Positions 1 through 64,000 of a stretch of DNA of 64,000 nt are shown piece after piece. A program made the translations under genes and the position numbers. The notes under the pieces are model-generated. The model did not search any database, was not told the origin of the DNA, and saw only the letters and a list, made by a program, of their open reading frames with translations. Numbering within the stretch: the first letter of the stretch is position 1; the number at the start of each line of letters is the position of its first letter. This DNA comes from Actinotalea fermentans ATCC 43279 = JCM 9966 = DSM 3133. Lineage in GTDB: Bacteria > Actinomycetota > Actinomycetes > Actinomycetales > Cellulomonadaceae. Location: the NCBI GenBank assembly GCA_000767215.1, contig AXCX01000001.1, positions 1 to 64,000 of the forward strand. Reading direction: 5' to 3'.

Positions 1-156
1 CAGGGGGGTGACGAGCCGCGTGGGCGCGCGGGTGGCCCGGGCGGCGGGAAGCCCGACACCGGCCCGGGGCGCGACGGACCCGGCGGCGGCCCTCGCGGTG
101 ACGACGGCCCTCGCGAGCGTCCGGGCAACGGGCGCGGCCGGGGGGCAGAGGGCTGA
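1..156 (+). CDS. Partial C-terminal tail of an upstream gene, Gly/Arg/Pro-rich
   Basis: Frame 1 is open from the left edge to a TGA at 154-156 and would encode 51 residues, almost all Gly, Arg, Pro and Asp, with no recognisable fold. Third codon positions are nearly all G or C, as expected of a real gene here, and the stop falls just before the uvrA promoter. A low-complexity disordered tail is the simplest reading. The competing frame starting at base 8 runs through the uvrA promoter and is less likely. The gene cannot be identified from its tail, and GC-rich noncoding DNA could look the same. Confidence 0.35.
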
Positions 157-174
157 CGGGTGGGTCGCCGTGCT

Positions 175-191
175 TCGAACGTCTGTATGAT
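175..191 (+). promoter_or_regulatory. uvrA promoter with LexA/SOS-box-like operator
   Basis: Bases 175-190 read TCGAAC-gtct-GTATGA, a close but imperfect match to the actinobacterial LexA box TCGAAC-N4-GTTCGA (right half 4 of 6). A -10-like TATGAT at 186-191 overlaps the right half-site, so bound LexA would block polymerase. Six bases separate the -10 from the GTG at 198, the spacing expected for a leaderless transcript. No convincing -35 is visible. UvrA is a known SOS gene in other actinobacteria. Confidence 0.6.
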
Positions 192-197
192 GTCGGT

Positions 198-3086
198 GTG
201 CATGCCTACCATGGCGCCGTGAACGACCGTCTGCGCATCCAGGGAGCGCGTGAGCACAACCTGCGGAACGTGGACCTCGATCTTCCGCGCGACAGCCTCA
301 TCGTCTTCACCGGCCTGTCGGGCTCGGGCAAGTCGTCACTGGCGTTCGACACCATCTTCGCCGAGGGCCAGCGACGCTACGTCGAGAGCCTGTCGTCGTA
401 CGCGCGGCAGTTCCTGGGCCAGATGGACAAGCCCGACGTCGACTTCATCGAGGGCCTGTCGCCTGCCGTGTCCATCGACCAGAAGTCGACGAACCGGAAC
501 CCGCGGTCGACGGTGGGGACCATCACGGAGGTCTACGACTACCTCCGGTTGCTCTACGCGCGCGCAGGGACGCAGTTCTGCCCGGTGTGCGGCGAGCAGG
601 TCAGCCGTCAGACGCCGCAGCAGATCGTCGACCGGCTGCTCGAGCTGCCCGACGGGACGCGCTTCCAGGTGCTGGCGCCGGTGGTCCGCGGACGCAAGGG
701 CGAGTACTCGGACCTGTTCCGGGAGCTGCAGGGGAAGGGCTTCGCCCGCGCGCGGGTCGACGGCGAGGTGGTCGCGCTCACCGAGGCACCGACGCTGGAG
801 AAGAAGCTCAAGCACTCCATCGAGGTGGTCGTCGACCGACTCGTGGCGCGCGACGGCGTCCAGCGGCGTCTGACCGACTCCGTGGAGACTGCCCTGCAGC
901 TCGCGGGGGGTCGCGTCGTGGTGGAGCTCGTCGACGCCGATGCCGACGACCCCGGCCGCGAGCGGCGGTTCTCGGAGTTCCGGGCGTGCCCGAACGACCA
1001 TGAGCTCGCGCTCGACGAGATCGAGCCGCGCACCTTCTCGTTCAACGCCCCGTACGGTGCCTGCCCGGAGTGCACCGGGATCGGGAGCCGTCTCGAGGTG
1101 GACCCGGAGCTCGTCATCCCCGACGAGGACGCGACGCTCGCCGACGGCGCCGTCGCACCGTGGGCGGGGACGTCGTCGGAGTACTTCGTGCGCGTGCTGT
1201 CGGCGCTGGCCGAGGAGCTCAGCTTCTCGATGGACGTGCCCTGGCGTGCGCTGCCGGAACGCGCTCGGCAGGCCGTCCTGTACGGCCAGAACCACAAGGT
1301 GCACGTCAAGTACCGGAACCGGTGGGGCCGCGAGCGGCAGTACTCCACGGGGTTCGAGGGCGTGATCTCGTTCATCGAGCGGCGCCACGCAGAGACCGAG
1401 TCGGACTGGTCGAAGGACCGGTACGAGGCGTACATGCGTGAGGTGCCCTGCCCGTTGTGCGACGGGCAGCGACTCAAGCCCGAGGTGCTGGCTGTGCGGG
1501 TCGGCGGCCTGTCGATCGCCGAGCTCTGCCGCCTGCCGCTGCGCGAGGCGCGCGACTTCCTCGACCGCCTCGAGCTCGGCGAGCGCGAGCGCGTGATCGC
1601 CGTCCAGGTGCTCAAGGAGATCCAGGCGAGGCTCGGGTTCCTCCTCGACGTCGGGCTCGACTACCTCTCGCTCGAACGCGCGGCGGGGACGCTGTCCGGC
1701 GGTGAGGCGCAGCGCATCCGGCTGGCCACGCAGATCGGTTCCGGTCTCGTGGGCGTGCTGTACGTGCTCGACGAGCCGAGCATCGGGCTGCACCAGCGGG
1801 ACAACCGGCGCCTGATCGACACGCTGACGCGGCTCCGGGACCTGGGGAACACGCTGATCGTCGTCGAGCACGACGAGGACACCATCCGGACCGCTGACTG
1901 GATCGTCGACATCGGTCCGGGTGCGGGGGAGCACGGCGGGCGGGTGGTGCACTCCGGTGACCTCGAGGGCCTGCTGCGCTCGCCCGAGTCCGTCACGGGT
2001 GCCTATCTGTCGGGTCGCCGCGAGATCCCGACGCCGGCCGTGCGTCGGCCGCTGGACCCCTCGCGTGTGCTGACGGTCGTCGGTGCGCGCGAGCACAACC
2101 TGCGCGGGATCGATGTGGAGTTCCCCGTCGGGAACCTCGTGGCGGTCACGGGTGTCTCCGGCTCCGGCAAGTCCTCGCTCGTCAACGGGATCCTGTACCC
2201 CGTCCTGGCGAACGAGCTCAACCGCGCCCGCCAGGTGCCCGGTCACCACACCCGCGTCACAGGTCTCGAGCACCTGGACAAGGTCGTGCACGTCGACCAG
2301 GGGCCGATCGGCCGCACCCCGCGGTCGAACCCGGCGACCTACACCGGCGTCTGGGACCACGTCCGCAAGCTCTTCGCGCAGACGACGGAGGCGAAGGTGC
2401 GGGGCTACACCCCGGGCCGGTTCTCGTTCAACGTCAAGGGCGGTCGCTGCGAGGCGTGCTCCGGTGACGGGACCATCAAGATCGAGATGAACTTCCTCCC
2501 CGACGTCTACGTGCCGTGCGAGGTGTGCCACGGCGCGCGGTACAACCGCGAGACGCTCGAGGTGCACTTCAAGGGCCGTACGGTGGCCGAGGTCCTCGAC
2601 ATGCCGATCGAGGAGGCGGCCGAGTTCTTCAGCGCCGTCCCGGCCATTGCGCGGCACCTGAAGACGCTGGTCGACGTCGGCCTCGGCTACGTGCGGCTGG
2701 GGCAGCCGGCGCCGACCCTGTCCGGCGGCGAGGCACAGCGCGTGAAGCTCGCCAGCGAGCTGCAGAAGCGCTCGACGGGCCGCACTGCCTACGTCCTGGA
2801 CGAGCCCACGACGGGCCTGCACTTCGAGGACATCCGCCGGCTGCTCGGCGTCCTGCAGTCGCTCGTCGACAAGGGCAACACGGTCATCGTGATCGAGCAC
2901 AACCTCGACGTCATCAAGAACGCCGACTGGATCATCGACCTGGGACCCGAGGGCGGCACGGGCGGCGGGACCGTCGTCGCGGAGGGCACGCCCGAGGAGG
3001 TGGCCCAGGTGGAGGCCAGCCACACCGGGCGCTTCCTGCGGGAGGTCCTCGACCTCGAGGAGCAGCCCCGGAGAGTCAGCGCCTGA
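198..3086 (+). CDS. uvrA: UvrABC system protein A (excinuclease ABC subunit A)
   Basis: UvrA is the damage-sensing ATPase of nucleotide excision repair; it loads UvrB on lesions in the cytoplasm. The 962-aa length is typical. There are two ABC modules: Walker [10 protein letters not shown] near residue 39 and GVSGSGKSS in the second half, each with an LSGGEAQR signature. Zinc-finger cysteine pairs (CPVC; CPEC; CEAC and CEVC) are present. Two in-frame GTG codons could start it, 198 and 219. Neither has a Shine-Dalgarno, but 198 lies 6 nt after a -10 element and fits leaderless translation. The canonical family N-terminus begins near residue 9 of this form. A LexA-like box overlaps the promoter, suggesting SOS control. 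uvrC lies downstream, separated by a minus-strand gene. Confidence 0.98.
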
Positions 3087-3147
3087 GGCCCGTCAGCGGT
3101 CGAGGCCGTTCAGACGGTCCAGGCAGGTCAGGCGGTCGACGGCCGCT

Positions 3148-3660
3148 TCACTCGTCGGCAGCCGCCCCGAGGACGCGCAGCGGTGCCGGATCGTGGCGCA
3201 CGGGGAAGTTGACGGACCGAGCGATGAAGCAGTGCTCGCGGGCGGCCGCGTGCAGCGCGGCCAGGTCCTGGTCGGTGACGGCGCTCCCGTCTGCGCGCTC
3301 GGCAGCGGCCAGGGTCACCGACGGTCGGAGCACCACGTCGATGAACTGGCCATGGCCGGCCGCCTCGACCCGCATCCGGCCCTGCGCGGAGTCCGTGTAC
3401 CCGACCACGACCACGCCGGCGGTCGAGGCGAGGTGCAGGAACCAGAGCATGTGGCACTGGGCGAGGGCGGCGACGAGGAGCTCCTCGGGCGTGTAGCGCG
3501 ACGGGTCGCCGCGGAACGCGGGGTCCGCGGATCCGGCCAGCGGGGGCTTGCCGTCGAAGGTGACCTCGTGGTCGCGGCTGTACGCCGCGTAGCCCGTCGT
3601 CCCGGTGCCCTGTGCGCCGGTCCACCTCAGTGCCGCCTCGTACGTGTGCAGGATGCCCAT
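3148..3660 (-). CDS. OsmC/Ohr family peroxiredoxin-like protein
   Basis: A 170-aa cytoplasmic protein of the OsmC/Ohr superfamily, thiol peroxidases that reduce organic hydroperoxides. Two cysteines lie where the family has its redox pair: in ALAQCHMLWFLHLA (about residue 69) and in REHCFIARSVNFPV (about 144). The segment YTPEELLVAALAQCH is the usual signature preceding the first cysteine. It is convergent with uvrA (61 bp apart) and divergent from uvrC (112 bp apart). It closely resembles the uncharacterised OsmC group that often sits near uvr genes in actinobacteria, so the exact substrate is unknown. Confidence 0.88.
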   Translation of the reverse strand: MGILHTYEAALRWTGAQGTGTTGYAAYSRDHEVTFDGKPPLAGSADPAFRGDPSRYTPEELLVAALAQCHMLWFLHLASTAGVVVVGYTDSAQGRMRVEAAGHGQFIDVVLRPSVTLAAAERADGSAVTDQDLAALHAAAREHCFIARSVNFPVRHDPAPLRVLGAAADE

Positions 3661-3760
3661 GCCTCACGGTAGCCGGGCCACCCGGGACGGTCGTGGCGGG
3701 ACGCGGCCGCGCCGCAGGGCGACCGCCAGGCGGCCTCGGCCGGTGGTCGGTGGCGTCATC

Positions 3761-3766
3761 TAGCCT
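3761..3766 (+). promoter_or_regulatory. -10 element of uvrC, probable leaderless transcript
   Basis: TAGCCT at 3761-3766 matches the actinobacterial TAnnnT -10 and is followed by exactly 6 nt before the GTG at 3773. No Shine-Dalgarno precedes that GTG, so transcription and translation probably begin at the same base. No clear -35 is seen. Confidence 0.5.
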
Positions 3767-3772
3767 GGTCCG

Positions 3773-5800
3773 GTGGCGGATCCAGCGACCTATCGGCCGG
3801 CGCCGGGGCAGATCCCGGACACCCCCGGCGTGTACCGCTTCCGCGACGAGCACGGGCGGGTCATCTACGTGGGCAAGGCGAAGAGCCTGCGCTCGCGGCT
3901 GAGCTCGTACTTCCAGGACGTCGCTGCGCTGCACCCGCGCACCCAGATGATGGTGACGACCGCGGCGTCGGTCGAGTGGACGGTGGTGGGCACGGAGGTC
4001 GAGGCGTTGGCCCTCGAGTACTCCTGGATCAAGGAGTTCGACCCCCGCTTCAACGTGAAGTACCGCGACGACAAGTCGTACCCGTACCTCGCCGTCACCA
4101 TGGGTGACGAGGTGCCCCGGGTCCAGGTGATGCGCGGCGCGAAGCGCCCCGGCACCCGCTACTTCGGTCCGTACGGCCACGCCTGGGCGATCCGGGAGAC
4201 CGTCGACCTGCTCCTGCGCGTCTTCCCGGTGCGGACGTGCTCGTCGGGGGTCTTCAAGCGGGCGGCGCAGACGGGGCGGCCCTGCCTGCTGGGCTACATC
4301 GACAAGTGCTCGGCACCGTGCGTCGGGCGGGTGTCGGTCGAGGAGCACCGGGCGCTCGCCGAGGACTTCTGCGACTTCATGGCGGGGGAGACCGGCCGGT
4401 ACGTGCGGCGCCTCGAGGCGTCGATGCGTGAGGCGGCGGCGAACCTGGAGTACGAGCGCGCGGCGAAGCTCCGCGACGACATCGGGGCGCTGCAGCGGGC
4501 GACGGAGAAGAACGCGGTCGTGCTGGCGGACGGCACGGACGCGGACGTGTTCGCGCTGGCGGGTGACGACCTCGAGGCCGCCGTCCAGGTCTTCCACGTC
4601 CGCGGTGGCCGGATCCGTGGCCAGCGCGGCTGGGTGGTGGAGAAGGTCGAGGACCTCACCGACGCCGAGCTCGTGGAGCAGCTCCTGCTGCAGGTCTACG
4701 GCGAGGGCGCCGGCGCGCTGCCCACGCCGCAGGACCGCGCGTCGGGCGGCGCGCGCCGCCCCGAGCGGGCGGCCGAACGTCATCGGGCGGTGCCACGGGA
4801 GGTCCTCGTCCCGGTCCTGCCGGCCGACCTCGCCCAGGTCGAGGACTGGCTGAGCGAGCTGCGCGGGGCGCGGGTGCACGTTCGGGTTCCCCAACGGGGC
4901 GACAAGAAGGCGCTCGCGGACACGCTGCGCACGAACGCGGTGCAGGCGCTGGCGCTGCACCGCACGCGCCGGGCCGGTGACCTCACCACGCGGAGCCAGG
5001 CGTTGCGCGAGCTGCAGGAGGCGCTCGGGCTGGCCGAGGCGCCACTGCGGATCGAGTGCTACGACATCTCGACGACCCAGGGCACGCACCAGGTGGGCTC
5101 GATGGTCGTGTTCGAGGACGGCCTGCCCCGGACGTCGGAGTACCGGACCTTCGGGGTCCGCGGCGCCGACGGGAGCGGGGCCCGGGACGACACCGAGGCG
5201 ATCCACGAGGTGCTGACGCGCCGGTTCCGGCGCTACCAGGCGGACCTGGAGGCGAACGCTGCGCAGGCCTCCGGCGAGATCGCGGCGGCCGCGGCGGACC
5301 CGGCGGACGAGGGTCCGGCGGAGTCCGAGTCCCGGCGGCGGTTCGCCTACCCGCCCAACCTCGTCGTCGTCGACGGCGGGCCGCCGCAGGTCGCGGCCGC
5401 GGCCCGGGCGCTGGCGGAGCTCGGCGTCGTCGACGTGGCCCTCTGCGGGCTGGCCAAGCGCCTCGAGGAGGTCTGGCTCCCGGGGGAGGAGTACCCGCTC
5501 ATCCTGCCGCGCGGTTCCGAGGGCCTGTACCTCATGCAGCGCGTGCGCGACGAGGCGCACCGCTTCGCCATCAAGCACCACCGTGCCCGCCGGAGCAAGG
5601 GCATGACGGTGTCGGTCCTCGACGACGTCCCGGGCCTCGGTCCGGCCCGACGCGCGGCGCTGCTGGCGCACTTCGGCACGGTGGGGCGGCTCCGGGCCGC
5701 CTCCGTGGAGGAGATCGCGGCGGTCCGGGGGATGGGTCAGCGCACGGCCCAGGCGGTGCACGACGCGCTGATCGGGGCCGGTCCTGCCGTGACCGGCTGA
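3773..5800 (+). CDS. uvrC: UvrABC system protein C (excinuclease ABC subunit C)
   Basis: UvrC makes the dual incisions flanking a lesion after UvrB loading. The 675-aa protein has the expected order: N-terminal GIY-YIG nuclease ([20 protein letters not shown], ending with SYF), a UvrB-binding UVR segment ([17 protein letters not shown]), the RNase H-like C-terminal nuclease ([16 protein letters not shown]) and a terminal helix-hairpin-helix pair ([19 protein letters not shown]). The GTG start fits the leaderless -10 just upstream. It heads a run with rapZ (21 nt gap), yvcK and whiA, a conserved actinobacterial set. Confidence 0.98.
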
Positions 5801-5821
5801 GACGTTTGGCATGCTGGAGCC

Positions 5822-6769
5822 ATGACGGGCCAGCACGGGAACGAACCGCCGGCCACGACTGTGCCGACAGGCATCTCGTCGCTCGAGGTCTCCGGCCGGG
5901 TCCGGCGGCGCGAGCAGCCCGAGCTCCTCGTGATCACCGGCATGTCCGGGGCCGGACGCACCAAGGCCGCCGCCGTGCTCGAAGACCTCGACTGGTACGT
6001 CGTCGACAACCTGCCCGCCCAGCTCCTCACCCAGCTCGCCGGCATGCTCTCGACCGGCCCGGGCGGTGTCCACCGGCTGGCCGCCGTGGTGGACGTCCGT
6101 GGCCGGGAGTTCTTCGCCGACCTGGTCAACGTCATCGACTCCCTCCAGGAGGCGGGCATCGCGCACCGCATCCTGTTCCTCGAGGCGAGCGACGCCGTCC
6201 TGGTCCAGCGCTTCGAGGCCGTGCGGCGCCCGCACCCGCTCCAGGGCGACGGGCGCATCCTCGACGGCATCGCCGAGGAGCGCGCCCTCCTCGCGGAGGT
6301 CAAGTCGCGCGCCGACGTCGTCCTCGACACCTCTGACCTGACGGTGCACGACCTCGCGCGCGAGGTGCGCGCCGCCGTGAGCGGCGACGAGGACGGCCTG
6401 CGCGTGCACGTCGTGTCGTTCGGGTTCAAGTACGGGCTGCCGCTCGACGCCGACCACGTGGTCGACGTCCGCTTCCTCGCGAACCCGTACTGGATCAGCG
6501 AGCTGCGCCACCTGACCGGGCGTGACGAGCCGGTCCGCGACTACGTGCTGGGGCTGCCGCGGGCCACCGAGTTCGTGGCGCGCTACGCCGACGCGCTGGA
6601 CCCGGTGCTCGACGGCTACCTGCAGGAGGACAAGCGCTACGTGACCATCGCCATCGGCTGCACCGGCGGGAAGCACCGCTCCGTGGCGCTGGCGGAGGCG
6701 CTGGCCGGCGAGCTGCGCGGGCGCGGGCATCGGGTCGCCGTCACGCACCGCGACCTCGGTCGGGAGTGA
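5822..6769 (+). CDS. rapZ: RNase adapter/nucleotide-binding protein RapZ (YvcJ)
   Basis: A 315-aa P-loop protein of the RapZ/YvcJ family. In E. coli, RapZ controls glucosamine-6-phosphate synthase by steering RNase E to a small RNA; in Gram-positive bacteria YvcJ hydrolyses nucleotides and its target is less clear. Visible features are Walker A GMSGAGRTKAA near residue 40, SFGFKYGLP, DVRFLANPYW, and the C-terminal IGCTGGKHRSV motif. The ATG at 5822 follows uvrC by 21 nt; the stop is 3 nt from yvcK. The rapZ-yvcK-whiA order is a conserved actinobacterial signature and suggests co-expression. Confidence 0.96.
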   Translation: MTGQHGNEPPATTVPTGISSLEVSGRVRRREQPELLVITGMSGAGRTKAAAVLEDLDWYVVDNLPAQLLTQLAGMLSTGPGGVHRLAAVVDVRGREFFADLVNVIDSLQEAGIAHRILFLEASDAVLVQRFEAVRRPHPLQGDGRILDGIAEERALLAEVKSRADVVLDTSDLTVHDLAREVRAAVSGDEDGLRVHVVSFGFKYGLPLDADHVVDVRFLANPYWISELRHLTGRDEPVRDYVLGLPRATEFVARYADALDPVLDGYLQEDKRYVTIAIGCTGGKHRSVALAEALAGELRGRGHRVAVTHRDLGRE

Positions 6770-6772
6770 GGG

Positions 6773-7744
6773 ATGGAACGTTCGAGCGGTAGCGGTCCTG
6801 CGGTCGTCGCCTTCGGGGGCGGGCACGGCCTGTCGGCCAGCCTGTCCGCGCTGCGCCTGATGTCGGACCGGCTCACCGCCGTCGTCACGGTGGCGGACGA
6901 CGGCGGATCCTCCGGGCGGCTGCGCGAGGAGATGGACGTCCTGCCGCCGGGGGACCTGCGGATGGCGCTGTCGGCCCTGTGCGACGACTCGGAGTGGGGT
7001 CGTCTGTGGCGGGACGTGATGCAGCACCGGTTCCACTCCGAGGGCTCCATGAACCAGCACGCGGTGGGGAACCTCCTCATCGTCGCGCTGTGGGAGCTCC
7101 TCGGGGACCCGGTGTCCGGGCTGGACTGGATCGGACGGCTCCTCGGCGCACGCGGCCGGGTCCTCCCGATGGCGTCGGTCCCGGTCGCGATCGAGGCGGA
7201 CATCCGTAGTCCCGGGGACGACGCCGTGCACGTCGTCCGGGGCCAGAGCGCGGTCGCGGCGGCGCCCGGCGAGGTGTGCCACGTGCGCCTGACGCCCGCG
7301 GACCCGCCCGTGCCGGCCGACGTGCTCGCCGCTCTCGATGCCGCCGACTGGGTGGTTCTGGGGCCGGGTTCCTGGTTCACCTCGGTGCTGCCGCACCTGC
7401 TCGTGCCCTCGATCGTCGACGCGCTCCGGCGCTCGTCGGCGCGCCGCTGCCTCACGCTCAACCTGTTCCCGGACAGCGGCCCTGGCGCCGGGATGACGTG
7501 CCACCAGCATCTCGACGCCCTCGCCGAGCACGCCCCTGACCTGCGGTTCGACGTCGTCGTCGCCGATCCGTCGGCGGTGGAGGACCTGGACCGGATGCAC
7601 GCGCAGGTGGAGGCGCTCGGGGGGCAGCTGCTGCTTCGCCAGGTGCGGGTGGGGGACGGCACCGCGCGGCACGACGCGCTCCGTCTCGCGGCCGCCTTCC
7701 GGGACGCCTTCGAGGGAACGCTGGGAGATGTCGGTCCGCGGTGA
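6773..7744 (+). CDS. yvcK: Gluconeogenesis factor YvcK/CofD-like, UDP-sugar-binding
   Basis: A 323-aa member of the YvcK (CofD-like) family. Members bind UDP-GlcNAc and connect central carbon flux with peptidoglycan synthesis and cell shape. Family landmarks are [15 protein letters not shown] at the N-terminus, [16 protein letters not shown], the DLRMALSAL stretch, [15 protein letters not shown] and [16 protein letters not shown]. The start follows the rapZ stop by 3 nt with GAGTGAGGG as ribosome-binding site. It overlaps no gene but ends 16 nt before whiA, so the three are almost certainly co-transcribed. Confidence 0.95.
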
Positions 7745-7760
7745 TGGCAGGATGAGCGCC

Positions 7761-8741
7761 ATGGCGCTGACGGCACAGGTGAAGGACGAGCTCGCCGCCC
7801 TCCCCGTGGAACGGACGTCGTGGCGCAAGGCAGAGGTGGCAGCGATGCTGCGCTTCGCCGGCGGGCTGCACATCATCTCGGGCCGGATCGTGATCGAGGC
7901 CGAGCTCGACACGGGGGCCGCCGCGCGCCGCCTGCGCCAGTTCATCTCGCAGGTCTACGGGCACACGAGCGACGTCGTCGTGGTGAGCGGTGGCGGCATC
8001 CGCCGCGGCACGCGGTACGTCGTGCGCGTCGTCAAGGACGGCGAGTCGCTCGCCCGTCAGACGGGGCTGCTCGACGGGCGCGGGCGTCCGGTGCGCGGCC
8101 TGCCCTCGCAGGTGGTCTCCGGCGGGGTCGGGGAGGCCGAGGCGGCCTGGCGCGGGGCCTTCCTGGCCCACGGCTCGCTGACGGAGCCCGGGCGTTCGGC
8201 GGCCCTGGAGGTCACGTGCCCCGGACCGGAGGCGGCCCTCGCACTGGTCGGCGCCGCCCGCCGCCTCGGGATCCCGGCGAAGGCACGCGAGGTCCGCGGG
8301 GTGGACCGGGTCGTCATCCGCGACGGCGACGGCATCGGTGCGATGCTCACGCGGCTCGGTGCGCACGACGCGGTGCTGGTCTGGGAGGAGCGGCGCATGC
8401 GCCGCGAGGTCCGTGGCACGGCCAACCGCCTGGCGAACTTCGACGACGCGAACCTGCGCCGGTCGGCACGCGCCGCGGTCGCGGCCGGAGCGCGCGTCGA
8501 GCGGGCCTTCGAGATCCTCGGCGAGGACGTCCCCGAGCACCTGCGCGAGGCGGGCCGGCTGCGTCTGGAGCACAAGCAGGCCTCGCTCGAGGAGCTCGGG
8601 CAGCTGGCCGACCCGCCCCTGACGAAGGACGCCGTCGCCGGCCGTATCCGGCGGCTCCTGGCCACCGCGGACAAGCGTGCCGAGGAGCTCGGCATCGCGG
8701 ACACCGAGGCGAGCCTGACGCCGGACATGCTCGACGTCTGA
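7761..8741 (+). CDS. whiA: Sporulation/cell-division transcription factor WhiA
   Basis: WhiA couples a LAGLIDADG homing-endonuclease-like fold to a C-terminal helix-turn-helix. In Streptomyces it works with WhiB on sporulation and division genes; non-sporulating actinobacteria keep it. The 326-aa protein starts [16 protein letters not shown], the canonical N-terminus; an upstream ATG at 7752 would add only three residues. The C-terminus [27 protein letters not shown] (quoted in parts: [24 protein letters not shown]) is the HTH signature. It closes the uvrC-rapZ-yvcK-whiA run. The gap gene follows after a 239-bp leader with its own signals. Confidence 0.96.
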
Positions 8742-8857
8742 CCGCTCCCCGCGGCAGGATCGAGGCGTGCACGACGGCGCGCGGGCGGCTTTGTACCAGT
8801 CACTGAAACGGCTCTGTGCTGGCCAAACGTCCTGCAGAACCGGCAGCTGGCCTTGTG

Positions 8858-9985
<1,128 letters not shown>

Positions 9986-10007
9986 CCGTCAGCTAGCTGA
10001 CCGACAT

Positions 10008-10049
10008 GCGTCCGCGTGCGCGCCCCGCGAGGGACGGGCACGCGGACGC
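10008..10049 (+). terminator. Intergenic hairpin between gap and pgk
   Basis: GCGTCCGCGTGC (10008-10019) pairs perfectly with GCACGCGGACGC (10038-10049), a 12-bp stem with an 18-nt loop. No T-run follows, so it may act as a partial terminator, an mRNA processing site or a 3' stabiliser for gap. Such a stem would let gap be made at a higher level than pgk-tpiA. Confidence 0.6.
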
Positions 10050-10136
10050 AGTCGTGTCGGGCGCCTGGTGCGCCCGGTGCGCCCCCACGCGCACCCCACC
10101 GACCCGCAGCACCCCCCCGACCTCCATGGAGGAAGC

Positions 10137-11327
10137 ATGAAGACGATCGCCGACCTCGGCGACCTGCGCGGCAAGCACGTGCTCGTCCGCTCCGACTTCA
10201 ACGTGCCGCTCGACGGCACGACGATCACGGACGACGGCCGCATCCGCGCCGCCCTGCCGACGCTCAAGGCCCTGCTCGACGGCGGTGCCCGCGTCATCGT
10301 GACCGCGCACCTCGGCCGCCCGAAGGGCGAGCCGGACGCGAAGTACTCGCTCGCGCCGGTCGCGGCCCGCCTCGGCGAGCTCCTCGGCCAGCCCGTCGCC
10401 CTCGCCGAGGACGTCGTCGGCGACTCGGCCAAGGCCACCGTCGCCGCGCTCGAGGACGGCCAGATCGCGCTGCTCGAGAACATCCGCTTCGACGCTCGCG
10501 AGACCTCGAAGGACGACGCGGTGCGTGGCGAGCTCGCCGACGAGCTCGTGGCGTTCGCCGACGCCTTCGTCTCGGACGGCTTCGGCGTGGTCCACCGCAA
10601 GCAGGCGTCCGTGTACGACGTCGCGCTGAAGCTGCCGCACGCGGCCGGCTACCTGGTCCAGCTCGAGGTCGAGTCGCTGCGCAAGGCGACCGAGAACCCC
10701 GAGCGTCCCTACGTCGTCGTGCTCGGCGGCTCCAAGGTCTCCGACAAGCTCGGCGTGATCGCGAACCTCATCGAGAAGGCCGACAAGCTGCTCATCGGCG
10801 GCGGCATGGTCTTCACGTTCCTTGCCGCCAAGGGCTACGAGGTCGGCACCTCGCTGCTCGAGGCCGACCAGGTCGACACGGTGAAGGGCTACCTCGAGAC
10901 CGCTGCGGCCAAGGGCGTGGAGATCCTCCTGCCGGTCGACATCGTCGCCGCCGACGCGTTCGCCGCCGACGCCGCCCACGAGGTCGTCGCCGCCGACGCG
11001 ATCCCCGCCGACAAGATGGGCCTCGACATCGGCCCGAAGTCGGGCGAGCTCTTCCGCGAGGCGATCCTGTCCGCGAAGACGATCGCCTGGAACGGCCCGA
11101 TGGGCGTCTTCGAGTTCCCGGCCTTCGCCGAGGGCACCCGCGCCGTGGCGCAGGCCCTGGTGGACTCCGAGGGCTTCTCGATCGTGGGCGGTGGCGACTC
11201 CGCCGCGGCCGTGCGCAAGCTCGGCTTCGACGAGGCGGGCTTCGGCCACATCTCGACCGGTGGCGGGGCGAGCCTCGAGCTCCTCGAGGGCAAGACCCTC
11301 CCCGGCATCGCGGTTCTGGAGGACTGA
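10137..11327 (+). CDS. pgk: Phosphoglycerate kinase
   Basis: Transfers phosphate from 1,3-bisphosphoglycerate to ADP in glycolysis. The 396-aa protein has the N-terminal [13 protein letters not shown] signature, the hinge and nucleotide-domain motifs [15 protein letters not shown] and [15 protein letters not shown], and the C-terminal GGGDSAAAV loop. The ATG at 10137 follows ATGGAGGAAGC, an excellent ribosome-binding site, and yields the normal N-terminus [13 protein letters not shown]; earlier in-frame codons lie inside the spacer. It ends 4 nt before the tpiA GTG. Confidence 0.98.
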
Positions 11328-11331
11328 CCCC

Positions 11332-12126
11332 GTGGCAGCTGCACGCACGCCCCTGATGGCGGGCAACTGGAAGATGAACCTGGACCACCACCAGGCCACC
11401 CATCTCGTCCAGAAGCTCGCCTGGACCCTCAAGGACGCCAAGCACGACTACGCGGCCGTCGAGGTCGCCGTGATGGTGCCCTTCACGGACCTGCGCTCGG
11501 TGCAGACGCTCGTCGACGCCGACAAGCTCGAGCTCGGCTACGGCGCGCAGGACGTCTCGGCGCACACCGACGGCGCGTACACCGGTGAGATCTCGCCGGT
11601 GATGCTCGCCAAGCTCGGCTGCCGCTACGTCGTCGTCGGCCACTCCGAGCGGCGTCAGTACCACGGCGAGGACGACGCGCTCGTCGCCGCCAAGGCGCGG
11701 TCCGCGTTCGGTCAGGGCATCGTCCCGATCGTGTGCGTCGGCGAGGGCCTGGACATCCGCAAGGAGGGCCGTCAGGTCGAGTACACGCTCGCCCAGGTCG
11801 AGGGCTCGCTCGCCGGCCTGACCGCCGAGCAGGCGGCCCAGGTCGTCGTCGCCTACGAGCCGGTGTGGGCCATCGGCACGGGTGAGGTCGCCACGCCGGA
11901 GGACGCGCAGGAGGTCTGCGAGGCCATCCGGGGCAAGCTCCGCGAGATGTTCACCCCGGAGATCGCCGACGCCGTCCGCGTGCTCTATGGCGGCTCGGTG
12001 AAGTCCGGCAACATCGCGGCGATCATGGCGAAGCCTGACGTCGACGGCGCGCTCGTCGGCGGGGCCAGCCTCGACGCCGAGGAGTTCGCGAAGATCGTGC
12101 GGTACCAGTCGCACAACGTCGGCTGA
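11332..12126 (+). CDS. tpiA: Triosephosphate isomerase
   Basis: Interconverts dihydroxyacetone phosphate and glyceraldehyde-3-phosphate. The 264-aa protein shows N and K of AGNWKMN, catalytic-His region [10 protein letters not shown], the catalytic Glu and flexible loop [11 protein letters not shown], and phosphate-binding GGSVKSGN. The GTG at 11332 follows CTGGAGGACTGACCCC, whose GGAGG overlaps the end of pgk, so translation is coupled. A strong hairpin terminator follows the stop, closing the gap-pgk-tpiA unit. Confidence 0.98.
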
Positions 12127-12153
12127 CGTCCTCGCCCGACGTCGCACGTCGAG

Positions 12154-12206
12154 CCGAAGTCCCCACGCCCGGTCATCCGTTCGGCCGGCCGGGCGTGGGA
12201 CTTCGG
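12154..12206 (+). terminator. Hairpin terminator after tpiA
   Basis: CCGAAGTCCCCACGCCCGG (12154-12172) pairs with CCGGGCGTGGGACTTCGG (12189-12206), 18 pairs with a single bulged C. It lies 28 nt after the tpiA stop. There is no long T-run, as is usual in high-GC actinobacteria. Confidence 0.85.
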
Positions 12207-12224
12207 GATCGGCGTCGCGTCGCC

Positions 12225-12230
12225 TATCCT
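12225..12230 (+). promoter_or_regulatory. Candidate -10 of the secG-rbpA unit
   Basis: TATCCT at 12225-12230 lies just after the tpiA terminator and 59 nt before the secG GTG. It matches TAnnnT well. No convincing -35. A GAAGGAAC ribosome-binding site precedes secG, so this unit has a normal leader. Confidence 0.45.
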
Positions 12231-12288
12231 TGACCAGCCGCCACACCGGCGCCCTCGGCGCCCTCACCCACTGACGAAGGAACTCTTC

Positions 12289-12531
12289 GTGGACGCACTG
12301 CGCATTGTCCTGCAAGTCCTGCTGGTGATCACCAGCGTCCTCGTGGTGCTGCTCGTGCTGCTCCACAAGGGGCGCGGCGGCGGCCTCTCGGACATGTTCG
12401 GCGGCGGCATCTCGAGCACGGCAGGCAGCTCCGGCGTCGCCGAGCGCAACCTGAACCGGCTCACCGTGGGCCTGGCCCTCGTGTGGACCCTGATGATCAT
12501 CCTGCTGGGCCTGCTCCAGCGGGTCAGCTGA
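12289..12531 (+). CDS. secG: Preprotein translocase subunit SecG
   Basis: SecG is the small membrane subunit of the SecYEG channel and assists SecA-driven export. The 80-aa protein has two hydrophobic segments (about residues 5-26 and 58-76) separated by a polar Gly-rich loop with HKGRGGGLSDMFGGG, the family hallmark. GTG start with GAAGGAAC about 10 nt upstream. It lies between the tpiA terminator and rbpA (12 nt apart), the usual place for secG in actinobacteria. Confidence 0.96.
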   Translation: MDALRIVLQVLLVITSVLVVLLVLLHKGRGGGLSDMFGGGISSTAGSSGVAERNLNRLTVGLALVWTLMIILLGLLQRVS

Positions 12532-12543
12532 GGACGGCGCAGC

Positions 12544-12891
12544 ATGGCGAGTGGTAGTGCGATCCGGGGCTCGCGCGTCGGCGCGGGCCCGATGGGCGAG
12601 GCCGAGCGGGGTGACTCGGCGCCGCGGTTCTGGGTGTCCTACTGGTGCGCCAACGGGCACGAGACGCGCCCGAGCTTCTCGGAGGAGGCCGGCGTCGAGG
12701 TGCCCGAGAACTGGGACTGCCCGCGATGCGGCTTCCCGGCCGGGCGCGACAAGGACGCGCCGCCGGAGCCCGTGCGCAACGAGCCCTACAAGACGCACCT
12801 CGCGTACGTGAAGGAGCGCCGCAGCGACGAGGACGGCGCGGCCATCCTCGACGAGGCGCTCGCCGCCTTGCGCGCGCGGCGCGGCGGCTGA
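12544..12891 (+). CDS. rbpA: RNA polymerase-binding protein RbpA
   Basis: RbpA is an actinobacterial factor that binds RNA polymerase and the principal sigma factor and stabilises the open complex. The 115-aa protein has the canonical start MASGSAIRGSRVGAGPMGE, a beta core with YWCANGH and CPRCGFPAG (possible zinc-binding cysteines), and the basic linker/sigma-interacting region PYKTHLAYVKERRS. The ATG is 12 nt after secG, implying co-transcription. A bidirectional-looking hairpin separates it from the convergent O-methyltransferase gene. Confidence 0.97.
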   Translation: MASGSAIRGSRVGAGPMGEAERGDSAPRFWVSYWCANGHETRPSFSEEAGVEVPENWDCPRCGFPAGRDKDAPPEPVRNEPYKTHLAYVKERRSDEDGAAILDEALAALRARRGG

Positions 12892-12918
12892 CCCGGCGCG
12901 GCAGCTGAGACGACCCTG

Positions 12919-12949
12919 AAGGGCCGGCACCGACGAGGTGCCGGCCCTT
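12919..12949. terminator. Perfect 12-bp hairpin between convergent rbpA and O-methyltransferase
   Basis: AAGGGCCGGCAC (12919-12930) and GTGCCGGCCCTT (12938-12949) form a perfect 12-bp stem with a 7-nt loop. It lies 27 nt after rbpA and 50 nt before the end of the opposing operon, and can serve both directions: in plus orientation the stem ends in CTTC. Confidence 0.9.
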
Positions 12950-12999
12950 CGGCGTCCGGCGCCGCGCGCACCACGGTGCGCCGCGGTGACGCCGAGGCG

Positions 13000-13683
13000 T
13001 CAGACGTCCAGGCGGGCGACAAGCATTCCGTCGTAGCCCTTGGAGCCGACCGTCTGCACGACGGTCGCGGTGAGCCGGTCGTGCGCGGCGACCGCCTCGA
13101 TGACCGCGCGGGAGCCGCGAGCGGCGGCGTCGGCACCCGGGTCGAGGACGGTGCCCCCGCGCACCACGTTGTCCACGACGACCAGGCCGCCGGGCCGCAG
13201 GAGCGCCAGCGCGGCGTGCAGGTAGGCGGTGTTGCCGGGCTTGTCCGCGTCGATGAAGGCGAGGTCGTACGGCTCGGGCCGCTCGGCGGCCAGGCGCGCC
13301 AGTCCCTCGAGAGCGGGCCCGACGCGCACCTCCACCACGTCCGTCAGGCCCGCGGCGGCGAGGTTCTCACGCGCGACGGCCGCGTGGTGCTCTGAGAGCT
13401 CGAACGTGGTCAGCACGGGGTCGGGACCGCGCAGGGCGCGGGCCAGCCACACCGCGCTCACACCGGCCAGCGTGCCGACCTCCAGAGCCCGTCGGGCACC
13501 GATGCTGGCGGCGAGGAGCGCGAGGAGCCTGCCCTGCTGCGTCGAGACGGCGATCGGAGGCAGCCCGGCGCCGTCGGCCGTGCGCTGGGCTGCGACGACG
13601 GCGTCGGGGGCGGGCAGCACGCCATCGAGCCACCGGTCGACGAGCACCCAGGGAGGCGGGTCGGTGACGCCGTCCGACGTCAC
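13000..13683 (-). CDS. O-methyltransferase, SAM-dependent (family 3 type)
   Basis: A 227-aa class I SAM methyltransferase resembling catechol/caffeoyl-CoA-type O-methyltransferases. Visible motifs are RALEVGTLAGVSAVWLARAL (SAM site; normally E-x-G-T), DLAFIDADKPGNTAYL (metal-binding D-x-DK region) and PGGLVVVDNVV. The GTG at 13683 overlaps the pgl stop in GTGA, so it is translationally coupled to the pentose phosphate operon. Its natural substrate is unknown; the C-terminus QTVGSKGYDGMLVARLDV is typical of the family. It is the last gene of the operon. Confidence 0.88.
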   Translation of the reverse strand: MTSDGVTDPPPWVLVDRWLDGVLPAPDAVVAAQRTADGAGLPPIAVSTQQGRLLALLAASIGARRALEVGTLAGVSAVWLARALRGPDPVLTTFELSEHHAAVARENLAAAGLTDVVEVRVGPALEGLARLAAERPEPYDLAFIDADKPGNTAYLHAALALLRPGGLVVVDNVVRGGTVLDPGADAAARGSRAVIEAVAAHDRLTATVVQTVGSKGYDGMLVARLDV

Positions 13684-14429
13684 GACGCGGCCGCGACGTC
13701 GAGAAGCCAGAGGGTCCTGGTACGGCCGCGCACCGCGGCAGCGGGGATCTCGGCTGGGTCGGCGCCGGCGAGCGCCCGTCGCACCGCCTCGGCCTTGTCC
13801 GCGCCGGCGACCACCAGCCACACCTCCTGGGCGGCCTCGATGGCCGGCAGCGTGAGGCTCACGCGTTCCGGCGGCGGCTTGGGGGAGTCGGTGACGCCAA
13901 CCGTGGTGCGGTCGACGACGCCGAGCGTGGCCTGTCCGGGGAACAGCGAGGCCACGTGCCCGTCGGGGCCGACGCCGAGCAGCAGCACGTCGAAGACGGG
14001 CACCGGCGGTCCGGCGTCGTCGCCGTCCGCGGCGTAGCGCGCGAGCTCGGCGGCGTAGGCGACGGCGGCGTCGTGCGGTGAGGTGAGGTGAGGGCCGAGC
14101 GGGGGCGCGGCGTGCACGTTCTCCGGCGGCAACGCCAGCCCGTCCAGCAGGGCCGCGCGGGCCTGCGTCTCGTTGCGCTCCGGGTCTCCGGCGGGCAGGA
14201 ACCGCTCGTCCCCCCACCACACGTGCACCCCGGTCCAGTCGACGGCGTCGCGCAGCGGCGAGGCCGCGACCGCGGCGAGCACGCGGGCGCCCATGCCGCC
14301 GCCCGTGAGGCCGACATGGACGGGCCGGTGCAGGGACTGGGCGTCCATCAGGCGCAGGAGCAGGCGGGCGGCGGTGCCGACGGCGAGCGTCTCGGCGTCC
14401 GGGTGGACGACCACCAGGGGCGCCGTCAC
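13680..14429 (-). CDS. pgl: 6-phosphogluconolactonase
   Basis: Hydrolyses 6-phosphogluconolactone, the product of glucose-6-phosphate dehydrogenase, in the oxidative pentose phosphate pathway. The 249-aa protein shows GLTGGGMGARVLAAVA, the sugar-phosphate motif VHVWWGDERFLP with DPERNETQAR, and LLLGVGPDGHVASLFPG (catalytic His). The GTG at 14429 overlaps the opcA stop in GTGA and pgl itself overlaps the methyltransferase the same way. Gene order zwf-opcA-pgl is standard in actinobacteria. Confidence 0.97.
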   Translation of the reverse strand: MTAPLVVVHPDAETLAVGTAARLLLRLMDAQSLHRPVHVGLTGGGMGARVLAAVAASPLRDAVDWTGVHVWWGDERFLPAGDPERNETQARAALLDGLALPPENVHAAPPLGPHLTSPHDAAVAYAAELARYAADGDDAGPPVPVFDVLLLGVGPDGHVASLFPGQATLGVVDRTTVGVTDSPKPPPERVSLTLPAIEAAQEVWLVVAGADKAEAVRRALAGADPAEIPAAAVRGRTRTLWLLDVAAAS

Positions 14430-15343
14430 GGGAGCACCCGGGCCAGGCCGGAGCCCAGGACCTCGCCGTAGACCTCGTCGGCGTCCATGCGGCGCAGGTC
14501 CTCCGAGAGGCACTCGCGCAGCTCCCGCAGCGGCATGGCCAGGTGCCGCTCCGGTTGTCCGGGGTGCACGAGCGTGGCGCGCCGGCCGTCTGGACGGTCG
14601 ATCCGGACCGGGCCCGACGCCCGCTCGAGCACCACGTGGGTGATGCCGGCGGCGCCCTCCACGGCCACCACCTCGACGGGGCAGTCCAGCGCCTCGGCCA
14701 GCCAGGCACCGAGGAGCCACATCGACGGGTGCCGCTCGTCGCCCGCGACGACCGCGGAGGTGACCGGCTCGTCGGGTGGCAGGTCGAGGGCCGCGGCGAG
14801 GAGCCCGCGCCAGACCGTCAGGCGGGTCCACGCGAGGTCGGTGTCGCCCGCGGTGTAGCCGTTGCGCAGGCGCCGCAGCGTGCCGATCGGGTCGGCGCAG
14901 GCGACCGAGTCGGTGATCCGGCGCTGGGCCATCTGACCGATGGGGTGCATGGCAGGACGCTCGGGGATCTCCCGGGGCCACCACGCGACGATCGGCGCGT
15001 CGGGCAGCAGAAGCGGCATGACGAGCGTGTCGCTGTGCTCGAGCATCTCCCCGGACGCGGTGAGCAGCACGACCTCGCTCGCCCCCGCGTCGCCGCCGAC
15101 GCGAATCTGGGCGTCGAGCCGCGCGGCGGCGGCGCCGCTGTGCCGCGCCAGCACGATGACCCGCATCGGGTGCTCGCGGCTGACGTCGTTGGTGACGGCG
15201 ACGGCGTCCTCGACGTCCGTGGCGTGGGCGTCGATGACGAGCGTCAGGACCCGTCCCAGCGCGACGGCGCCGCCCTCCTCGCGCAGGTGGACGAGTCGGC
15301 GCGCGACCTCGGCGGTCGTGGTGTCGGGCAGGTCGACGATCAT
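14426..15343 (-). CDS. opcA: Glucose-6-phosphate dehydrogenase assembly protein OpcA
   Basis: OpcA is required for full activity of glucose-6-phosphate dehydrogenase. The 305-aa protein has the family segments RVIVLARHSG, LLLPDAPIVAWWP, RRITDSVACADP and DLAWTRLTVWRGLLAAALD. The ATG at 15343 follows CTCGGAGGTGCCCG, a good ribosome-binding site, 31 nt after zwf. It ends overlapping pgl. Placement between zwf and pgl supports the assignment. Confidence 0.96.
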   Translation of the reverse strand: MIVDLPDTTTAEVARRLVHLREEGGAVALGRVLTLVIDAHATDVEDAVAVTNDVSREHPMRVIVLARHSGAAAARLDAQIRVGGDAGASEVVLLTASGEMLEHSDTLVMPLLLPDAPIVAWWPREIPERPAMHPIGQMAQRRITDSVACADPIGTLRRLRNGYTAGDTDLAWTRLTVWRGLLAAALDLPPDEPVTSAVVAGDERHPSMWLLGAWLAEALDCPVEVVAVEGAAGITHVVLERASGPVRIDRPDGRRATLVHPGQPERHLAMPLRELRECLSEDLRRMDADEVYGEVLGSGLARVLP

Positions 15344-15374
15344 CGGGCACCTCCGAGGGTCCGGGTGCGGGTGC

Positions 15375-16913
15375 TCACGGCCGCCGCCACGCGCGACCGT
15401 CGCGGGCCAGCATGAGGTCGGCGGAGGCGGGTCCCCAGGTGCCCGACCGGTAGGACTCCGGCTGGCCCTGGGTCGCCCAGAACTCCGTGATGGGGTCGAG
15501 GATCATCCAGGACAGCTCGACCTCCCGGTGGCGGGGGAAGAGCGGCGGGTCGCCGAGCAGCACGTCGAGGATGAGCCGCTCGTACGCCTCCGGGGAGGAC
15601 TCGGTGAAGGCGTGGCCGTAGCCGAAGTCCATGGTGACGTCGCGGACCTCCATCGAGGTCCCCGGCACCTTCTCCCCGAACCGGATGGTCACGCCCTCGT
15701 CCGGCTGCACCCGGATCACCAGGGCGTTGTTGCCGAGCTCGGTGGTCGCGGTGGACTCGAACGGCAGGTGCGGGGCCTTCTTGAAGACCACGGCGACCTC
15801 GGTGACCCGACGCCCCAGCCGCTTGCCGGTCCGCAGGTAGAACGGCACGCCGGCCCACCGGCGGGTGTCGATGTCGAGCCGGATGGCGGCGTAGGTCTCC
15901 GTGATCGAGTCCGGGGCGATGCCCTGCTCCTCGAGGTACCCGACCACCTCCTCGCCGCCCTGCCAGCCGGCCGCGTACTGACCACGGGCGGTGTGCGCCG
16001 CGAGGTCCTTGGGCAGCCGGACGGCCGAGAGCACCTTCTCCTTCTCGGCCCGGAGGTCGTCCGCACCGAACGAGACCGGCTCCTCCATGGCGGTGATCGC
16101 CAGCAGCTGCAGGAGGTGGTTCTGGATGACGTCGCGCGCGGCCCCGATGCCGTCGTAGTAGCCCGCGCGCCCGCCGATGCCGATGTCCTCGGCCATCGTG
16201 ATCTGCACGTGGTCGACGTAGTTGGCGTTCCAGATCGGCTCGAACAGCTGGTTGGCGAACCGCAGCGCCAGCATGTTCTGCACCGTCTCCTTCCCCAGGT
16301 AGTGGTCGATGCGGAACACCGACTCCGGGGTGAAGACCGTGGACACGACGTCGTTCAGCTCCCGCGCGCTGGCCAGGTCGTGGCCGAACGGCTTCTCGAC
16401 GACGACGCGGCGCCACGCGCCGTCGGGCTGCTCGGAGAGCCCGGACCGGGCGAGCTGGCGGCAGACCAGCGGGAAGGCACGGGGCGGGACCGAGAGGTAG
16501 AACGCGTGGTTGCCGCCCGTCCCGCGCTCGGCGTCGAGGTCAGCCACGGTCCTGCTCAGGCGGTCGAACGCCTCGTCGTCGTCGAACTCGCCCTGGACGA
16601 ACCGGATGCCCTCGGCGAGCTGCTGCCAGACCGCCTCCCGGAACGGCGTCCGGGCGTTCTCCTTGACGGCGTCGTGCACGACCTGGGCGAAGTCCTGGTC
16701 CTCCCAGTCCCGTCGGGCGAAGCCGGTGAGGGCGAAGCCCGGCGGGAGCAGACCGCGGTTCGCGAGGTCGTAGACGGCCGGCATGAGCTTGCGGCGCGCC
16801 AGGTCGCCCGTGACGCCGAAGATGACCAGACCGCACGGGCCGGCGATGCGCGGCAGGCGCCGGTCCCGGGCGTCGCGCAGCGGGTTGGGGCGGCCGCCGC
16901 TGCTGGGGGTCAC
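15375..16913 (-). CDS. zwf: Glucose-6-phosphate 1-dehydrogenase
   Basis: First enzyme of the oxidative pentose phosphate pathway, producing NADPH. The 512-aa protein has the NADP fold [18 protein letters not shown], the catalytic-His motif [13 protein letters not shown], and [12 protein letters not shown]. The GTG at 16913 overlaps the tal stop in GTGA and gives the N-terminus [14 protein letters not shown]; upstream in-frame codons would run into tal. Its length matches the family. Confidence 0.98.
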
Positions 16914-18067
16914 GCCGTCGCCCCGCGCAGGCCGTCGCGGACCGAGCCGATGAGCTCGGACCAGCTCGCCTCGAACTTCTCGACGCCCTGCTGTTCGAGC
17001 TCGTCCGTGACCTCGTCGAGGTCCACGCCGAGGGCGGCGAGGCGCGCGAGGGCCTCCCGCGCGTCGTCGTAGGCGGCCGTCACGGTGTCCCCCGTGACGT
17101 GACCGTGGTCGGCGACCGCCTCGAGCGTGCTCCCGGGCATCGTGTTCACGACACCCGGCGCGACGAGCTCGTCCACGTACCGCGTGTCCGCGTACGCCTT
17201 GTCCTTGACGCCGGTGGAGGCCCACAAAGGTCGTTGGACGCGGGCTCCGGCGGCGGCCAGTGCCTGCCAGCGCTCGCCCGCCGTGTACTCCTCGAAGAGT
17301 GCGTAGGCGAGGCGCGCGTTGGCGATGGCGGCGCGTCCCCGCAGGTCCGCGGCCTCGGGCGAGCCGATCGCGTCGAGCCGCGCGTCGACCGCGGTGTCCA
17401 CCCGCGACACGAAGAACGACGCGACCGAGTCGATCGTCGTCAGGTCGCGGCCGGCGGCCAGCGCGCGCTCGAGGCCGTCGGTGTAGGCGTCGAGCACACC
17501 CCGGTACCGGGCGAGCGAGAAGATCAGCGTCACGTTGACGTTGATGCCCTGGGCCGTCGCCTCCGCGATGGCCGGCAGCCCCTCGACGGTGGCCGGGATC
17601 TTGATGTACAGGTTGGGGCGGTCGACGGTCGTCCAGAGCTGCCGCGCCATCGCCACGGTGCCCGCCGTGTCGCGCGCGAGGTCCGGCGCCACCTCGAGCG
17701 AGACGCGGCCGTCGAGCCGGTCGCTCGCGCGGTGCAGCCCGGCGAACAGGTCACAGGCCTCGCGGACGTCGTCGGTCATGAGCCTGAGTGCGGCGTCGTC
17801 GACCCCGGCCCCCGCAGCCGCCAGCTCGGCGAGCTGGGACCGGTAGGCGTCGCCCTTGGCGAGGGCCGAGGCGAAGATCGTCGGGTTGCTGGTCACCCCG
17901 ACGACGCCGCGCTCGGTCGCCAGCCGGGCGAGCCCGCCGGAGCGGAGCAGCTCGCGGGACAGGTCGTCGAGCCAGATGGCGACGCCGGCCTCGCGGAGCG
18001 CACGCAGCGGCGCGGGGAGCGCACCGCCCTCTGACTCGGGGGCGGTGCGGTCGTCGAACTCGGTCAT
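16910..18067 (-). CDS. tal: Transaldolase
   Basis: Transfers the dihydroxyacetone unit between sedoheptulose-7-phosphate and glyceraldehyde-3-phosphate in the non-oxidative branch. The 385-aa length is that of the long bacterial Tal group. The Schiff-base lysine sits in [29 protein letters not shown] and the [17 protein letters not shown] stretch are also diagnostic. The ATG at 18067 follows GAGGAGGACGC closely. The gap to tkt is 67 nt and contains a hairpin. The stop overlaps zwf. Confidence 0.98.
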
Positions 18068-18089
18068 GCGCGTCCTCCTCGCTGTCGGG

Positions 18090-18118
18090 GCCCGGCCGCC
18101 GTCGGGTGACGGCCGGGC
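18090..18118 (-). terminator. Hairpin between tkt and tal, possible attenuator
   Basis: GCCCGGCCG (18090-18098) and CGGCCGGGC (18110-18118) form a 9-bp GC stem in the 67-nt tkt-tal spacer, just before the tal ribosome-binding site. It probably reduces but does not abolish read-through, because the rest of the operon has no other promoter visible. Confidence 0.45.
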
Positions 18119-18134
18119 GTCGTCAGTGGGGGTG

Positions 18135-20309
18135 TCACATGTCGCCGGTGCCACCCTCGGTGCTGCGGGCCGGACCGCCGGGGGTGACGGTGCCGGCGGC
18201 GATGTCGGCCAGCGACGCCTGAGCAGCGGCCACGACCGCCTCCGACGTGATGCCGAACTCGGTGTAGAGCCGCTCGTAGTCGGCCGACGCGCCGAAGTGC
18301 TCGAGCGAGATGCAGCGGCCGGCGTCGCCGACCAGGTCCCGCCAGCCCTGTGCCACGGCAGCCTCGACGGAGACGCGCGCGCGGACGGAGGACGGGAGCA
18401 CCGACTCACGGTAAGCCGCGTCCTGCTCGTCGAACCACTCGCGGCACGGGACCGAGACCACGCGGGCGCCCACACCGGCCGCCGCGAGCTGCTCGCGCGC
18501 CGCGAGGGCGATCTGCACCTCGGAGCCGGTCGCCAGCAGGATCACGTCGGGGGAGCCGGAGGCGGCCTCGGCCAGGACGTAGGCGCCGCGCGCGACGCCG
18601 TCCGCGGCGGCGAGCGTGTCGCCCGTCGCGGGGCCGTCGCCGCGCTCGACCGTCGGCACGTTCTGGCGGGTGAGGATGAGGCCGGCCGGGTGGTCGGTGC
18701 GCTCGAGGATCGTGCGCCACGCCCAGGCGGTCTCGTTCGCGTCGGCCGGGCGGACGACGTCGAGGCCCGGGATGGCGCGCAGGGCCGCCAGGTGCTCGAT
18801 CGGCTGGTGCGTCGGGCCGTCCTCCCCGAGGCCGATCGAGTCGTGCGTCCAGACGAAGGTCACCGGCAGCTGCATCAGCGCCGCGAGCCGCACGGCCGGG
18901 CGCATGTAGTCGCTGAAGACCAGGAACGTGCCGCCGTAGGGCCGGGTGCCGCCGTGCAGCGCGATGCCGTTGAGGATCGAGCCCATCGCGTGCTCACGGA
19001 TGCCGAAGTGCAGCGTCCGTCCGTACGGCGTGCCCTGGAACGACCGCGTGCTGCGGTGGGCGGGGAGGAACGAGGGCTCGCCGTCCATCGTCGTGTTGTT
19101 GGAGCCGGCGAGGTCCGCGGAGCCGCCCCACAGCTCGGGCAGCACGGGCGCGAGCGCGGAGAGCACCTTGCCCGACGCGGAGCGCGTCGCCACGCCCTTG
19201 CCGGCCGGGAACACGGGCAGCGCCTGCGTCCAGCCGTTCGGCAGCCGACGCGCCGCCAGCCGGTCGAAGAGCTCGGCGCGCTCCGGCTGCGCGGTGCGCC
19301 ACTGCGCGAACGCGTGGTCCCACTCGGCGTGCGCCTCGGTGCCGCGCGCCGACACGCGCCGCGCGTGCGCGAGGACCTCGTCGTCGACGTGGAACGTCTC
19401 GTCGGGGTCGAAGCCCACGGTCTCCTTGAGCGCCCGCACCTCGGCGTCGCCGAGCGCGGAGCCGTGGATGCCGCCGGTGCCCTGCTTGGTCGGCGACGGC
19501 CAGCCGATGATGGTGCGCAGGGAGATGATCGACGGGCGACCGGTCTCCGCGCGGGCGGCCTCGAGCGCCGCGCCGAGCGCGTGCACGTCCTCGGTGTAGC
19601 CGGTGCCGCCGTTGGTCCAGTCGACGCGCTGGGTGTGCCAGCCGTACGCGGCGTAGCGGGCGAGCACGTCCTCGCTGAACGCGACGTCGGTGTCGTCCTC
19701 GATCGAGATGTGGTTGTCGTCGTAGATCACGACGAGGTTGCCGAGCTCCTGGTGACCGGCGATCGACGAGGCCTCGGAGGTCACGCCCTCCTGGAGGTCG
19801 CCGTCACCGGCGATCACCCAGATGGTGTGGTCGAACGGGCTGGTGCCCGGCGCGGCGTCGGGGTCGAAGAGACCCCGCTCGCGACGCGCGGCCATCGCCA
19901 TGCCGACGGCGGAGGCCAGGCCCTGGCCCAGCGGCCCGGTGGTGATCTCGACGCCCTCGGTGTGCTTGTACTCCGGGTGACCCGGCGTCTTCGACCCCCA
20001 CGTGCGCAGCGCCTTGAGGTCGTCGAGCGACAGCGGGTAGCCGGACGCGAACAGCTGCAGGTACAGGGTGAGCGACGAGTGCCCGGCGGAGAGCACGAAC
20101 CGGTCCCGACCCGCCCAGTTCGGGTCCGTGGGGTCGTGGCGCAGGTAGCGCTGGAAGAGCAGGTACGCCGCGGGGGCGAGGCTCATCGCGGTGCCGGGGT
20201 GGCCGTTGCCGACCTTCTGCACGGCGTCGGCCGCGAGCACGCGCAGGGTGTCGACCGCGCGGCGGTCGAGGTCGGTCCAGTCGAGGCCGGTCGTGGGCGT
20301 CGAGTTCAC
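18135..20309 (-). CDS. tkt: Transketolase
   Basis: Thiamine-diphosphate enzyme moving two-carbon units between pentose phosphates. The 724-aa protein has [14 protein letters not shown], the TPP motif [16 protein letters not shown] with later [10 protein letters not shown], and the pyrimidine-domain [22 protein letters not shown] start at 20309 follows GAATGAGGAGCT. It is first in the minus-strand operon tkt-tal-zwf-opcA-pgl-methyltransferase and is divergent from ctaB, from which it is separated by 277 bp. Confidence 0.98.
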
Positions 20310-20446
20310 AGCTCCTCATTCCTGCCCGGACGCTGGTCCGGGTCGTGGGGTGGGGCGCGGCACGTCGGTCCCGTGGACCCGTGCCGATGCCGTCGGGCCG
20401 GCCGGCGGTCTGGGCGCTCGAACCGGACCGTCGGCCTGCTGCAGCG

Positions 20447-20452
20447 AGCCTA
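20447..20452 (-). promoter_or_regulatory. Candidate -10 for the tkt operon
   Basis: On the minus strand TAGGCT occupies 20452-20447, about 138 nt before the tkt GTG, in the 277-bp tkt-ctaB intergenic region. It fits TAnnnT; no good -35 is apparent. The rest of this intergenic region shows no other recognisable feature apart from the ctaB candidate. Confidence 0.3.
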
Positions 20453-20546
20453 GCGGCGTAGCCCTGGGACCGGCGCGCGCGCCGCGTGGTGGACGGGTGC
20501 GTCGCGCCGCCGGGCCGGTGGGCATAGGACGTAGGGCCTGGGGCCT

Positions 20547-20552
20547 TACCAT
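20547..20552 (+). promoter_or_regulatory. Candidate -10 for ctaB
   Basis: TTACCATGG at 20546-20554 contains TACCAT (20547-20552), a fair -10. It overlaps the in-frame ATG at 20551, which argues that the ATG is not the translation start and that the GTG at 20587 is used. Confidence 0.35.
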
Positions 20553-20586
20553 GGTCGAGGAACCCAGCAGAACGGAGCCCGCCGTC

Positions 20587-21561
20587 GTGCGCACTGCCAG
20601 CCCGGCGCAGGCCGACGTGAGCGCGCCCGCAGGCCGCGGCCACGCGTCGGCCGGTACCTCGGCGACGGTGCGTCGGCTCGCGGCGTACGTCGCGCTCACG
20701 AAGCCGCGGATCATCGAGCTGCTCCTCGTGACGACGCTGCCCACCATGCTCCTCGCGCAGCAGCGCGTGGGCGGCGGCTTCCCGTCGCTGTGGCTGATCC
20801 TCGGCACGCTGCTCGGCGGCACCGTCGCGGCCGGCTCGGCGAACACGCTGAACATGTACCTCGACCGCGACATCGACGCGGTCATGAACCGGACGCGGCG
20901 GCGCCCGCTGGTCACGGGCGAGGTGACGCCGCGCGCGGCGCTCGTGTTCGGCATCGTGCTCGGCGTCGTCTCCGTCGCGTACTTCTGGGTGTTCGTCAAC
21001 GTGGCGTCGGCGCTGCTCACGGCCGCGGCGATCCTGCTGTACGTCGTCGGCTACACGATGCTGCTCAAGCGGCGGACCCCGCAGAACATCGTGTGGGGCG
21101 GGATCGCCGGCTGCATGCCCGTCTTCATCGGCTGGGCGGCGGTCACGGGCACGCTCGACTGGGCACCGGTGGCGCTCTTCCTCGTCATCTTCTTCTGGAC
21201 GCCCCCGCACTACTGGCCGCTGTCCATGAAGTTCCGGCGCGACTACGCCGCGGCGGGCGTCCCGATGCTGCCGGTCGTGGCCAGCGACCTGCGCGTCTCG
21301 GTCGAGATGGTCGCCTACTCCGTGGCGATGGTCGCGGCCTCGCTCGCTCTGGTGCCGCTGGCCCCGATGTCGTGGGTCTACACCGTCGTGGCCGGGGCCG
21401 CCGGTGCGTGGTTCTGCTGGTCGGTCGTCGCGCTGCTGCGGCGGGCGCGGCGCCCGGTCGCGGGCCGCAAGCTCGGCGAGATGGGCGTGTTCCACGGGTC
21501 GATCACGTACCTGACGGTCGTGTTCGCCGCTGTCGCGGTGGACCCCTTCCTGCCGCTCTGA
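20587..21561 (+). CDS. ctaB: Protoheme IX farnesyltransferase (heme O synthase)
   Basis: Adds a farnesyl chain to protoheme to make heme O for cytochrome oxidase; integral membrane UbiA-family prenyltransferase. Key motifs are [19 protein letters not shown] (Asp-rich prenyl-diphosphate site) and [17 protein letters not shown], with about eight hydrophobic helices. I prefer the GTG at 20587 (GGAG 8 nt upstream; 324 aa) over the ATG at 20551, which lies on a -10-like element and lacks a ribosome-binding site. The stop overlaps the xerD ATG in TGATG. A heme A synthase gene, often adjacent in related genomes, is not here. Confidence 0.95.
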
Positions 21562-22562
21562 TGCCACCCGGCAGCGGCCCGACGCGCGACGGCGCGGCCA
21601 CGGCCGCGACCGGTGACGCCGGGTCGGTGTCGCCCGCCCTGGCGCTGGCCGTGCAGCGCTACCTGGACCACCTCGCCGTGGAGCGGGGTCTGGCGCGCAA
21701 CACGCTGGCCGCCTACCGCCGGGACCTGGACCGGTACGCCGCGTTCCTGACCGCCCGCGGCCACGAGAGCGCGTCGAGCGTGGGGGAGGGCGACGTGCGG
21801 GCGTTCGTGACGGCGCTGCGCAGTGGCTCGGACGGGCGGCCCCTCGCGGCGTCGTCGACCGCCCGCGTCGTGGCTGCCGTGCACGGCTGGCACCGGTTCG
21901 TCGCGGTCGAGGGGCTGGCCGCCGACGACCCGTCCGCGGGCGTGAAGCCGCCCACGCAGCCCCGGCGGCTGCCGAGGGCGATGAGCGTCGAGGACGTCGC
22001 CGCCCTGCTCGAGGCCGCCGGCCAGGGGGAGGGGCCCGTGCCGCTGCGCGACCGCGCCCTCCTGGAGCTCTGCTACTCGACCGGGGCCCGGATCAGCGAG
22101 GTCGTCGGGCTCGACGTGGACGACCTGGACCTGGACCCGGACCGCGCGTCGGCCCGACTGCTCGGCAAGGGGAGCAAGGAGCGGGTCGTCCCCGTGGGTT
22201 CGTTCGCGTGCGCCGCCGTCGACGCCTACCTGGTCCGCGCCCGGCCCGTGCTCGCAGCCGCCGGCCGGGGCAACCCGGCCGTCTTCCTCAACACCCGCGG
22301 GGCTCGGCTGAGCCGGCAGAGCGCGTGGGCGGTCCTGCGGCAGGCGGCGCGCCGCTCGGGCATCGCGGGCGCCGACGAGGTGTCGCCCCACACCCTGCGG
22401 CACTCGTTCGCCACGCACCTGCTCCAGGGCGGCGCCGACGTCCGCGTGGTCCAGGAACTGCTCGGCCACGCCTCCGTGACGACGACGCAGATCTACACCC
22501 ACGTGACGCCGGACTCCCTCCGCGAGGTCTACGCGCTGGCGCACCCGCGCGCGCTCGGCTGA
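21561..22562 (+). CDS. xerD: Site-specific tyrosine recombinase XerD
   Basis: XerD with XerC resolves chromosome dimers at dif. The 333-aa protein has an N-terminal SAM-like DNA-binding domain ([20 protein letters not shown]) and the catalytic domain with Arg in [32 protein letters not shown], and [14 protein letters not shown] containing the nucleophilic Tyr. The ATG overlaps the ctaB stop. Its position immediately before parA-scpA-scpB is the conserved chromosome-segregation context in actinobacteria, so it is a host gene and not an island integrase. Confidence 0.96.
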
Positions 22563-22611
22563 GCCCCTCGGGGAGGCGGTGTTGCGCCCGGAGCGGCGGG
22601 GGCGCCTGCGG

Positions 22612-22617
22612 TAACCT
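22612..22617 (+). promoter_or_regulatory. -10 element of parA, probable leaderless transcript
   Basis: TAACCT at 22612-22617 is followed by 7 nt and the GTG at 22625, with no Shine-Dalgarno between. This is the same arrangement as at uvrA and uvrC. Confidence 0.5.
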
Positions 22618-22624
22618 CTCGGGC

Positions 22625-23491
22625 GTGAGCAGCCCGGACGACGTCGCGACGACCATCGATCCCGTCGGGCGCCCGCTCCCGGTCTTCCCGGACCCGGAGC
22701 CCCTGGCGAGCCACGGTCCGGCCCGGATCATCGCGCTGTGCAACCAGAAGGGCGGCGTCGGCAAGACGACGACCACCATCAACCTCGGCGCGGCCCTGGC
22801 GGAGTACGGCCGGCGCGTGCTCATCGTGGACTTCGACCCGCAGGGGGCGGCGTCCGTGGGACTCGGCGTGAACCCGCACGAGCTCGACAAGACGGTCTAC
22901 ACGCTCCTGATGGAGCGCGGTGCCCAGGTGGCCGACGTCGTCCGCCCGAGCTCCGTGCCGGGGCTCGACGTGATCCCCGCCAACATCGACCTGTCGGCAG
23001 CCGAGGTGCAGCTCGTCGGGGAGGTGGCGCGCGAGTCAGTGCTGGCGCGCGCGCTCCGTGCGGCCGAGGCGGAGTACGACGTCATCCTCATCGACTGCCA
23101 GCCGTCGCTGGGCCTGCTGACCGTGAACGCGCTGACGGCGGCGCACGGCGTCCTCATCCCGCTCGAGTGCGAGTTCTTCGCGCTGCGGGGCGTCGCGCTG
23201 CTCATCGAGACGGTGGAGAAGGTGCGCGACCGGCTCAACCCCCGGCTGCGCATCGACGGGATCGTCGGCACGATGCACGACCCGCGGACGCTGCACTCCA
23301 AGGAGGTGCTCGCGCGGGTCCTCGAGGCGTTCGGGGACCAGCTGCTGCACACGGTGATCGGCCGGACGGTGAAGTTCCCCGACTCGTCGGTCGCCGCCGA
23401 GCCGATCACCTCCTACGCCCCCACCCACGCCGGCGCCTCCGCCTACCGGCAGCTGGCCCGTGAGCTGGTGGCCCGCGGCGATGCAGCCTGA
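22625..23491 (+). CDS. ParA/Soj-family chromosome-partitioning ATPase
   Basis: A 288-aa Walker-type ATPase of the ParA/MinD superfamily. The deviant Walker A is CNQKGGVGKTTTTINLGAAL, followed by VLIVDFDPQGAASVGLG and the YDVILIDCQPSLGLLTVNAL motif. It lies directly before scpA-scpB; this second ParA, without a parB partner, is a standard feature of the locus in actinobacteria. It starts at a GTG with a -10 element 7 nt upstream (leaderless). It overlaps scpA by 11 nt. Confidence 0.93.
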   Translation: MSSPDDVATTIDPVGRPLPVFPDPEPLASHGPARIIALCNQKGGVGKTTTTINLGAALAEYGRRVLIVDFDPQGAASVGLGVNPHELDKTVYTLLMERGAQVADVVRPSSVPGLDVIPANIDLSAAEVQLVGEVARESVLARALRAAEAEYDVILIDCQPSLGLLTVNALTAAHGVLIPLECEFFALRGVALLIETVEKVRDRLNPRLRIDGIVGTMHDPRTLHSKEVLARVLEAFGDQLLHTVIGRTVKFPDSSVAAEPITSYAPTHAGASAYRQLARELVARGDAA

Positions 23492-24389
23492 GGCTGACCC
23501 GGTCGACCCCGCCTTGGTGCCCGCGGCCGATGCGCGGCGGTCGCGCGCGTTCGAGGTGCACCTGGAGAACTTCTCCGGCCCGTTCGACCTCCTGCTCTCG
23601 CTCATCTCGCGGCACCGCCTCGACATCACCGAGGTCGCGCTCGCCCAGGTGACCGACGAGTTCATCGCAGCGGTGCGCGACGCCGAGGCCCGGTCGGAGC
23701 CGTGGGAGCTCGGGCGGCTGTCGGAGTTCCTGGTCGTCGCGGCCACCCTGCTGGACCTGAAGGCCGCCCGGCTGCTGCCGTCCACGGAGGACGACGCGGA
23801 GGACCTCGAGCTGCTCGAGGCGCGTGACCTGCTGTTCGCGCGGCTGCTGCAGTACCGGGCGTTCAAGGAGGCGGCCGGGGCGATCGGAACCCGCCTGGCC
23901 GAGCAGGGGCGGCGGACCCCGCGGTCCGTGCCGCTCGAGCCGCAGCTCGCGACGCTCCTGCCGGAGCTGGTCCTGGAGATCGGCCCGTCGGAGCTCGCGA
24001 TCTTCGCCGCCCACGCGCTGCGGCCGAAGCCCGCGCCCGAGGTGGACACGAGCCACCTGTACGCGCCGACGGTCAGCGTGCGGGAGCAGGCGACGGTCGT
24101 GGCCGACAAGCTGCGGCGCATCGGTTCCGGCACGTTCCGCGCACTGGTCCAGGACGCCGAGTCCTCGACGGTGCTGGTGGCGCGGTTCCTCGCGCTCCTG
24201 GAGCTGTACCGCGAGGGGGTCGTCGCCTTCGACCAGGTGACCCCGCTCGGAGAGCTGACGATCCGCTGGACGGGCGGCGACGCCGAGGTCACCGTGGTTG
24301 ACGACTACGACGACGCGCCCGGGGACCAGGCAGCACCGGCCGCACCGGCCGTTCCGGACGACGAGGGAGAGCGCGATGACAGCGCCTGA
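23481..24389 (+). CDS. scpA: Segregation and condensation protein A
   Basis: ScpA is the kleisin that bridges SMC heads in the chromosome-condensing SMC-ScpAB complex. The 302-aa protein shows the N-terminal signature FEVHLENFSGPFDLLLSLI, ISRHRLDITEVALAQVTDEF and ATLLDLKAARLLPS, and a C-terminal winged-helix (VARFLALLELYREGVVAFDQ). The C-terminus is acidic and Ala/Pro-rich. The ATG at 23481 lies inside the end of parA, and scpB begins inside the end of scpA, giving tight coupling. Confidence 0.95.
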   Translation: MQPEADPVDPALVPAADARRSRAFEVHLENFSGPFDLLLSLISRHRLDITEVALAQVTDEFIAAVRDAEARSEPWELGRLSEFLVVAATLLDLKAARLLPSTEDDAEDLELLEARDLLFARLLQYRAFKEAAGAIGTRLAEQGRRTPRSVPLEPQLATLLPELVLEIGPSELAIFAAHALRPKPAPEVDTSHLYAPTVSVREQATVVADKLRRIGSGTFRALVQDAESSTVLVARFLALLELYREGVVAFDQVTPLGELTIRWTGGDAEVTVVDDYDDAPGDQAAPAAPAVPDDEGERDDSA

Positions 24390-25101
24390 CGAGAGCACGG
24401 ACGCGACGGCACGCACGGCGGACGCCGCGACGGCCGACGGGGACGCCGCTGCCGAGCGGGACGCCGCGTCCGAACCGGTGGCGCTCGGCGGCCTGCCGAC
24501 CGTCGACGAGCTGGCCTTCGACGTCGCCGACCTCCCCGGGGGCGCGCACGCGGCGGTGGAGGCGGTGCTCATGGTCGCCGACGAGCCGGTGTCGGCCGTG
24601 CAGCTGGCAACCGTGCTCGGCCTGCCGACGCGCGAGGTCGAGGAGGTCCTCGCGGAGCTCGCCGCGGAGTACCGCGGCGAGCTGGGCGGTCGGCCCCGCG
24701 GCTTCGAGCTGCGTGAGGCAGGCGGCGGCTGGCGGGTCTACTCGGCGGCGGCCCACGCCGACGTCGTCGGGCGGTTCGTCGTGGACGGGCAGTCCGCACG
24801 CCTGACCCAGGCTGCGCTGGAGACGCTCGCGGTGATCGCCTACCGGCAGCCCGTGACGCGCGGCCAGGTGTCCGCGGTGCGCGGCGTGAACGTCGAGTCC
24901 GTCGTGCGCACCCTGGTGAGCCGGGGCCTGGCCGCGGAGGTCGGCACGGAGCCCTCGGGTGCCGTGCTCTACGGCACGACGTCGTACTTCCTGGAGCGGA
25001 TGGGGATGAGCAGCCTGGACGAGCTGCCGCCGCTCGCGCCGTACCTGCCCGACCTCGAGTCGCTGGGCGGGGTGGACGAGGTCGAGGGTGGGACGCGATG
25101 A
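24376..25101 (+). CDS. scpB: Segregation and condensation protein B
   Basis: ScpB dimerises and binds ScpA in the SMC complex. The 241-aa protein has a disordered N-terminus (about 55 residues, Ala/Asp-rich) and then two winged-helix domains with AAVEAVLMVADEPVSAVQLA, ALETLAVIAYRQPVTRGQV and RTLVSRGLAAEVG, all family hallmarks. The ATG follows GGGAGAGCG. It overlaps scpA and shares ATGA with the downstream pseudouridine synthase. Confidence 0.95.
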   Translation: MTAPDESTDATARTADAATADGDAAAERDAASEPVALGGLPTVDELAFDVADLPGGAHAAVEAVLMVADEPVSAVQLATVLGLPTREVEEVLAELAAEYRGELGGRPRGFELREAGGGWRVYSAAAHADVVGRFVVDGQSARLTQAALETLAVIAYRQPVTRGQVSAVRGVNVESVVRTLVSRGLAAEVGTEPSGAVLYGTTSYFLERMGMSSLDELPPLAPYLPDLESLGGVDEVEGGTR

Positions 25102-25853
25102 GCGGGCAGGAACGGGACGTGCACACGCCGGAGGGCGTGCGCCTGCAGAAGGTGCTGGCCGGCGCGGGGCTCGGCTCCCGGCGGGCCTGTGAGGAGCTGA
25201 TCACGGCCGGCCGGGTGAGCGTGGACGGCGTCGTGGTGCGCGAGCTGGGGGTGCGCGTGGACCCGCGCACCGCCGTCCTGCACGTGGACGGGCGGCGCAT
25301 CCAGCTCGACGCCTCGATGGTGACGCTGGTCCTGAACAAGCCGGCCGGCGTCGTCTCCACGATGAGCGACGAGCGAGGGCGCCCGTCGCTGGCGCAGTTC
25401 GTCGCCGACCGGCCCGAGCGGCTGTTCCACGTGGGTCGCCTCGACGCCGAGACCGAGGGTCTGCTGCTGCTGACCAACGACGGCGAGCTCGCCAACCGAC
25501 TGGCGCACCCGTCGCACGGGGTCCCGAAGACCTATCTGGCGACCGTGGCTGGGCGGGTGCGGCCCGCCGTCGGGGTCCAGCTGCGGGCGGGGATCGAGCT
25601 CGAGGACGGTCCCGTCGTGGTGGACAGCTTCCGCGTCGTCGACCACACGGCGTCGCGGACCCTCGTCGAGGTCGTGCTGCACGAGGGCCGCAACCGCATC
25701 GTGCGGCGGCTCATGGAAGCCGTGGGGCACCCGGTCGAGCGCCTGGTCAGGACCCAGATCGGGCCGGTGCGGCTCGGCAACCTGAAGCCCGGACGCGTGC
25801 GCGAGCTGACGGCCAAGGAGCTCGGCGAGCTGATGAGCGAGGTCGGGCTGTGA
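25098..25853 (+). CDS. RluB-type 23S rRNA pseudouridine synthase
   Basis: A 251-aa pseudouridine synthase of the RsuA/RluB/E/F group. The N-terminal S4 domain is RLQKVLAGAGLGSRRACEE; the catalytic motif is HVGRLDAETEGLLLLTNDGE with the nucleophilic Asp, and the C-terminal EGRNRIVRRLMEAVGHPVERL is diagnostic. Placement after scpAB is conserved widely in Gram-positive bacteria and points to an RluB role on 23S rRNA. ATGA overlap with scpB. Confidence 0.93.
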   Translation: MSGQERDVHTPEGVRLQKVLAGAGLGSRRACEELITAGRVSVDGVVVRELGVRVDPRTAVLHVDGRRIQLDASMVTLVLNKPAGVVSTMSDERGRPSLAQFVADRPERLFHVGRLDAETEGLLLLTNDGELANRLAHPSHGVPKTYLATVAGRVRPAVGVQLRAGIELEDGPVVVDSFRVVDHTASRTLVEVVLHEGRNRIVRRLMEAVGHPVERLVRTQIGPVRLGNLKPGRVRELTAKELGELMSEVGL

Positions 25854-25944
25854 CCGTCCGCGGCGCCATGACCGGTAACCTTCCGCGCGGACGCGTGACG
25901 GTCGTCGGCCGGGCACCGGGGCGCGCGACCTGGGAGGAACGGCG

Positions 25945-26307
25945 ATGACGGTGCGGGCCATCCGCGGAGCGACCCAGCTCGACCGCGACGAGCGCGAGCA
26001 CCTGTTCGAGCGCACGGCCGAGCTCGTGCAGGCGGTGCTCGACGCCAACGGGATCGACTCGGACGCGCTGATCTCCGTGATCTTCACGTGCACGCCGGAC
26101 CTCACCAGCGACTTCCCGGCCACCGCGGCCCGAGAGATGGGCATGGGGGACGTCCCGCTGATGTGCGCGGTGGAGATCGACGTCCCGCACGCCCTCCCGC
26201 GCGTCGTGCGCCTGATGGCCCACGCGGAGCTGGAGGTGCCGCGCGCGCAGGTGCAGCACGTGTACCTGCACGGCGCCACCGTGCTCCGCCGGGACCTGGC
26301 GCAGTGA
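25945..26307 (+). CDS. aroH: Chorismate mutase, AroH type
   Basis: Converts chorismate to prephenate, the entry to tyrosine and phenylalanine. The 120-aa protein is a trimeric AroH-type mutase with AVRG-like start VRAIRGATQLDRDERE, FTCTPDLTSDFPATAARE and the C-terminal VQHVYLHGATVLRRDL. The ATG follows CTGGGAGGAACGGCG. A 91-bp gap with no obvious signal separates it from the synthase; its stop overlaps tyrA in GTGA, so the mutase and prephenate dehydrogenase are made together. Confidence 0.95.
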   Translation: MTVRAIRGATQLDRDEREHLFERTAELVQAVLDANGIDSDALISVIFTCTPDLTSDFPATAAREMGMGDVPLMCAVEIDVPHALPRVVRLMAHAELEVPRAQVQHVYLHGATVLRRDLAQ

Positions 26308-27470
26308 CCGCGCCGTCGGGTCCGGAGGCGGGCCGGGCGCACGGACCGTCCGGCCTGCAGACCCCCGCCGGCACGGTGGGCCCCGTCCGCGTCGTGGGAA
26401 CCGGCCTGCTCGGTGCCAGCGTGGGGCTCGCGCTGCGCGCCCTGGGCGTCGACGTCGTCCTGCACGACCCTTCCCGCGTCACGGTGCTGCTGGCCCGCGA
26501 CCTCGGCGCCGGGCGGCTGCCGGAACCGTCGGACCCGCCGCCCGCGCTCGTCGTGGTGGCCGCCCCGCCGGACGTCACCGGGGACGTCGTCGCGGCCGAG
26601 CTCGCGGCGTACCCGGACGCGGTCGTCACCGACGTCGCCAGCGTCAAGGGCGCGGTCCTCGCCGCGCTGACGGCGGCCGGGGCGGACCTCACGCGGTACG
26701 TGGGCTCGCACCCGATGGCCGGCTCGGAACGCTCGGGCCCGACGGCGGCGCGCCCGGACCTCTTCGTCGGCCGACCGTGGGTGGTGGTGGGGACCGAGGC
26801 GTCCTCGCCGGAGGCGGTGCTCGCGGTGCGCACCCTGGTCACGGACCTGGGCGCGACCCCGGTGATGCTGGACGCGCGGGTGCACGACGAGGCGGTCGCC
26901 GTCGTCTCCCACCTGCCGCAGGTCGCGTCGTCGCTCGTGGCTGCCCGGCTGCGCGACGCCGACCCGGCGGCCCTCGACCTCGCGGGGCAGGGCCTGCGCG
27001 ACGTGACCCGGATCGCCGCGGGGGACCCCGCGCTCTGGACGTCGATCCTCGCGGCCAACGCCCGCGCCGTGCTGCCCGCGCTGCGGGCGACGCGCGACGA
27101 CCTGGACGGCCTGGTCCAGGCGCTCGAGCAGGTCGTCGAGGCGACGGGTCCGCACGCGGTGCCCGGCGGTGCGCTCGGCACCCTCGCCGCTGCCGTCGCG
27201 GCCGGCAACGCGGGCGTGGCCCGCATCCCGGGCAAGCACGGTGGCGCGCGACGTGCCTACGACGTCGTCACCGTGCTCGTCCCGGACCAGCCGGGCGAGC
27301 TGGCCCGGCTGCTCGGTGACGTCGGCGCGGCGGGGATCAACCTGGAGGAGCTGTCGCTGGAGCACGCCCCACGGCAGCCGGTCGGCCTCGCGTCGATCGC
27401 GGTGCTGCCGGGACTCGGCACGACGCTCGAGGCAGAGCTGACGGGACGCGGCTGGACGGTGGCGGGATGA
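26304..27470 (+). CDS. tyrA: Prephenate dehydrogenase with ACT domain
   Basis: Oxidises prephenate toward tyrosine with NAD(P). The 388-aa protein has an N-terminal Rossmann fold (VRVVGTGLLGASVGLALRA), GSHPMAGSERSGP (substrate-binding), the helical dehydrogenase domain and a C-terminal ACT-like segment VTVLVPDQPGELARLLGDVG likely to sense tyrosine. The GTG overlaps the aroH stop; the cmk ATG overlaps its own stop. About 30 residues at the N-terminus are low complexity. Confidence 0.94.
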   Translation: MTAPSGPEAGRAHGPSGLQTPAGTVGPVRVVGTGLLGASVGLALRALGVDVVLHDPSRVTVLLARDLGAGRLPEPSDPPPALVVVAAPPDVTGDVVAAELAAYPDAVVTDVASVKGAVLAALTAAGADLTRYVGSHPMAGSERSGPTAARPDLFVGRPWVVVGTEASSPEAVLAVRTLVTDLGATPVMLDARVHDEAVAVVSHLPQVASSLVAARLRDADPAALDLAGQGLRDVTRIAAGDPALWTSILAANARAVLPALRATRDDLDGLVQALEQVVEATGPHAVPGGALGTLAAAVAAGNAGVARIPGKHGGARRAYDVVTVLVPDQPGELARLLGDVGAAGINLEELSLEHAPRQPVGLASIAVLPGLGTTLEAELTGRGWTVAG

Positions 27471-28198
27471 GTGCGCTCGGGACGAGTGTGCGCGGCGTGG
27501 TCGTGGCCGTGGACGGGCCCTCGGGCTCGGGGAAGTCGAGCGTGTGCCGGCAGGTCGCCGCACGGCTCGGGCTCGCCTACCTCGACACCGGTGCGATGTA
27601 CCGCGCCGCGACCTGGTGGTGCCTGGACCAAGGGTTGGACCTCGGGGACCAGCTCGCGGTGACCGCCGCGGTCCGCGCGATGGACCTCCGCATGGGCATG
27701 GACCCCGCGGCCCCGCACGTGCGCGTGGGGGAGACGGACGTGTCGGCTGCGATCCGTGAGCCGGCGATCTCGGGCGCCGTCAGCCTGCTGTCGACGAACC
27801 TCGACGTCCGCGCCGAGCTCAACGCGCGCCAGCGCGCGCTGATCGACGCCGAGCGCACGGACGGGAGCTCGGGCGGGACCGGCGTCGTCGCGGAGGGCCG
27901 CGACATCACGACGGTCGTCGCCCCGGATGCGGACGTGCGCGTGCTGCTCACGGCGAGCGAGGAGGCGCGGCTGGCGCGCCGCGCCCTCGAGGTGCACGGC
28001 ACCGCCGACGCGGCGGCTGTGGCGGCGACTCGCGCGCACGTCGTCGGCCGGGACGCCAAGGACTCGACGGTCGTGGAGTTCCAGACGGCCGCGGACGGCG
28101 TCCTGCTCCTGGACTCGAGCGCGCTCTCGTTCGAGGAGACGGTGTCGGCGCTGCTCGCCCTCGTCCTCGACGTCGCACCCGGACTGGCGACGCGATGA
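27467..28198 (+). CDS. cmk: Cytidylate kinase
   Basis: Phosphorylates CMP and dCMP. The 243-aa protein has the P-loop VAVDGPSGSGKSSVCRQVA, DTGAMYRAATWWCL for nucleotide binding, and VVAEGRDITTVVAPDADV. It is 10-20 residues longer than typical, with a slightly variable C-terminus. The arrangement with plsC and der downstream resembles the cmk-der neighbourhood of other actinobacteria. It overlaps tyrA and plsC in ATGA. Confidence 0.95.
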   Translation: MSALGTSVRGVVVAVDGPSGSGKSSVCRQVAARLGLAYLDTGAMYRAATWWCLDQGLDLGDQLAVTAAVRAMDLRMGMDPAAPHVRVGETDVSAAIREPAISGAVSLLSTNLDVRAELNARQRALIDAERTDGSSGGTGVVAEGRDITTVVAPDADVRVLLTASEEARLARRALEVHGTADAAAVAATRAHVVGRDAKDSTVVEFQTAADGVLLLDSSALSFEETVSALLALVLDVAPGLATR

Positions 28199-28929
28199 GC
28201 CGCGAGAAGGCGTCGCGGACGCCGAAGGTGCCGCGCGCCATCGGCCCGGGCTGGGGCCGGTGGCTGGGGCGGTTCTTCGCGCGGGTGATCTGGAACACGC
28301 GGATCGTCGGCAAGGAGCGCGTGCCGCGCGCCGGTGCGGTGATCGTCGCGGCGAACCACTCCGGGTGGGCCGACGGCCCGCTCATGATCGGGTGCACGCC
28401 CCGCGGGACGCACATCCTCATCAAGATCGAGATGTTCCGCTCGGCGATCGGCTGGATCTTCCGGCTGTCCGGGCAGATCCCCGTGGACCGGGGCAACGGC
28501 CGCCCGGCGCTGGCCACGGCTCTGAAGGTGCTCGAGGACGGGCGCGTCGTGGGGATCTTCCCGGAGGGCTCCCGCGGGCGCGGGGACGGCTCGAACGCAC
28601 GCGCCGGAGTCGCGTGGCTCGCCGTGCACTCGGGCGCGCCGGTGGTGCCGGTGGCGATGCTCGGCACGCGGCGCACGGGCGAGAGCACCGGGAAGATCCC
28701 GGGGCTGCGGCGGCGCCTGCACGTCGAGTTCGGTGCGCCGGTGGTGGTGACCGGGATCGAGGGCATGCCCAAGCGCGAGGCCGTGGCGGCCGCTCAGGCC
28801 CAGCTGCAGCGGGCCCTGGCGGACCACGTGCACGCGGTCGAGGAGCGCACCGGTCTGTGGCTGCCGACGGACCACCCGGCGGAGCGCGGGACGCCGTCGG
28901 CGGCCGGTGCCGCGGACGCGCAGGACTGA
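28195..28929 (+). CDS. 1-acyl-sn-glycerol-3-phosphate acyltransferase (PlsC-like)
   Basis: A 244-aa peripheral or monotopic membrane acyltransferase that probably makes phosphatidic acid from lysophosphatidic acid. The catalytic H-x4-D motif is in [11 protein letters not shown], the second block is PVDRGNGRP and the acyl-acceptor block is [15 protein letters not shown]. The ATG overlaps the cmk stop. The region 28930-28993 before der holds the strong ribosome-binding site GGAGGATAG. Confidence 0.9.
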
Positions 28930-28993
28930 GTCCGTCACCGGCACTTCCCGGGCGGAGTTCGTCGCAGGGGGCCAGGCACGGGAGGATAGGGGC

Positions 28994-30622
28994 ATGACCT
29001 TCGACCCCGCCTCCGACGCGGACGCCCCGATCGACGACGCCTCCCACCCCACGGCGCACGCCGACCTCGACGACGACGCGCTCGAGGAGGGGGCCGAGGG
29101 GGCCGTCGACGACGAGTTCGACGACGAGTACGACGACGACGAGGACATCGTGGTCCCCGGGCTCGGCGAGCCCGAGACCGAGGAGGAGCGCGCGCGCGAG
29201 CACGCGTTGCGCGAGGGCCTGGCGGACTACGACCTCGAGGACGAGGACCTGGCGCTCCTCGACGGGGGCCTTGGCGCGGGCGGGGAGGCGGGCCCGGCGG
29301 GACCGGTGCCGGTCGTCGCGGTCGTCGGCCGACCGAACGTCGGCAAGTCGACCCTCGTGAACCGGGTCCTCGGCCGCCGTGAGGCAGTCGTGCTCGACAC
29401 CCCCGGCGTCACCCGCGACCGCGTGACCTACCCGGCGGAGTGGGCGGGACGCTCGTTCACGCTCGTCGACACGGGCGGCTGGGAGGTGGACGTCGCGGGC
29501 CTCGACGCGCGTGTCGCCGAGCAGGCCGAGGTCGCGATCGACCTCGCCGACGTCGTCGTGTTCGTCGTGGACGCGACCGTCGGGGCCACGGCCACCGACG
29601 AGCGCGTCGTGCGGCTGCTGCGCCGCTCGGGCAAGCCGGTCGTGCTGGCCGCCAACAAGGTGGACGGGCCGCAGCTCGAGGCGGACGCCGCCGCGCTGTG
29701 GAACCTGGGGCTGGGGGAGCCGCACCCGATCTCCGCGCTGCACGGGCGGGGCACCGGTGACCTGCTGGACGCGGTCCTCGAGGTGATGCCCGAGGTCTCG
29801 GCCTACGGCCGGGCCGGGACGGGCGAGGGCGGCCCGCGGCGCGTGGCGCTCGTCGGACGGCCCAACGTCGGCAAGTCGAGCCTGCTCAACGCGCTCGTCG
29901 GGAGCCAGCGCGTCGTGGTCGACCCGGTCGCCGGTACCACGCGTGACCCGGTCGACGAGCTGGTCGCGATCGGCGACCGCGAGTGGTGGTTCGTCGACAC
30001 CGCGGGAATCAGGCGCCGCGTGCACCAGACGTCCGGCGCGGACTTCTACGCCTCCCTGCGCACCCAGGCGGCCATCGAGAAGGCCGAGGTCGCCGTCGTC
30101 CTCATCGACTCCAGCGACGTGCTGACCGAGCAGGACACGCGCGTGGTGACGCAGGTCGTGGACTCCGGCCGAGCCCTGGTCATCGCCTACAACAAGTGGG
30201 ACCTCATGGACGAGGACCGGCGCCGCTACCTCGAGCGGGAGATCGAGCGCGACCTGGTCCAGGTGCAGTGGGCCCCGCGCATCAACATCGCCGCGAAGAC
30301 CGGCTGGCACACGAACCGCCTGGTGGGCGCCCTGGAGACGGCGCTCGAGTCGTGGGACACCCGCGTGCCGACAGGCCGGCTGAACGCGTTCCTGGGTGAG
30401 CTCGTCGCCGCCCACCCGCACCCGCTGCGCGGCGGCAAGCAGCCGCGCATCCTGTTCGCCACGCAGGCGGACACCCGGCCGCCGCGCTTCGTGATCTTCG
30501 CGACGGGCTTCCTCGAGGCGGGCTACCGGCGGTTCATCGAGCGGCGCCTGCGCGAGACCTTCGGGTTCGAGGGCTCGCCCATCCACATCTCGGTGCGCGT
30601 GCGGGAGAAGCGCAAGCGGTGA
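28994..30622 (+). CDS. der: GTPase Der (EngA), double G domain
   Basis: Der assists 50S ribosome assembly. The 542-aa protein has two G domains ([18 protein letters not shown] near residue 112 and [19 protein letters not shown] near 287), each with DTxG and NKxD ([25 protein letters not shown]) and a C-terminal KH-like domain with RFVIFATGF. It carries an approximately 95-residue N-terminal extension rich in Asp/Glu (such as [14 protein letters not shown]), longer than in E. coli, common in actinobacteria. The ATG follows GGAGGATAGGGGC. Confidence 0.97.
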
Positions 30623-31674
30623 ACCGGCTGCTGCGGCTCGGCCTGCCGCGGGACCCGTCGGCGACGACGCACCTGGCGGGCTTCGTCGTGTCCGCCGTGG
30701 TGACGGTGCTGCTGACGCGCGCCTTCCTCGCGGCCGCCGGGTACCCGACCGTCGGATCCGGTGGTCTGCACGTGGCGCACGTCCTGTGGGGCGGGCTGCT
30801 GATGGCCGCGGCCTTCGTCGTGCTGCTCTCGTTCGCGGGGCCGGTGGCACGGCCGGTCGGCGCCCTGCTGGGCGGGGTCGGCTTCGGGCTCTTCGTCGAC
30901 GAGATCGGCAAGTTCGTCACCGCGGACAACGACTACTTCTACGGCCCGACGGCGTCGCTCATCTACGCGGTCGTCGTCCTGCTGGTGGTGGTCTCCGAGG
31001 CACTCCACGGACGCCTGCCGCACGACTCACGGGAGTACCTCGCGGGCGCGGTGGACCAGGCGGTCGCGGGGGTGGCGGGCGGGTTCACGCCGCGGGCGCG
31101 GGCGGATGCGCGCGGGCTCGTGGCCCGCGCGGGCGACGTGCCCGGGGCCCGCGAGGCCCGGGCGCTCCTGGACGCCATCGACGACGACCCGCACGAGCTG
31201 CCCAACCCGATCAACGCCGTCGGCGCCGCCGTCGTCCGCGTCACGCACCGGCTCGTCGCTGCGCGGTGGGTCCCGTGGATCACGGTCGCCGTGCTCGTGG
31301 CCAGCCTGGTCGGCAGCGTCGCCATGGGCCTCGCGGCCTGGTGGGGTGGTGCCGACCAGCCGGGGTGGGTCGTCGTCGGGCTGCTGGTCAGCGCCGCCGG
31401 CGCGACCGCGCTGGCCGGGTGGGGGCTGCTCGTCGTCCGGCAGGACCGCCGCGAGGGCTACCTGCGCTTCCGCTGGGCGGTGCTCGTCAGCCTGCTGGTG
31501 GTGCAGGTGTTCGTGTTCCGTCTTCGAGAGTGGTCGGCGGTCGCTGGTCTGGTCGTCGAGCTCGCGGTGGCCGGGCTCGTCGCGGCCGAGCTGCAGCAGG
31601 TCGAGCAGGAGGACCGACGGCGTCGTCGCGCGCCGGCGCCCGGGCCAGAAGGGCGGCGGGGCAGAAGCGGGTGA
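30619..31674 (+). CDS. Uncharacterised multi-pass membrane protein
   Basis: A 351-aa protein with about eight hydrophobic segments, for example [57 protein letters not shown] and [21 protein letters not shown] central loop of roughly 70 residues and a charged C-terminal tail face the cytoplasm or outside. The conserved-looking stretch [13 protein letters not shown] precedes the fourth helix. The GTG overlaps the der stop in GTGA, so it is co-translated with der. I do not recognise the family. Transport is possible but there is no direct evidence. Confidence 0.8.
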
Positions 31675-31682
31675 ACATCCGC

Positions 31683-31688
31683 TAGACT
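31683..31688 (+). promoter_or_regulatory. Candidate -10 for tRNA-Pro
   Basis: TAGACT at 31683-31688 lies 23 nt before the mature tRNA 5' end and matches TAnnnT. It sits 8 nt after the stop of the membrane-protein gene. No clear -35. Confidence 0.45.
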
Positions 31689-31711
31689 CATCGACGGCTC
31701 GCAGAGCCGAC

Positions 31712-31785
<74 letters not shown>

Positions 31786-31803
31786 CGGTGTTTTAGCAGG
31801 TCA

Positions 31804-31835
31804 GAGGCCCGCCCCGCTTCGGCGGGGCGGGCCTC
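31804..31835 (+). terminator. Strong terminator after tRNA-Pro
   Basis: GAGGCCCGCCCCGC (31804-31817), loop TTCG, then GCGGGGCGGGCCTC (31822-31835): a perfect 14-bp stem closed by a stable UUCG tetraloop, followed by TTGG. Confidence 0.92.
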
Positions 31836-31848
31836 TTGGCGTCCGGTC

Positions 31849-31864
31849 GGCCTATCGGTAGGCC
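31849..31864. repeat. Short inverted repeat at the chromosome-island junction
   Basis: GGCCTA, TCGG, TAGGCC: a perfect 6-bp dyad just past the tRNA terminator. It lies in the first bases of the accessory region, where a recombinase arm site or a regulator could bind, but nothing in the window proves a role. Confidence 0.3.
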
Positions 31865-31975
31865 TAAGTACGCCCTGGACGAACATGGACGGCCTTGGCT
31901 GAGGCCGAACGTCGCGCGCGGAGAGGCGGTGCCCAGGCGACCCTGCGTGTCGGAGCGGCCTGGCAGCATGATCGC

Positions 31976-32605
31976 GTGGTTGAGGACGACAGCAACGTCG
32001 CTAGGAAGTTCGAGGCGGCCTGGAGTGTGTTCGCGCAGACCTGTGGGCAGTACCTAGCTCCCGAGGCCACGTACCAGGCGTGGTTCGCCCACTACCTGAT
32101 CTCCCAGTTCGGGATCGATCGCGTTGCGCGGGAGCCGATCATCAAGAAGGAGCACTTCGCCGAGTCCCCGTGGAAGGCTCGCGTGCTCGGCAATCACGTG
32201 CGGCTGGATGCTGTCGTGACGCGTCAGCCCGGTGTGATGCTTCCGCACTACGCCAACCGGCTCGTCCGCGCGGAGGATGGGAGCGGCTTGCAGATCCTGA
32301 GGGACCTTGTGGTGATCAGTGAGCTGAAGGTGGCCGCTACGCAGGGCGGTGGCATGGACCACACCGAGGTCGCGCGGGATGTCTACAAGCTGTCCATGCT
32401 CTTGGCCGAGTTCGAGGCAGCGCACCCGGGGTCGCCGTTGCCACTGGCGTACGTCTGCGTCCTCGACAATCATCCGCGGCGCGCATACGACTGGGCCCAC
32501 CTTCGGCGGCGGCTCGAGGACGTTCCGGCAGACCCCCGGGTCCGCATCCTCGGGGAGCAGTTCGCCGGCGTAACCCTGCGCCCTGCGCTTCCCAGTCGCA
32601 CCTAG
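31976..32605 (+). CDS. Uncharacterised protein with PD-(D/E)XK-nuclease-like residues
   Basis: A 209-aa cytoplasmic protein of no family I can name. A candidate PD-(D/E)XK core is visible: an early Glu (E53 in AREPIIKKEH), Asp78 in HVRLDAVVTRQ, and E116-x-K118 in LVVISELKVA, followed by a helix (VARDVYKLSMLLAEF). I place the start at the GTG at 31976; the frame stays open upstream to a TTG at 31895 but with no supporting signal. A GCATGAT element just before the start may be part of a promoter. A second gene with a perfect Shine-Dalgarno follows after 30 nt, so the two form one unit. The gene is less GC-rich than its chromosomal neighbours. Confidence 0.65.
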   Translation: MVEDDSNVARKFEAAWSVFAQTCGQYLAPEATYQAWFAHYLISQFGIDRVAREPIIKKEHFAESPWKARVLGNHVRLDAVVTRQPGVMLPHYANRLVRAEDGSGLQILRDLVVISELKVAATQGGGMDHTEVARDVYKLSMLLAEFEAAHPGSPLPLAYVCVLDNHPRRAYDWAHLRRRLEDVPADPRVRILGEQFAGVTLRPALPSRT

Positions 32606-32635
32606 CTCATCTGCGCGCGCGAAGGAGGAACAACC

Positions 32636-34021
32636 ATGCCGAACACGCTGGTACCGGGACAGGTCAGGGTGGGACACCTGTTCCTCGAGGGCCGACACGT
32701 TGAGGGTCCGGTGTGTGCAGCAGCCCTCACCTTCGATGACCACCGCGGGGCACAGCTGCTCGTCCCGTACCTGAGGACCGCTGACCGGCACGCGCAGCCC
32801 CAGGCGTGGTTCGAGCAGTCGACGCCGCCCGAGGCCCTCGCGTTTGCCGACAACGAGGGGTGGGTGATCCTCCTCGGGGTTCGATGGGGCGGACAATCAG
32901 GAAGCGGCTTCGTTACCGGGCGTCTGACCGCCCAGACAGCCATCTTCGGCGAGCCTCGGACGCTCCGCTCGACCTACCGGGTCCGGACGATGCGATCGAG
33001 CATTGATGGGCTCGACGGGTTCACGCACTTTCGTCCGGTGAAGTACGCCTTCCCTGCGCGCGGTGAGCCCGCCGTCATCACCCTCGATGACAGTGAGTCG
33101 GTCTCCTGGCGCTCACAGGGCTACACCTATGAGTTCAGGGCTGGTGCGGTCTGGTCGGGAGCGGAGGGGCGCCGCTTCGAAGCAGAGAGCCTGCCCTTCC
33201 TGGCGACGACGTGCCACAAAGGCAGGACTCCTCAGGAGCATCTGCGTGCGCAGTGGGCAGTCCGGGACCTCCTCCTCCTGGCACACGGAGAGAAGTTGGC
33301 GTGGCGCACGCACCACGTCGCCGACGAGGAGTTCCCCCTGTGGACGATGGACGGCAAGGCTCACGGTCCTGAACCCGCGGAAACGCACTTCGCAGGCACG
33401 GTGCGCGAGCACGCCCAGGCGCAGCCGTCGTCGATCGACCTGGCCTTCCCGGCACTCAACCTTCGGGCCCTCGGTAGCCGTGGCCTCAAGCGGTGGACGG
33501 ACATGTATGCCGACGACATGTTCCGACGCGCGGTTCAGCCGGTCGCAGAGGTGATCAACGGCGCAGCCCGCTTCCTCGAGCCGCAGCTCATGATGCTCGC
33601 CAGCGCCCTCGACTACTTCGGCTACTACCGCTTCGGCGACTCCTGTCGACGCGAGCTGCAGGAGAGCATCCGGAGATGCCTGGACGGCGCTGACCTCGAC
33701 TTCCCGCAGATCGGTTCGCGCGAGGGGATCGCGCGAGCGATCGGACGACTGAACAACGACCTGAAGCACCCCGACCGTGAGCGCCGACCGGAAGGTGACG
33801 AGCTGGCCTGCATCGTAAACTTGGCGAAGATCATCGCCCGCGCCCAACCCTTCGATCTCGTGGGTGCCGCGCCCAGTGCGAAGAAGGCGTTTCTCGAGTC
33901 CCGCGACGTTCGCTGGGCAACCGAGTTGTTCGAGCGGTGCGGGCTGCGCGTCGCCGACGACGGGTCAATCACCCGGCGAGCCGAGACGGACGCCGACGAG
34001 TCCGCTTCCATGCGCGAGTAG
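32636..34021 (+). CDS. ApeA-like HEPN-domain protein, candidate abortive-infection effector
   Basis: A 461-aa protein. The N-terminal part (about residues 1-230) resembles the ApeA N-terminal region; the C-terminal part is helical, with the HEPN RNase signature R-x6-H at Arg371 and His378 in AIGRLNNDLKHPDRE, then LACIVNLAKIIAR. HEPN proteins often cut RNA, and ApeA proteins stop phage growth by abortive infection. AAGGAGGAA lies at 32622-32630, an excellent ribosome-binding site. It follows the putative nuclease gene by 30 nt. The family assignment comes from pattern recall and needs a profile search. Confidence 0.65.
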   Translation: MPNTLVPGQVRVGHLFLEGRHVEGPVCAAALTFDDHRGAQLLVPYLRTADRHAQPQAWFEQSTPPEALAFADNEGWVILLGVRWGGQSGSGFVTGRLTAQTAIFGEPRTLRSTYRVRTMRSSIDGLDGFTHFRPVKYAFPARGEPAVITLDDSESVSWRSQGYTYEFRAGAVWSGAEGRRFEAESLPFLATTCHKGRTPQEHLRAQWAVRDLLLLAHGEKLAWRTHHVADEEFPLWTMDGKAHGPEPAETHFAGTVREHAQAQPSSIDLAFPALNLRALGSRGLKRWTDMYADDMFRRAVQPVAEVINGAARFLEPQLMMLASALDYFGYYRFGDSCRRELQESIRRCLDGADLDFPQIGSREGIARAIGRLNNDLKHPDRERRPEGDELACIVNLAKIIARAQPFDLVGAAPSAKKAFLESRDVRWATELFERCGLRVADDGSITRRAETDADESASMRE

Positions 34022-34111
34022 CGTGACTCCACCGCGTGCCTGCCAAGGCCGCCGCGCGGGTCCCGCCGCAGCGCCTTCGGTCCCGACTTCCGCCTTCCCC
34101 GCTGGAGCCCG

Positions 34112-34551
34112 CCATCGACAACGACCTCCAGCTGATCGCCGACGGCGACGGCGTCGCGATTCTGGGCTCCTCGTCGGCTGTCGAGCGGTTCCTCTCCTCC
34201 GGAGGGGGTGCTGCAGTCACGGCGTCGCGTTGCCAGTGACTCGGTCTGCCCTCGGTTCGGCTTCCGGGGCCCAGCTCGGGTCCGAAGTCGCCGCGAACTT
34301 CCCGCCGACGCCGGCGAGCAAGGCGGGTTCTTCAGAGCCTGGACAGAGGCGGGGACGTGAAGGCCAAGGTGTTCGAGACAGGTGAGGGCGGCGTCGACGC
34401 CGCGCGAAGGTTGGGCAATGAAGCGTTCGTTCAGGCAACGGCGATGTCGGACCAAGTCGCCAAGGAGGTCTGCAGCGCGCCCGGCGGCAACGCGGTGATC
34501 GAGAATCGCCCGAGAACTAGACCACCGATATCGACTCGACCGACGTCCTGA
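34112..34551 (+). pseudogene. Remnant of an actinobacterial hypothetical gene with frameshift and internal deletion
   Basis: Three fragments of what seems one gene line up in order. The first, DNDLQLIADGDGVAILGSS plus AVERFL (about 34118-34192), is the N-terminus without a start codon. The second, SGAQLGSEVAANF (about 34258-34300), is in another frame. The third, GVDAARRLGNEAFVQATAMS (about 34393-34452) through DQVAKEV, returns to the first frame and resembles a C-terminus. I recall full-length actinobacterial proteins carrying all three, of several hundred residues, so most of the middle is lost. The recall is not a search result. No function is claimed. Confidence 0.5.
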
Positions 34552-35875
34552 CGACCGGATGGCTGGCGGCCTGCGGCGTCGGGCTGCTGATCGGGTGCGC
34601 CGCGACATGGGTGTACATCGCGGCTACCACCCGCAACGCCTCGGCGGGCGCCGGCACCGTCCGGCCGTTGAGCCGAGCCGCCGCGACGTCGGGGTAGTCG
34701 GTGACGACGTCGCGGGGAAGTGCGCGCGCGGGGATGTGGAGCAGGCCCGCACGTGAGAGCCGGTCGAACGCGGCGCCCTCGTGGACGGCAATGTCGGCCA
34801 TGACCTGGACGGCGCCGTTGAGCACCGCACCGACGTGGCGATCCGCGGCCGCGACGGGGACATGACCCCGCGGGGCGTCGAGTGGCGCGAGCTCGCTGAG
34901 CAGCCGAGCGGCCGCGACGGCGTCGTCACGGATGGACGTGCTGGGAGGCGCCAGGACCGCGAACCGTGAGAGTGCCTGATGCAGGCGCTGCCATGCGCGC
35001 CCATGCGCGACCAGGGCGCCAGGCCCGGTCGTTCCGCCTGGGTCTGGTGCGGTGAGGTCGGCGCCATGGAACACGGCGGCGTGTGCGTGGACGGCAACGC
35101 CGAGGCCGGCAGTGAGCCGCAGGGACGGCAGCACGTCGGAGCGGTCGGCGATGAGTGTCCAGACGGCCTGGCGGAGCCGCACCATGCGATCGCTCAGCTC
35201 CGTCGCCGGGTCGTCGGTGCGGACGCGGATCCGTGTCTGCCCGAGATCGTCGAGGAGCAAGTGGGGGCGGCCAGGGCCCTTGGCGGCGAGCTCGCGTGCG
35301 GCGTGGGCGAGGGTTTCGAGCCCTGGGAGCTGCCTGGCGACGGTGCTGCGGGGCACGCCTGCCTGGATGGCCCTGAGGGCGAGGGGATCCTCGTGTGCGA
35401 GGGCGGCCACCGCGACATGGCCGAGGTCGACGAGGCCGGCGTCGAACGTCGCGGTCGTGACCTCAGCTGCGTCCGGGCTTCGGGGTCGTCCGTCGGTCGA
35501 GAAGTGCGTTCCGACGAGGTCGGCGGCAGCGCGCAGGGCGAGAGCCGATCGGGCCCACGGTGTCGTCCCACGGGACAGTTGCGACGGGTGGGGCCGGGCT
35601 TCCCCTGTCACGGCCTCGAGCCGCGTGATGAGGTCGATCGACACCCGCTCTACTGGCGGGAGGCCGTCACGGTGTCGGGTCAGGCCGAGCCGGCCGAGTT
35701 GGGCAGGCCGCAGGAGGCGGCGCCCGTGGGAGGCGATGGCGTCGAGGAGCCCGTGGAAGTCCCCGATGGCGTCGAGCGCCTCGTCCGGCGTCCAGAACCG
35801 GTCTCCTCGGAGGGCGGTAGAGCCCTCGCGCAGGTGGGCGGTCGCCTGCGCGAGGAGCTCGGCGTAGGTGGTCAT
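34517..35875 (-). CDS. Uncharacterised island protein, helical
   Basis: A 452-aa protein, mostly alpha-helical and Ala/Leu/Arg-rich, with no recognised motif, signal peptide or transmembrane helix. Starts MTTYAELLAQATAHLREGST; the ATG at 35875 overlaps the upstream gene in ATGA, and this decides it over an in-frame ATG two codons earlier. It ends in the last bases of the gene remnant. Conserved proteins of this style sit near TraA relaxases in actinobacterial elements, but I cannot assign a role. Confidence 0.8.
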   Translation of the reverse strand: MTTYAELLAQATAHLREGSTALRGDRFWTPDEALDAIGDFHGLLDAIASHGRRLLRPAQLGRLGLTRHRDGLPPVERVSIDLITRLEAVTGEARPHPSQLSRGTTPWARSALALRAAADLVGTHFSTDGRPRSPDAAEVTTATFDAGLVDLGHVAVAALAHEDPLALRAIQAGVPRSTVARQLPGLETLAHAARELAAKGPGRPHLLLDDLGQTRIRVRTDDPATELSDRMVRLRQAVWTLIADRSDVLPSLRLTAGLGVAVHAHAAVFHGADLTAPDPGGTTGPGALVAHGRAWQRLHQALSRFAVLAPPSTSIRDDAVAAARLLSELAPLDAPRGHVPVAAADRHVGAVLNGAVQVMADIAVHEGAAFDRLSRAGLLHIPARALPRDVVTDYPDVAAARLNGRTVPAPAEALRVVAAMYTHVAAHPISSPTPQAASHPVVRTSVESISVV

Positions 35876-36294
35876 GCCCACCGCCCGCTGACCTTCGCGC
35901 GACCAGTGATGAGTCGGGCCATCACGCGGGACAGGGCGGCCTGGGCGCCCAGGTCCGTCTCGACCTCCGCGAGGCCTGCCGCACGGTTCAGGGCGGACGC
36001 GGCGAGCCGGTCGAGGACCTCACGCGCCTCCGGCACGTCGTCGGGCCCGAGCGCTCCGAACGGCACCGACGCGCCTGCGCCCCGGATGTCCGGCCTCGCC
36101 CACTCGAGCTCGTCCTGAGCCTCGCGGAAGTCCATCGCGGCGTAGGAGATCGACACGCCCACGCCCAGGGGCACCGTCATCGCCATGTTGAGGGCGCCCA
36201 TCGCCGCGGCGTGGGTGAGCGCCCAGATGCCGGACCAGCTCTGGTCCGCCTCGCTCAGCAGCGTCTCCGCGGAGCGGGTCCACGTCGCCGTCAT
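35872..36294 (-). CDS. Uncharacterised small island protein
   Basis: A 140-aa protein whose ATG at 36294 follows GAGGAGGAAGCG, a near-perfect Shine-Dalgarno. It has one weakly hydrophobic stretch (MGALNMAMTVPLGVGVSISY), perhaps a membrane or amphipathic helix, and otherwise helical residues. It overlaps the 452-aa gene in ATGA, so the two are one operon. It is divergent from the small gene at 36455 across 160 bp. No family recognised. Confidence 0.75.
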   Translation of the reverse strand: MTATWTRSAETLLSEADQSWSGIWALTHAAAMGALNMAMTVPLGVGVSISYAAMDFREAQDELEWARPDIRGAGASVPFGALGPDDVPEAREVLDRLAASALNRAAGLAEVETDLGAQAALSRVMARLITGRAKVSGRWA

Positions 36295-36454
36295 CGCTTC
36301 CTCCTCAGTGGCCCAGCGACGTCGCCGTCGCTCCTGCCAAGAGGTGTGCCCGCGAAGGTGCCAACCTCGGGTCGGAGGTCACACAGAGCGCGAGCCGAAG
36401 CGCGGGCAGTGGACGTCTGTCGTAGCCGTAACCGCTCGCCTACTCTGTGCTGCC

Positions 36455-36778
36455 ATGGGCGACGTCGTGCACCTAGGCCGCAATCAGCGGCCGCCCGTCA
36501 CGACGATCGGAGAACCCATGCTCACCGAGCACAACGCTCGCCTCGAGTTCGACCGCACGGACATCGAGGACTTCGGTGATGAGCTCATCGAGGCGCTGCA
36601 GGCGTACCACCCGGCGGTGTCGCTGTCGCCGCTCGGGCGCGCGCAGGCCGACGTGACCTTCCTCGCCCACGACATCCCGCACGCCGCGGATATGGCAGTC
36701 GCCATCGCGTCCGAGGTCGCCGGCGCATCCTTGGTCGCGCTGGAAGTCATGAGCACCGAGGACTTCGACCGGCTCTGA
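36455..36778 (+). CDS. Uncharacterised small island protein
   Basis: A 107-aa, slightly acidic protein starting MGDVVHLGRNQRPPVTTIGE. A -10-like TACTCT lies at 36441-36446, 8 nt before the ATG, so it may be leaderless; alternatively the ATG at 36518, preceded by GGAGAACCC, gives an 86-aa protein. The middle, VSLSPLGRAQADVTFLAHDIPHA, is ferredoxin-like in pattern. No family recognised. Position between a small divergent operon and the relaxase gene suggests a control gene, but this is guesswork. Confidence 0.6.
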   Translation: MGDVVHLGRNQRPPVTTIGEPMLTEHNARLEFDRTDIEDFGDELIEALQAYHPAVSLSPLGRAQADVTFLAHDIPHAADMAVAIASEVAGASLVALEVMSTEDFDRL

Positions 36779-36993
36779 CTGCGCGGCCGACGTCGGTACC
36801 ACGCCCGGCCCCACCGGCGGTGATCGACGAGCGGTAGGGCCCATGACTCGTCTGGCACTTTGGGTGGCGCCGGTCCTCAGGTTGGTATCCCTGCGGGCAC
36901 ACATCTTGGCGTGGAGACGACGCGACAGTGGGTCCGTGCGGGCCCGCCTTCTCGGACGCCGGGAGCAGCCGTGGTTGGCGGTGCATCGCCGTG
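36779..36993. other. Intergenic region upstream of the relaxase, candidate oriT
   Basis: This 215-bp gap holds no supportable gene. It contains a 10-bp palindrome GCGGGCCCGC (36938-36947) flanked by GTCCG (36932-36936) and CGGAC (36953-36957), forming a nested inverted repeat 37 bp before the relaxase start. MobF relaxases often nick at a site with an adjacent dyad just upstream of their gene, so oriT could lie here. No nic consensus can be proved. Confidence 0.3.
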
Positions 36994-39900
36994 GTGATGA
37001 CGATGCACCGCCTGACCGCGGGCAGCGGCTACCAGTACCTGATGCGCAGCACCGCGTCGGGCGACTGCGACCGTCCCGCGGCGTCGGACCTGACGACGTA
37101 CTACACAGCGTCTGGCAACCCACCTGGCCGCTGGTACGGACGTGGGCTCCCAGGGCTCGCCGACGGCGGCCCGGGCGAGGGCGCCCACGTCACCGAGGAG
37201 CAGATGGCGAACCTGTACGGCGAGGGCAAGGACCCGCAGACCGGCGCCTCGCTGGGCCGCCCCTACCCAAGGCACACCCCCGCGGCGGAGCGGATCGCCA
37301 AGCAGGTCGCCGCCCTTCCGGCCGACCTCACCGGGGAAGCCCGCGACGCCGCGGTAGCGACCATCACCCGCGTCGAGCTCGCAAAGCGCACGGCCACTGC
37401 GGTCGCGGGTTTCGACCTGACCTTCACCGCGACGAAGTCCGTCTCCACCCTCTGGGCGGTGGCCGACGACGGGACGCGTGCTGCGCTCCTCGCGGCGCAC
37501 CGGGCCGCGGTCGGCCAGGCGCTCGCCTTCCTGGAGGACACGGCCGCGTTCACGCGCACGGGCACCGCCGGTTGCCGCCAGCACCAGGTGTCCGGGCTCA
37601 TCGCAGCGGGCTTCGACCATTGGGACTCCCGCGCGGGGGACCCGAACCTGCACACCCACCTCGTCGTCGCGAACAAGGTCCAGGGCCCCGGCGGTGCCTG
37701 GTTGTCGGTGGACTCCCGGGCACTGCATCACGCCGTCGTGATGGTCTCCGAGCTGTATGACGACCTGCTGGCCGACGAGGTCGCCCGTCGCCTGCCGGTC
37801 CGGTTCGGATGGCGTCATCGCGGCCCGCGCCGGTCGCCGGCGTTCGAGCTCGACGGCGTCGATGACGCGCTGATGACGGAGTTCTCCAGTCGTGCAACGC
37901 AGATAGACGAGGCGATGACGGGCGTGCTCGCCGAGTTCTACGCCACGCACGGGCGCGGCCCGAACCGCATCGAGATCGTCCGGCTGCGCCAGCAGGTGAC
38001 CCGCTCGGTCCGGCCGAAGAAGCACGTCACGCCCCTCGCTGACCTGATGACGCTGTGGCGCGCCCGGGCCGCGGAACGCTCCGGCAAGACGCCCGCCGAG
38101 CTCACCGCCGCGGTGCTCCGGGCGTCCCAGGCCGCGCCGCTCGGGTCTGATCGCGTCCCAGAGCCCGTCATCGACCGGCTTGCCGAGCACACGCTCGAGC
38201 AGGTGATGACGCGGCGCTCGACGTGGACCCGGTGGAACGTCATGGCCGAGGCGGCCCGCGCAACCCGGGCGATCCGCATGATGGGCCCCACGGACCGCGT
38301 CACGCTGCTCGAACGCGTCACCGACGCGGCACTCCGCTCGTGCACGAGCCTTCAGGCGCCCGACCCGCTCGTCGTGCCCGCCCGCTACACCCGGCCCGAC
38401 GGCACTTCGCAGTTCACCAGGGTCGACGAAGGGCGCTACACCCACCACCGGGTGCTCGACGCCGAAGGCCGTCTCGTCCACGCCGCCACAGTCGACGCCG
38501 ACGCGCCCACCACGGCCGCCTGGCTGGCCAAGGCTGTCACCTCCCGGCCGATCCACCGCACCGACGGTCGCGCCGTCACCCTCGCACCGGACCAGGCGAC
38601 CGCCGTCGAGCACATCGTTAGCTCGACCCGACTCCTCAACGTCCTCGTCGGCCCCGCCGGCGCCGGCAAGACCACAACCCTCGCGGCCCTCAAGGCCGCG
38701 TGGGAGCAGGGCCACGGACGCGGCAGCGTCGTCGGACTCGCCCCATCGGCAACCGCCGCCGCCGAGCTCGGCCACGCCCTTGGGATCGCGTGCGAGAACA
38801 CGGCCAAGTGGCTCTACGAGTCCACAGGCCCGGGCGCGGAGCGCCGCACCGAACTCCTCGCCCGCCTCCACACCGAACGCGCCGGCGCCACGGGCTTGGA
38901 CAAGCGGTCACGGCTACGGACCATCGACGCCGCGATCACCACCCTGACCGCTCAGGGTGACCGGTTCCGGCTCCTCACGGGCCAGCTCCTGATCGTCGAC
39001 GAGGCATCCCTCGCCGGCACCTTCGCGCTCGACGCCCTCACCGCACAGGCCGGCGAAGTCGGCGCGAAGGTGCTCCTCGTCGGAGACCACAAGCAGCTCT
39101 CAGCCGTCGACGCCGGCGGCGCCTTCCACCTCCTCTCCGAGCGCGGGCGACCGGCCACGCTGACCTCGCTGTGGCGCTTCAGCCACCCGTGGGAGGCCGC
39201 AGCGACGCTGCGCCTGCGCACCGGCGACGCCCGCGTCGTCGACGACTACGCCGACCACGACCGCATCAGCGCTGGCCCGGCCGAGGCCATGTGTGAGGAC
39301 GCCTACACCGCCTGGCAGACCGACACCGAACGCGGGGCCAGCGCCATCCTCATCGCCTCCGACTCCCGGACCGTCGACGTCCTCAACACCCGGGCTCACA
39401 ACGACCGGGTCACCGACGGCCTCGTTACGGCCACCGGCGTCACCACCAGCGCCGGCGCGGAGATCGGCGTCGGGGACCACGTCATCACGCGGGCGAACGA
39501 CCGGCGCCTGCACGCACCCAACGGGCACGTCCGCAACGGCGACCTGTGGCGGGTCACGGCTGTCGCACGCGATGGCGCCCTGACGGTCGTGCCGCTCTCC
39601 CGCCGGGACCGCGCAGCGAGCGCGCGGGCGGACGAGGTCGTCCTTCCTGCTGCCTACGCCTCCCAGCACGTCGAGCTCGGCTACGCGACCACGACCCACC
39701 GCGCGCAAGGGGTCACGGTGGACCGTGCCCACGTGCTCGCTGGCCCCGGCATGGTCCGCGAGAACCTCTACGTCGCCATGACCCGCGGCCGCCACGACAA
39801 CCACGTCTACCTCGCCCTGGACACCATCGACGCCGCCTGCGACGACCCGCCCGAGCACCAGATCTCCCAAGGCGGCCGCGACGCGCTCGAAGCCATCCTC

Positions 39901-40497
39901 ACGACGCCGGGCGCTGAGCTCTCCGCGACCGAGACGATCGCAGCCTCGCAGGACGAAGTGGCCTCAACCAAGCGCCTGCTGCCCATCCGGCACACGCTCC
40001 TAGCCGACGCCGCAGCCGAGCGGTGGGGCGCTGTGTTCCGGACCGTCGGGCTGACCGCGGAGCAGTGCGACCAGATCGCGACGTCGCCCGCCCGCGGTCC
40101 ATTCCTCACCGCGCTCGAGCGGGGGCGCGCGCTCGGCCACCCGATGCACGAGGTCCTTGCGGGTCTCATCGCCGCCCGGCCCCTCGACGGACCACACCCG
40201 GCGGCCGAAACCGCAGCGGTGCTCCACCACCGCGTGCACGAGTGGCTACGGGCGCACACGGAGGACCCGGCCGCGGTGCCCGTCGCCGCCGACGCCGATG
40301 GCATCCCAACGGACATCGGCGCACTGGTCGACCAGGTGGACGAGCTCCTTGCCGAGCGTGTCGAGGCTCTTGGTTCGGTGTCTCTCGGCAGCCGCGCCGA
40401 CGTCGACCCGGCGCGGGAGGGCTACGTCCCTGCCTACCGGCCGACGACGGCTGATGCGGCGCATGGAGCGCGAAGCGAGAGGAGCGTGACCTTGTGA
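36994..40497 (+). CDS. MobF-family conjugative relaxase-helicase (TraA/TrwC-like)
   Basis: Nicks the transferred strand at oriT and unwinds it. The 1167-aa protein begins VMTMHRLTAGSGYQYL, the TrwC/MobF start. Relaxase motifs include DLTFTATKSVSTLW and the HUH site LHTHLVVANKV (His220, His222). A RecD/AAA-type helicase follows: Walker A GPAGAGKTT at residue 553, Walker B LLIVDEAS at about 666, LLVGDHKQLSAVDAGGAF, YATTTHRAQGVTVDRAHVL and LYVAMTRGRHDNHVYLA. Start codons at 36991, 36994, 36997 and 37003 are all possible, as no clear Shine-Dalgarno exists. It overlaps the next gene in GTGA. Its presence defines the element as conjugative. Confidence 0.93.
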   Translation: MMTMHRLTAGSGYQYLMRSTASGDCDRPAASDLTTYYTASGNPPGRWYGRGLPGLADGGPGEGAHVTEEQMANLYGEGKDPQTGASLGRPYPRHTPAAERIAKQVAALPADLTGEARDAAVATITRVELAKRTATAVAGFDLTFTATKSVSTLWAVADDGTRAALLAAHRAAVGQALAFLEDTAAFTRTGTAGCRQHQVSGLIAAGFDHWDSRAGDPNLHTHLVVANKVQGPGGAWLSVDSRALHHAVVMVSELYDDLLADEVARRLPVRFGWRHRGPRRSPAFELDGVDDALMTEFSSRATQIDEAMTGVLAEFYATHGRGPNRIEIVRLRQQVTRSVRPKKHVTPLADLMTLWRARAAERSGKTPAELTAAVLRASQAAPLGSDRVPEPVIDRLAEHTLEQVMTRRSTWTRWNVMAEAARATRAIRMMGPTDRVTLLERVTDAALRSCTSLQAPDPLVVPARYTRPDGTSQFTRVDEGRYTHHRVLDAEGRLVHAATVDADAPTTAAWLAKAVTSRPIHRTDGRAVTLAPDQATAVEHIVSSTRLLNVLVGPAGAGKTTTLAALKAAWEQGHGRGSVVGLAPSATAAAELGHALGIACENTAKWLYESTGPGAERRTELLARLHTERAGATGLDKRSRLRTIDAAITTLTAQGDRFRLLTGQLLIVDEASLAGTFALDALTAQAGEVGAKVLLVGDHKQLSAVDAGGAFHLLSERGRPATLTSLWRFSHPWEAAATLRLRTGDARVVDDYADHDRISAGPAEAMCEDAYTAWQTDTERGASAILIASDSRTVDVLNTRAHNDRVTDGLVTATGVTTSAGAEIGVGDHVITRANDRRLHAPNGHVRNGDLWRVTAVARDGALTVVPLSRRDRAASARADEVVLPAAYASQHVELGYATTTHRAQGVTVDRAHVLAGPGMVRENLYVAMTRGRHDNHVYLALDTIDAACDDPPEHQISQGGRDALEAILTTPGAELSATETIAASQDEVASTKRLLPIRHTLLADAAAERWGAVFRTVGLTAEQCDQIATSPARGPFLTALERGRALGHPMHEVLAGLIAARPLDGPHPAAETAAVLHHRVHEWLRAHTEDPAAVPVAADADGIPTDIGALVDQVDELLAERVEALGSVSLGSRADVDPAREGYVPAYRPTTADAAHGARSERSVTL

Positions 40498-40889
40498 CCA
40501 GCACGAGCGGTGGAACCGACCGAGGCGTCCTTCCCAAGGTGGTGAACAGTCAGCCGATCGGTCCGCCCCAACCGATCATGTGGTCCGCGTACACCTGCGA
40601 AGAGCAACGCCACCTCCTGGAGAGCCTCGACGCATGGGTCAGGTGGCTCGTCGACCACTACCGCCTCGACCGCCGCTACGTCCCCGAGTGCTGGACTAAG
40701 CACTGGGAGCTCATCGAGGAGCTCTCGGCCCTTCAGCTCGCATGGGAGGCTGCCTATGCAACGACCTCCCACGGCGACGCACCTCTGGCCTGGCACGAGC
40801 GCTTCGCACTCGCGCGGACGAGACTCGCCGAGTGGGTGGCCCGCACAGGCTGTCGCGCTGGGGAGCATCGTCGCGCTGGGAGCGGCTGA
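40494..40889 (+). CDS. Small conserved-type protein, DUF4913-like
   Basis: A 131-aa protein with many Trp and aromatic residues spaced along helices (WVRWLVDHYRLDRRYVPECW, then HWELIEELSALQLAWEAAY) and a C-terminal GCRAGEH. This pattern recalls DUF4913-like small proteins that accompany transfer genes in actinobacterial elements. The GTG overlaps the relaxase stop in GTGA, so it is co-translated with it. The family call is tentative and no function is known. Confidence 0.7.
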   Translation: MTSTSGGTDRGVLPKVVNSQPIGPPQPIMWSAYTCEEQRHLLESLDAWVRWLVDHYRLDRRYVPECWTKHWELIEELSALQLAWEAAYATTSHGDAPLAWHERFALARTRLAEWVARTGCRAGEHRRAGSG

Positions 40890-41050
40890 GGCGTACCGCG
40901 GGCCTGCGCTACGGGTGGCCCAACTGTGTGGGCACTCGCTCAGTAGCCGCCTAGTTCTGCATTCGTGGTGTCACGCCGGGGCGCAATACTGCGGTCCGAT
41001 TGGGAGGTGTCTGCATGACGCCCCGTCGTGGAGGCTGTTCCCGGAGCAAG

Positions 41051-42586
41051 CTACTCGCTCTCCGTCGCTGCTGATGACGCGCTCCCGGAATCGTGCTTCA
41101 AGTGAATCTTCCGGCTCAGTTTGAGCACCGGAACGAATCCGACCTCCTCGCACTGGCGCGCCCATGCCTCGACTTTCTGTTTCAGAATGATGGAACCGGA
41201 CTCGGCAAGGCTCGCCGGTCGCTTCTTCGCGCGGTATCCAAACCAAAGGCAATAGCGGCGAAAAGGCGGAAGCGCGTGGGTCTGAGCGCCGTTGTGGATT
41301 AGTTCCACAACGCTGCTTGCCTGGTCCACCACGTAGTTGAGCTTCTGTGGCGTGCCGAACTTCACGGCGTATACCGTGTCGCCCTTCTGAAGGTCCCAAG
41401 CCTCCGACGGTGCGCGTCCCGCTGTCTTGAGGATGTCAAAGTCCTTGTCCGCCACCACGTAGCCGTAGTCCTTGAGACTCTTGTTGAACTCGCCCTCGGG
41501 CAGCGCGGTTTCGATCAAGCCCTCCTCGGTCTCCTCGACTGCAATCCGACGGATCGCGTCGTCGAGCGCCTCAAGGTAGTCTTCGTTGAACTTGAGCCAT
41601 TTGCCCCCGCGAAGGACGACGTGGTCCTCGTCGCAGATGTAGTCCACAGCTTCGCGGATTGGTTGCGTGTAGTCGGGCTCACCCTCGCGCCGATGCGTAA
41701 TCTTGAGTGCCAGGACCTTGTCGCGCGGTACCTTGCGGTCCGCAAGGTACTCCTTCACTTCCTTCATGGTCAGGCGCTCGAGGTCCAGGGGTCTGTAGTG
41801 GCCGCATCGAAGCGTGAACGATCCCGAACTGCCGAACACGAAGTCGACGCCAAAGAGATCAAATGTGTCGGTTGAAATGTCGGACGTGCCCACGGGCGAC
41901 AGAAGTTCATCGACCAACTTCTCGTCGTATCTGGCGACCTCTTCCTCGTCCGATAGAACTAGAGTCCGTGGTAGCTTGAAGCGCGCGGGCTTGGCCAGTT
42001 CTTCGTCGATCGCGGATAGGAGCGCCCCCACCTCGGGCGGCTCAATAGTCGGCGCGAGAAGGCATGATGTGCCAAACTTCCCGTCGGACCCGAACGTGTC
42101 GACCTTCTCCGGAATAATGCGCCCCTGAAGATAGTCGATTGAGTTCCCTGGCGGCACGCTCAGGCGCGCCTGGCCCAAAAAGCTGCGGATGTCTTTTCGC
42201 TGCTTGCCTTGAAATCGTCGAGCAGAGGTCTGATTCACGTCGTCCGCGTTGGCTACTCGCTTGGCCATCTCGATGCCAAAGTCGTAGTCGCAGTACGGTC
42301 GTACATAGAAGTGCGCTTTGCCGAAGGCGATCGCATAACAGGACGTCTCGCGTTGCAGGAGCATCACGGCGAAGTACGAACGGTTGTAGTACCCGGTCCC
42401 GCCGATGTACTCCGCGAACGTGTTCACCCACGGAATGGTTCCGGGATTCGGGTCTGTAGAGAACAGGAAGTCGCCCTTCCAGCCGTCCTGCTGGAGTGCG
42501 CGCGTTGAGGTGAGCCCTTTATCGTTGAGGTGTCGCTTCAGCGAGTTGACCTGATCGCTGGGAATCCGGAAGATGTTCAGCCTCAT
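41051..42586 (-). CDS. TIGR04141/DUF6119 family sporadically distributed protein
   Basis: A 511-aa protein starting MRLNIFRIPSDQVNSLKRHL. Family features are an N-terminal domain with YFAVMLLQRE, IAFGKAHFYVRPY and RRFQGKQRKDIRSFLG, and a C-terminal half with KVLALKITHRREGE and YAVKFGTPQKLNYVVDQAS. TIGR04141 members appear patchily, often beside restriction or other defence genes, and their biochemical activity is not established. The ATG follows GGAGGGATCACTC. The gene is visibly less GC-rich than its neighbours, pointing to a separate transfer. The 275-bp gap 42587-42861 behind it shows nothing I can name. Confidence 0.8.
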   Translation of the reverse strand: MRLNIFRIPSDQVNSLKRHLNDKGLTSTRALQQDGWKGDFLFSTDPNPGTIPWVNTFAEYIGGTGYYNRSYFAVMLLQRETSCYAIAFGKAHFYVRPYCDYDFGIEMAKRVANADDVNQTSARRFQGKQRKDIRSFLGQARLSVPPGNSIDYLQGRIIPEKVDTFGSDGKFGTSCLLAPTIEPPEVGALLSAIDEELAKPARFKLPRTLVLSDEEEVARYDEKLVDELLSPVGTSDISTDTFDLFGVDFVFGSSGSFTLRCGHYRPLDLERLTMKEVKEYLADRKVPRDKVLALKITHRREGEPDYTQPIREAVDYICDEDHVVLRGGKWLKFNEDYLEALDDAIRRIAVEETEEGLIETALPEGEFNKSLKDYGYVVADKDFDILKTAGRAPSEAWDLQKGDTVYAVKFGTPQKLNYVVDQASSVVELIHNGAQTHALPPFRRYCLWFGYRAKKRPASLAESGSIILKQKVEAWARQCEEVGFVPVLKLSRKIHLKHDSGSASSAATESE

Positions 42587-42861
42587 TGAGTGATCCCTCC
42601 GCCGCTGCCCGATGGTAGCCCGGGGGCGGGGTGCGCGTGGCCTTCTTCGGCGGCTACTCGAGTCTTCTCGTCGCTCGACTAGTCTCTGCAGGGCGGAGGC
42701 CGTGCACTTCGGTTCCGCTTCCGCGCAGCGACGGGCCCGGTGCGGCTCGGTGACCATGTGGTTCCAGGTGTCGGTGGGGTCTTCGATATGCAGCCTCTGG
42801 GTCCGCCACGCGGGTCACCACCTGCGCGAAGCGGGACCTGGGCTCGTGATCGCGTGCGCTG

Positions 42862-44103
42862 CTAATGGCCCGACGGTGCAGGGTGGACGGTTCCGTCGGG
42901 GAGCCGCGCGCCCTTGCACACGGGGTTGGACCAGCCGAGGTAGCCGGTACCGCTGACGTAGCCGGCGTTGAGCTGGGCGGAGGAGAGCAGGTACACCCCG
43001 CCGTGGTTGCCTGTGGCGGAGTCGAACACGCCGTTGGAGGTCACCATGACCTTCTTCGGGTCGCAGCCGGGGTCGGCTTGGACGACGACGGAGACGTGGC
43101 CGGCGGGTCTGCCGGTGCGCCAGAAGACGAAGGACCCCAACGGAGGGCAGGCGTCGCCGGGGTGGGCGTTGCCGGTGGCGACCATCTGCCGCCAGTGCTC
43201 GGCGGCGGTGGGGTAGCCGGAGCCGACGTAGCCGTAGGCGCGGCAGGCGAGGCGGTCGCAGAGCTGGTGCCAGCCGGAGGTGACGCCGACGTAGGACATG
43301 GCGGTGCGGACGGCGGTGGCGACGTCGTGCGGGGTGCCGGGCGGGACCACGACGTCGCCGGTGCCGAGGCCGGGTAGGCACCCGACGCCCGAGGTGTCCA
43401 GGGGGCCAGACGGCTCGGGCGTCGGGGCGCTCGTGGGGCCGGTCGCGGCGTCGTCGGGGAGGTCGCTGCGGATCCCGGCGTCGGTTACGGTAGTCCACTC
43501 GCTGACGCGCCGGTCGACGTTGTCGATGAACCGTGCGGTGACCGTCGGGATGTCGGGGTAGGTGCGCAGGCGGGACTCGCCGGCGTTGTGGGCGATGATC
43601 AGCGCGTCGAGCAGCGGCAGTTGCGAGGATGCCCACCCGGGGTGATCGGCACGGATCTGGCGGACGCCGGCGAGGCGGTTGCACAGGTACTGGCCGCCGT
43701 AGCGGGCGTGGGTCAGGGGGTCGGCGATGTCGCGGACGCCGTTGGCGTCCCGGTCGGCGTCGAATCCGTGGCCGTAGACGCCGGTCCAGATGGCCTCGTT
43801 GATCTGGAAGAGGCCCCAGGTGCCGCCGTTGGAGTCGTCGGCGTAGGCGTCGGGGCGGAAGCCGGACTCCTGTGCCATGACCGCCGCGATCCACGCCTCA
43901 GGCAGGTCCGGACAGGCGGCCTTGGCCTCCCTGATCCAGGCCCTCGCTTCGAGGGGCACGGGAGCCTCGGCCGCCAGCACCCCGCCGGCGGAGGTCTCGA
44001 TGCAGGCGCTGGCGCCCGCGCCGATGCCGATGGCGGCGAGCACCGCGACAGCGGGTACGACGGCGCACCCCGCCCCGCCGAGCAGCAGCAGCTTTTTGAT
44101 CAC
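42862..44103 (-). CDS. Secreted peptidoglycan hydrolase: lysozyme-like SLT plus CHAP/NlpC-like domain
   Basis: A 413-aa cell-wall hydrolase that would open a path for the transfer channel. Residues 1-33 are a signal sequence or anchor (IKKLLLLGGAGCAVVPAVAVLAAIG). The lysozyme-like SLT domain spans about 50-215: AAVMAQESGFRPDAYA (catalytic Glu), GGTWGLFQINEAIW, YGGQYLCNRLAG. A Ser/Pro/Thr linker follows (about 230-250), then a CHAP-like domain with CRAYGYVGSGYPTAAEHW and PLGSFVFWRTGRPAGHVSV. The GTG at 44103 overlaps the coupling-protein stop in GTGA. Comparable hydrolases occur in Gram-positive T4SS loci. Confidence 0.9.
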   Translation of the reverse strand: MIKKLLLLGGAGCAVVPAVAVLAAIGIGAGASACIETSAGGVLAAEAPVPLEARAWIREAKAACPDLPEAWIAAVMAQESGFRPDAYADDSNGGTWGLFQINEAIWTGVYGHGFDADRDANGVRDIADPLTHARYGGQYLCNRLAGVRQIRADHPGWASSQLPLLDALIIAHNAGESRLRTYPDIPTVTARFIDNVDRRVSEWTTVTDAGIRSDLPDDAATGPTSAPTPEPSGPLDTSGVGCLPGLGTGDVVVPPGTPHDVATAVRTAMSYVGVTSGWHQLCDRLACRAYGYVGSGYPTAAEHWRQMVATGNAHPGDACPPLGSFVFWRTGRPAGHVSVVVQADPGCDPKKVMVTSNGVFDSATGNHGGVYLLSSAQLNAGYVSGTGYLGWSNPVCKGARLPDGTVHPAPSGH

Positions 44104-45920
44104 GGTGTTCCCCTTCCGGTCTCGTCGCGTGCGGCGGCTTCGACCGCCTTCTGGTCCGCCCGCAGGGCGGCAGCGTCACGGCGCGCCGTCCATGGGGCGA
44201 GGTCGATGACGACGGGTCGTGTGTGGCGCAGCAGGAGGACGCCGGTGCCGAAGGGCAGGGTCCGCAGCACGGACGGCGGCATGACGGGCACCATGCGTAC
44301 GGAGGTCGACGTGGAGTGTTCGCCCGCGCGGCCCACGGAGCGGGTCGAGGTGAGCTCGTCGATCTCGCCGAGGAGGCGGGAGACGTCGTCGAGGTCGCGG
44401 TACTTGGCGAGACCGCCGAGGACGAGCTTGACGGTCGCGGCGTCCCAGATCGCGTCGGCCGCGTGCTCGCCCCAACGGTTCCGGGCCTGGGCCAACGACT
44501 GCAGAACGGCCAGGGTGGTGATGCCGGATCCACCGCCTTCGGCCATCAGCTGAGGCAGCGACGGCAGCGGGGTGAGGTTGGCGATCTCGTCCAGCGCCAG
44601 GAGCAGGGGCGGGTCCAGGCGCGCACCGGGGGAGCGAGCCGCGATGCTGCGCGCCGTCTCGGTGATGTCCTCGACGAACGCCGCCACCAGTGGGGCGCAG
44701 GAGCCGGAGCTGACGGCGGAGGCGAGCAGGTAGAGGGTGCCGGACTCCCGCAGGAACGTCGCGGGGTTGAACTCCTCGCCGGGTGCGGGGTCGACGGCGG
44801 CCAGGACGTCGGGATCGGCGAGCGCGGCCAGGGACTGTCGGACGCCGAGCCAGACGGAGTCGCGGGTGCGGGGGTCGGCGTGGATCGCCGCCTCCAGTGC
44901 GTCGGCCCAGCCGGACGCCGCCGACGGGTGGCGGTTCAGGGTGGTGACGGCGTCTTCGGCGAGCACCGGGTTCAGCGACCAGCGGTAGAGGTCGACCGCG
45001 CGTCGGCCGTCGAGCGCGGCGGCGTGGAGCAGGCACCGCAGCGCGGTCTCGGTCTGTCCTGCCCAGAAGTCGGAGTCGGAGACGGTGCGGCCGAAGCCGG
45101 CGCCGGCGGCGAGGCCGCGGGCACGGACCAGGGCGGTTCGCGGGGTCTCGCAGCCGCGCACCGGGGACCAACGAAGCCCGCCGGGGAGCCCGGCGAGTCG
45201 TTGCGGGTCGAAGATCGCGACAGGGCCGCGTCGGGCGCGGGCGCGCATCGTGACTGCGAGGCTGTCGGGCCTGGTGGAGGTGGCGAGGACCGGCCCGGGC
45301 GCCTCGAGCACCCACGGGATCACGACGTGTAGACCCTTGCCCATGCGGGGTGGGCCGACGAGGAGCGCCGAGTCCTCGACGGAGCACCAGAGCTCGCGGC
45401 CGCGGACGCGACCGACCCGCAGTCCGACCTGCTCGGGGCTGGGGCGCGGGCCCGTCGATGGGCGGACGACGGCGCCTTTACGCACCAGGGCGCGTCGACC
45501 CGCGGCAGCTGAGGCCTCGGCCGCTGTGGCGAGCCCGGGAAGGCTGCGCAGCGACCGCTCGCGGTCGGCTCCGGCCGAGCCGGCCACCAGCCGCCACGCC
45601 ACAACGACGGCGCCGGCCACCAGCGCGACGACGACGGCTGTGATCGTCCAATAGAGCCAGGGGGCGGGGAGTGCCTCCGGCGCGGGCCAAGCACTGGCGG
45701 GCTCAGCGGGCGAGCCGAGCGCGCGCAGGGCGTCGAGCGGGCCGCCGGCGGGCGCGGGTCGACCGGTGAGGAGGCAGGCCAGCGCGGCTCCGCACCACAG
45801 AACCGCGCCGAGCCCGAGAGCAGCCGCACCGGCCCAGAGCACCCACGAGGTCACGTCCAGGCCGCCGCCCATCCGCGGATGGCGACTGATCGGGCGTCGT
45901 GCAGGCGGACGGCGCGTCAT
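44100..45920 (-). CDS. VirD4-like type IV coupling protein (TraG/TraD family)
   Basis: A 606-aa membrane ATPase that links the relaxosome to the transfer channel. Two N-terminal membrane helices lie at about 25-52 and 88-113. Walker A GPPRMGKG is at 189-196 (LLVGPPRMGKGLHVVIPWVL), Walker B LLLALDEIANLTPLPSLP, followed by GSGITTLAVLQSLAQARNRWG, characteristic of VirD4/TraG proteins. The ATG overlaps the DnaB-N-like gene in ATGA and the stop overlaps the hydrolase. Its Pro/Ala-rich linker between helix two and the ATPase is long. Confidence 0.9.
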   Translation of the reverse strand: MTRRPPARRPISRHPRMGGGLDVTSWVLWAGAAALGLGAVLWCGAALACLLTGRPAPAGGPLDALRALGSPAEPASAWPAPEALPAPWLYWTITAVVVALVAGAVVVAWRLVAGSAGADRERSLRSLPGLATAAEASAAAGRRALVRKGAVVRPSTGPRPSPEQVGLRVGRVRGRELWCSVEDSALLVGPPRMGKGLHVVIPWVLEAPGPVLATSTRPDSLAVTMRARARRGPVAIFDPQRLAGLPGGLRWSPVRGCETPRTALVRARGLAAGAGFGRTVSDSDFWAGQTETALRCLLHAAALDGRRAVDLYRWSLNPVLAEDAVTTLNRHPSAASGWADALEAAIHADPRTRDSVWLGVRQSLAALADPDVLAAVDPAPGEEFNPATFLRESGTLYLLASAVSSGSCAPLVAAFVEDITETARSIAARSPGARLDPPLLLALDEIANLTPLPSLPQLMAEGGGSGITTLAVLQSLAQARNRWGEHAADAIWDAATVKLVLGGLAKYRDLDDVSRLLGEIDELTSTRSVGRAGEHSTSTSVRMVPVMPPSVLRTLPFGTGVLLLRHTRPVVIDLAPWTARRDAAALRADQKAVEAAARDETGRGTP

Positions 45921-47035
45921 CCCGCCACCGGACCCTCGCGCTCGGCCACCGGAGTCGCGGCTGCACCGACGAGCCGCAGTGGCGACGTCCCGGGCTCGCG
46001 GTGGTCGTCGAGCATCCCTGCGCCGTCCCGGAGGGCGGTGGTGATGAGGTGGCCGGTGTCGACGAGGTCCTCGACGCGCAGGCCCGGGTTCGCCGCGCCG
46101 GACATCAGCTGCTCGGCGCCATGGTCGGCGATGCGCCGGAGCTGGTCGATCCAGACGGTCCGCTCGACCTCACGCACTGGGGCATGTCGGCCCGCCTCCA
46201 CGGCTTCCCGCAGCTCCGTCAGAGTGGGTGCGGGTTGGCCGTGGTGGCACAGGCGAGCCGTCGCGGCCGCCACGGTCACGACGTCGACCGGCTGCCGGAG
46301 TTCGGCGAGTTCGAGCATCACGCCGTAGGCGGTCCGCCAGGACGGCGATGAGATCCGTTGAGGTGGCAGGTGGGCGCCGACCGCTGTGACCTCGGGCGGG
46401 TGGGTGATGAGGGCTCCGACGAGCAGCGCCTCATGCGCCTGCTCGATCGCGGTGTCTCGGTCGGGATGGTTCTGCAGGAGCTTGTCCGCGCCCAGGCGCA
46501 GGCCCGGATTCCGGAGCGCAGGTCGGAGCTGTATCGGCGTCCGATCCTGTGCGGACTCAGGGAAGCCCATGGCGGCCGCCCAACGCCAGGCCACGGAGTC
46601 GAGGGCGGCGTCGACCAGCGCGCACGTGGACGACATGGGCACGGACTCGCGGGAGAGCGCCGACTGAAGTGCACCAGCCCGTAGGAGGATGCCGACGCCG
46701 GCGACCTCCCGGCGCAGGCTGGCCTCCACGACGATGCGCCCGTAGGTACCCGCGTTCGGGGCAGCAGGCACCGCTTGCAGCAGGTCGTGGACGACGACGC
46801 CCGGTGAGGCGCTGGGAAGTCGTCCGGCGAGGTCTCCGGCGACGGCCATGGGATCGATCGGATCACCGGCCGTGTCGCATTCACGCAGCAGCGAGAAGAC
46901 GGTGCCGTGGCGCGGGTCGGAGAAGTCGCCCGGGCGGAGCCAGCGGCGTACAGAGGCCAGCGACTGGGGGTCGAGTATGAGCGACCCGAGCAGCGCCTGC
47001 TCGGCGAGGCGGGTCGCTTCGTCCGGCCGGATCAT
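45917..47035 (-). CDS. Protein with two DnaB N-terminal-like domains, no helicase core
   Basis: A 372-aa protein that reads as two copies of the DnaB-helicase N-terminal helical domain, at about 1-115 (EQALLGSLILDPQSLASVRRWLRPGDFSDPRHGTVFS in parts) and 192-310 (HEALLVGALITHPPEVTAVGAHL and later WRTAYGVMLEL). There is no P-loop, so it is not a helicase. In actinobacterial elements such proteins are encoded within the transfer block; a role as an adaptor for a host helicase or primase is only a guess. It overlaps the VirB4 gene and the coupling-protein gene in ATGA. Confidence 0.75.
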   Translation of the reverse strand: MIRPDEATRLAEQALLGSLILDPQSLASVRRWLRPGDFSDPRHGTVFSLLRECDTAGDPIDPMAVAGDLAGRLPSASPGVVVHDLLQAVPAAPNAGTYGRIVVEASLRREVAGVGILLRAGALQSALSRESVPMSSTCALVDAALDSVAWRWAAAMGFPESAQDRTPIQLRPALRNPGLRLGADKLLQNHPDRDTAIEQAHEALLVGALITHPPEVTAVGAHLPPQRISSPSWRTAYGVMLELAELRQPVDVVTVAAATARLCHHGQPAPTLTELREAVEAGRHAPVREVERTVWIDQLRRIADHGAEQLMSGAANPGLRVEDLVDTGHLITTALRDGAGMLDDHREPGTSPLRLVGAAATPVAEREGPVAG

Positions 47036-48285
47036 GGCGTGCCCCGCATCGCTGCGTCGGTGTCGAAGAGCGCCAGCTCGGCTGCGCTCAGGTGGTGGTG
47101 CACCACGTGGGTCCGGCGAGGCATCTTCCAGAGGCCTGTCCCGCGGGGGAGTGCGGTGAGCACGTCACGCTCCGCGGTGGACAGGCCCAAGGCCGTTCTC
47201 GTGAGATCGAGCTGGTCGCTCTCCTGTCGGTAGACGATGCGTGTCGAACAGTCGGCGAGGAGTCCTTCGGCGAGCGCGCGTGCCTCGCTGCCGGCGCGCC
47301 CGACGGCGTCCAGGTCGGACAGTCGGTGGAGCACGAGGAGGTTGGCGATGCCGTAGGCGCGTGAGAGCTTCCACTGGGCCTGCATCCGCCGGACCAGGGG
47401 GACAGAGCGCATGAGTCGCCACGCCTCGTCGTAGATGACCCACCGCTTGGCGGTGCCGGTCGCGATGGCGTGCTCCAACCACGACGAGGCGCAGGCGGTC
47501 GCGACCGCCAGGGCGTCGTCGTCCGAACCGAGGCCCGAGAGGTCCAGCACGGTCATCGGCGCGGCATGGTCCAAGACCTGCGTCGAGGGGCCGTCGAACA
47601 TGCCGGCGAGGTCGCCCCGGACGAGCCGACGCAGGGCGAAGTAGAGGTCTCGTCCGTCGTCGGCGGTGCCCGGCGCGAGGGCCTCGACGGCGTCGCTGAG
47701 CGTGGGATCGGGACGGATCTCCACGCTCGTGATGGCGGCCTCGAGGCCTTCGCGCTCGGCGGGTCGGAGTTCCCGTCGGAGCGTCAGCTCGGCGAGCGCT
47801 GCGAGGAGGCGGAGGCGCGGGCCGTGCGCCATGTCGCGCGCCGCGCCGTGCGCGTCGAGGGGGTTCAGCCGCGTTGGGAGGCCCGGTCCGAGGCGGACGA
47901 CGACGCCGTCGACCGTCTCGGCCACGGGGCTCCACTCGCCCTTCGGATCGCCCGGGACGTAGACCCGGCGGCCGCTGGCGATGGCACGCACCGCCAGCGA
48001 CTTGGCGAGGGCTGACTTCCCCTGGCCGATGACGCCGGCGAGGACGGCGTTGGGGTTGGTGAGCTCACCGGCGGCGTACAGCGCCCAGGGGTCGAAGCAG
48101 AACGGGCCACCGGTCATCGCGTCGACGCCGACGAGGGCGCCGGTCGTGCAGGGGGAGCCGGCGAGGAACGGGTAGGCGCCCGCGAGTGTGGCCGAGGACG
48201 CGCGGTGCGCCGGAATGCGCAGCGATCCGGCCGGGCGGAGTCGGCCACGCGAAGGGCTCGGTGCGGGGGCGGCAGCGCGGTTCAC
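47032..48285 (-). CDS. VirB4/TraE-like conjugation ATPase
   Basis: A 417-aa ATPase expected to power the transfer channel. Walker A GVIGQGKSALAKSL is at about 84-97, with VYVPGDPKGEWSPVAETVDG, RWVIYDEAWRLMRSVP (Walker B, DEAW), YGIANLLVLHRLSDL and STRIVYRQESDQLDLTRT, as in VirB4 C-terminal domains. It is shorter than typical VirB4 because the N-terminal half is absent; the neighbouring SCO6880-family protein may fill that place. The GTG at 48285 overlaps the upstream stop in GTGA, deciding this start. Confidence 0.85.
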   Translation of the reverse strand: MNRAAAPAPSPSRGRLRPAGSLRIPAHRASSATLAGAYPFLAGSPCTTGALVGVDAMTGGPFCFDPWALYAAGELTNPNAVLAGVIGQGKSALAKSLAVRAIASGRRVYVPGDPKGEWSPVAETVDGVVVRLGPGLPTRLNPLDAHGAARDMAHGPRLRLLAALAELTLRRELRPAEREGLEAAITSVEIRPDPTLSDAVEALAPGTADDGRDLYFALRRLVRGDLAGMFDGPSTQVLDHAAPMTVLDLSGLGSDDDALAVATACASSWLEHAIATGTAKRWVIYDEAWRLMRSVPLVRRMQAQWKLSRAYGIANLLVLHRLSDLDAVGRAGSEARALAEGLLADCSTRIVYRQESDQLDLTRTALGLSTAERDVLTALPRGTGLWKMPRRTHVVHHHLSAAELALFDTDAAMRGTP

Positions 48286-49700
48286 ACCACACCTCGCGCG
48301 AGGGGCACCGTGGCCGCCAGGTGCGCCGAAGCCTGCTGGCCGACCAGCCGGCGGAGTTCGCACAGCGCCTGCGCTGCCGCCGCCTCCGTCGCGGCGCAGG
48401 CTGCGTCGAGCTCCTCGGCGGAGCGAGCCGTGACGGTGACGAGCCCGGTGAAGCGCAGGTCGCCGTGGCCCGCGACGAGCTCCTGTTCTCGGCGGAGCAG
48501 GTCGTCGAGCTCGGCGCGGATGGACTCGTCCTCGACCTGTCCGATCCGTGCGCGCTGTGCGGAGTCGGCGGCGTGCTCGGCCTTGGCCCGCCGGATCTCG
48601 CGGAGGGAGGAGGCGATGGGAAGTGGTTCGGCGATCAGGGTGACGGTGCGCACGGCGTCGGGGGTCAGTACGAGGGGCTGCAGGAAGCCGGGGTGGACGT
48701 CGGACCGGGGCCACTCGGCGATCCAGTACGTCGAGTGGACGCCACCGTCGGTGGTCACGTGCGTCCACGACTCTGCGATGCCCATGGCGGGAGGTGCCGC
48801 GGCGCTCGGGACGTGCTCGGGGGCGGGGCGTGTCGTGGGGTCGTAGGCGGTGCGCAGCACCGAGTGGACCTCGGCCGCGCTCACCCAGCCTGTGATGTCG
48901 ATGTCGGCGCCCGCGAGGGCATCGGTGACGGCGCCGAGCTCTTGCTCGAGCGTGCGCACGTCGGGTTCGCTCAGCTGTCGGAGGCCGCCGCGGGGCGGGC
49001 GCAGGGCGACCGCAAGCAGCGTTTCGGCACGGCGACCGACGTAGGCGGCGTCGTCCATCAGCTCCGCCAGGACGGTTCCCGCCCACGAACCCGTGGCGAT
49101 CGCGTTCTCTCGCCACCAACGGTGCGCAGCGGTGTCTCCCGCCGGAGTGGTCCGCAGGACCAGCTGGACTCGCCGGACCGTCCGGCGTCGGCCGATGGTG
49201 GCCAGCGCGCGGCCCCAGCCGTCGACCTTCCGACCCTGGGTGCCGGGGTCGTCCAGGACGAAGCCCCGGCCGGAGACGCGCGCCACCGCGGTCACGGCCC
49301 CACCTCGGCGGTCGACGAGGAGCGCCGCACCCAAGGCCGGTGTCGCGACGACCGGGATCGTGCCAACGCCCGGCAGCTCAAGGCTGCGGCGCAGCACGGG
49401 TAGCGCGACCTCGCGAGCGCCGGTGAGGCGGCGGATGCCCCAAGCGGCGGACAGGGGTACCCACTCGACGAGCGGTCGTCCGCCGACGGACCCCAGCGCC
49501 AAGACCAACAGTGGCACCCAGATCGCGGCAGAGGCGGCAAGCCCCGCCCCGCCGCCGGTGTAGACACCGGTGATCGCCACGAACGTCGCAACGCCGAGGA
49601 CGACGAGCTGGGCGGCGCCGAGCCCGAGCAGGATGCCGCGACGCTCGCGTCGGCCGAATCGGACGAAGGGGCCCTCGGGAACGGTCGTCGCGGCGGTCAT
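48282..49700 (-). CDS. SCO6880-family membrane protein of a conjugative T4SS
   Basis: A 472-aa protein with two N-terminal membrane helices (GILLGLGAAQLVVLGVATFV and AAIWVPLLVLALGSVGG) and a large cytoplasmic domain including RGFVLDDPGTQGRKVDGWGR and RTLEQELGAVTDALAGADID. It matches the SCO6880 family, usually encoded between DUF6112/VirB6-like and VirB4-like genes in actinobacterial elements. It may be the membrane partner of the VirB4 ATPase. The ATG at 49700 overlaps the VirB6-like stop. Confidence 0.8.
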   Translation of the reverse strand: MTAATTVPEGPFVRFGRRERRGILLGLGAAQLVVLGVATFVAITGVYTGGGAGLAASAAIWVPLLVLALGSVGGRPLVEWVPLSAAWGIRRLTGAREVALPVLRRSLELPGVGTIPVVATPALGAALLVDRRGGAVTAVARVSGRGFVLDDPGTQGRKVDGWGRALATIGRRRTVRRVQLVLRTTPAGDTAAHRWWRENAIATGSWAGTVLAELMDDAAYVGRRAETLLAVALRPPRGGLRQLSEPDVRTLEQELGAVTDALAGADIDITGWVSAAEVHSVLRTAYDPTTRPAPEHVPSAAAPPAMGIAESWTHVTTDGGVHSTYWIAEWPRSDVHPGFLQPLVLTPDAVRTVTLIAEPLPIASSLREIRRAKAEHAADSAQRARIGQVEDESIRAELDDLLRREQELVAGHGDLRFTGLVTVTARSAEELDAACAATEAAAAQALCELRRLVGQQASAHLAATVPLARGVV

Positions 49701-50845
49701 GCCCCGGCCGCCTTCCCGCTGGCGCCTCTCGCGGCGGGTGCCGCAGCCCTGGGAGCGGCCGCCGCCATCGGCTTGGCTGCTGCGACGGCCCGACTGCCAC
49801 GCGCAGCGGTCGCGGCCGACCCGGCACCGCTGGTGAGCATCGTGAGCGCGGCGTGCTGTGCCGCCACGCGGGTCGTGCGCCCAGCCGCCTGGCCCGCACG
49901 CGAGATCGGGTTCGCTGCGACGTTCTGGTGCATGAGGCTCGCGGCCTCCATGCCTGACCAGTGCACGAACCGCCACGTCAGCCACGGCGCGAACAGAGCG
50001 ATGACCATGAGGAGCAGCCCGACGAGGAGGTCCGAGAACGACCGTGCGTCGGGAGTGGCCTCGGCGGTGCCCGCGAGGTCAGGGCCGGTGCCGCTGAAGG
50101 CGGAGGCGCCGACGACGAAGACCACGACGATGACGAGCTTGGAGAACACGAGCGCGGCGACGATCTCGAGCCATCGACGCGTCCACACGCGCGTCTGGTC
50201 CCACGCCGACCCAGCGAATGCCACGGGCGCGAACACGGCGATGAGGATGAGCGCGGCCTTGCGGAACAGCAGCACCCCCCACAGAAGGAGGAAGGCGAGG
50301 CACAGCAGGAACGCGATGAGCAGCTGCAGACCGGGGGACTGGGAGGTGGCCAGCGCAGAGAAGTTGAAGAACTGCGATGCCGCCGCACCCACCGTGGTGC
50401 CCGCGGCGCCGGCGATCGCCTTGCACATCTCGTCGACGGCCGTCAGCGCGAGCTGCGTCGCGCCGAGCGCGAGAGCGCCGCCGAGCAGCGCCTTGCCGAC
50501 TCCCACGACGGCGCGTGCCAGGCCGGCGCCCTCCCGGCGGAGTACGGAGCCGATTACCTGGGCGGCGAACAGTCCGACGACGAGGGGCAGCGTGACCGCG
50601 GCGACGACGCCGACGTTGGCCCGGAGCCAGTCGGCGGAGAGATCCACGGCGGTCGACGAGTTGAGGAGGCGGAGCGCCAACTCGCCGAGGTGTGCGGCCG
50701 CGTTGGTGAAGGCACTCGCGATGCCGCCGAGGACGTAGTCCGAGGCCGCGGCCTGGGCCGATCCCGCGGCGTTCGAGACCAGGTCGCAGACGAAGACGAT
50801 GGGCCCGACGCACGGGTCGAGCTCGGTGGCTGCCACGTCAGACAC
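49697..50845 (-). CDS. VirB6/TrbL-like polytopic membrane protein
   Basis: A 382-aa protein with about five to six membrane segments, including VGVVAAVTLPLVVGLFAAQV, LLIAFLLCLAFLLLWGVLLF, KLVIVVVFVVGASAF and LLVGLLLMVIALFAPWLTW, then an Ala/Arg-rich C-terminal tail. Its size, topology and place next to DUF6112 fit the VirB6/TrbL channel protein of Gram-positive T4SSs. The GTG at 50845 overlaps the DUF6112 gene by 8 nt. Confidence 0.75.
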   Translation of the reverse strand: MSDVAATELDPCVGPIVFVCDLVSNAAGSAQAAASDYVLGGIASAFTNAAAHLGELALRLLNSSTAVDLSADWLRANVGVVAAVTLPLVVGLFAAQVIGSVLRREGAGLARAVVGVGKALLGGALALGATQLALTAVDEMCKAIAGAAGTTVGAAASQFFNFSALATSQSPGLQLLIAFLLCLAFLLLWGVLLFRKAALILIAVFAPVAFAGSAWDQTRVWTRRWLEIVAALVFSKLVIVVVFVVGASAFSGTGPDLAGTAEATPDARSFSDLLVGLLLMVIALFAPWLTWRFVHWSGMEAASLMHQNVAANPISRAGQAAGRTTRVAAQHAALTMLTSGAGSAATAARGSRAVAAAKPMAAAAPRAAAPAARGASGKAAGA

Positions 50846-51149
50846 CTGACCCGAGTCCGGCGAAGAACCCGACGATCGCGTTCGCGGCTCCGATGAGCAG
50901 AGCCCCGCCGGCCGAGACCACCACGCCCGACTTCCCACCCGACGCGTACTGGTAGTTGCCCTGCTGGTGGGCCAGCGCCCACACGATCACCGAGACCACG
51001 AGGCCGGCGACGCAAGCCACCAGGCCCCACGTCAGCAGGGCGCCGACGATCGACCGGACCACGGGCAGACCGGGCAGCCCGTCCTCGTTCGGGCTGATCC
51101 CCGGGTCGGCCGCTGCGAGCGACCATCGTGCGAGTCCGGACGCGACCAT
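50838..51149 (-). CDS. DUF6112-type small membrane protein, VirB2-like
   Basis: A 103-aa protein with two hydrophobic helices (SIVGALLTWGLVACVAGLVV and VVVSAGGALLIGAANAIVGF) linked by a basic loop with NYQYASGGKSG. It fits DUF6112, a family in actinobacterial T4SS loci with a VirB2-like layout. The ATG at 51149 follows GGGAGGTCAGC and is chosen over an upstream in-frame start. It is the first gene of the downstream part of the transfer block, separated from the restriction gene by 152 bp in which I see no gene. Confidence 0.8.
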   Translation of the reverse strand: MVASGLARWSLAAADPGISPNEDGLPGLPVVRSIVGALLTWGLVACVAGLVVSVIVWALAHQQGNYQYASGGKSGVVVSAGGALLIGAANAIVGFFAGLGSGV

Positions 51150-51301
51150 GGCTGACCTCCCGTCGTCGTGCACGCCGGATGGCGCGCTCACGTAGAGGTG
51201 TGCCGCGAGGACGACCAACCTGGGCAGTGGTCGGTGGGCAGGATGACCGCGCGCCGTGACGCCGATGTCCGACGGGAGCGCGAAAGCTAGGCCGTGCCGC
51301 C

Positions 51302-54300
51302 CTATGCGGTGGGCGCCGCCTCGGTGGGCCCCTCGTCGGACACGGCGGCGACCATCTCAGGCGTGAGCCCATAGGCACGGGAAATCACGGCCTGCACCTG
51401 CGCCTGAAGGGCCAGAGCCCGCGCCTTGAGTGAGGTGACGATCGCCGAGTCGGTCTCGCTGCGCAGTCGCACCGCACTCTTCTGCAGTTCGTCGACGCGC
51501 TCATCGATGTAGGCCCGGTCATCGTCGGAGAGCTCGGGCACGGGGACGCCAATGAGGAACTGCTTGCGGTGGACGGCGTAGGCGCCTCGATACTGCCGTC
51601 CGTTCACGGTGACGAACGTGTCGACGACAGGGTGCGAGAGGAGAGCCTGGATCGTCTTGATCGAGTAGGGGCAGCCGGCCCTCGGTCGTAGGAGGTAGTA
51701 CGGCCCGCCGTCACCGCCCCCGGTGACGAGTAGCCCTTCGGTGTCCTCGGCGTATCGAGGGGTAAGTGACAAGACGCGCACGATGAGCTTCGGCTCATCG
51801 AGCTTCGCGAGCGACTGTGAACGGCCGTACGCCCAGAAGCTCTCGCCGGGATCGGGCGTGACGCTTCGAGCCTCGAGTTCCACTCGATGCGCCTCGAGGT
51901 ACCGAAGAGCGAGCGGGTAGTCGGCTTCCATCGCTTGGCGCGACAGGATTCTGGCGCGGGTGCGCACAGCGGAGCTTTCAAGCTGTGCGACGGTGTAGGG
52001 GAAGATTGCCCAACGGTTAGCCTCGGGCTGCCCATCGAACATGGCAATACGTTGATCCAGGATCGCCGGTCTCAGGATGTCTCGTTCGATGGGCCACAGG
52101 CGACCGTGCTTGTCGATGACCTCGACAGTCTCGGCGCCCGCCGAGAACGGTCTCGCGGTGAGCAGAAAGATGTCGTCCGCAGACGTTTGTACCCCTACGA
52201 AGACCTCCACCCAGTCTTGGTCGCCAAGGTGACCGATCGCCGCGGCTTCCATTTGCTCGAAGGCGGCACGCTGTCCGGGCGTCGGGAGCGGCCATGGTGC
52301 CGACGACAGGTCGGCCCGCGACAGGTTCACCAGACGGCCAGACTGCCCACCGCGCCATGCGGGAAGGTTCGTCACCATCTCAATCGTCGCTGGCTCTGCC
52401 GTCGCGGGTCCTGCGATCACGAGCGCCGTGTAGGTCGTCCGGCCAGGGAATACCTGCTCGACTCCGAAGTGGACGAGTCGCTCGAGGCGTCGGCCGAGCT
52501 TGCGTCGCAGCCCAGTGGCCGAGAGGCGGTTTGTGAAGCGGTGCGGTGCGACATAGGCCATCCGGCCCGATGGTGCCAGGAGTTCGAGCGCCCGCTCCAT
52601 GAAGACGAGGCTCAGGTCGAGGTTGTTCGACTCACCGGCCGTGTAGCGGGCTTCTGGGTGCTGGAAGTACGCGAGCTGGTCGGGCATGAACTGCGTCAGC
52701 GTCTGGATCCTTACGTAGGGCGGGTTACCGACGATGGCGTCAAAGCCGTGCCGCGGGTAGCGGATCCCGAACTGCTCTCTCAGGTCCGTGGGTGCGACGG
52801 CGGCGCGGCGCTCGACGTCTCTCGCGGCGCCAGGGAGGAGATCGTCGAAGTCGCCTCGTACGACGCTGTTGCCGACCACGATGTTGTGGCTCAGGTCAGG
52901 CAGAACTTGCCGGGTCGTCGTCGGATCCACGACTGAGTCGCCGAGCACCGCCAGAAGCAGGCTTAGCCTCGTCACCTCGACCGCCGTCGCATCGATGTCG
53001 ACGCCGAACAGGTGGGCAGTTGCGAGCGCGGCACGCCCGGGCAAGTCGACGACTGCTCCGGCCTGTTCGGCGGCGGCGATGAGCTTGCGGAAGGCATCGA
53101 GCAGGAAGGGCCCTGAGCCGTGGGAGAGGTCGAGAATCGTCAGCGTCGCGGGGACGCCGCTACTCAGGAAGGGAGCGAGCGCTTCGCGGTTGAGGCGGTC
53201 GACGATGTAGTCAGGTGTAGGAACGACACCGCCCGCGTGCGTGAGCTCTGGCTTCGGTTCGAGACGCGCGGTCCGGTCGGCGTCGACTGCGACGCGCTCA
53301 GCGAGGTACTGCTCGTAGACCCCAGCGAGCACGTCGGGCCCAAGGACGCCGAATGCGAACTGCGTACGCGGCCAGTACATCTCTCCGACCACCGCCAGCA
53401 GTGCATCGTCGCCGACGGCGATGTCCTCAAGCGCCGTGAACATGCCGGCGTTGAAGACTCTGTCCGCCTGCCGGAAGGCTTCACCTATGGCCCGGGCGTT
53501 GGCTGAGCTGAGCAGGTCACGGTACTGCCCGATGTTCCGGTCTTCGCAGACGCGAAGGAAGAGGAGGGCGTTCAACACGCGTTGTGTGCGCCGGCCAACT
53601 TCGGCGGCGCCGAGCGATGGGTTCCTCGCTGCGATGTCGCTGGCGAGTACCTTGCGCCACTTGCGGAACTCATCGAGAAAGCGCCGGTCGAACGGAGACT
53701 CGCCACGAGGAGGCTCGGTGTACTCGTACACGGCGTAGAACTCGTCACTTGTGACCACTTCGTTCGACAGCCGGCGCCACAGCTCGTCGAACCGATCGAC
53801 GTAGTCGTCGACGGTGAAGCGGCAGCCAGGAATTACGGCCACGTCTGCGCCGTCGCCCTCCGCAGGCGTGATCGTCGTGTCGAAGATCACCGTCTCAGCG
53901 AAGTTGGTCAACACCGCTGCTGGCCGGTTCATCGACCACCCGTAGCGACGGGCCTGAAGCGCTGGCCCGGGATCAGAGCTCAGTCTGACCGACGGCCTCT
54001 TCGCTTCGACGGGCAACCGGTCCTGTCCCGCGCTGCGGAGCCGGTAGTCGGGGCGTCCCCACGACTCGCCGTCCTCGTCGGCTCCGGTGCGCTCCATCAC
54101 CACGTCGGTGAGGACCTGGGGCCTGCCGGCCTCATTGCTGACATCCCAACCCAGTGCGGCAAGCAGCTTGTCGACAAACTGGATCCGGACCTCGGTCTCG
54201 GTGTACGCCGATCCCGCGGACTCCCAGTCGACCGCTTGCGCCTTGTACTGACCAACGAGTTGGGCGACCCGGTCGCGCGCTTCGTCCTTCGACAGCGGGT

Positions 54301-54310
54301 GGAACGCCAC
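51302..54310 (-). CDS. Type IIG (Eco57I-like) restriction-modification enzyme
   Basis: A 1002-aa single-chain enzyme. The N-terminal nuclease domain has a PD-(D/E)XK set: TETEVRIQFVDKLLAALGW, Asp88 in RPDYRL and E102-x-K104 in PVEAKRP. The methyltransferase has motif I at 394-402 (DLSHGSGPF) and motif IV NPPYVR at 529-534. A TaqI-like specificity domain lies at the C-terminus. Motif I departs from the usual DPACGSGxF, which may matter for SAM binding. The ATG at 54310 is 94 bp from the divergent methyltransferase gene. The gene inserts between DUF6112 and the LysM-BTAD gene. Whether it cuts is untested. Confidence 0.88.
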   Translation of the reverse strand: MAFHPLSKDEARDRVAQLVGQYKAQAVDWESAGSAYTETEVRIQFVDKLLAALGWDVSNEAGRPQVLTDVVMERTGADEDGESWGRPDYRLRSAGQDRLPVEAKRPSVRLSSDPGPALQARRYGWSMNRPAAVLTNFAETVIFDTTITPAEGDGADVAVIPGCRFTVDDYVDRFDELWRRLSNEVVTSDEFYAVYEYTEPPRGESPFDRRFLDEFRKWRKVLASDIAARNPSLGAAEVGRRTQRVLNALLFLRVCEDRNIGQYRDLLSSANARAIGEAFRQADRVFNAGMFTALEDIAVGDDALLAVVGEMYWPRTQFAFGVLGPDVLAGVYEQYLAERVAVDADRTARLEPKPELTHAGGVVPTPDYIVDRLNREALAPFLSSGVPATLTILDLSHGSGPFLLDAFRKLIAAAEQAGAVVDLPGRAALATAHLFGVDIDATAVEVTRLSLLLAVLGDSVVDPTTTRQVLPDLSHNIVVGNSVVRGDFDDLLPGAARDVERRAAVAPTDLREQFGIRYPRHGFDAIVGNPPYVRIQTLTQFMPDQLAYFQHPEARYTAGESNNLDLSLVFMERALELLAPSGRMAYVAPHRFTNRLSATGLRRKLGRRLERLVHFGVEQVFPGRTTYTALVIAGPATAEPATIEMVTNLPAWRGGQSGRLVNLSRADLSSAPWPLPTPGQRAAFEQMEAAAIGHLGDQDWVEVFVGVQTSADDIFLLTARPFSAGAETVEVIDKHGRLWPIERDILRPAILDQRIAMFDGQPEANRWAIFPYTVAQLESSAVRTRARILSRQAMEADYPLALRYLEAHRVELEARSVTPDPGESFWAYGRSQSLAKLDEPKLIVRVLSLTPRYAEDTEGLLVTGGGDGGPYYLLRPRAGCPYSIKTIQALLSHPVVDTFVTVNGRQYRGAYAVHRKQFLIGVPVPELSDDDRAYIDERVDELQKSAVRLRSETDSAIVTSLKARALALQAQVQAVISRAYGLTPEMVAAVSDEGPTEAAPTA

Positions 54311-54404
54311 GGCGCCACCGTACGGGTGCCGCCGCCGTCAGCGGGGGTGGCTCGCCGACGGCCGCGTGCGTCTCGATGTGGGTAGGGCAAGGGATGATGG
54401 CGGC

Positions 54405-56018
54405 ATGCCCAGCTTCCCGACCAAAGCTTCGCCCAGCGTCGACAAGCTCCGAGGCGGCTACTACACCCCCGACCTCATCGCTCAGTTCGTCGCGGGGTGG
54501 GTCGGCGAGGCAGGCGCCAAGGTGCTCGAGCCCGCGTGCGGTGACGGAGCGATCCTTCGCTGGCTGGCCTCCGATGGGCGCGAGGCGCTGGGTGTCGAGC
54601 TCGTCGACGTCGAGGCTGCCAAGGCTTCGCTGATCAAGGGCGCGGAAGTCGTCCAGGGCGACTTCTTCGCGTGGTTCACCAGCACGCAGCACGGCAGGTG
54701 GGACGGGGTGGCAGGCAACCCGCCGTACATCCGCTTCGGATCCTGGGCGGAGGGCTCGCGGGAGCTCGCCTTCCGTCTCATGCGTGCTGAGGGCCTGGCG
54801 CCGAGCCGCCTGACGAACGCCTGGGTTCCGTTCGTCGTCGCTGCGGTCGTTGCCGCGAAGCAGGGTGGGCGCATCGGGCTTGTTGTGCCTGCGGAGCTCC
54901 TACAGGTCGGTTACGCGGCCCTCCTGCGCTCGTACCTCGTCGACCGCTGTTCGGAGATCACCATCGTCTCGTTCCGCGGGCTCGTGTTCCCAGGCATCCT
55001 CCAGGAGGTCGTCCTCCTGCTCGCGACGAAGGGCGACGGACCGGCCCGTGTCCGCACCGTAGAAGCAGATGACGCCGACGGTCTCGCCGCGCTCGACATG
55101 ACGGGCACCGCGGCCCGTGCGCGTCTGCACGAGTCCGAGAAGTGGACCAAGTACTACCTCGGTCCAGATGCCATCGAGCTCATGCGCGAAGCGCGCGTTG
55201 GGAAGCGGCTGGCCCCACTCGGTACATACGCCGACGTGAATGTCGGGGTCGTCACGGGCCGAAACTCGTTCTTCACGCTCTCGGAGAAAGAAGCGTCGGA
55301 CCGGCGCATACTTCGGTACACCGTGCCACTCCTCTCCCGAAGCGCACAGATCCGAGGGATCACATTCGGAGCGGACGACCTGGCGGCAGACGCGCAGAAG
55401 TCGCTCAGGACTCGCCTCCTCGCGGTGCCAGCAGACCTTGACCTCGCCAGGCACCCGGACCTGGCCGCCTACATCGTGCTCGGCGAGGAGCACAATGTCC
55501 CCGACGGCTACAAGTGCAGCATCCGTACGCCCTGGTGGTCGGTGCCCTCCGTGAAGGCCCCGGACGGCTTCATGCTTCGCCAGGTCTCTAGCCACGTGCA
55601 GCTGACTGCGAACGATGTGGGGGCCACAAGCACGGATACCGTGCACCGGGTATACCTGCGGGCCGGCGTCACGATGGCCAAGGTCGCGACGGCCGCGCTG
55701 AACTCGGCGACGCTCGCCCTCTCGGAAGTTCTGGGTCGGAGCTACGGCGGCGGACTGCTTGAGCTGGAGCCGTCTGAGTGCCGAGCCCTGCCTATACCAG
55801 ACCCCGGGCTCGTGCCGGATGGCCTGCCCGAGAAGGTAGACGAACTTCAACGAGGCGGCAGGATGGCAGACGCCCTCGAACTGGTAGATGAGCTAGTCCT
55901 CATCGACGGTGCAGGGTTCACTGCGCAAGACGTGTCCGACCTTCGTTCCGCGTGGACGCAGATGCGAGAGCGTCGCGGGGCACGCGGGCGGGCCTCCAGG
56001 ACCCCGATGGTCAACTGA
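54405..56018 (+). CDS. N6-adenine DNA methyltransferase, Eco57I/TaqI-like
   Basis: A 537-aa methyltransferase with an intact SAM site (VLEPACGDGAILRWL, about 40-53) and catalytic NPPYIR at 105-110, then a specificity-like C-terminal half. It has no recognisable nuclease motif. Divergent from the type IIG gene across 94 bp, it may methylate the strand or half-site that the type IIG enzyme leaves unmodified. The start at 54405 gives MPSFPTKASPSVDKLRGGYY; GATGAT lies 6 nt before it and may be a leaderless -10. It is convergent with the LysM-BTAD gene at 51 bp. Confidence 0.85.
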   Translation: MPSFPTKASPSVDKLRGGYYTPDLIAQFVAGWVGEAGAKVLEPACGDGAILRWLASDGREALGVELVDVEAAKASLIKGAEVVQGDFFAWFTSTQHGRWDGVAGNPPYIRFGSWAEGSRELAFRLMRAEGLAPSRLTNAWVPFVVAAVVAAKQGGRIGLVVPAELLQVGYAALLRSYLVDRCSEITIVSFRGLVFPGILQEVVLLLATKGDGPARVRTVEADDADGLAALDMTGTAARARLHESEKWTKYYLGPDAIELMREARVGKRLAPLGTYADVNVGVVTGRNSFFTLSEKEASDRRILRYTVPLLSRSAQIRGITFGADDLAADAQKSLRTRLLAVPADLDLARHPDLAAYIVLGEEHNVPDGYKCSIRTPWWSVPSVKAPDGFMLRQVSSHVQLTANDVGATSTDTVHRVYLRAGVTMAKVATAALNSATLALSEVLGRSYGGGLLELEPSECRALPIPDPGLVPDGLPEKVDELQRGGRMADALELVDELVLIDGAGFTAQDVSDLRSAWTQMRERRGARGRASRTPMVN

Positions 56019-56069
56019 GTCGCGATCGACACCGGGCCTGATCATCTGGCTGATCGCGCCGAGCGGCCC

Positions 56070-59000
56070 CTAGTGCTTCGAGGACCTCGGGGGGACCATC
56101 TCCGAGTCCTCGAGATACCTCCTCCGAAGGCGATCCGCGGCTGTCGCATCGTCGGCAGCGATCGCGGCTTCGAGCGCATCGTCAAGCAAGAGCTCGGACC
56201 ACGCATCGACGATCAGCCCCTTCGTTGCCGCCTCAAGACCGTCCCGTGCACGGCCGGACTCGAGCAGCAGGCGGCTGAGGACGTGGGCAACGTCGGCGAT
56301 TGTGCTGATCATGTGCTGAACGTCGTGCTCGGCCCACGTGTAGTCGGCGTCCCGCACTCCGAGGAGGGGTCGGTCGCGTACGAGGTTCATCGCGGACCGC
56401 AGGTCGTCGATCCCGTCGAGTCCGGCCGCGAGTCCCCGGCGAGCGTGTCTCTGGAAGTCGGACCAGTCGGTCGTGGCCGCGCCCCCGAGTCGGTAGATGC
56501 CGTCCGCGCCGACGACGGGGAGGACGTCCGCGCCGACGCGTTGCCGCGTCCGGTAGACGAGGCTGTTGCGGGTCTGGCTGTCGATGCGCTCGCCGTACCA
56601 GAGGGCCTCGTCGAGCTCGGGTCCCGTCGCTCGCCCGCGGAGGGCGAGGTACACCAGGAGCTCGGTCGATCGCCGACTCAGGTGACCGGCCTGGTGGGGG
56701 AGCCCCGTGATCAGCACCGGTCCGAGGAGTTCGACCCGGACGGTGGGCCGCGGAGCCTCGGAGGTCTCGTCCGCTTCCTCGGTCGGTGGCAGTGCCGCCG
56801 CCGCGTCGAGGATCTCCACGGTCAACGGGGTGGGGCGCTGCAGCTGGGCGTTGTCGACCGGTGGGGCGAGTGCCAATAGCTCGACCAGCCGGCGCAGCCC
56901 TTCTGCGTTCAGGCGCTGAGGGTGGACGTGGAGACCGAGCGGCTCGATGCGGGCGCCGGCCTCATCGGCCGTCACCGTCCATCCTGTCTCGGACGTGGCG
57001 TGCACTGTCACGACGACGGTGCCCATCCAGGGCCTCGGGTGCGTCTTCGGGGCGTCGGGGGAGTCGAAGACAACGGGCAGCCAGACGTCCCCTATGAGCC
57101 GGTCCGATCGGGCCTGCAGCGTGTCGTCCAGACCGGCTGCCCCCAGAGCGTTGCGCACATCGCTGAGCCGACGATCGGCGGCGCGGGCTATCGCTGCTGC
57201 CGGCGCAGTTTGTAGTCGGGCCGGGTCGCACGCTCGGGCAAGTGATTCGAAGTCCTCACCGGCCACGAGTCCGATGCGGCCGGTGAGGTCGTTGGTGACG
57301 AGCTCGGCGACGAGCGCCCGGCGGATGTCGGCTGCAACCGCCGGGTCGCCGCCGATGGTCAGCGTCCCAGCCGCCTCGAGGTTCAGGAGCACGGTCCCGT
57401 CGGCGGAGTGGCCGAGTGTCACGAGTGTCGGGAACGGCTCCGGGCGGCCCGGGTCGTCCGCACTCGGCATCGAGGTCAGTGCCCGGTGCGGCGCTGACCA
57501 TGTCCTGGCGCCCGTCGCGGTGAACGGGGGGACGGGCGCGTCGTCGTCGTCGCTCAGGTGCAGCGTGACCTCCTCCGGTGTCACGACGACGGCGGCCACG
57601 CGTGGGAGGTCGCGCTCAGACTCGTAGCAGCGTGTGGCGAAGTGCGAGAACGCCAGCTTGAGTGCGCCGACCGTCAGGGGAGGTTCCGCGGTCCGCAGAG
57701 TGCGCTCGGCCCGGTGAGTAGGCGAGCCCACTTCCGGGAGTGCGATCCGCTCCCCGACCCGACGTGCCCGTTGCTGGAGGCGGCGGCGCCTCGCAAGCTC
57801 ACCGATCACTCCGGCCGCAGCCAGGGACGTGAGCCCGAGGAGGAACCTCGGCGCGAGGTCGGCGTCATCGTCGTGGGCATCGACAACCTCGGTCGGGTTG
57901 TCGTCCTCGGCCGGCACCTGGTCCTCGGGGGGTTCGGCGACGTGGCGACCGCCCGTGGCGTCATCGGCTGCCCGCGTTCCGTCATCGTCGTGCTGCACTC
58001 CGTCATCGGGGTTCGCGGCGGTGTCACCGCTGGCAGCCTCCGGTGGAGCAGTCCCGAGCTCCGCGTCATTGTGGACTGGCGGCGCGTCATCCAGGCCGGC
58101 TTGCGCGTCATCGTGTGTCCCGAGCGGCAGGCCTGAACTGCTCACGAGGTCCTCCGGGAGCCGGAGCGTCCAGCCGGGGCGGATGAGGTCGGGGTCCTCC
58201 AGCGTGCCTCCGTCCGGCTGCGGTCGGCCGCGGTTGAGGTCGACGATCTCGGGGTAGCGCTGCGGATCGCCCAGCTGTTCGGCAGAGATGCCCCAGAGCG
58301 TGTCGCCAGGCACGACCGTGTAGTCGGCGGCGGCGCGCTCAGCCGCCTCGCTGGGTGCCGGAGTCAGCACCGGCTGCGCGGCGGCGTCGACTGCGTCCGC
58401 GGGAAGGAGGAGGTGCCATCCCGGGTAGATCCAGTGAGCATCGGTGAGTGCGCGACCGTCGGGCTGAGGGCGCCCGAGGTTGAGGTCCCGGATCTCGGTG
58501 TACCGGTGCCCGGAGCCGAGGTGACGCTCGGCCAGGTCCCAGAGGGTGTCGCCCCGCACAACGGTGACGGAGGGGGTTGTCGTCGCGGTCACCGAGGCTG
58601 GCCGAGCCGGGTTCGCCCCATCCGCGTCGGGCGAGGAGTTCTCCGGCGCCTGGGCGCGGTCAGGTGTCTGGACGTGCACGCGCGGCATCGCCGAGACGAC
58701 CGGCGGGTCACCCGCAGCGGCGGCGGATGCCGTCGCTACGGGGGCGGTCATCAGGAGGCCCGCTGTGGCGACGAGCCCGGCCGCGAGTCGCTGCGCGGGG
58801 CCGAGCAGCGGTAGGCGCGGAGTCGGTACACCCCGGAGCGCCGCGATCAGTTCGATGACGAGGGGCACGGCGAAGGCGGCCCAGGCGAGCCATGCGATGA
58901 CGGTGAGTGTGTCGATCAGCAGATTCCCGTCATCGGGCCGGCTCAGTGCGTCGATGACGCCTTCGAATGACGGGGCCGATGACGGAACGCGGATCGGGGC

Positions 59001-59132
59001 CACCGCGGCGAGGGCGATGGGCACGCCGATGACGAAGCCGGCGATGCCCGCGGCGGCCACGAGGCCCCGGGCGACCTCGGTGCCCTTTGGGTGTGCCGCA
59101 CGGTGAACCCGGTTCTCGACCGTCTGCTTCAT
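56070..59132 (-). CDS. Membrane protein with two LysM domains and a C-terminal winged-helix/BTAD region
   Basis: A 1020-aa protein of unusual build. Three N-terminal membrane helices (about 23-45, 72-99, 115-138), then LysM domains at about 189-244 and 270-326 (TVVRGDTLWDLAERHLG; TVVPGDTLWGISAEQLG) which bind peptidoglycan. A long acidic low-complexity linker and a further hydrophobic segment (FLLGLTSLAAAGVIGELA, about 440-455) follow. The last 220 residues (from about 798) read as an OmpR-like winged helix plus BTAD domain (VRVELLGPVLITGLPHQAGH; STELLVYLAL). Such proteins precede Tad genes in actinobacterial elements. ATG start; overlaps the TadG-like gene. Confidence 0.85.
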   Translation of the reverse strand: MKQTVENRVHRAAHPKGTEVARGLVAAAGIAGFVIGVPIALAAVAPIRVPSSAPSFEGVIDALSRPDDGNLLIDTLTVIAWLAWAAFAVPLVIELIAALRGVPTPRLPLLGPAQRLAAGLVATAGLLMTAPVATASAAAAGDPPVVSAMPRVHVQTPDRAQAPENSSPDADGANPARPASVTATTTPSVTVVRGDTLWDLAERHLGSGHRYTEIRDLNLGRPQPDGRALTDAHWIYPGWHLLLPADAVDAAAQPVLTPAPSEAAERAAADYTVVPGDTLWGISAEQLGDPQRYPEIVDLNRGRPQPDGGTLEDPDLIRPGWTLRLPEDLVSSSGLPLGTHDDAQAGLDDAPPVHNDAELGTAPPEAASGDTAANPDDGVQHDDDGTRAADDATGGRHVAEPPEDQVPAEDDNPTEVVDAHDDDADLAPRFLLGLTSLAAAGVIGELARRRRLQQRARRVGERIALPEVGSPTHRAERTLRTAEPPLTVGALKLAFSHFATRCYESERDLPRVAAVVVTPEEVTLHLSDDDDAPVPPFTATGARTWSAPHRALTSMPSADDPGRPEPFPTLVTLGHSADGTVLLNLEAAGTLTIGGDPAVAADIRRALVAELVTNDLTGRIGLVAGEDFESLARACDPARLQTAPAAAIARAADRRLSDVRNALGAAGLDDTLQARSDRLIGDVWLPVVFDSPDAPKTHPRPWMGTVVVTVHATSETGWTVTADEAGARIEPLGLHVHPQRLNAEGLRRLVELLALAPPVDNAQLQRPTPLTVEILDAAAALPPTEEADETSEAPRPTVRVELLGPVLITGLPHQAGHLSRRSTELLVYLALRGRATGPELDEALWYGERIDSQTRNSLVYRTRQRVGADVLPVVGADGIYRLGGAATTDWSDFQRHARRGLAAGLDGIDDLRSAMNLVRDRPLLGVRDADYTWAEHDVQHMISTIADVAHVLSRLLLESGRARDGLEAATKGLIVDAWSELLLDDALEAAIAADDATAADRLRRRYLEDSEMVPPRSSKH

Positions 59133-59581
59133 GTCCCACCTCCGGTGACGCCGTGCACGAGGACCGCCCGGCCGTGGCCTGTGACGCTGAACGACTCGAT
59201 GCCGACGAGCCCGAGGAACACGCTCGGCGCGGTGACCACGACGTCGACCTCGATGGCGGTGCCGTCGGGCGAGAGCCCCACGGTGCCGGTGACGCCTGCC
59301 GCCGCGAGGTACCCCTGGGCGGACTCGACGGCTGCGGCGCGGTCCACCGTGACGTCGCCAGCCACCAGGGCGGCGGGGTCCACCGCCTGTCCGGCGGCGC
59401 GGGCAGCTTCGGCCGCGATGCGGTCGGCCCGTTGTGTGGCGCGCAGCTTGGCGCCGCCGTCGACCACGAGGCCGCAGAGCACCAGGAGGCCGAGCATCGT
59501 GACGGCGACGAACACGGTGACGGAGCCCACGTCCGGCTCCTCGTGGCGCATCCGGTGCCGTAGCCAGATGAGCGCGTTCAT
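59129..59581 (-). CDS. TadG-like pseudopilin
   Basis: A 150-aa protein with a short basic N-terminus, a prepilin-like site at Gly19 followed by SVTVFVAVTMLGLLVLCGLV, and a globular C-terminal part. The residue at +5 is Phe where the other proteins here have Glu, which separates it from them. TadG-type proteins are minor pilins of Tad pili. The ATG overlaps the upstream TadE-like stop and the gene ends in ATGA with the LysM-BTAD gene. Confidence 0.75.
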   Translation of the reverse strand: MNALIWLRHRMRHEEPDVGSVTVFVAVTMLGLLVLCGLVVDGGAKLRATQRADRIAAEAARAAGQAVDPAALVAGDVTVDRAAAVESAQGYLAAAGVTGTVGLSPDGTAIEVDVVVTAPSVFLGLVGIESFSVTGHGRAVLVHGVTGGGT

Positions 59582-60009
59582 CGCGTACGGAACCTGTCGA
59601 CGGCGGAGGTCGCCTCCGCGGTGATGGTGCGGCCGCCGGGGAGCCCGGGGACCGCGAGGTCCGCCATCGTGACCGTGCAGCTCGCGCGCACGGTCACGTT
59701 CGCGGACGTGCCCAGGGGCGCCGTCAGACCGGACGCGTCGACCTCGACCATCGTCGTCACGCACCGGATGTCGCGCGCAGCCGTCTCCCGGTCCACGGCT
59801 GACTCCGCAGCGATCTGCGCCGCCGCGACGCTCCGCTCCAGGGAGGCCGCGCGCGCCGCGGCGGCCGCCGCCTGCTCGACCGCAGACGCTGCCACCTCGA
59901 CCCGTCCGCCGAGGACGAGCAGGCCGAGCACAAGGATCAGGACCGGGGCGAGGATCGCGAGCTCGAGCGTCACGCTGCCGCGCTCGGGGTCCTGCGTTCG
60001 CGCTCTCAT
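59578..60009 (-). CDS. TadE-like pseudopilin
   Basis: A 143-aa protein with the prepilin-like segment RG-SVTLELAILAPVLILVLG: Gly11 then Glu at +5, followed by one hydrophobic helix. TadE-like pseudopilins are processed by a prepilin peptidase and take part in Tad pilus assembly. The ATG overlaps the upstream TadE-like gene. No peptidase gene is present in the window. Confidence 0.8.
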   Translation of the reverse strand: MRARTQDPERGSVTLELAILAPVLILVLGLLVLGGRVEVAASAVEQAAAAAARAASLERSVAAAQIAAESAVDRETAARDIRCVTTMVEVDASGLTAPLGTSANVTVRASCTVTMADLAVPGLPGGRTITAEATSAVDRFRTR

Positions 60010-60452
60010 GGCGCACCTGCGACGGTGAAGCGCTCGACGGGCGCCGCAGCGGACTGCGCGACCACCGGCCCGGGCATGCCCGGAACCAGGGAGACCGACC
60101 GTCCTGAGACCTCGACCACGACAGTCCCGGCGCCCTGTGCAGTCTGGGTGGCCGACGCGTCCAGCAACGTCTGGGAACCGTGGGCCGCCACGAACGCCGT
60201 GGCGCTGTCAACGCCCGCTCCCGCCGGCGCCTGGTAGGCCGCTGCTGCGACTGCGCCCTGTTGCGCCGCAGCGAGCGCGACCGACCGTGCGTGGAACCAG
60301 AGGCCGTACTGGACGAGCAGCGTGACGAGCAGCAGCAGTGCCGGGAACAGGATCGACAGCTCAACGGTGACCGACCCGTCGTCGCGCGGGCGCGTCGACG
60401 CGGCCGGCGTCGTTCGGCTGCGCGGGAGCGTGTGACGGTCGGAGCCCGACAC
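60006..60452 (-). CDS. TadE-like pseudopilin
   Basis: A 148-aa protein with a 25-residue basic, low-complexity leader and a prepilin-like segment DDG-SVTVELSILFPALLLLVT (Gly26, Glu at +5). The soluble part follows. It is homologous in layout to the neighbouring TadE-like gene. It overlaps that gene in ATGA and lies 7 nt after the pilin gene. Confidence 0.8.
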   Translation of the reverse strand: MSGSDRHTLPRSRTTPAASTRPRDDGSVTVELSILFPALLLLVTLLVQYGLWFHARSVALAAAQQGAVAAAAYQAPAGAGVDSATAFVAAHGSQTLLDASATQTAQGAGTVVVEVSGRSVSLVPGMPGPVVAQSAAAPVERFTVAGAP

Positions 60453-60459
60453 GGTGACC

Positions 60460-60666
60460 TCAGGTGATCTGGTCGACGCGGCGCTGCACGGCGGCGGTGA
60501 TGGCGACGACGAGCAGCGTCGCGACCGCGATGAGTCCGAGGACGATGATGACGAGCTCGAGCGTCGAGGCGCCGACGTCGTCGTCGCCGAGGCGCCGGCG
60601 GACAGCCCGTCGCGCGGACGTGATGTAGCCCTGCAGGACGGCGAGGGCGGCCAGGGTGTGCAGCAT
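60460..60666 (-). CDS. Flp-like type IVb pilin
   Basis: A 68-aa small pilin candidate. After a basic leader (SARRAVRRRLGDDDVG) comes G32, then ASTLELVIIVLGLIAVATLL with Glu at +5, the classic type IV prepilin pattern. Small Flp pilins make the Tad fibre. The ATG at 60666 follows GAAGGAGCCCGAC, an excellent ribosome-binding site; an in-frame ATG at 60696 overlapping the TadC-like stop is possible but lacks such a site. The size and position between the membrane-protein genes and TadE fit this class. Confidence 0.8.
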   Translation of the reverse strand: MLHTLAALAVLQGYITSARRAVRRRLGDDDVGASTLELVIIVLGLIAVATLLVVAITAAVQRRVDQIT

Positions 60667-60692
60667 GTCGGGCTCCTTCGGGGCGGGTCGGG

Positions 60693-61580
60693 TCATCCGG
60701 TGAAGATGCGGGCGAAGGCCGGGAATGCGATGAGGGCCATGAACGCGACGCCCAGCAGGGCGACGGGGATGGTCATGTGTTCCGATGCGGCGTTGGCGTC
60801 GGCGGCCGCGCCGGCGAGCAGCTGGGTGCGCAGCGACGTGGCCCGGGCGCGCAAGGTGCCGTAGACGGCGGCGCCGTCGGTGCCGGAGAGCCGCACGATG
60901 TCGGCCAGGTCGGAGAGCTCGAGGACTCCGGTCTGCTCGGCGAGTCGGTACAGGCCGTCCCAGGCCGGGCGGCCCGTCACCTGCGCGGTGAGTAGGGCCT
61001 CGCGGATCCGCTGGAACTCGCGTGACCGGCCGACCGTGGCGGCGCGTTCGAGGGCCTCGGTGGCGCCGGCGTCGGCCGCCCGTTCCAGCGCGACGAGCTC
61101 GAGGTACACGCAGGCGGCCCGACGCATGGCGGCTCGCGCCTTCCCGGCCCGACGACGCATCTCGGCGTCTGGGACGAGCGAGAGGGCGCCAGCGGCCACG
61201 ACGCCGATACCCAGCGGAAGGATGGGCATCGCCGTCACGCCGACGAGGGCGAGCAGCGCGGCCATCACGAGGGGGAAGGCGAGACCGAGGACGGCGTAGC
61301 CGAGCTTGCGTGCTGCCAACGACTCGACCGTCTGCTCGGTCACCGCCAGCTCCGCCGCGAAGCGTCGCAGCCCGAGAGCCTCGATGACCCTCGGCAGCGC
61401 GCGGCCGCGCATCCGTGCGATCGCACCGGCCTCTCGGCCCGCGGGTTCCTGGGCCGCCGAGCGATCGAGGCGGGCGAGGACGGCGGCAAGGTCCGGCTGG
61501 GTGGGCACCAGTCCCGCGGCAATGACGGTGACGCCGGCCCCGACGAGCGCACCCGCGAGCAGGACCTCCCAGCCGGTCAT
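60693..61580 (-). CDS. TadC-like type II secretion F-family membrane protein
   Basis: A 295-aa inner-membrane platform protein with several hydrophobic segments (EVLLAGALVGAGVTVIAAGL, PLVMAALLALVGVTAMPIL, IPVALLGVAFMALIAFPAF) and a T2SSF-type cytoplasmic helical domain (EALERAATVGRSREFQRIR). It pairs with the adjacent TadB-like protein. ATG overlaps that gene's stop. Confidence 0.85.
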   Translation of the reverse strand: MTGWEVLLAGALVGAGVTVIAAGLVPTQPDLAAVLARLDRSAAQEPAGREAGAIARMRGRALPRVIEALGLRRFAAELAVTEQTVESLAARKLGYAVLGLAFPLVMAALLALVGVTAMPILPLGIGVVAAGALSLVPDAEMRRRAGKARAAMRRAACVYLELVALERAADAGATEALERAATVGRSREFQRIREALLTAQVTGRPAWDGLYRLAEQTGVLELSDLADIVRLSGTDGAAVYGTLRARATSLRTQLLAGAAADANAASEHMTIPVALLGVAFMALIAFPAFARIFTG

Positions 61581-62458
61581 CGGGACCACCTCGCCGTGAG
61601 GGGTTCGCCCGCGGGACCGGTGAGGAACCGGGGTTCCCGCGGCGACAGCGTGAGGCGGTGGATCCACACAAGACAGGCGACGAAGCCTGCGGCGACCGCC
61701 GCGAGGACCAGCTGACCGAGGCCGCTCCGGTACGGGGCGACGTAGGTCGTGTTGAGTGCCCCCAACGCGACGACGCCGACAGTGATGAGGGTGACCGCCC
61801 TGGCGGTCGCGCGTGGCTTGGCGCGCTCCGCCTCCACCCGGCGCCGCGCGGCGACCTCGTCGGCGACGGAGTCGGCAACGGACACCAGCACCCGGGACAG
61901 GCCCGGGCCGCGGCGGCGGGTCGCCAGGACCAGGGCGCTCACGACGAGATCGGACGAGGCGTCGTCGAGGTCGTCGGCGAACCCGCGCAGCGCTTGCTCC
62001 GGCGACCAGCGCGCGGCCAGGCGCGCGCCGAGCGCCGCGACCTCCGTCCGGATCGCCTCCGGGGCCGTCGCCACCGAAGCGGCCACGGCCTGCTCGAGCC
62101 CGGCGCCTGCGACGAGGACGTCGGACAGCCGCCGGGTCCATTCCTCGATCGCCTCGAGCCGGTCGATCCGACGTTGCTCCACGGTGCCCGCACCCAGGAG
62201 GACGGGCATGCCGATGACGGTCCCTGCGGCCAGCACACCGGCGATCGGCCACGCGAACACCGCCCAGACGACCAGCCCGACGGCGAGCGCGCTCACCAGT
62301 CGGATGCGCCGCGATGCGACGTAGCCGCGCAGCGACGCGGCGCCCCTACGGGGCCTCGAGCGACGCGGCGTCACGCTCCGGCGGACACCGGCGATCGTCA
62401 TGACGAATCCGGCGGGCAGCAGCACACCGGCGAGCAGGGCCAGCACCATGGACGTCAT
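61577..62458 (-). CDS. TadB-like type II secretion F-family membrane protein
   Basis: A 293-aa partner of the TadC-like protein. Hydrophobic segments occur at both ends (MVLALLAGVLLPAGFVMTIA; LVSALAVGLVVWAVFAWPIA; LVLAAVAAGFVACLVWIHRL), with a central T2SSF domain including LEQAVAASVATAPEAIRTEV. It probably forms the inner-membrane platform that the TadA-like ATPase acts on. The ATG at 62458 overlaps the ATPase stop. Confidence 0.85.
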   Translation of the reverse strand: MTSMVLALLAGVLLPAGFVMTIAGVRRSVTPRRSRPRRGAASLRGYVASRRIRLVSALAVGLVVWAVFAWPIAGVLAAGTVIGMPVLLGAGTVEQRRIDRLEAIEEWTRRLSDVLVAGAGLEQAVAASVATAPEAIRTEVAALGARLAARWSPEQALRGFADDLDDASSDLVVSALVLATRRRGPGLSRVLVSVADSVADEVAARRRVEAERAKPRATARAVTLITVGVVALGALNTTYVAPYRSGLGQLVLAAVAAGFVACLVWIHRLTLSPREPRFLTGPAGEPLTARWSR

Positions 62459-63885
62459 CGGGCACCGCCGTTGTCGAGCCATCCGCCGCCGTCGAGCAGG
62501 CGCGCATCGAAGCCGGCCCGGACGAGATCGGGAAGGAAGGTTGGCCGGTGGAGCGGGACCGCCCGACCGTCGAGACCCGGACCGAAGACCGCTGTGGTCG
62601 CGGGACGGGAGGACTCGCCGAGGCCCTCGATGGCGACGACGTCGCTCACGAACCTGCGCTTCGGCCCGCCGGTCGCGGACTCGTCCTCGAGCGTGAGGTG
62701 GACGACGAGGTCGACCGAGCCGGCAAGAAGGCGGTAGGCGAAGGACTCCGTCATGGAGACGCCGGCCGAGAGGCAGAGCGTCACGATCCGGTCGATGCCA
62801 TGCTGTGCGGTCCTGGCGTGGAGCGTGCACATGGAACCGTCGCCGGTGGACATCGCCTCGAGCATGGGCAGCACCTCGGCGCCGCGGACCTCGCCGACGA
62901 TGATGCGGCGGAGGTTCATCCGGAGCGCGTCGGTGACCAGGTCGGTGAGCGTCACCTCCCCGGCGCGCCGTCCGTGCGCGTCGCGCTCCGTCGACCCCTC
63001 ACGCGCCTCCATCGCGACGACACGCGGATGCCGCTCGGGAAGGTCGTGCAGATGGAGCTCGTACTCCTTCTCGATGGTGGCGAAGCGCTCGAGGGGCGGG
63101 AACTCGTTGGCGAGAGCCCGCACCAAGGTCGTCTTGCCCGCGTTCTGCAGACCGGTCACGACCACGTTCTTCCCTGCGCGCACCGTCGCCCGAAGGAAGG
63201 CGGCGACCGTGTGGTCGAAGGTGCCGAGGCGGACGAGGTCGTCGAGGTCGACATCCTTGACCCGGTGCCGCCGGATGACGACGTGCGGCCTCGGCGTCGT
63301 CCACGCCATCGCCGCCAAGCGTGACCCGTCCTCGAGGCGCAGGTGCAGGGACGGGTGGGCGGAGGTGAACGTGCGCTCGTCGGCGCCGGTTCGGGCCGCA
63401 AGGAGCTGCAGCAGCTCGATGAGTTCGGCGTCGGACTCAGCGACAGGGTCGCCCTTCCGGTCGTGACCGTCCGCGTACGAGATCCAGACGGAGTCGCACC
63501 CGTCGACCTCGATGTTCTCGACCAGCGGGTCGTCGACGAGCGGCTGCAGCCGACCGAGCCCGAAGAGCGCCGCCATGACGGCCGAGGCGACTGCCATCTC
63601 GGTCTCGACCGGCCATGGATCGAGTCCTGACGCGACGCGCGCGCGTGCTCGCGCACTGAGCTCGGCCGCCAGCAAGGAACGGGCCAGCTCGCGACGGGCC
63701 GCCGGATCGGGAACCGCATCCGCCTGTAGGCGGGCGGCGAGCACCTCCGCGACTGCCCGCCGGACATCCCGCACCGTGCCGGGGTCGACCGGTCGCGCCG
63801 ATACCCGCTCCCCGCCGAGTAGGGCGGGCAGCGCGGCGGGGGACAGGTGGCCGTTCCGCCGTGGCGTGCGCAGGTCCTCGGTCAT
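62455..63885 (-). CDS. TadA/CpaF-like secretion ATPase
   Basis: A 476-aa hexameric ATPase that drives Tad pilus assembly. Residues 100-140 hold LQPLVDDPLVENIEVDGCDS, typical of CpaF. Walker A GLQNAGKTTLVRALANE is at about 245-261; the Walker B-like block is LRRIIVGEVRGAEVLPMLEA, followed by STGDGSMCTLHARTA with the catalytic His. The ATG at 63885 overlaps an open frame entering from the right in ATGA. It is the first whole gene of the Tad block in the window. Confidence 0.93.
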   Translation of the reverse strand: MTEDLRTPRRNGHLSPAALPALLGGERVSARPVDPGTVRDVRRAVAEVLAARLQADAVPDPAARRELARSLLAAELSARARARVASGLDPWPVETEMAVASAVMAALFGLGRLQPLVDDPLVENIEVDGCDSVWISYADGHDRKGDPVAESDAELIELLQLLAARTGADERTFTSAHPSLHLRLEDGSRLAAMAWTTPRPHVVIRRHRVKDVDLDDLVRLGTFDHTVAAFLRATVRAGKNVVVTGLQNAGKTTLVRALANEFPPLERFATIEKEYELHLHDLPERHPRVVAMEAREGSTERDAHGRRAGEVTLTDLVTDALRMNLRRIIVGEVRGAEVLPMLEAMSTGDGSMCTLHARTAQHGIDRIVTLCLSAGVSMTESFAYRLLAGSVDLVVHLTLEDESATGGPKRRFVSDVVAIEGLGESSRPATTAVFGPGLDGRAVPLHRPTFLPDLVRAGFDARLLDGGGWLDNGGAR

Positions 63886-64000
63886 CGCACGCCCACCTCT
63901 CCGGCCCGGGTCGTGGTGGCGGCTCCGGCCAGGCCGGCGGCGGTCTGACGAGCGGCACGGAGGAGGCCGGACCGACCCAACCGTCCGCTCGGTGGTTCGG
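63882..64000 (-). CDS. Partial gene upstream of the TadA-like ATPase, C-terminal end only
   Basis: An open frame enters from the right edge and stops with TGA at 63882-63884, in ATGA with the tadA-like start. It encodes about 38 residues ending GLLRAARQTAAGLAGAATTT and TRAGEVGVR. The tight overlap and amphipathic Arg/Ala/Leu content fit a TadZ/CpaE-type ATPase C-terminus, the usual neighbour here, but the fragment is too short to confirm it. Confidence 0.5.
   Translation of the reverse strand, partial: EPPSGRLGRSGLLRAARQTAAGLAGAATTTRAGEVGVR

Follow-up and report, generated by a model that had tools for sequence, protein, structure and literature searches.

Tad pilus genes have already been described alongside genes of conjugation type in actinobacterial plasmids. 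The linear plasmids p15.1.R1 and p09-9 of Cutibacterium acnes, and their relatives, carry a tad locus by VirB4, FtsK-like, and TcpC-like genes, and the published passages that deal with this locus do not decide whether the pili are linked to conjugation (PMC5696575). The preliminary description of the DNA studied here regarded the connection of such machines as not described, which holds for the functional link, called unclear in those passages, but not for the co-occurrence of the genes. Conjugation assisted by type IV pili (T4P) is known in Gram-negative bacteria, as outlined in the part of PMC12857230 that concerns them: the type IV pilus of IncI plasmids of the R64 and TP114 kind aids mating in dilute liquid (PMC12857230; for TP114, PMC9045228), and the genomic island PAPI-1 carries a T4P along with homologues of VirB4 and VirD4, the T4P being essential for transfer (PMC12857230). 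T4SS-based ICEs of actinobacteria have been searched for via integrase, TrwC relaxase, VirB4, and VirD4 (PMC3218068), and a text search of that survey finds no mention of Tad pili, "Tad" occurring there only as a place name.

In the window, that is, the whole 64,000-nucleotide stretch of Actinotalea fermentans DNA analyzed here, a T4SS block and a Tad block both lie inside one tRNA-Pro-bounded integrative element of a Cellulomonadaceae host (Table 1). The element spans about 45 kb, from window position 31744 to about 76.77 kb of the contig. Positions 31744 and 76727 share an exact 25-bp repeat, directly followed by a further common stretch, and a gene for a tyrosine integrase (contig 75395-76360; PF00589, 82.5 bits) adjoins the right copy, so that the site-specific integrase and the bounding att repeats of an ICE are both present. 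Relaxase, VirD4, and VirB4 are present as well, the last being recognized through sub-cut-off matches to VirB4-like models only. The host group of the mobile element is soil actinobacteria.

The T4SS block (42862-51149, minus strand) encodes a hydrolase, VirD4, a VirB4-like protein, SCO6880, and TrbL/VirB6, and contains the VirB6-like protein and wall hydrolase of a monoderm T4SS (PF04610 and PF01464, both above cut-off). No VirB8-like gene, and no VirB11-like gene besides TadA, was recognized for this block with Pfam and NCBIfam models, and no helicase domain was matched by Pfam in the protein with DnaB N-terminal-domain stretches. The Tad block runs from 56070 to about 66.8 kb on the minus strand, in the same direction as the T4SS block, and four genes upstream of TadA extend it past the window end on contig C1. 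It includes TadA and a TadB/TadC platform, with TadC alone below the Pfam cut-off, and a small pilin and TadE/G pseudopilins bearing a prepilin cleavage motif. The G-x4-E motif, which we take to be that cleavage motif, occurs in 30/30 length-filtered homologues of the pilin, and G-x4-[E/F] occurs in homologues of the pseudopilins (TadG-like, 31/31; TadE-like 2, 27/30; TadE-like 1, 31/31). The TadZ-like gene in the expected place has no Pfam match. The one match to prepilin peptidase PF01478 in the genome is on contig C294, outside the element, and none was found inside it; the host peptidase would presumably serve the pilus of the element.

Table 1. Features of the integrative element; positions are those of the window, continued along contig C1 beyond its end
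Feature	Position	Strand	Evidence and remarks
tRNA-Pro(GGG)	31712-31786	+	3' part from 31744 serves as the left attachment site and is repeated at contig 76727
TrwC/MobF-type relaxase-helicase	36928-40497	+	Pfam PF08751, 271.9 bits
SLT + CHAP cell-wall hydrolase, putative VirB1-like role	42862-44103	-	PF01464 at 30.1 bits exceeds its cut-off; CHAP match is below cut-off
VirD4-type coupling protein	44100-45920	-	PF12696 and PF02534, above cut-off
Protein with two DnaB N-terminal-domain stretches	45917-47035	-	PF00772, 88.4 bits, two stretches
VirB4-like ATPase	47032-48285	-	NCBIfam VirB4-like models, below their cut-offs; start inferred from 4-nt overlap
SCO6880-family protein	48282-49700	-	472-aa gene call; NF042935, 305.6 bits (cut-off 60)
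TrbL/VirB6-like (SCO6881-like) membrane protein	49697-50845	-	PF04610, 28.2 bits (cut-off 25.9); NF047967, 117.4 bits, below its cut-off
DUF6112 small protein	50838-51149	-	PF19607, 58.9 bits, on longer ORF 50838-51218
Type IIG restriction-methyltransferase, cargo	51302-54310	-	PADLOC REase_MTase_IIG, 597 bits; PF07669
Type II DNA methyltransferase, cargo	54366-56018	+	PADLOC MTase_II, 573.7 bits; PF22837
1020-aa protein with two LysM domains	56070-59132	-	PF01476; last gene of Tad block
TadG-like pseudopilin	59129-59530	-	PF13400, 25.9 bits in longer ORF; true start probably upstream
TadE-like pseudopilin 2	59578-59973	-	PF07811, 26.6 bits
TadE-like pseudopilin 1	60006-60452	-	PF07811, 46.3 bits
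Flp-type pilin, 68 aa, DUF4244-like	60460-60666	-	PF14029, below cut-off
TadC (T2SSF)	60693-61580	-	PF00482, 20.3 bits, below cut-off; homologues in mapped elements
TadB (T2SSF)	61577-62449	-	PF00482, 35.2 bits
TadA/CpaF ATPase	62455-63885	-	PF00437, 88.8 bits; TIGR03819, 171 bits, and VirB11, 118 bits, both below equivalog cut-offs
TadZ-like	63882-64658	-	Expected gene position; partly beyond window
SAF/CpaB	64655-65335	-	Beyond window
Secreted PKD-type protein	65360-66268	-	Beyond window; fold predicted on homologues
NTF2-fold lipoprotein	66262 to about 66.8 kb	-	First gene of Tad block; start inferred; fold predicted on homologues

The preliminary description had presented the two gene sets as a single same-direction array with 4-nt overlaps throughout and only restriction genes between. 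The common direction is borne out, the T4SS and Tad genes that it names all being on the minus strand, but only 9/17 junctions inside the blocks overlap by 4 nt, a count that rests on ORF ends and inferred starts, several of the start codons being provisional. It also leaves out the 1020-aa LysM gene at the end of the Tad block, the four genes beyond the window upstream of TadA, the MobF relaxase gene, the integrase gene, and the att repeats. What lies between the blocks is indeed a restriction-modification pair, the Type IIG enzyme and a methyltransferase, although the latter is on the opposite strand. Because this plus-strand gene intervenes, a single transcript over both blocks is unlikely in the window element; the proposed comparison with elements lacking the insert, which concerned whether the halves form one operon, did find the T4SS and Tad blocks to be near neighbors in two relatives. 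The inter-block gap is a variable cargo slot, of 0.1-19 kb among relatives and 0.26-19.3 kb in a set of 15 elements, and the gene order of the Tad block is constant in mapped lineage elements while the slot turns over. In the cargo-free element of Cellulomonas sp. Root930 (L085) the gap is about 0.13 kb, and in the element of Actinotalea subterranea HO-Ch2 (G509:C23, L109) every gene of the Tad and T4SS blocks has a match. The blocks are flanked by repeats of the tRNA 3' part in the window element and in 2/7 relatives examined. In 5/5 relatives fetched for an empty-site comparison, tRNA-Pro is found within 3 kb downstream of the orthologue of the left flanking gene; no clean empty site emerged, the orthologues of the right flanking gene being on other contigs or far off.

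In support of the preliminary reading, both gene sets belong to one att-bounded element and, within this lineage, are inherited together. Among 150 genomes of the family, 13/20 lineage TadA genes have SCO6880 within 30 kb, and in all 13 linked loci (both counts include the window) SCO6880 is on the same strand, downstream of TadA, and in the same order, a recurrence that places the arrangement beyond chance. Of the seven unlinked TadA genes, six are no more than 17 kb from the end of a contig; the seventh is truncated. Near-full-length lineage VirD4 shares a contig with lineage TadA in 13/16 cases, and the other three are from genomes that hold an unpaired lineage TadA near a contig end; partial or broken VirD4 genes of the lineage occur in two genomes without lineage TadA (G491 and G437), and the Tad block itself is broken in two relatives (L093 and L110). 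The linkage does not extend to SCO6880 systems at large. In 64 genomes sampled class-wide, TadA of at least 170 bits was found within 45 kb of 11/106 SCO6880 loci and was lacking from the other 95, some of which may be cut by contig ends. The proposed co-conservation of TadA with SCO6880 is accordingly a property of this lineage, and the opposite outcome envisaged in the preliminary description, independence of Tad and T4SS genes in most genomes, applies to SCO6880 systems in general.

The two blocks also diverge in step, as closely between them as within either one. The mean correlation of distance matrices was 0.75 within Tad, 0.74 within T4SS, and 0.74 between the blocks, with 36/36 between-block pairs at p<0.05 (10-12 elements per pair; short LysM and VirB4 rows left out and host kinship uncontrolled). 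Both sets are under purifying selection, with dN/dS of 0.08-0.29 for 11 Tad-block genes and 0.07-0.30 for seven T4SS genes and the relaxase. In the element of genome G012, VirD4 is 75% identical to that of the window, whereas TadA is 43% identical, a pattern in which one block was exchanged and neither lost.

The co-inherited linkage of pilus and T4SS suggests that the Tad pilus helps to fasten donors to recipient cells while DNA is being transferred, and an attachment (mating) pilus is, by inference, the best reading of the block. The relaxase, the coupling protein, and a reduced monoderm T4SS would move the DNA, and the Tad (type IVc) pilus, once assembled, would make and stabilize donor-recipient contact with the LysM protein and the secreted PKD-domain protein, the latter as a putative adhesin. 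We consider it fairly probable that the element is a T4SS-type ICE whose two-part transfer module is inherited as a unit and whose Tad pilus provides this contact. Weighing against this reading are the many class-wide SCO6880 loci that have no TadA nearby, a second SCO6880/relaxase element of the same genome in which no Tad gene was found, the related Tad modules that occur apart from T4SS genes, and the broken Tad blocks and unaccompanied VirD4 genes mentioned above. A fuller version, in which elements throughout the lineage use a Tad pilus as a dedicated mating pilus, with the PKD protein as its adhesin, the LysM protein as its anchor or sensor in the wall, the NTF2 lipoprotein as the missing VirB8-like piece docking the pilus machine to the T4SS, and pili exchangeable between elements with the export channel unchanged, is unlikely to be correct as a whole.

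The Tad block might instead be a fixed passenger that has no role in mating and pays for the element through adhesion or biofilm formation by the host. The tad locus of the Cutibacterium acnes plasmids has been read as host adhesion in the relevant part of PMC9119108, and most of the sampled SCO6880 systems have no TadA of this kind nearby. Moreover, LysM-Tad modules are also found apart from a T4SS: 40 relatives have no SCO6880 within 45 kb, none of the five inspected among them has T4SS genes in the surrounding 60 kb, and one (G226) adjoins large adhesin-like proteins. Against such a passenger stand the constant place and order of the block in mapped lineage elements while cargo turns over, apart from the two broken cases, its divergence with the T4SS genes as tightly as theirs among themselves, and the exchange rather than loss of a block in G012. 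All 15 family genomes with lineage TadA hold at least one further TadA match (E<=1e-30), so the block is not needed merely to supply the host with Tad. We regard the passenger role as somewhat unlikely.

It is quite improbable that the Tad machine is part of the export channel, either with its ATPase in place of VirB11 or with a pseudopilus/LysM complex that takes DNA across the thick wall along the lines of the T4P model for PAPI-1. The absence of recognized VirB8-like and other VirB11-like genes from the T4SS block is consistent with such a role, as are the 118-bit score of TadA against the VirB11 model, below its cut-off, and the requirement of PAPI-1 transfer for its T4P, stated in PMC12857230. 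The same genome, however, has a second SCO6880/relaxase element on contig C212, and no Tad gene is found on that 39.8-kb contig, which means that a T4SS of this type need not have Tad in cis and can persist without it; the complete set of pilin and pseudopilins also points to a filament. The lipoprotein that opens the Tad block has structural neighbors including TraM, TraH of pIP501, TrwG, and DotI, which we take to be of the VirB8 family, at Z 9.0-10.5, but these are tied with unrelated NTF2 proteins, enzymes among them, the best matches are ARC6/PARC6, and NTF2 is a very common fold. An association of this lipoprotein with conjugative contexts (10/13 distant T4SS-linked or plasmid loci versus 1/5 Tad loci lacking a T4SS; p 0.047 by Fisher's test) was post hoc, mixed weak HMM scores, and was not relied on. 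The PKD-type protein gave no Foldseek match at E<=0.001, and its residues 131-268 were placed on PKD domains by VIA-align (Z 11.0, rmsd 1.7, 85 aligned). The predicted PKD and NTF2 folds leave function unspecified. The C-terminus of the LysM protein has no Pfam match in the window's copy, and its two matches to PDB profiles (E 0.0067 and 0.011) look like chance; its likeness to a BTAD/wHTH regulator is a lead seen by eye only. Use or control of competence by the element, with the pilus serving DNA uptake, is very improbable. Micrococcus luteus requires Flp pilus genes for transformation (PMC4322843, also cited in PMC5696575), but the block here is linked to relaxase and T4SS genes, and no competence-family Pfam match was obtained among the scanned element proteins.

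Like the IncI plasmids, the element pairs its T4SS genes with those of a distinct type IV pilus, although those plasmids are Gram-negative and combine the pilus with a Dot/Icm-like T4SS, whereas the pilus here is of the Tad type and the host is a monoderm. PAPI-1 is likewise an island with a pilus and homologues of VirB4 and VirD4, but its T4P is Gram-negative, and the present element has more T4SS genes. The integrase, TrwC relaxase, VirB4, and VirD4 used as markers of actinobacterial ICEs are all present. The order SAF-TadZ-TadA-TadB-TadC-small gene-TadE-TadE-TadG-LysM is shared with the Kitasatospora linear plasmid NZ_CP108405 and Microbacterium pYJNG; a MobF relaxase adjoins the Tad module in pYJNG, the Kitasatospora plasmid carries other transfer-type genes, and SCO6880 had no match in 41-kb stretches of the two. 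To our knowledge, little has been established about the means by which conjugative elements of monoderms bring cells into contact. The Cutibacterium acnes plasmids are, like the element described here, actinobacterial mobile elements with a tad locus adjoining conjugation-type genes, but they are linear and the passages describing them do not mention a MobF/SCO6880 set, in contrast to an att-bounded ICE with MobF, VirD4, SCO6880, and a LysM-Tad block. Since strains of Cellulomonas and Actinotalea that are in culture carry the pilus module as a defined, co-inherited unit, the question of Flp pili and conjugation raised by those plasmids becomes directly testable by gene deletion.

The Tad and T4SS gene sets constitute one inherited module in the lineage of the element, a putative tRNA-bounded integrative and conjugative element (ICE); the lineage comprises elements whose TadA falls in a group of 69-89% identity. 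The window covers bases 1-64,000 of contig C1, which is 120,716 bp long and belongs to a high-GC genome of 3.6 Mb. Because 25 bp of the tRNA-Pro(GGG) gene recur exactly further along C1, the element measures ~45 kb and holds both gene sets. In seven relatives, the stretch fetched around the element contains a single tRNA gene, for Pro, Met or Arg. A long repeat of that gene was found beyond the element in G469, where it spans at least 40 bp and the copies are separated by ~54 kb, and in G453, with 19 bp at ~61 kb; the stretches fetched for the other five gave none, though the far end of these elements may lie outside them.

Layout of the element from right to left (positions on contig C1)
Feature	Position	Strand	Genes, right to left, or remarks
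Second repeat copy	76727		tyrosine integrase beside it
Helicase			SNF2/PLD type, weakly like DrmD
Tad block	56070 to ~66.8 kb	-	lipoprotein, PKD-type secreted protein, SAF/CpaB, TadZ-like, TadA, TadB, TadC, pilin, TadE, TadE, TadG, LysM protein
LysM protein, C-terminal part	56070-57100		
Cargo slot (restriction-modification pair)	51302-56018		Type IIG restriction enzyme and separate methyltransferase
T4SS block	42862-51149	-	DUF6112, TrbL, SCO6880, VirB4, DnaB-N protein, VirD4, SLT/CHAP
SCO6880 and VirB4-like proteins	47032-49700		
DnaB-N protein	45917-47035		two DnaB N-terminal-domain stretches, no helicase-domain match
DUF6119 protein	41051-42757		between relaxase and T4SS block
MobF relaxase		other strand	
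ApeA N-terminal-domain match	32636-34021		just inside left end; weak, below cut-off
First repeat copy, in tRNA-Pro(GGG)	31744		

A search with an alignment of the element's TadA gave 35 named loci, mostly from Cellulomonas and Actinotalea, which suggests a host in the Cellulomonadaceae. Among the matches listed for 150 family genomes, drawn evenly from a larger group, TadA formed groups of 69-89% (18 matches, to which a 74% fragment and the TadA of the window itself are added), 40-51% (59) and 35-40% identity, the last of which we took as the chromosomal type. SCO6880 lies within 30 kb of 13 of the 20 TadA of the first group, always on the same strand and downstream, at spacings of 8.3-27.4 kb. 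Six of the seven unlinked TadA have only 1.8-16.6 kb of contig left downstream, below the largest spacing seen, and the seventh (G397:C18) is truncated. Counted from VirD4, the same 150 genomes have 16 nearly complete loci of at least 72% identity, window included, of which 13 share a contig with a TadA of this group; the genomes of the other three (G466:C5, G412:C16 and G537:C31) hold an unpaired TadA of the group at most 17 kb from a contig end, and we infer that these halves belong together. Two partial VirD4, in G491 (with stops) and G437, occur in genomes without such a TadA. Two loci have broken Tad blocks, L093 with no match after TadC and L110 with a truncated TadA.

The two blocks have also diverged together. 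With 10-12 family elements per pair, the matrices of six Tad-block proteins correlate with one another at a mean of 0.75, those of six T4SS proteins at 0.74, and the two sets with each other at 0.74 (0.53-0.90); all 36 Tad-T4SS pairs give p<0.05 by a statistic that ignores host phylogeny. Comparison of the window with G503:C5, an element of C. carbonis, gives dN/dS values of 0.08-0.29 in the Tad block (11 genes) and of 0.07-0.30 across the relaxase and seven genes of the T4SS (VirB4 and relaxase over part length only). The G012 element, with a VirD4 75% identical to the window's and a TadA only 43% identical, has had one block exchanged and neither lost.

Outside the lineage the association loosens. 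In the 40-51% group, SCO6880 lies within 45 kb of 19 of 59 TadA (19/19 same strand, 16/19 downstream); five of the 40 unlinked loci, inspected over 60 kb each, all keep LysM and PKD-type matches, and relaxase, VirD4, VirB4 and SCO6880 were found in none of them. One unlinked Tad locus, in G226, neighbors sugar-metabolism, helicase and large adhesin-like proteins. Four mapped 35-40% loci hold TadA and some Tad-like genes, with LysM and T4SS matches absent. Class-wide, SCO6880 occurs in 171 of 393 genomes and its link to TadA is rare: in 64 of the 171, picked from strong matches among those listed, TadA (at least 170 bits) lies within 45 kb of 11 of 106 SCO6880 loci (at least 100 bits; loci near contig ends included). 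The linked TadA are all on the same strand (13/13), two adjoining SCO6880 matches below 100 bits, and weaker, chromosomal-type TadA are never linked (0/84 among the matches listed in these 64 genomes, at least ~106 bits). Thus, the TadA/SCO6880 co-conservation raised in the preliminary description holds in this lineage but not across the class. The window's genome has a second SCO6880/VirD4/relaxase element (L074, L134) on the 39.8-kb contig G000:C212, where Tad genes gave no match. Attachment during mating, close to the mating or adhesion role first proposed, is probably the role of the pilus, and the likeliest one. That the Tad block is a passenger benefiting the host seems rather unlikely to us, a Tad machine forming part of the export channel is improbable, and a pilus serving DNA uptake is very unlikely.

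The two blocks contain 17 gene junctions, and the 4-nt overlaps first described as running throughout were found at 9 of them (ORF coordinates, some starts inferred). The first T4SS match begins 0.26-19.3 kb past the LysM stop in 15 elements, window included, and ~0.13 kb past it by sequence in the locus L085; since this distance varies among relatives, the restriction-modification pair is cargo between two otherwise neighboring blocks. The same slot in G509 holds a 36% relative of the window's methyltransferase. As one cargo gene here is on the opposite strand, a single transcript for both blocks is unlikely, while in G405 and L085 one might be possible.

The pilin reads DDVG/ASTLELVIIVLG, by the usual cleavage rule a prepilin-type site; the motif G-x4-E is kept in 30/30 length-filtered homologues. 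The lipoprotein core, as predicted for a homologue (pLDDT 95.2), has an NTF2-like fold with ARC6/PARC6 as best PDB matches (Z 12.9, rmsd 3.1, 127 aligned), and TraM (10.5), pIP501 TraH (9.8), TrwG (9.0) and DotI (9.0) follow among many NTF2 proteins. The secreted protein, also predicted for a homologue (pLDDT 80.5), has a PKD-like domain at its end (Z 11.0). By eye, the LysM protein resembles in its C-terminal part a cytosolic regulator of the winged-helix/BTAD kind, preceded by a transmembrane segment; database comparison gave no convincing match. In the T4SS block, two proteins match consecutive parts of the VirB4-like model NF045971, SCO6880 at positions 192-362 (a weak match, E 0.0009) and the VirB4-like protein at 412-727, as if a VirB4 had been split in two. 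Homologues of the DnaB-N protein are flanked by VirB4 and VirD4 in the mapped core elements. In G503:C5 (L034) the VirB4 match falls into two pieces in separate ORFs, which may reflect a broken T4SS or an imperfect assembly.

Among 72,556 plasmid records, 202 have TadA-like matches (tblastn, E<=1e-30) and, in a separate list, 50 have SCO6880-like matches (tblastn, E<=1e-10). C. acnes plasmids carry tad and conjugation-type genes, whose functional link the authors call unclear (Davidsson et al. 2017, PMC5696575), and a related tad-locus plasmid is described as transferable (PMC9119108). In a Rhodococcus paper the conjugal-transfer proteins of plasmids include pilus-assembly and secretion ATPase genes, and chromosomal tadE/tadA are given as "conjugal transfer genes" (PMC12915292). 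Of the filament systems compared in another study, Tad is the most often plasmid-borne (PMC6668835). A 2025 T4SS review treats T4P with T4SS in IncI and PAPI-1, and its searchable text has 0 matches to "Tad pil" (PMC12857230); T4SS-based actinobacterial ICEs have been described in a paper whose searchable text gave no match to Tad pili (PMC3218068). In the accessible open-licence literature, most subscription papers being outside this scope, no report was found of an actinobacterial ICE of T4SS type that carries a Tad pilus. The Tad-LysM gene order of the element is the same in a Kitasatospora linear plasmid and in Microbacterium pYJNG, where a MobF relaxase adjoins.
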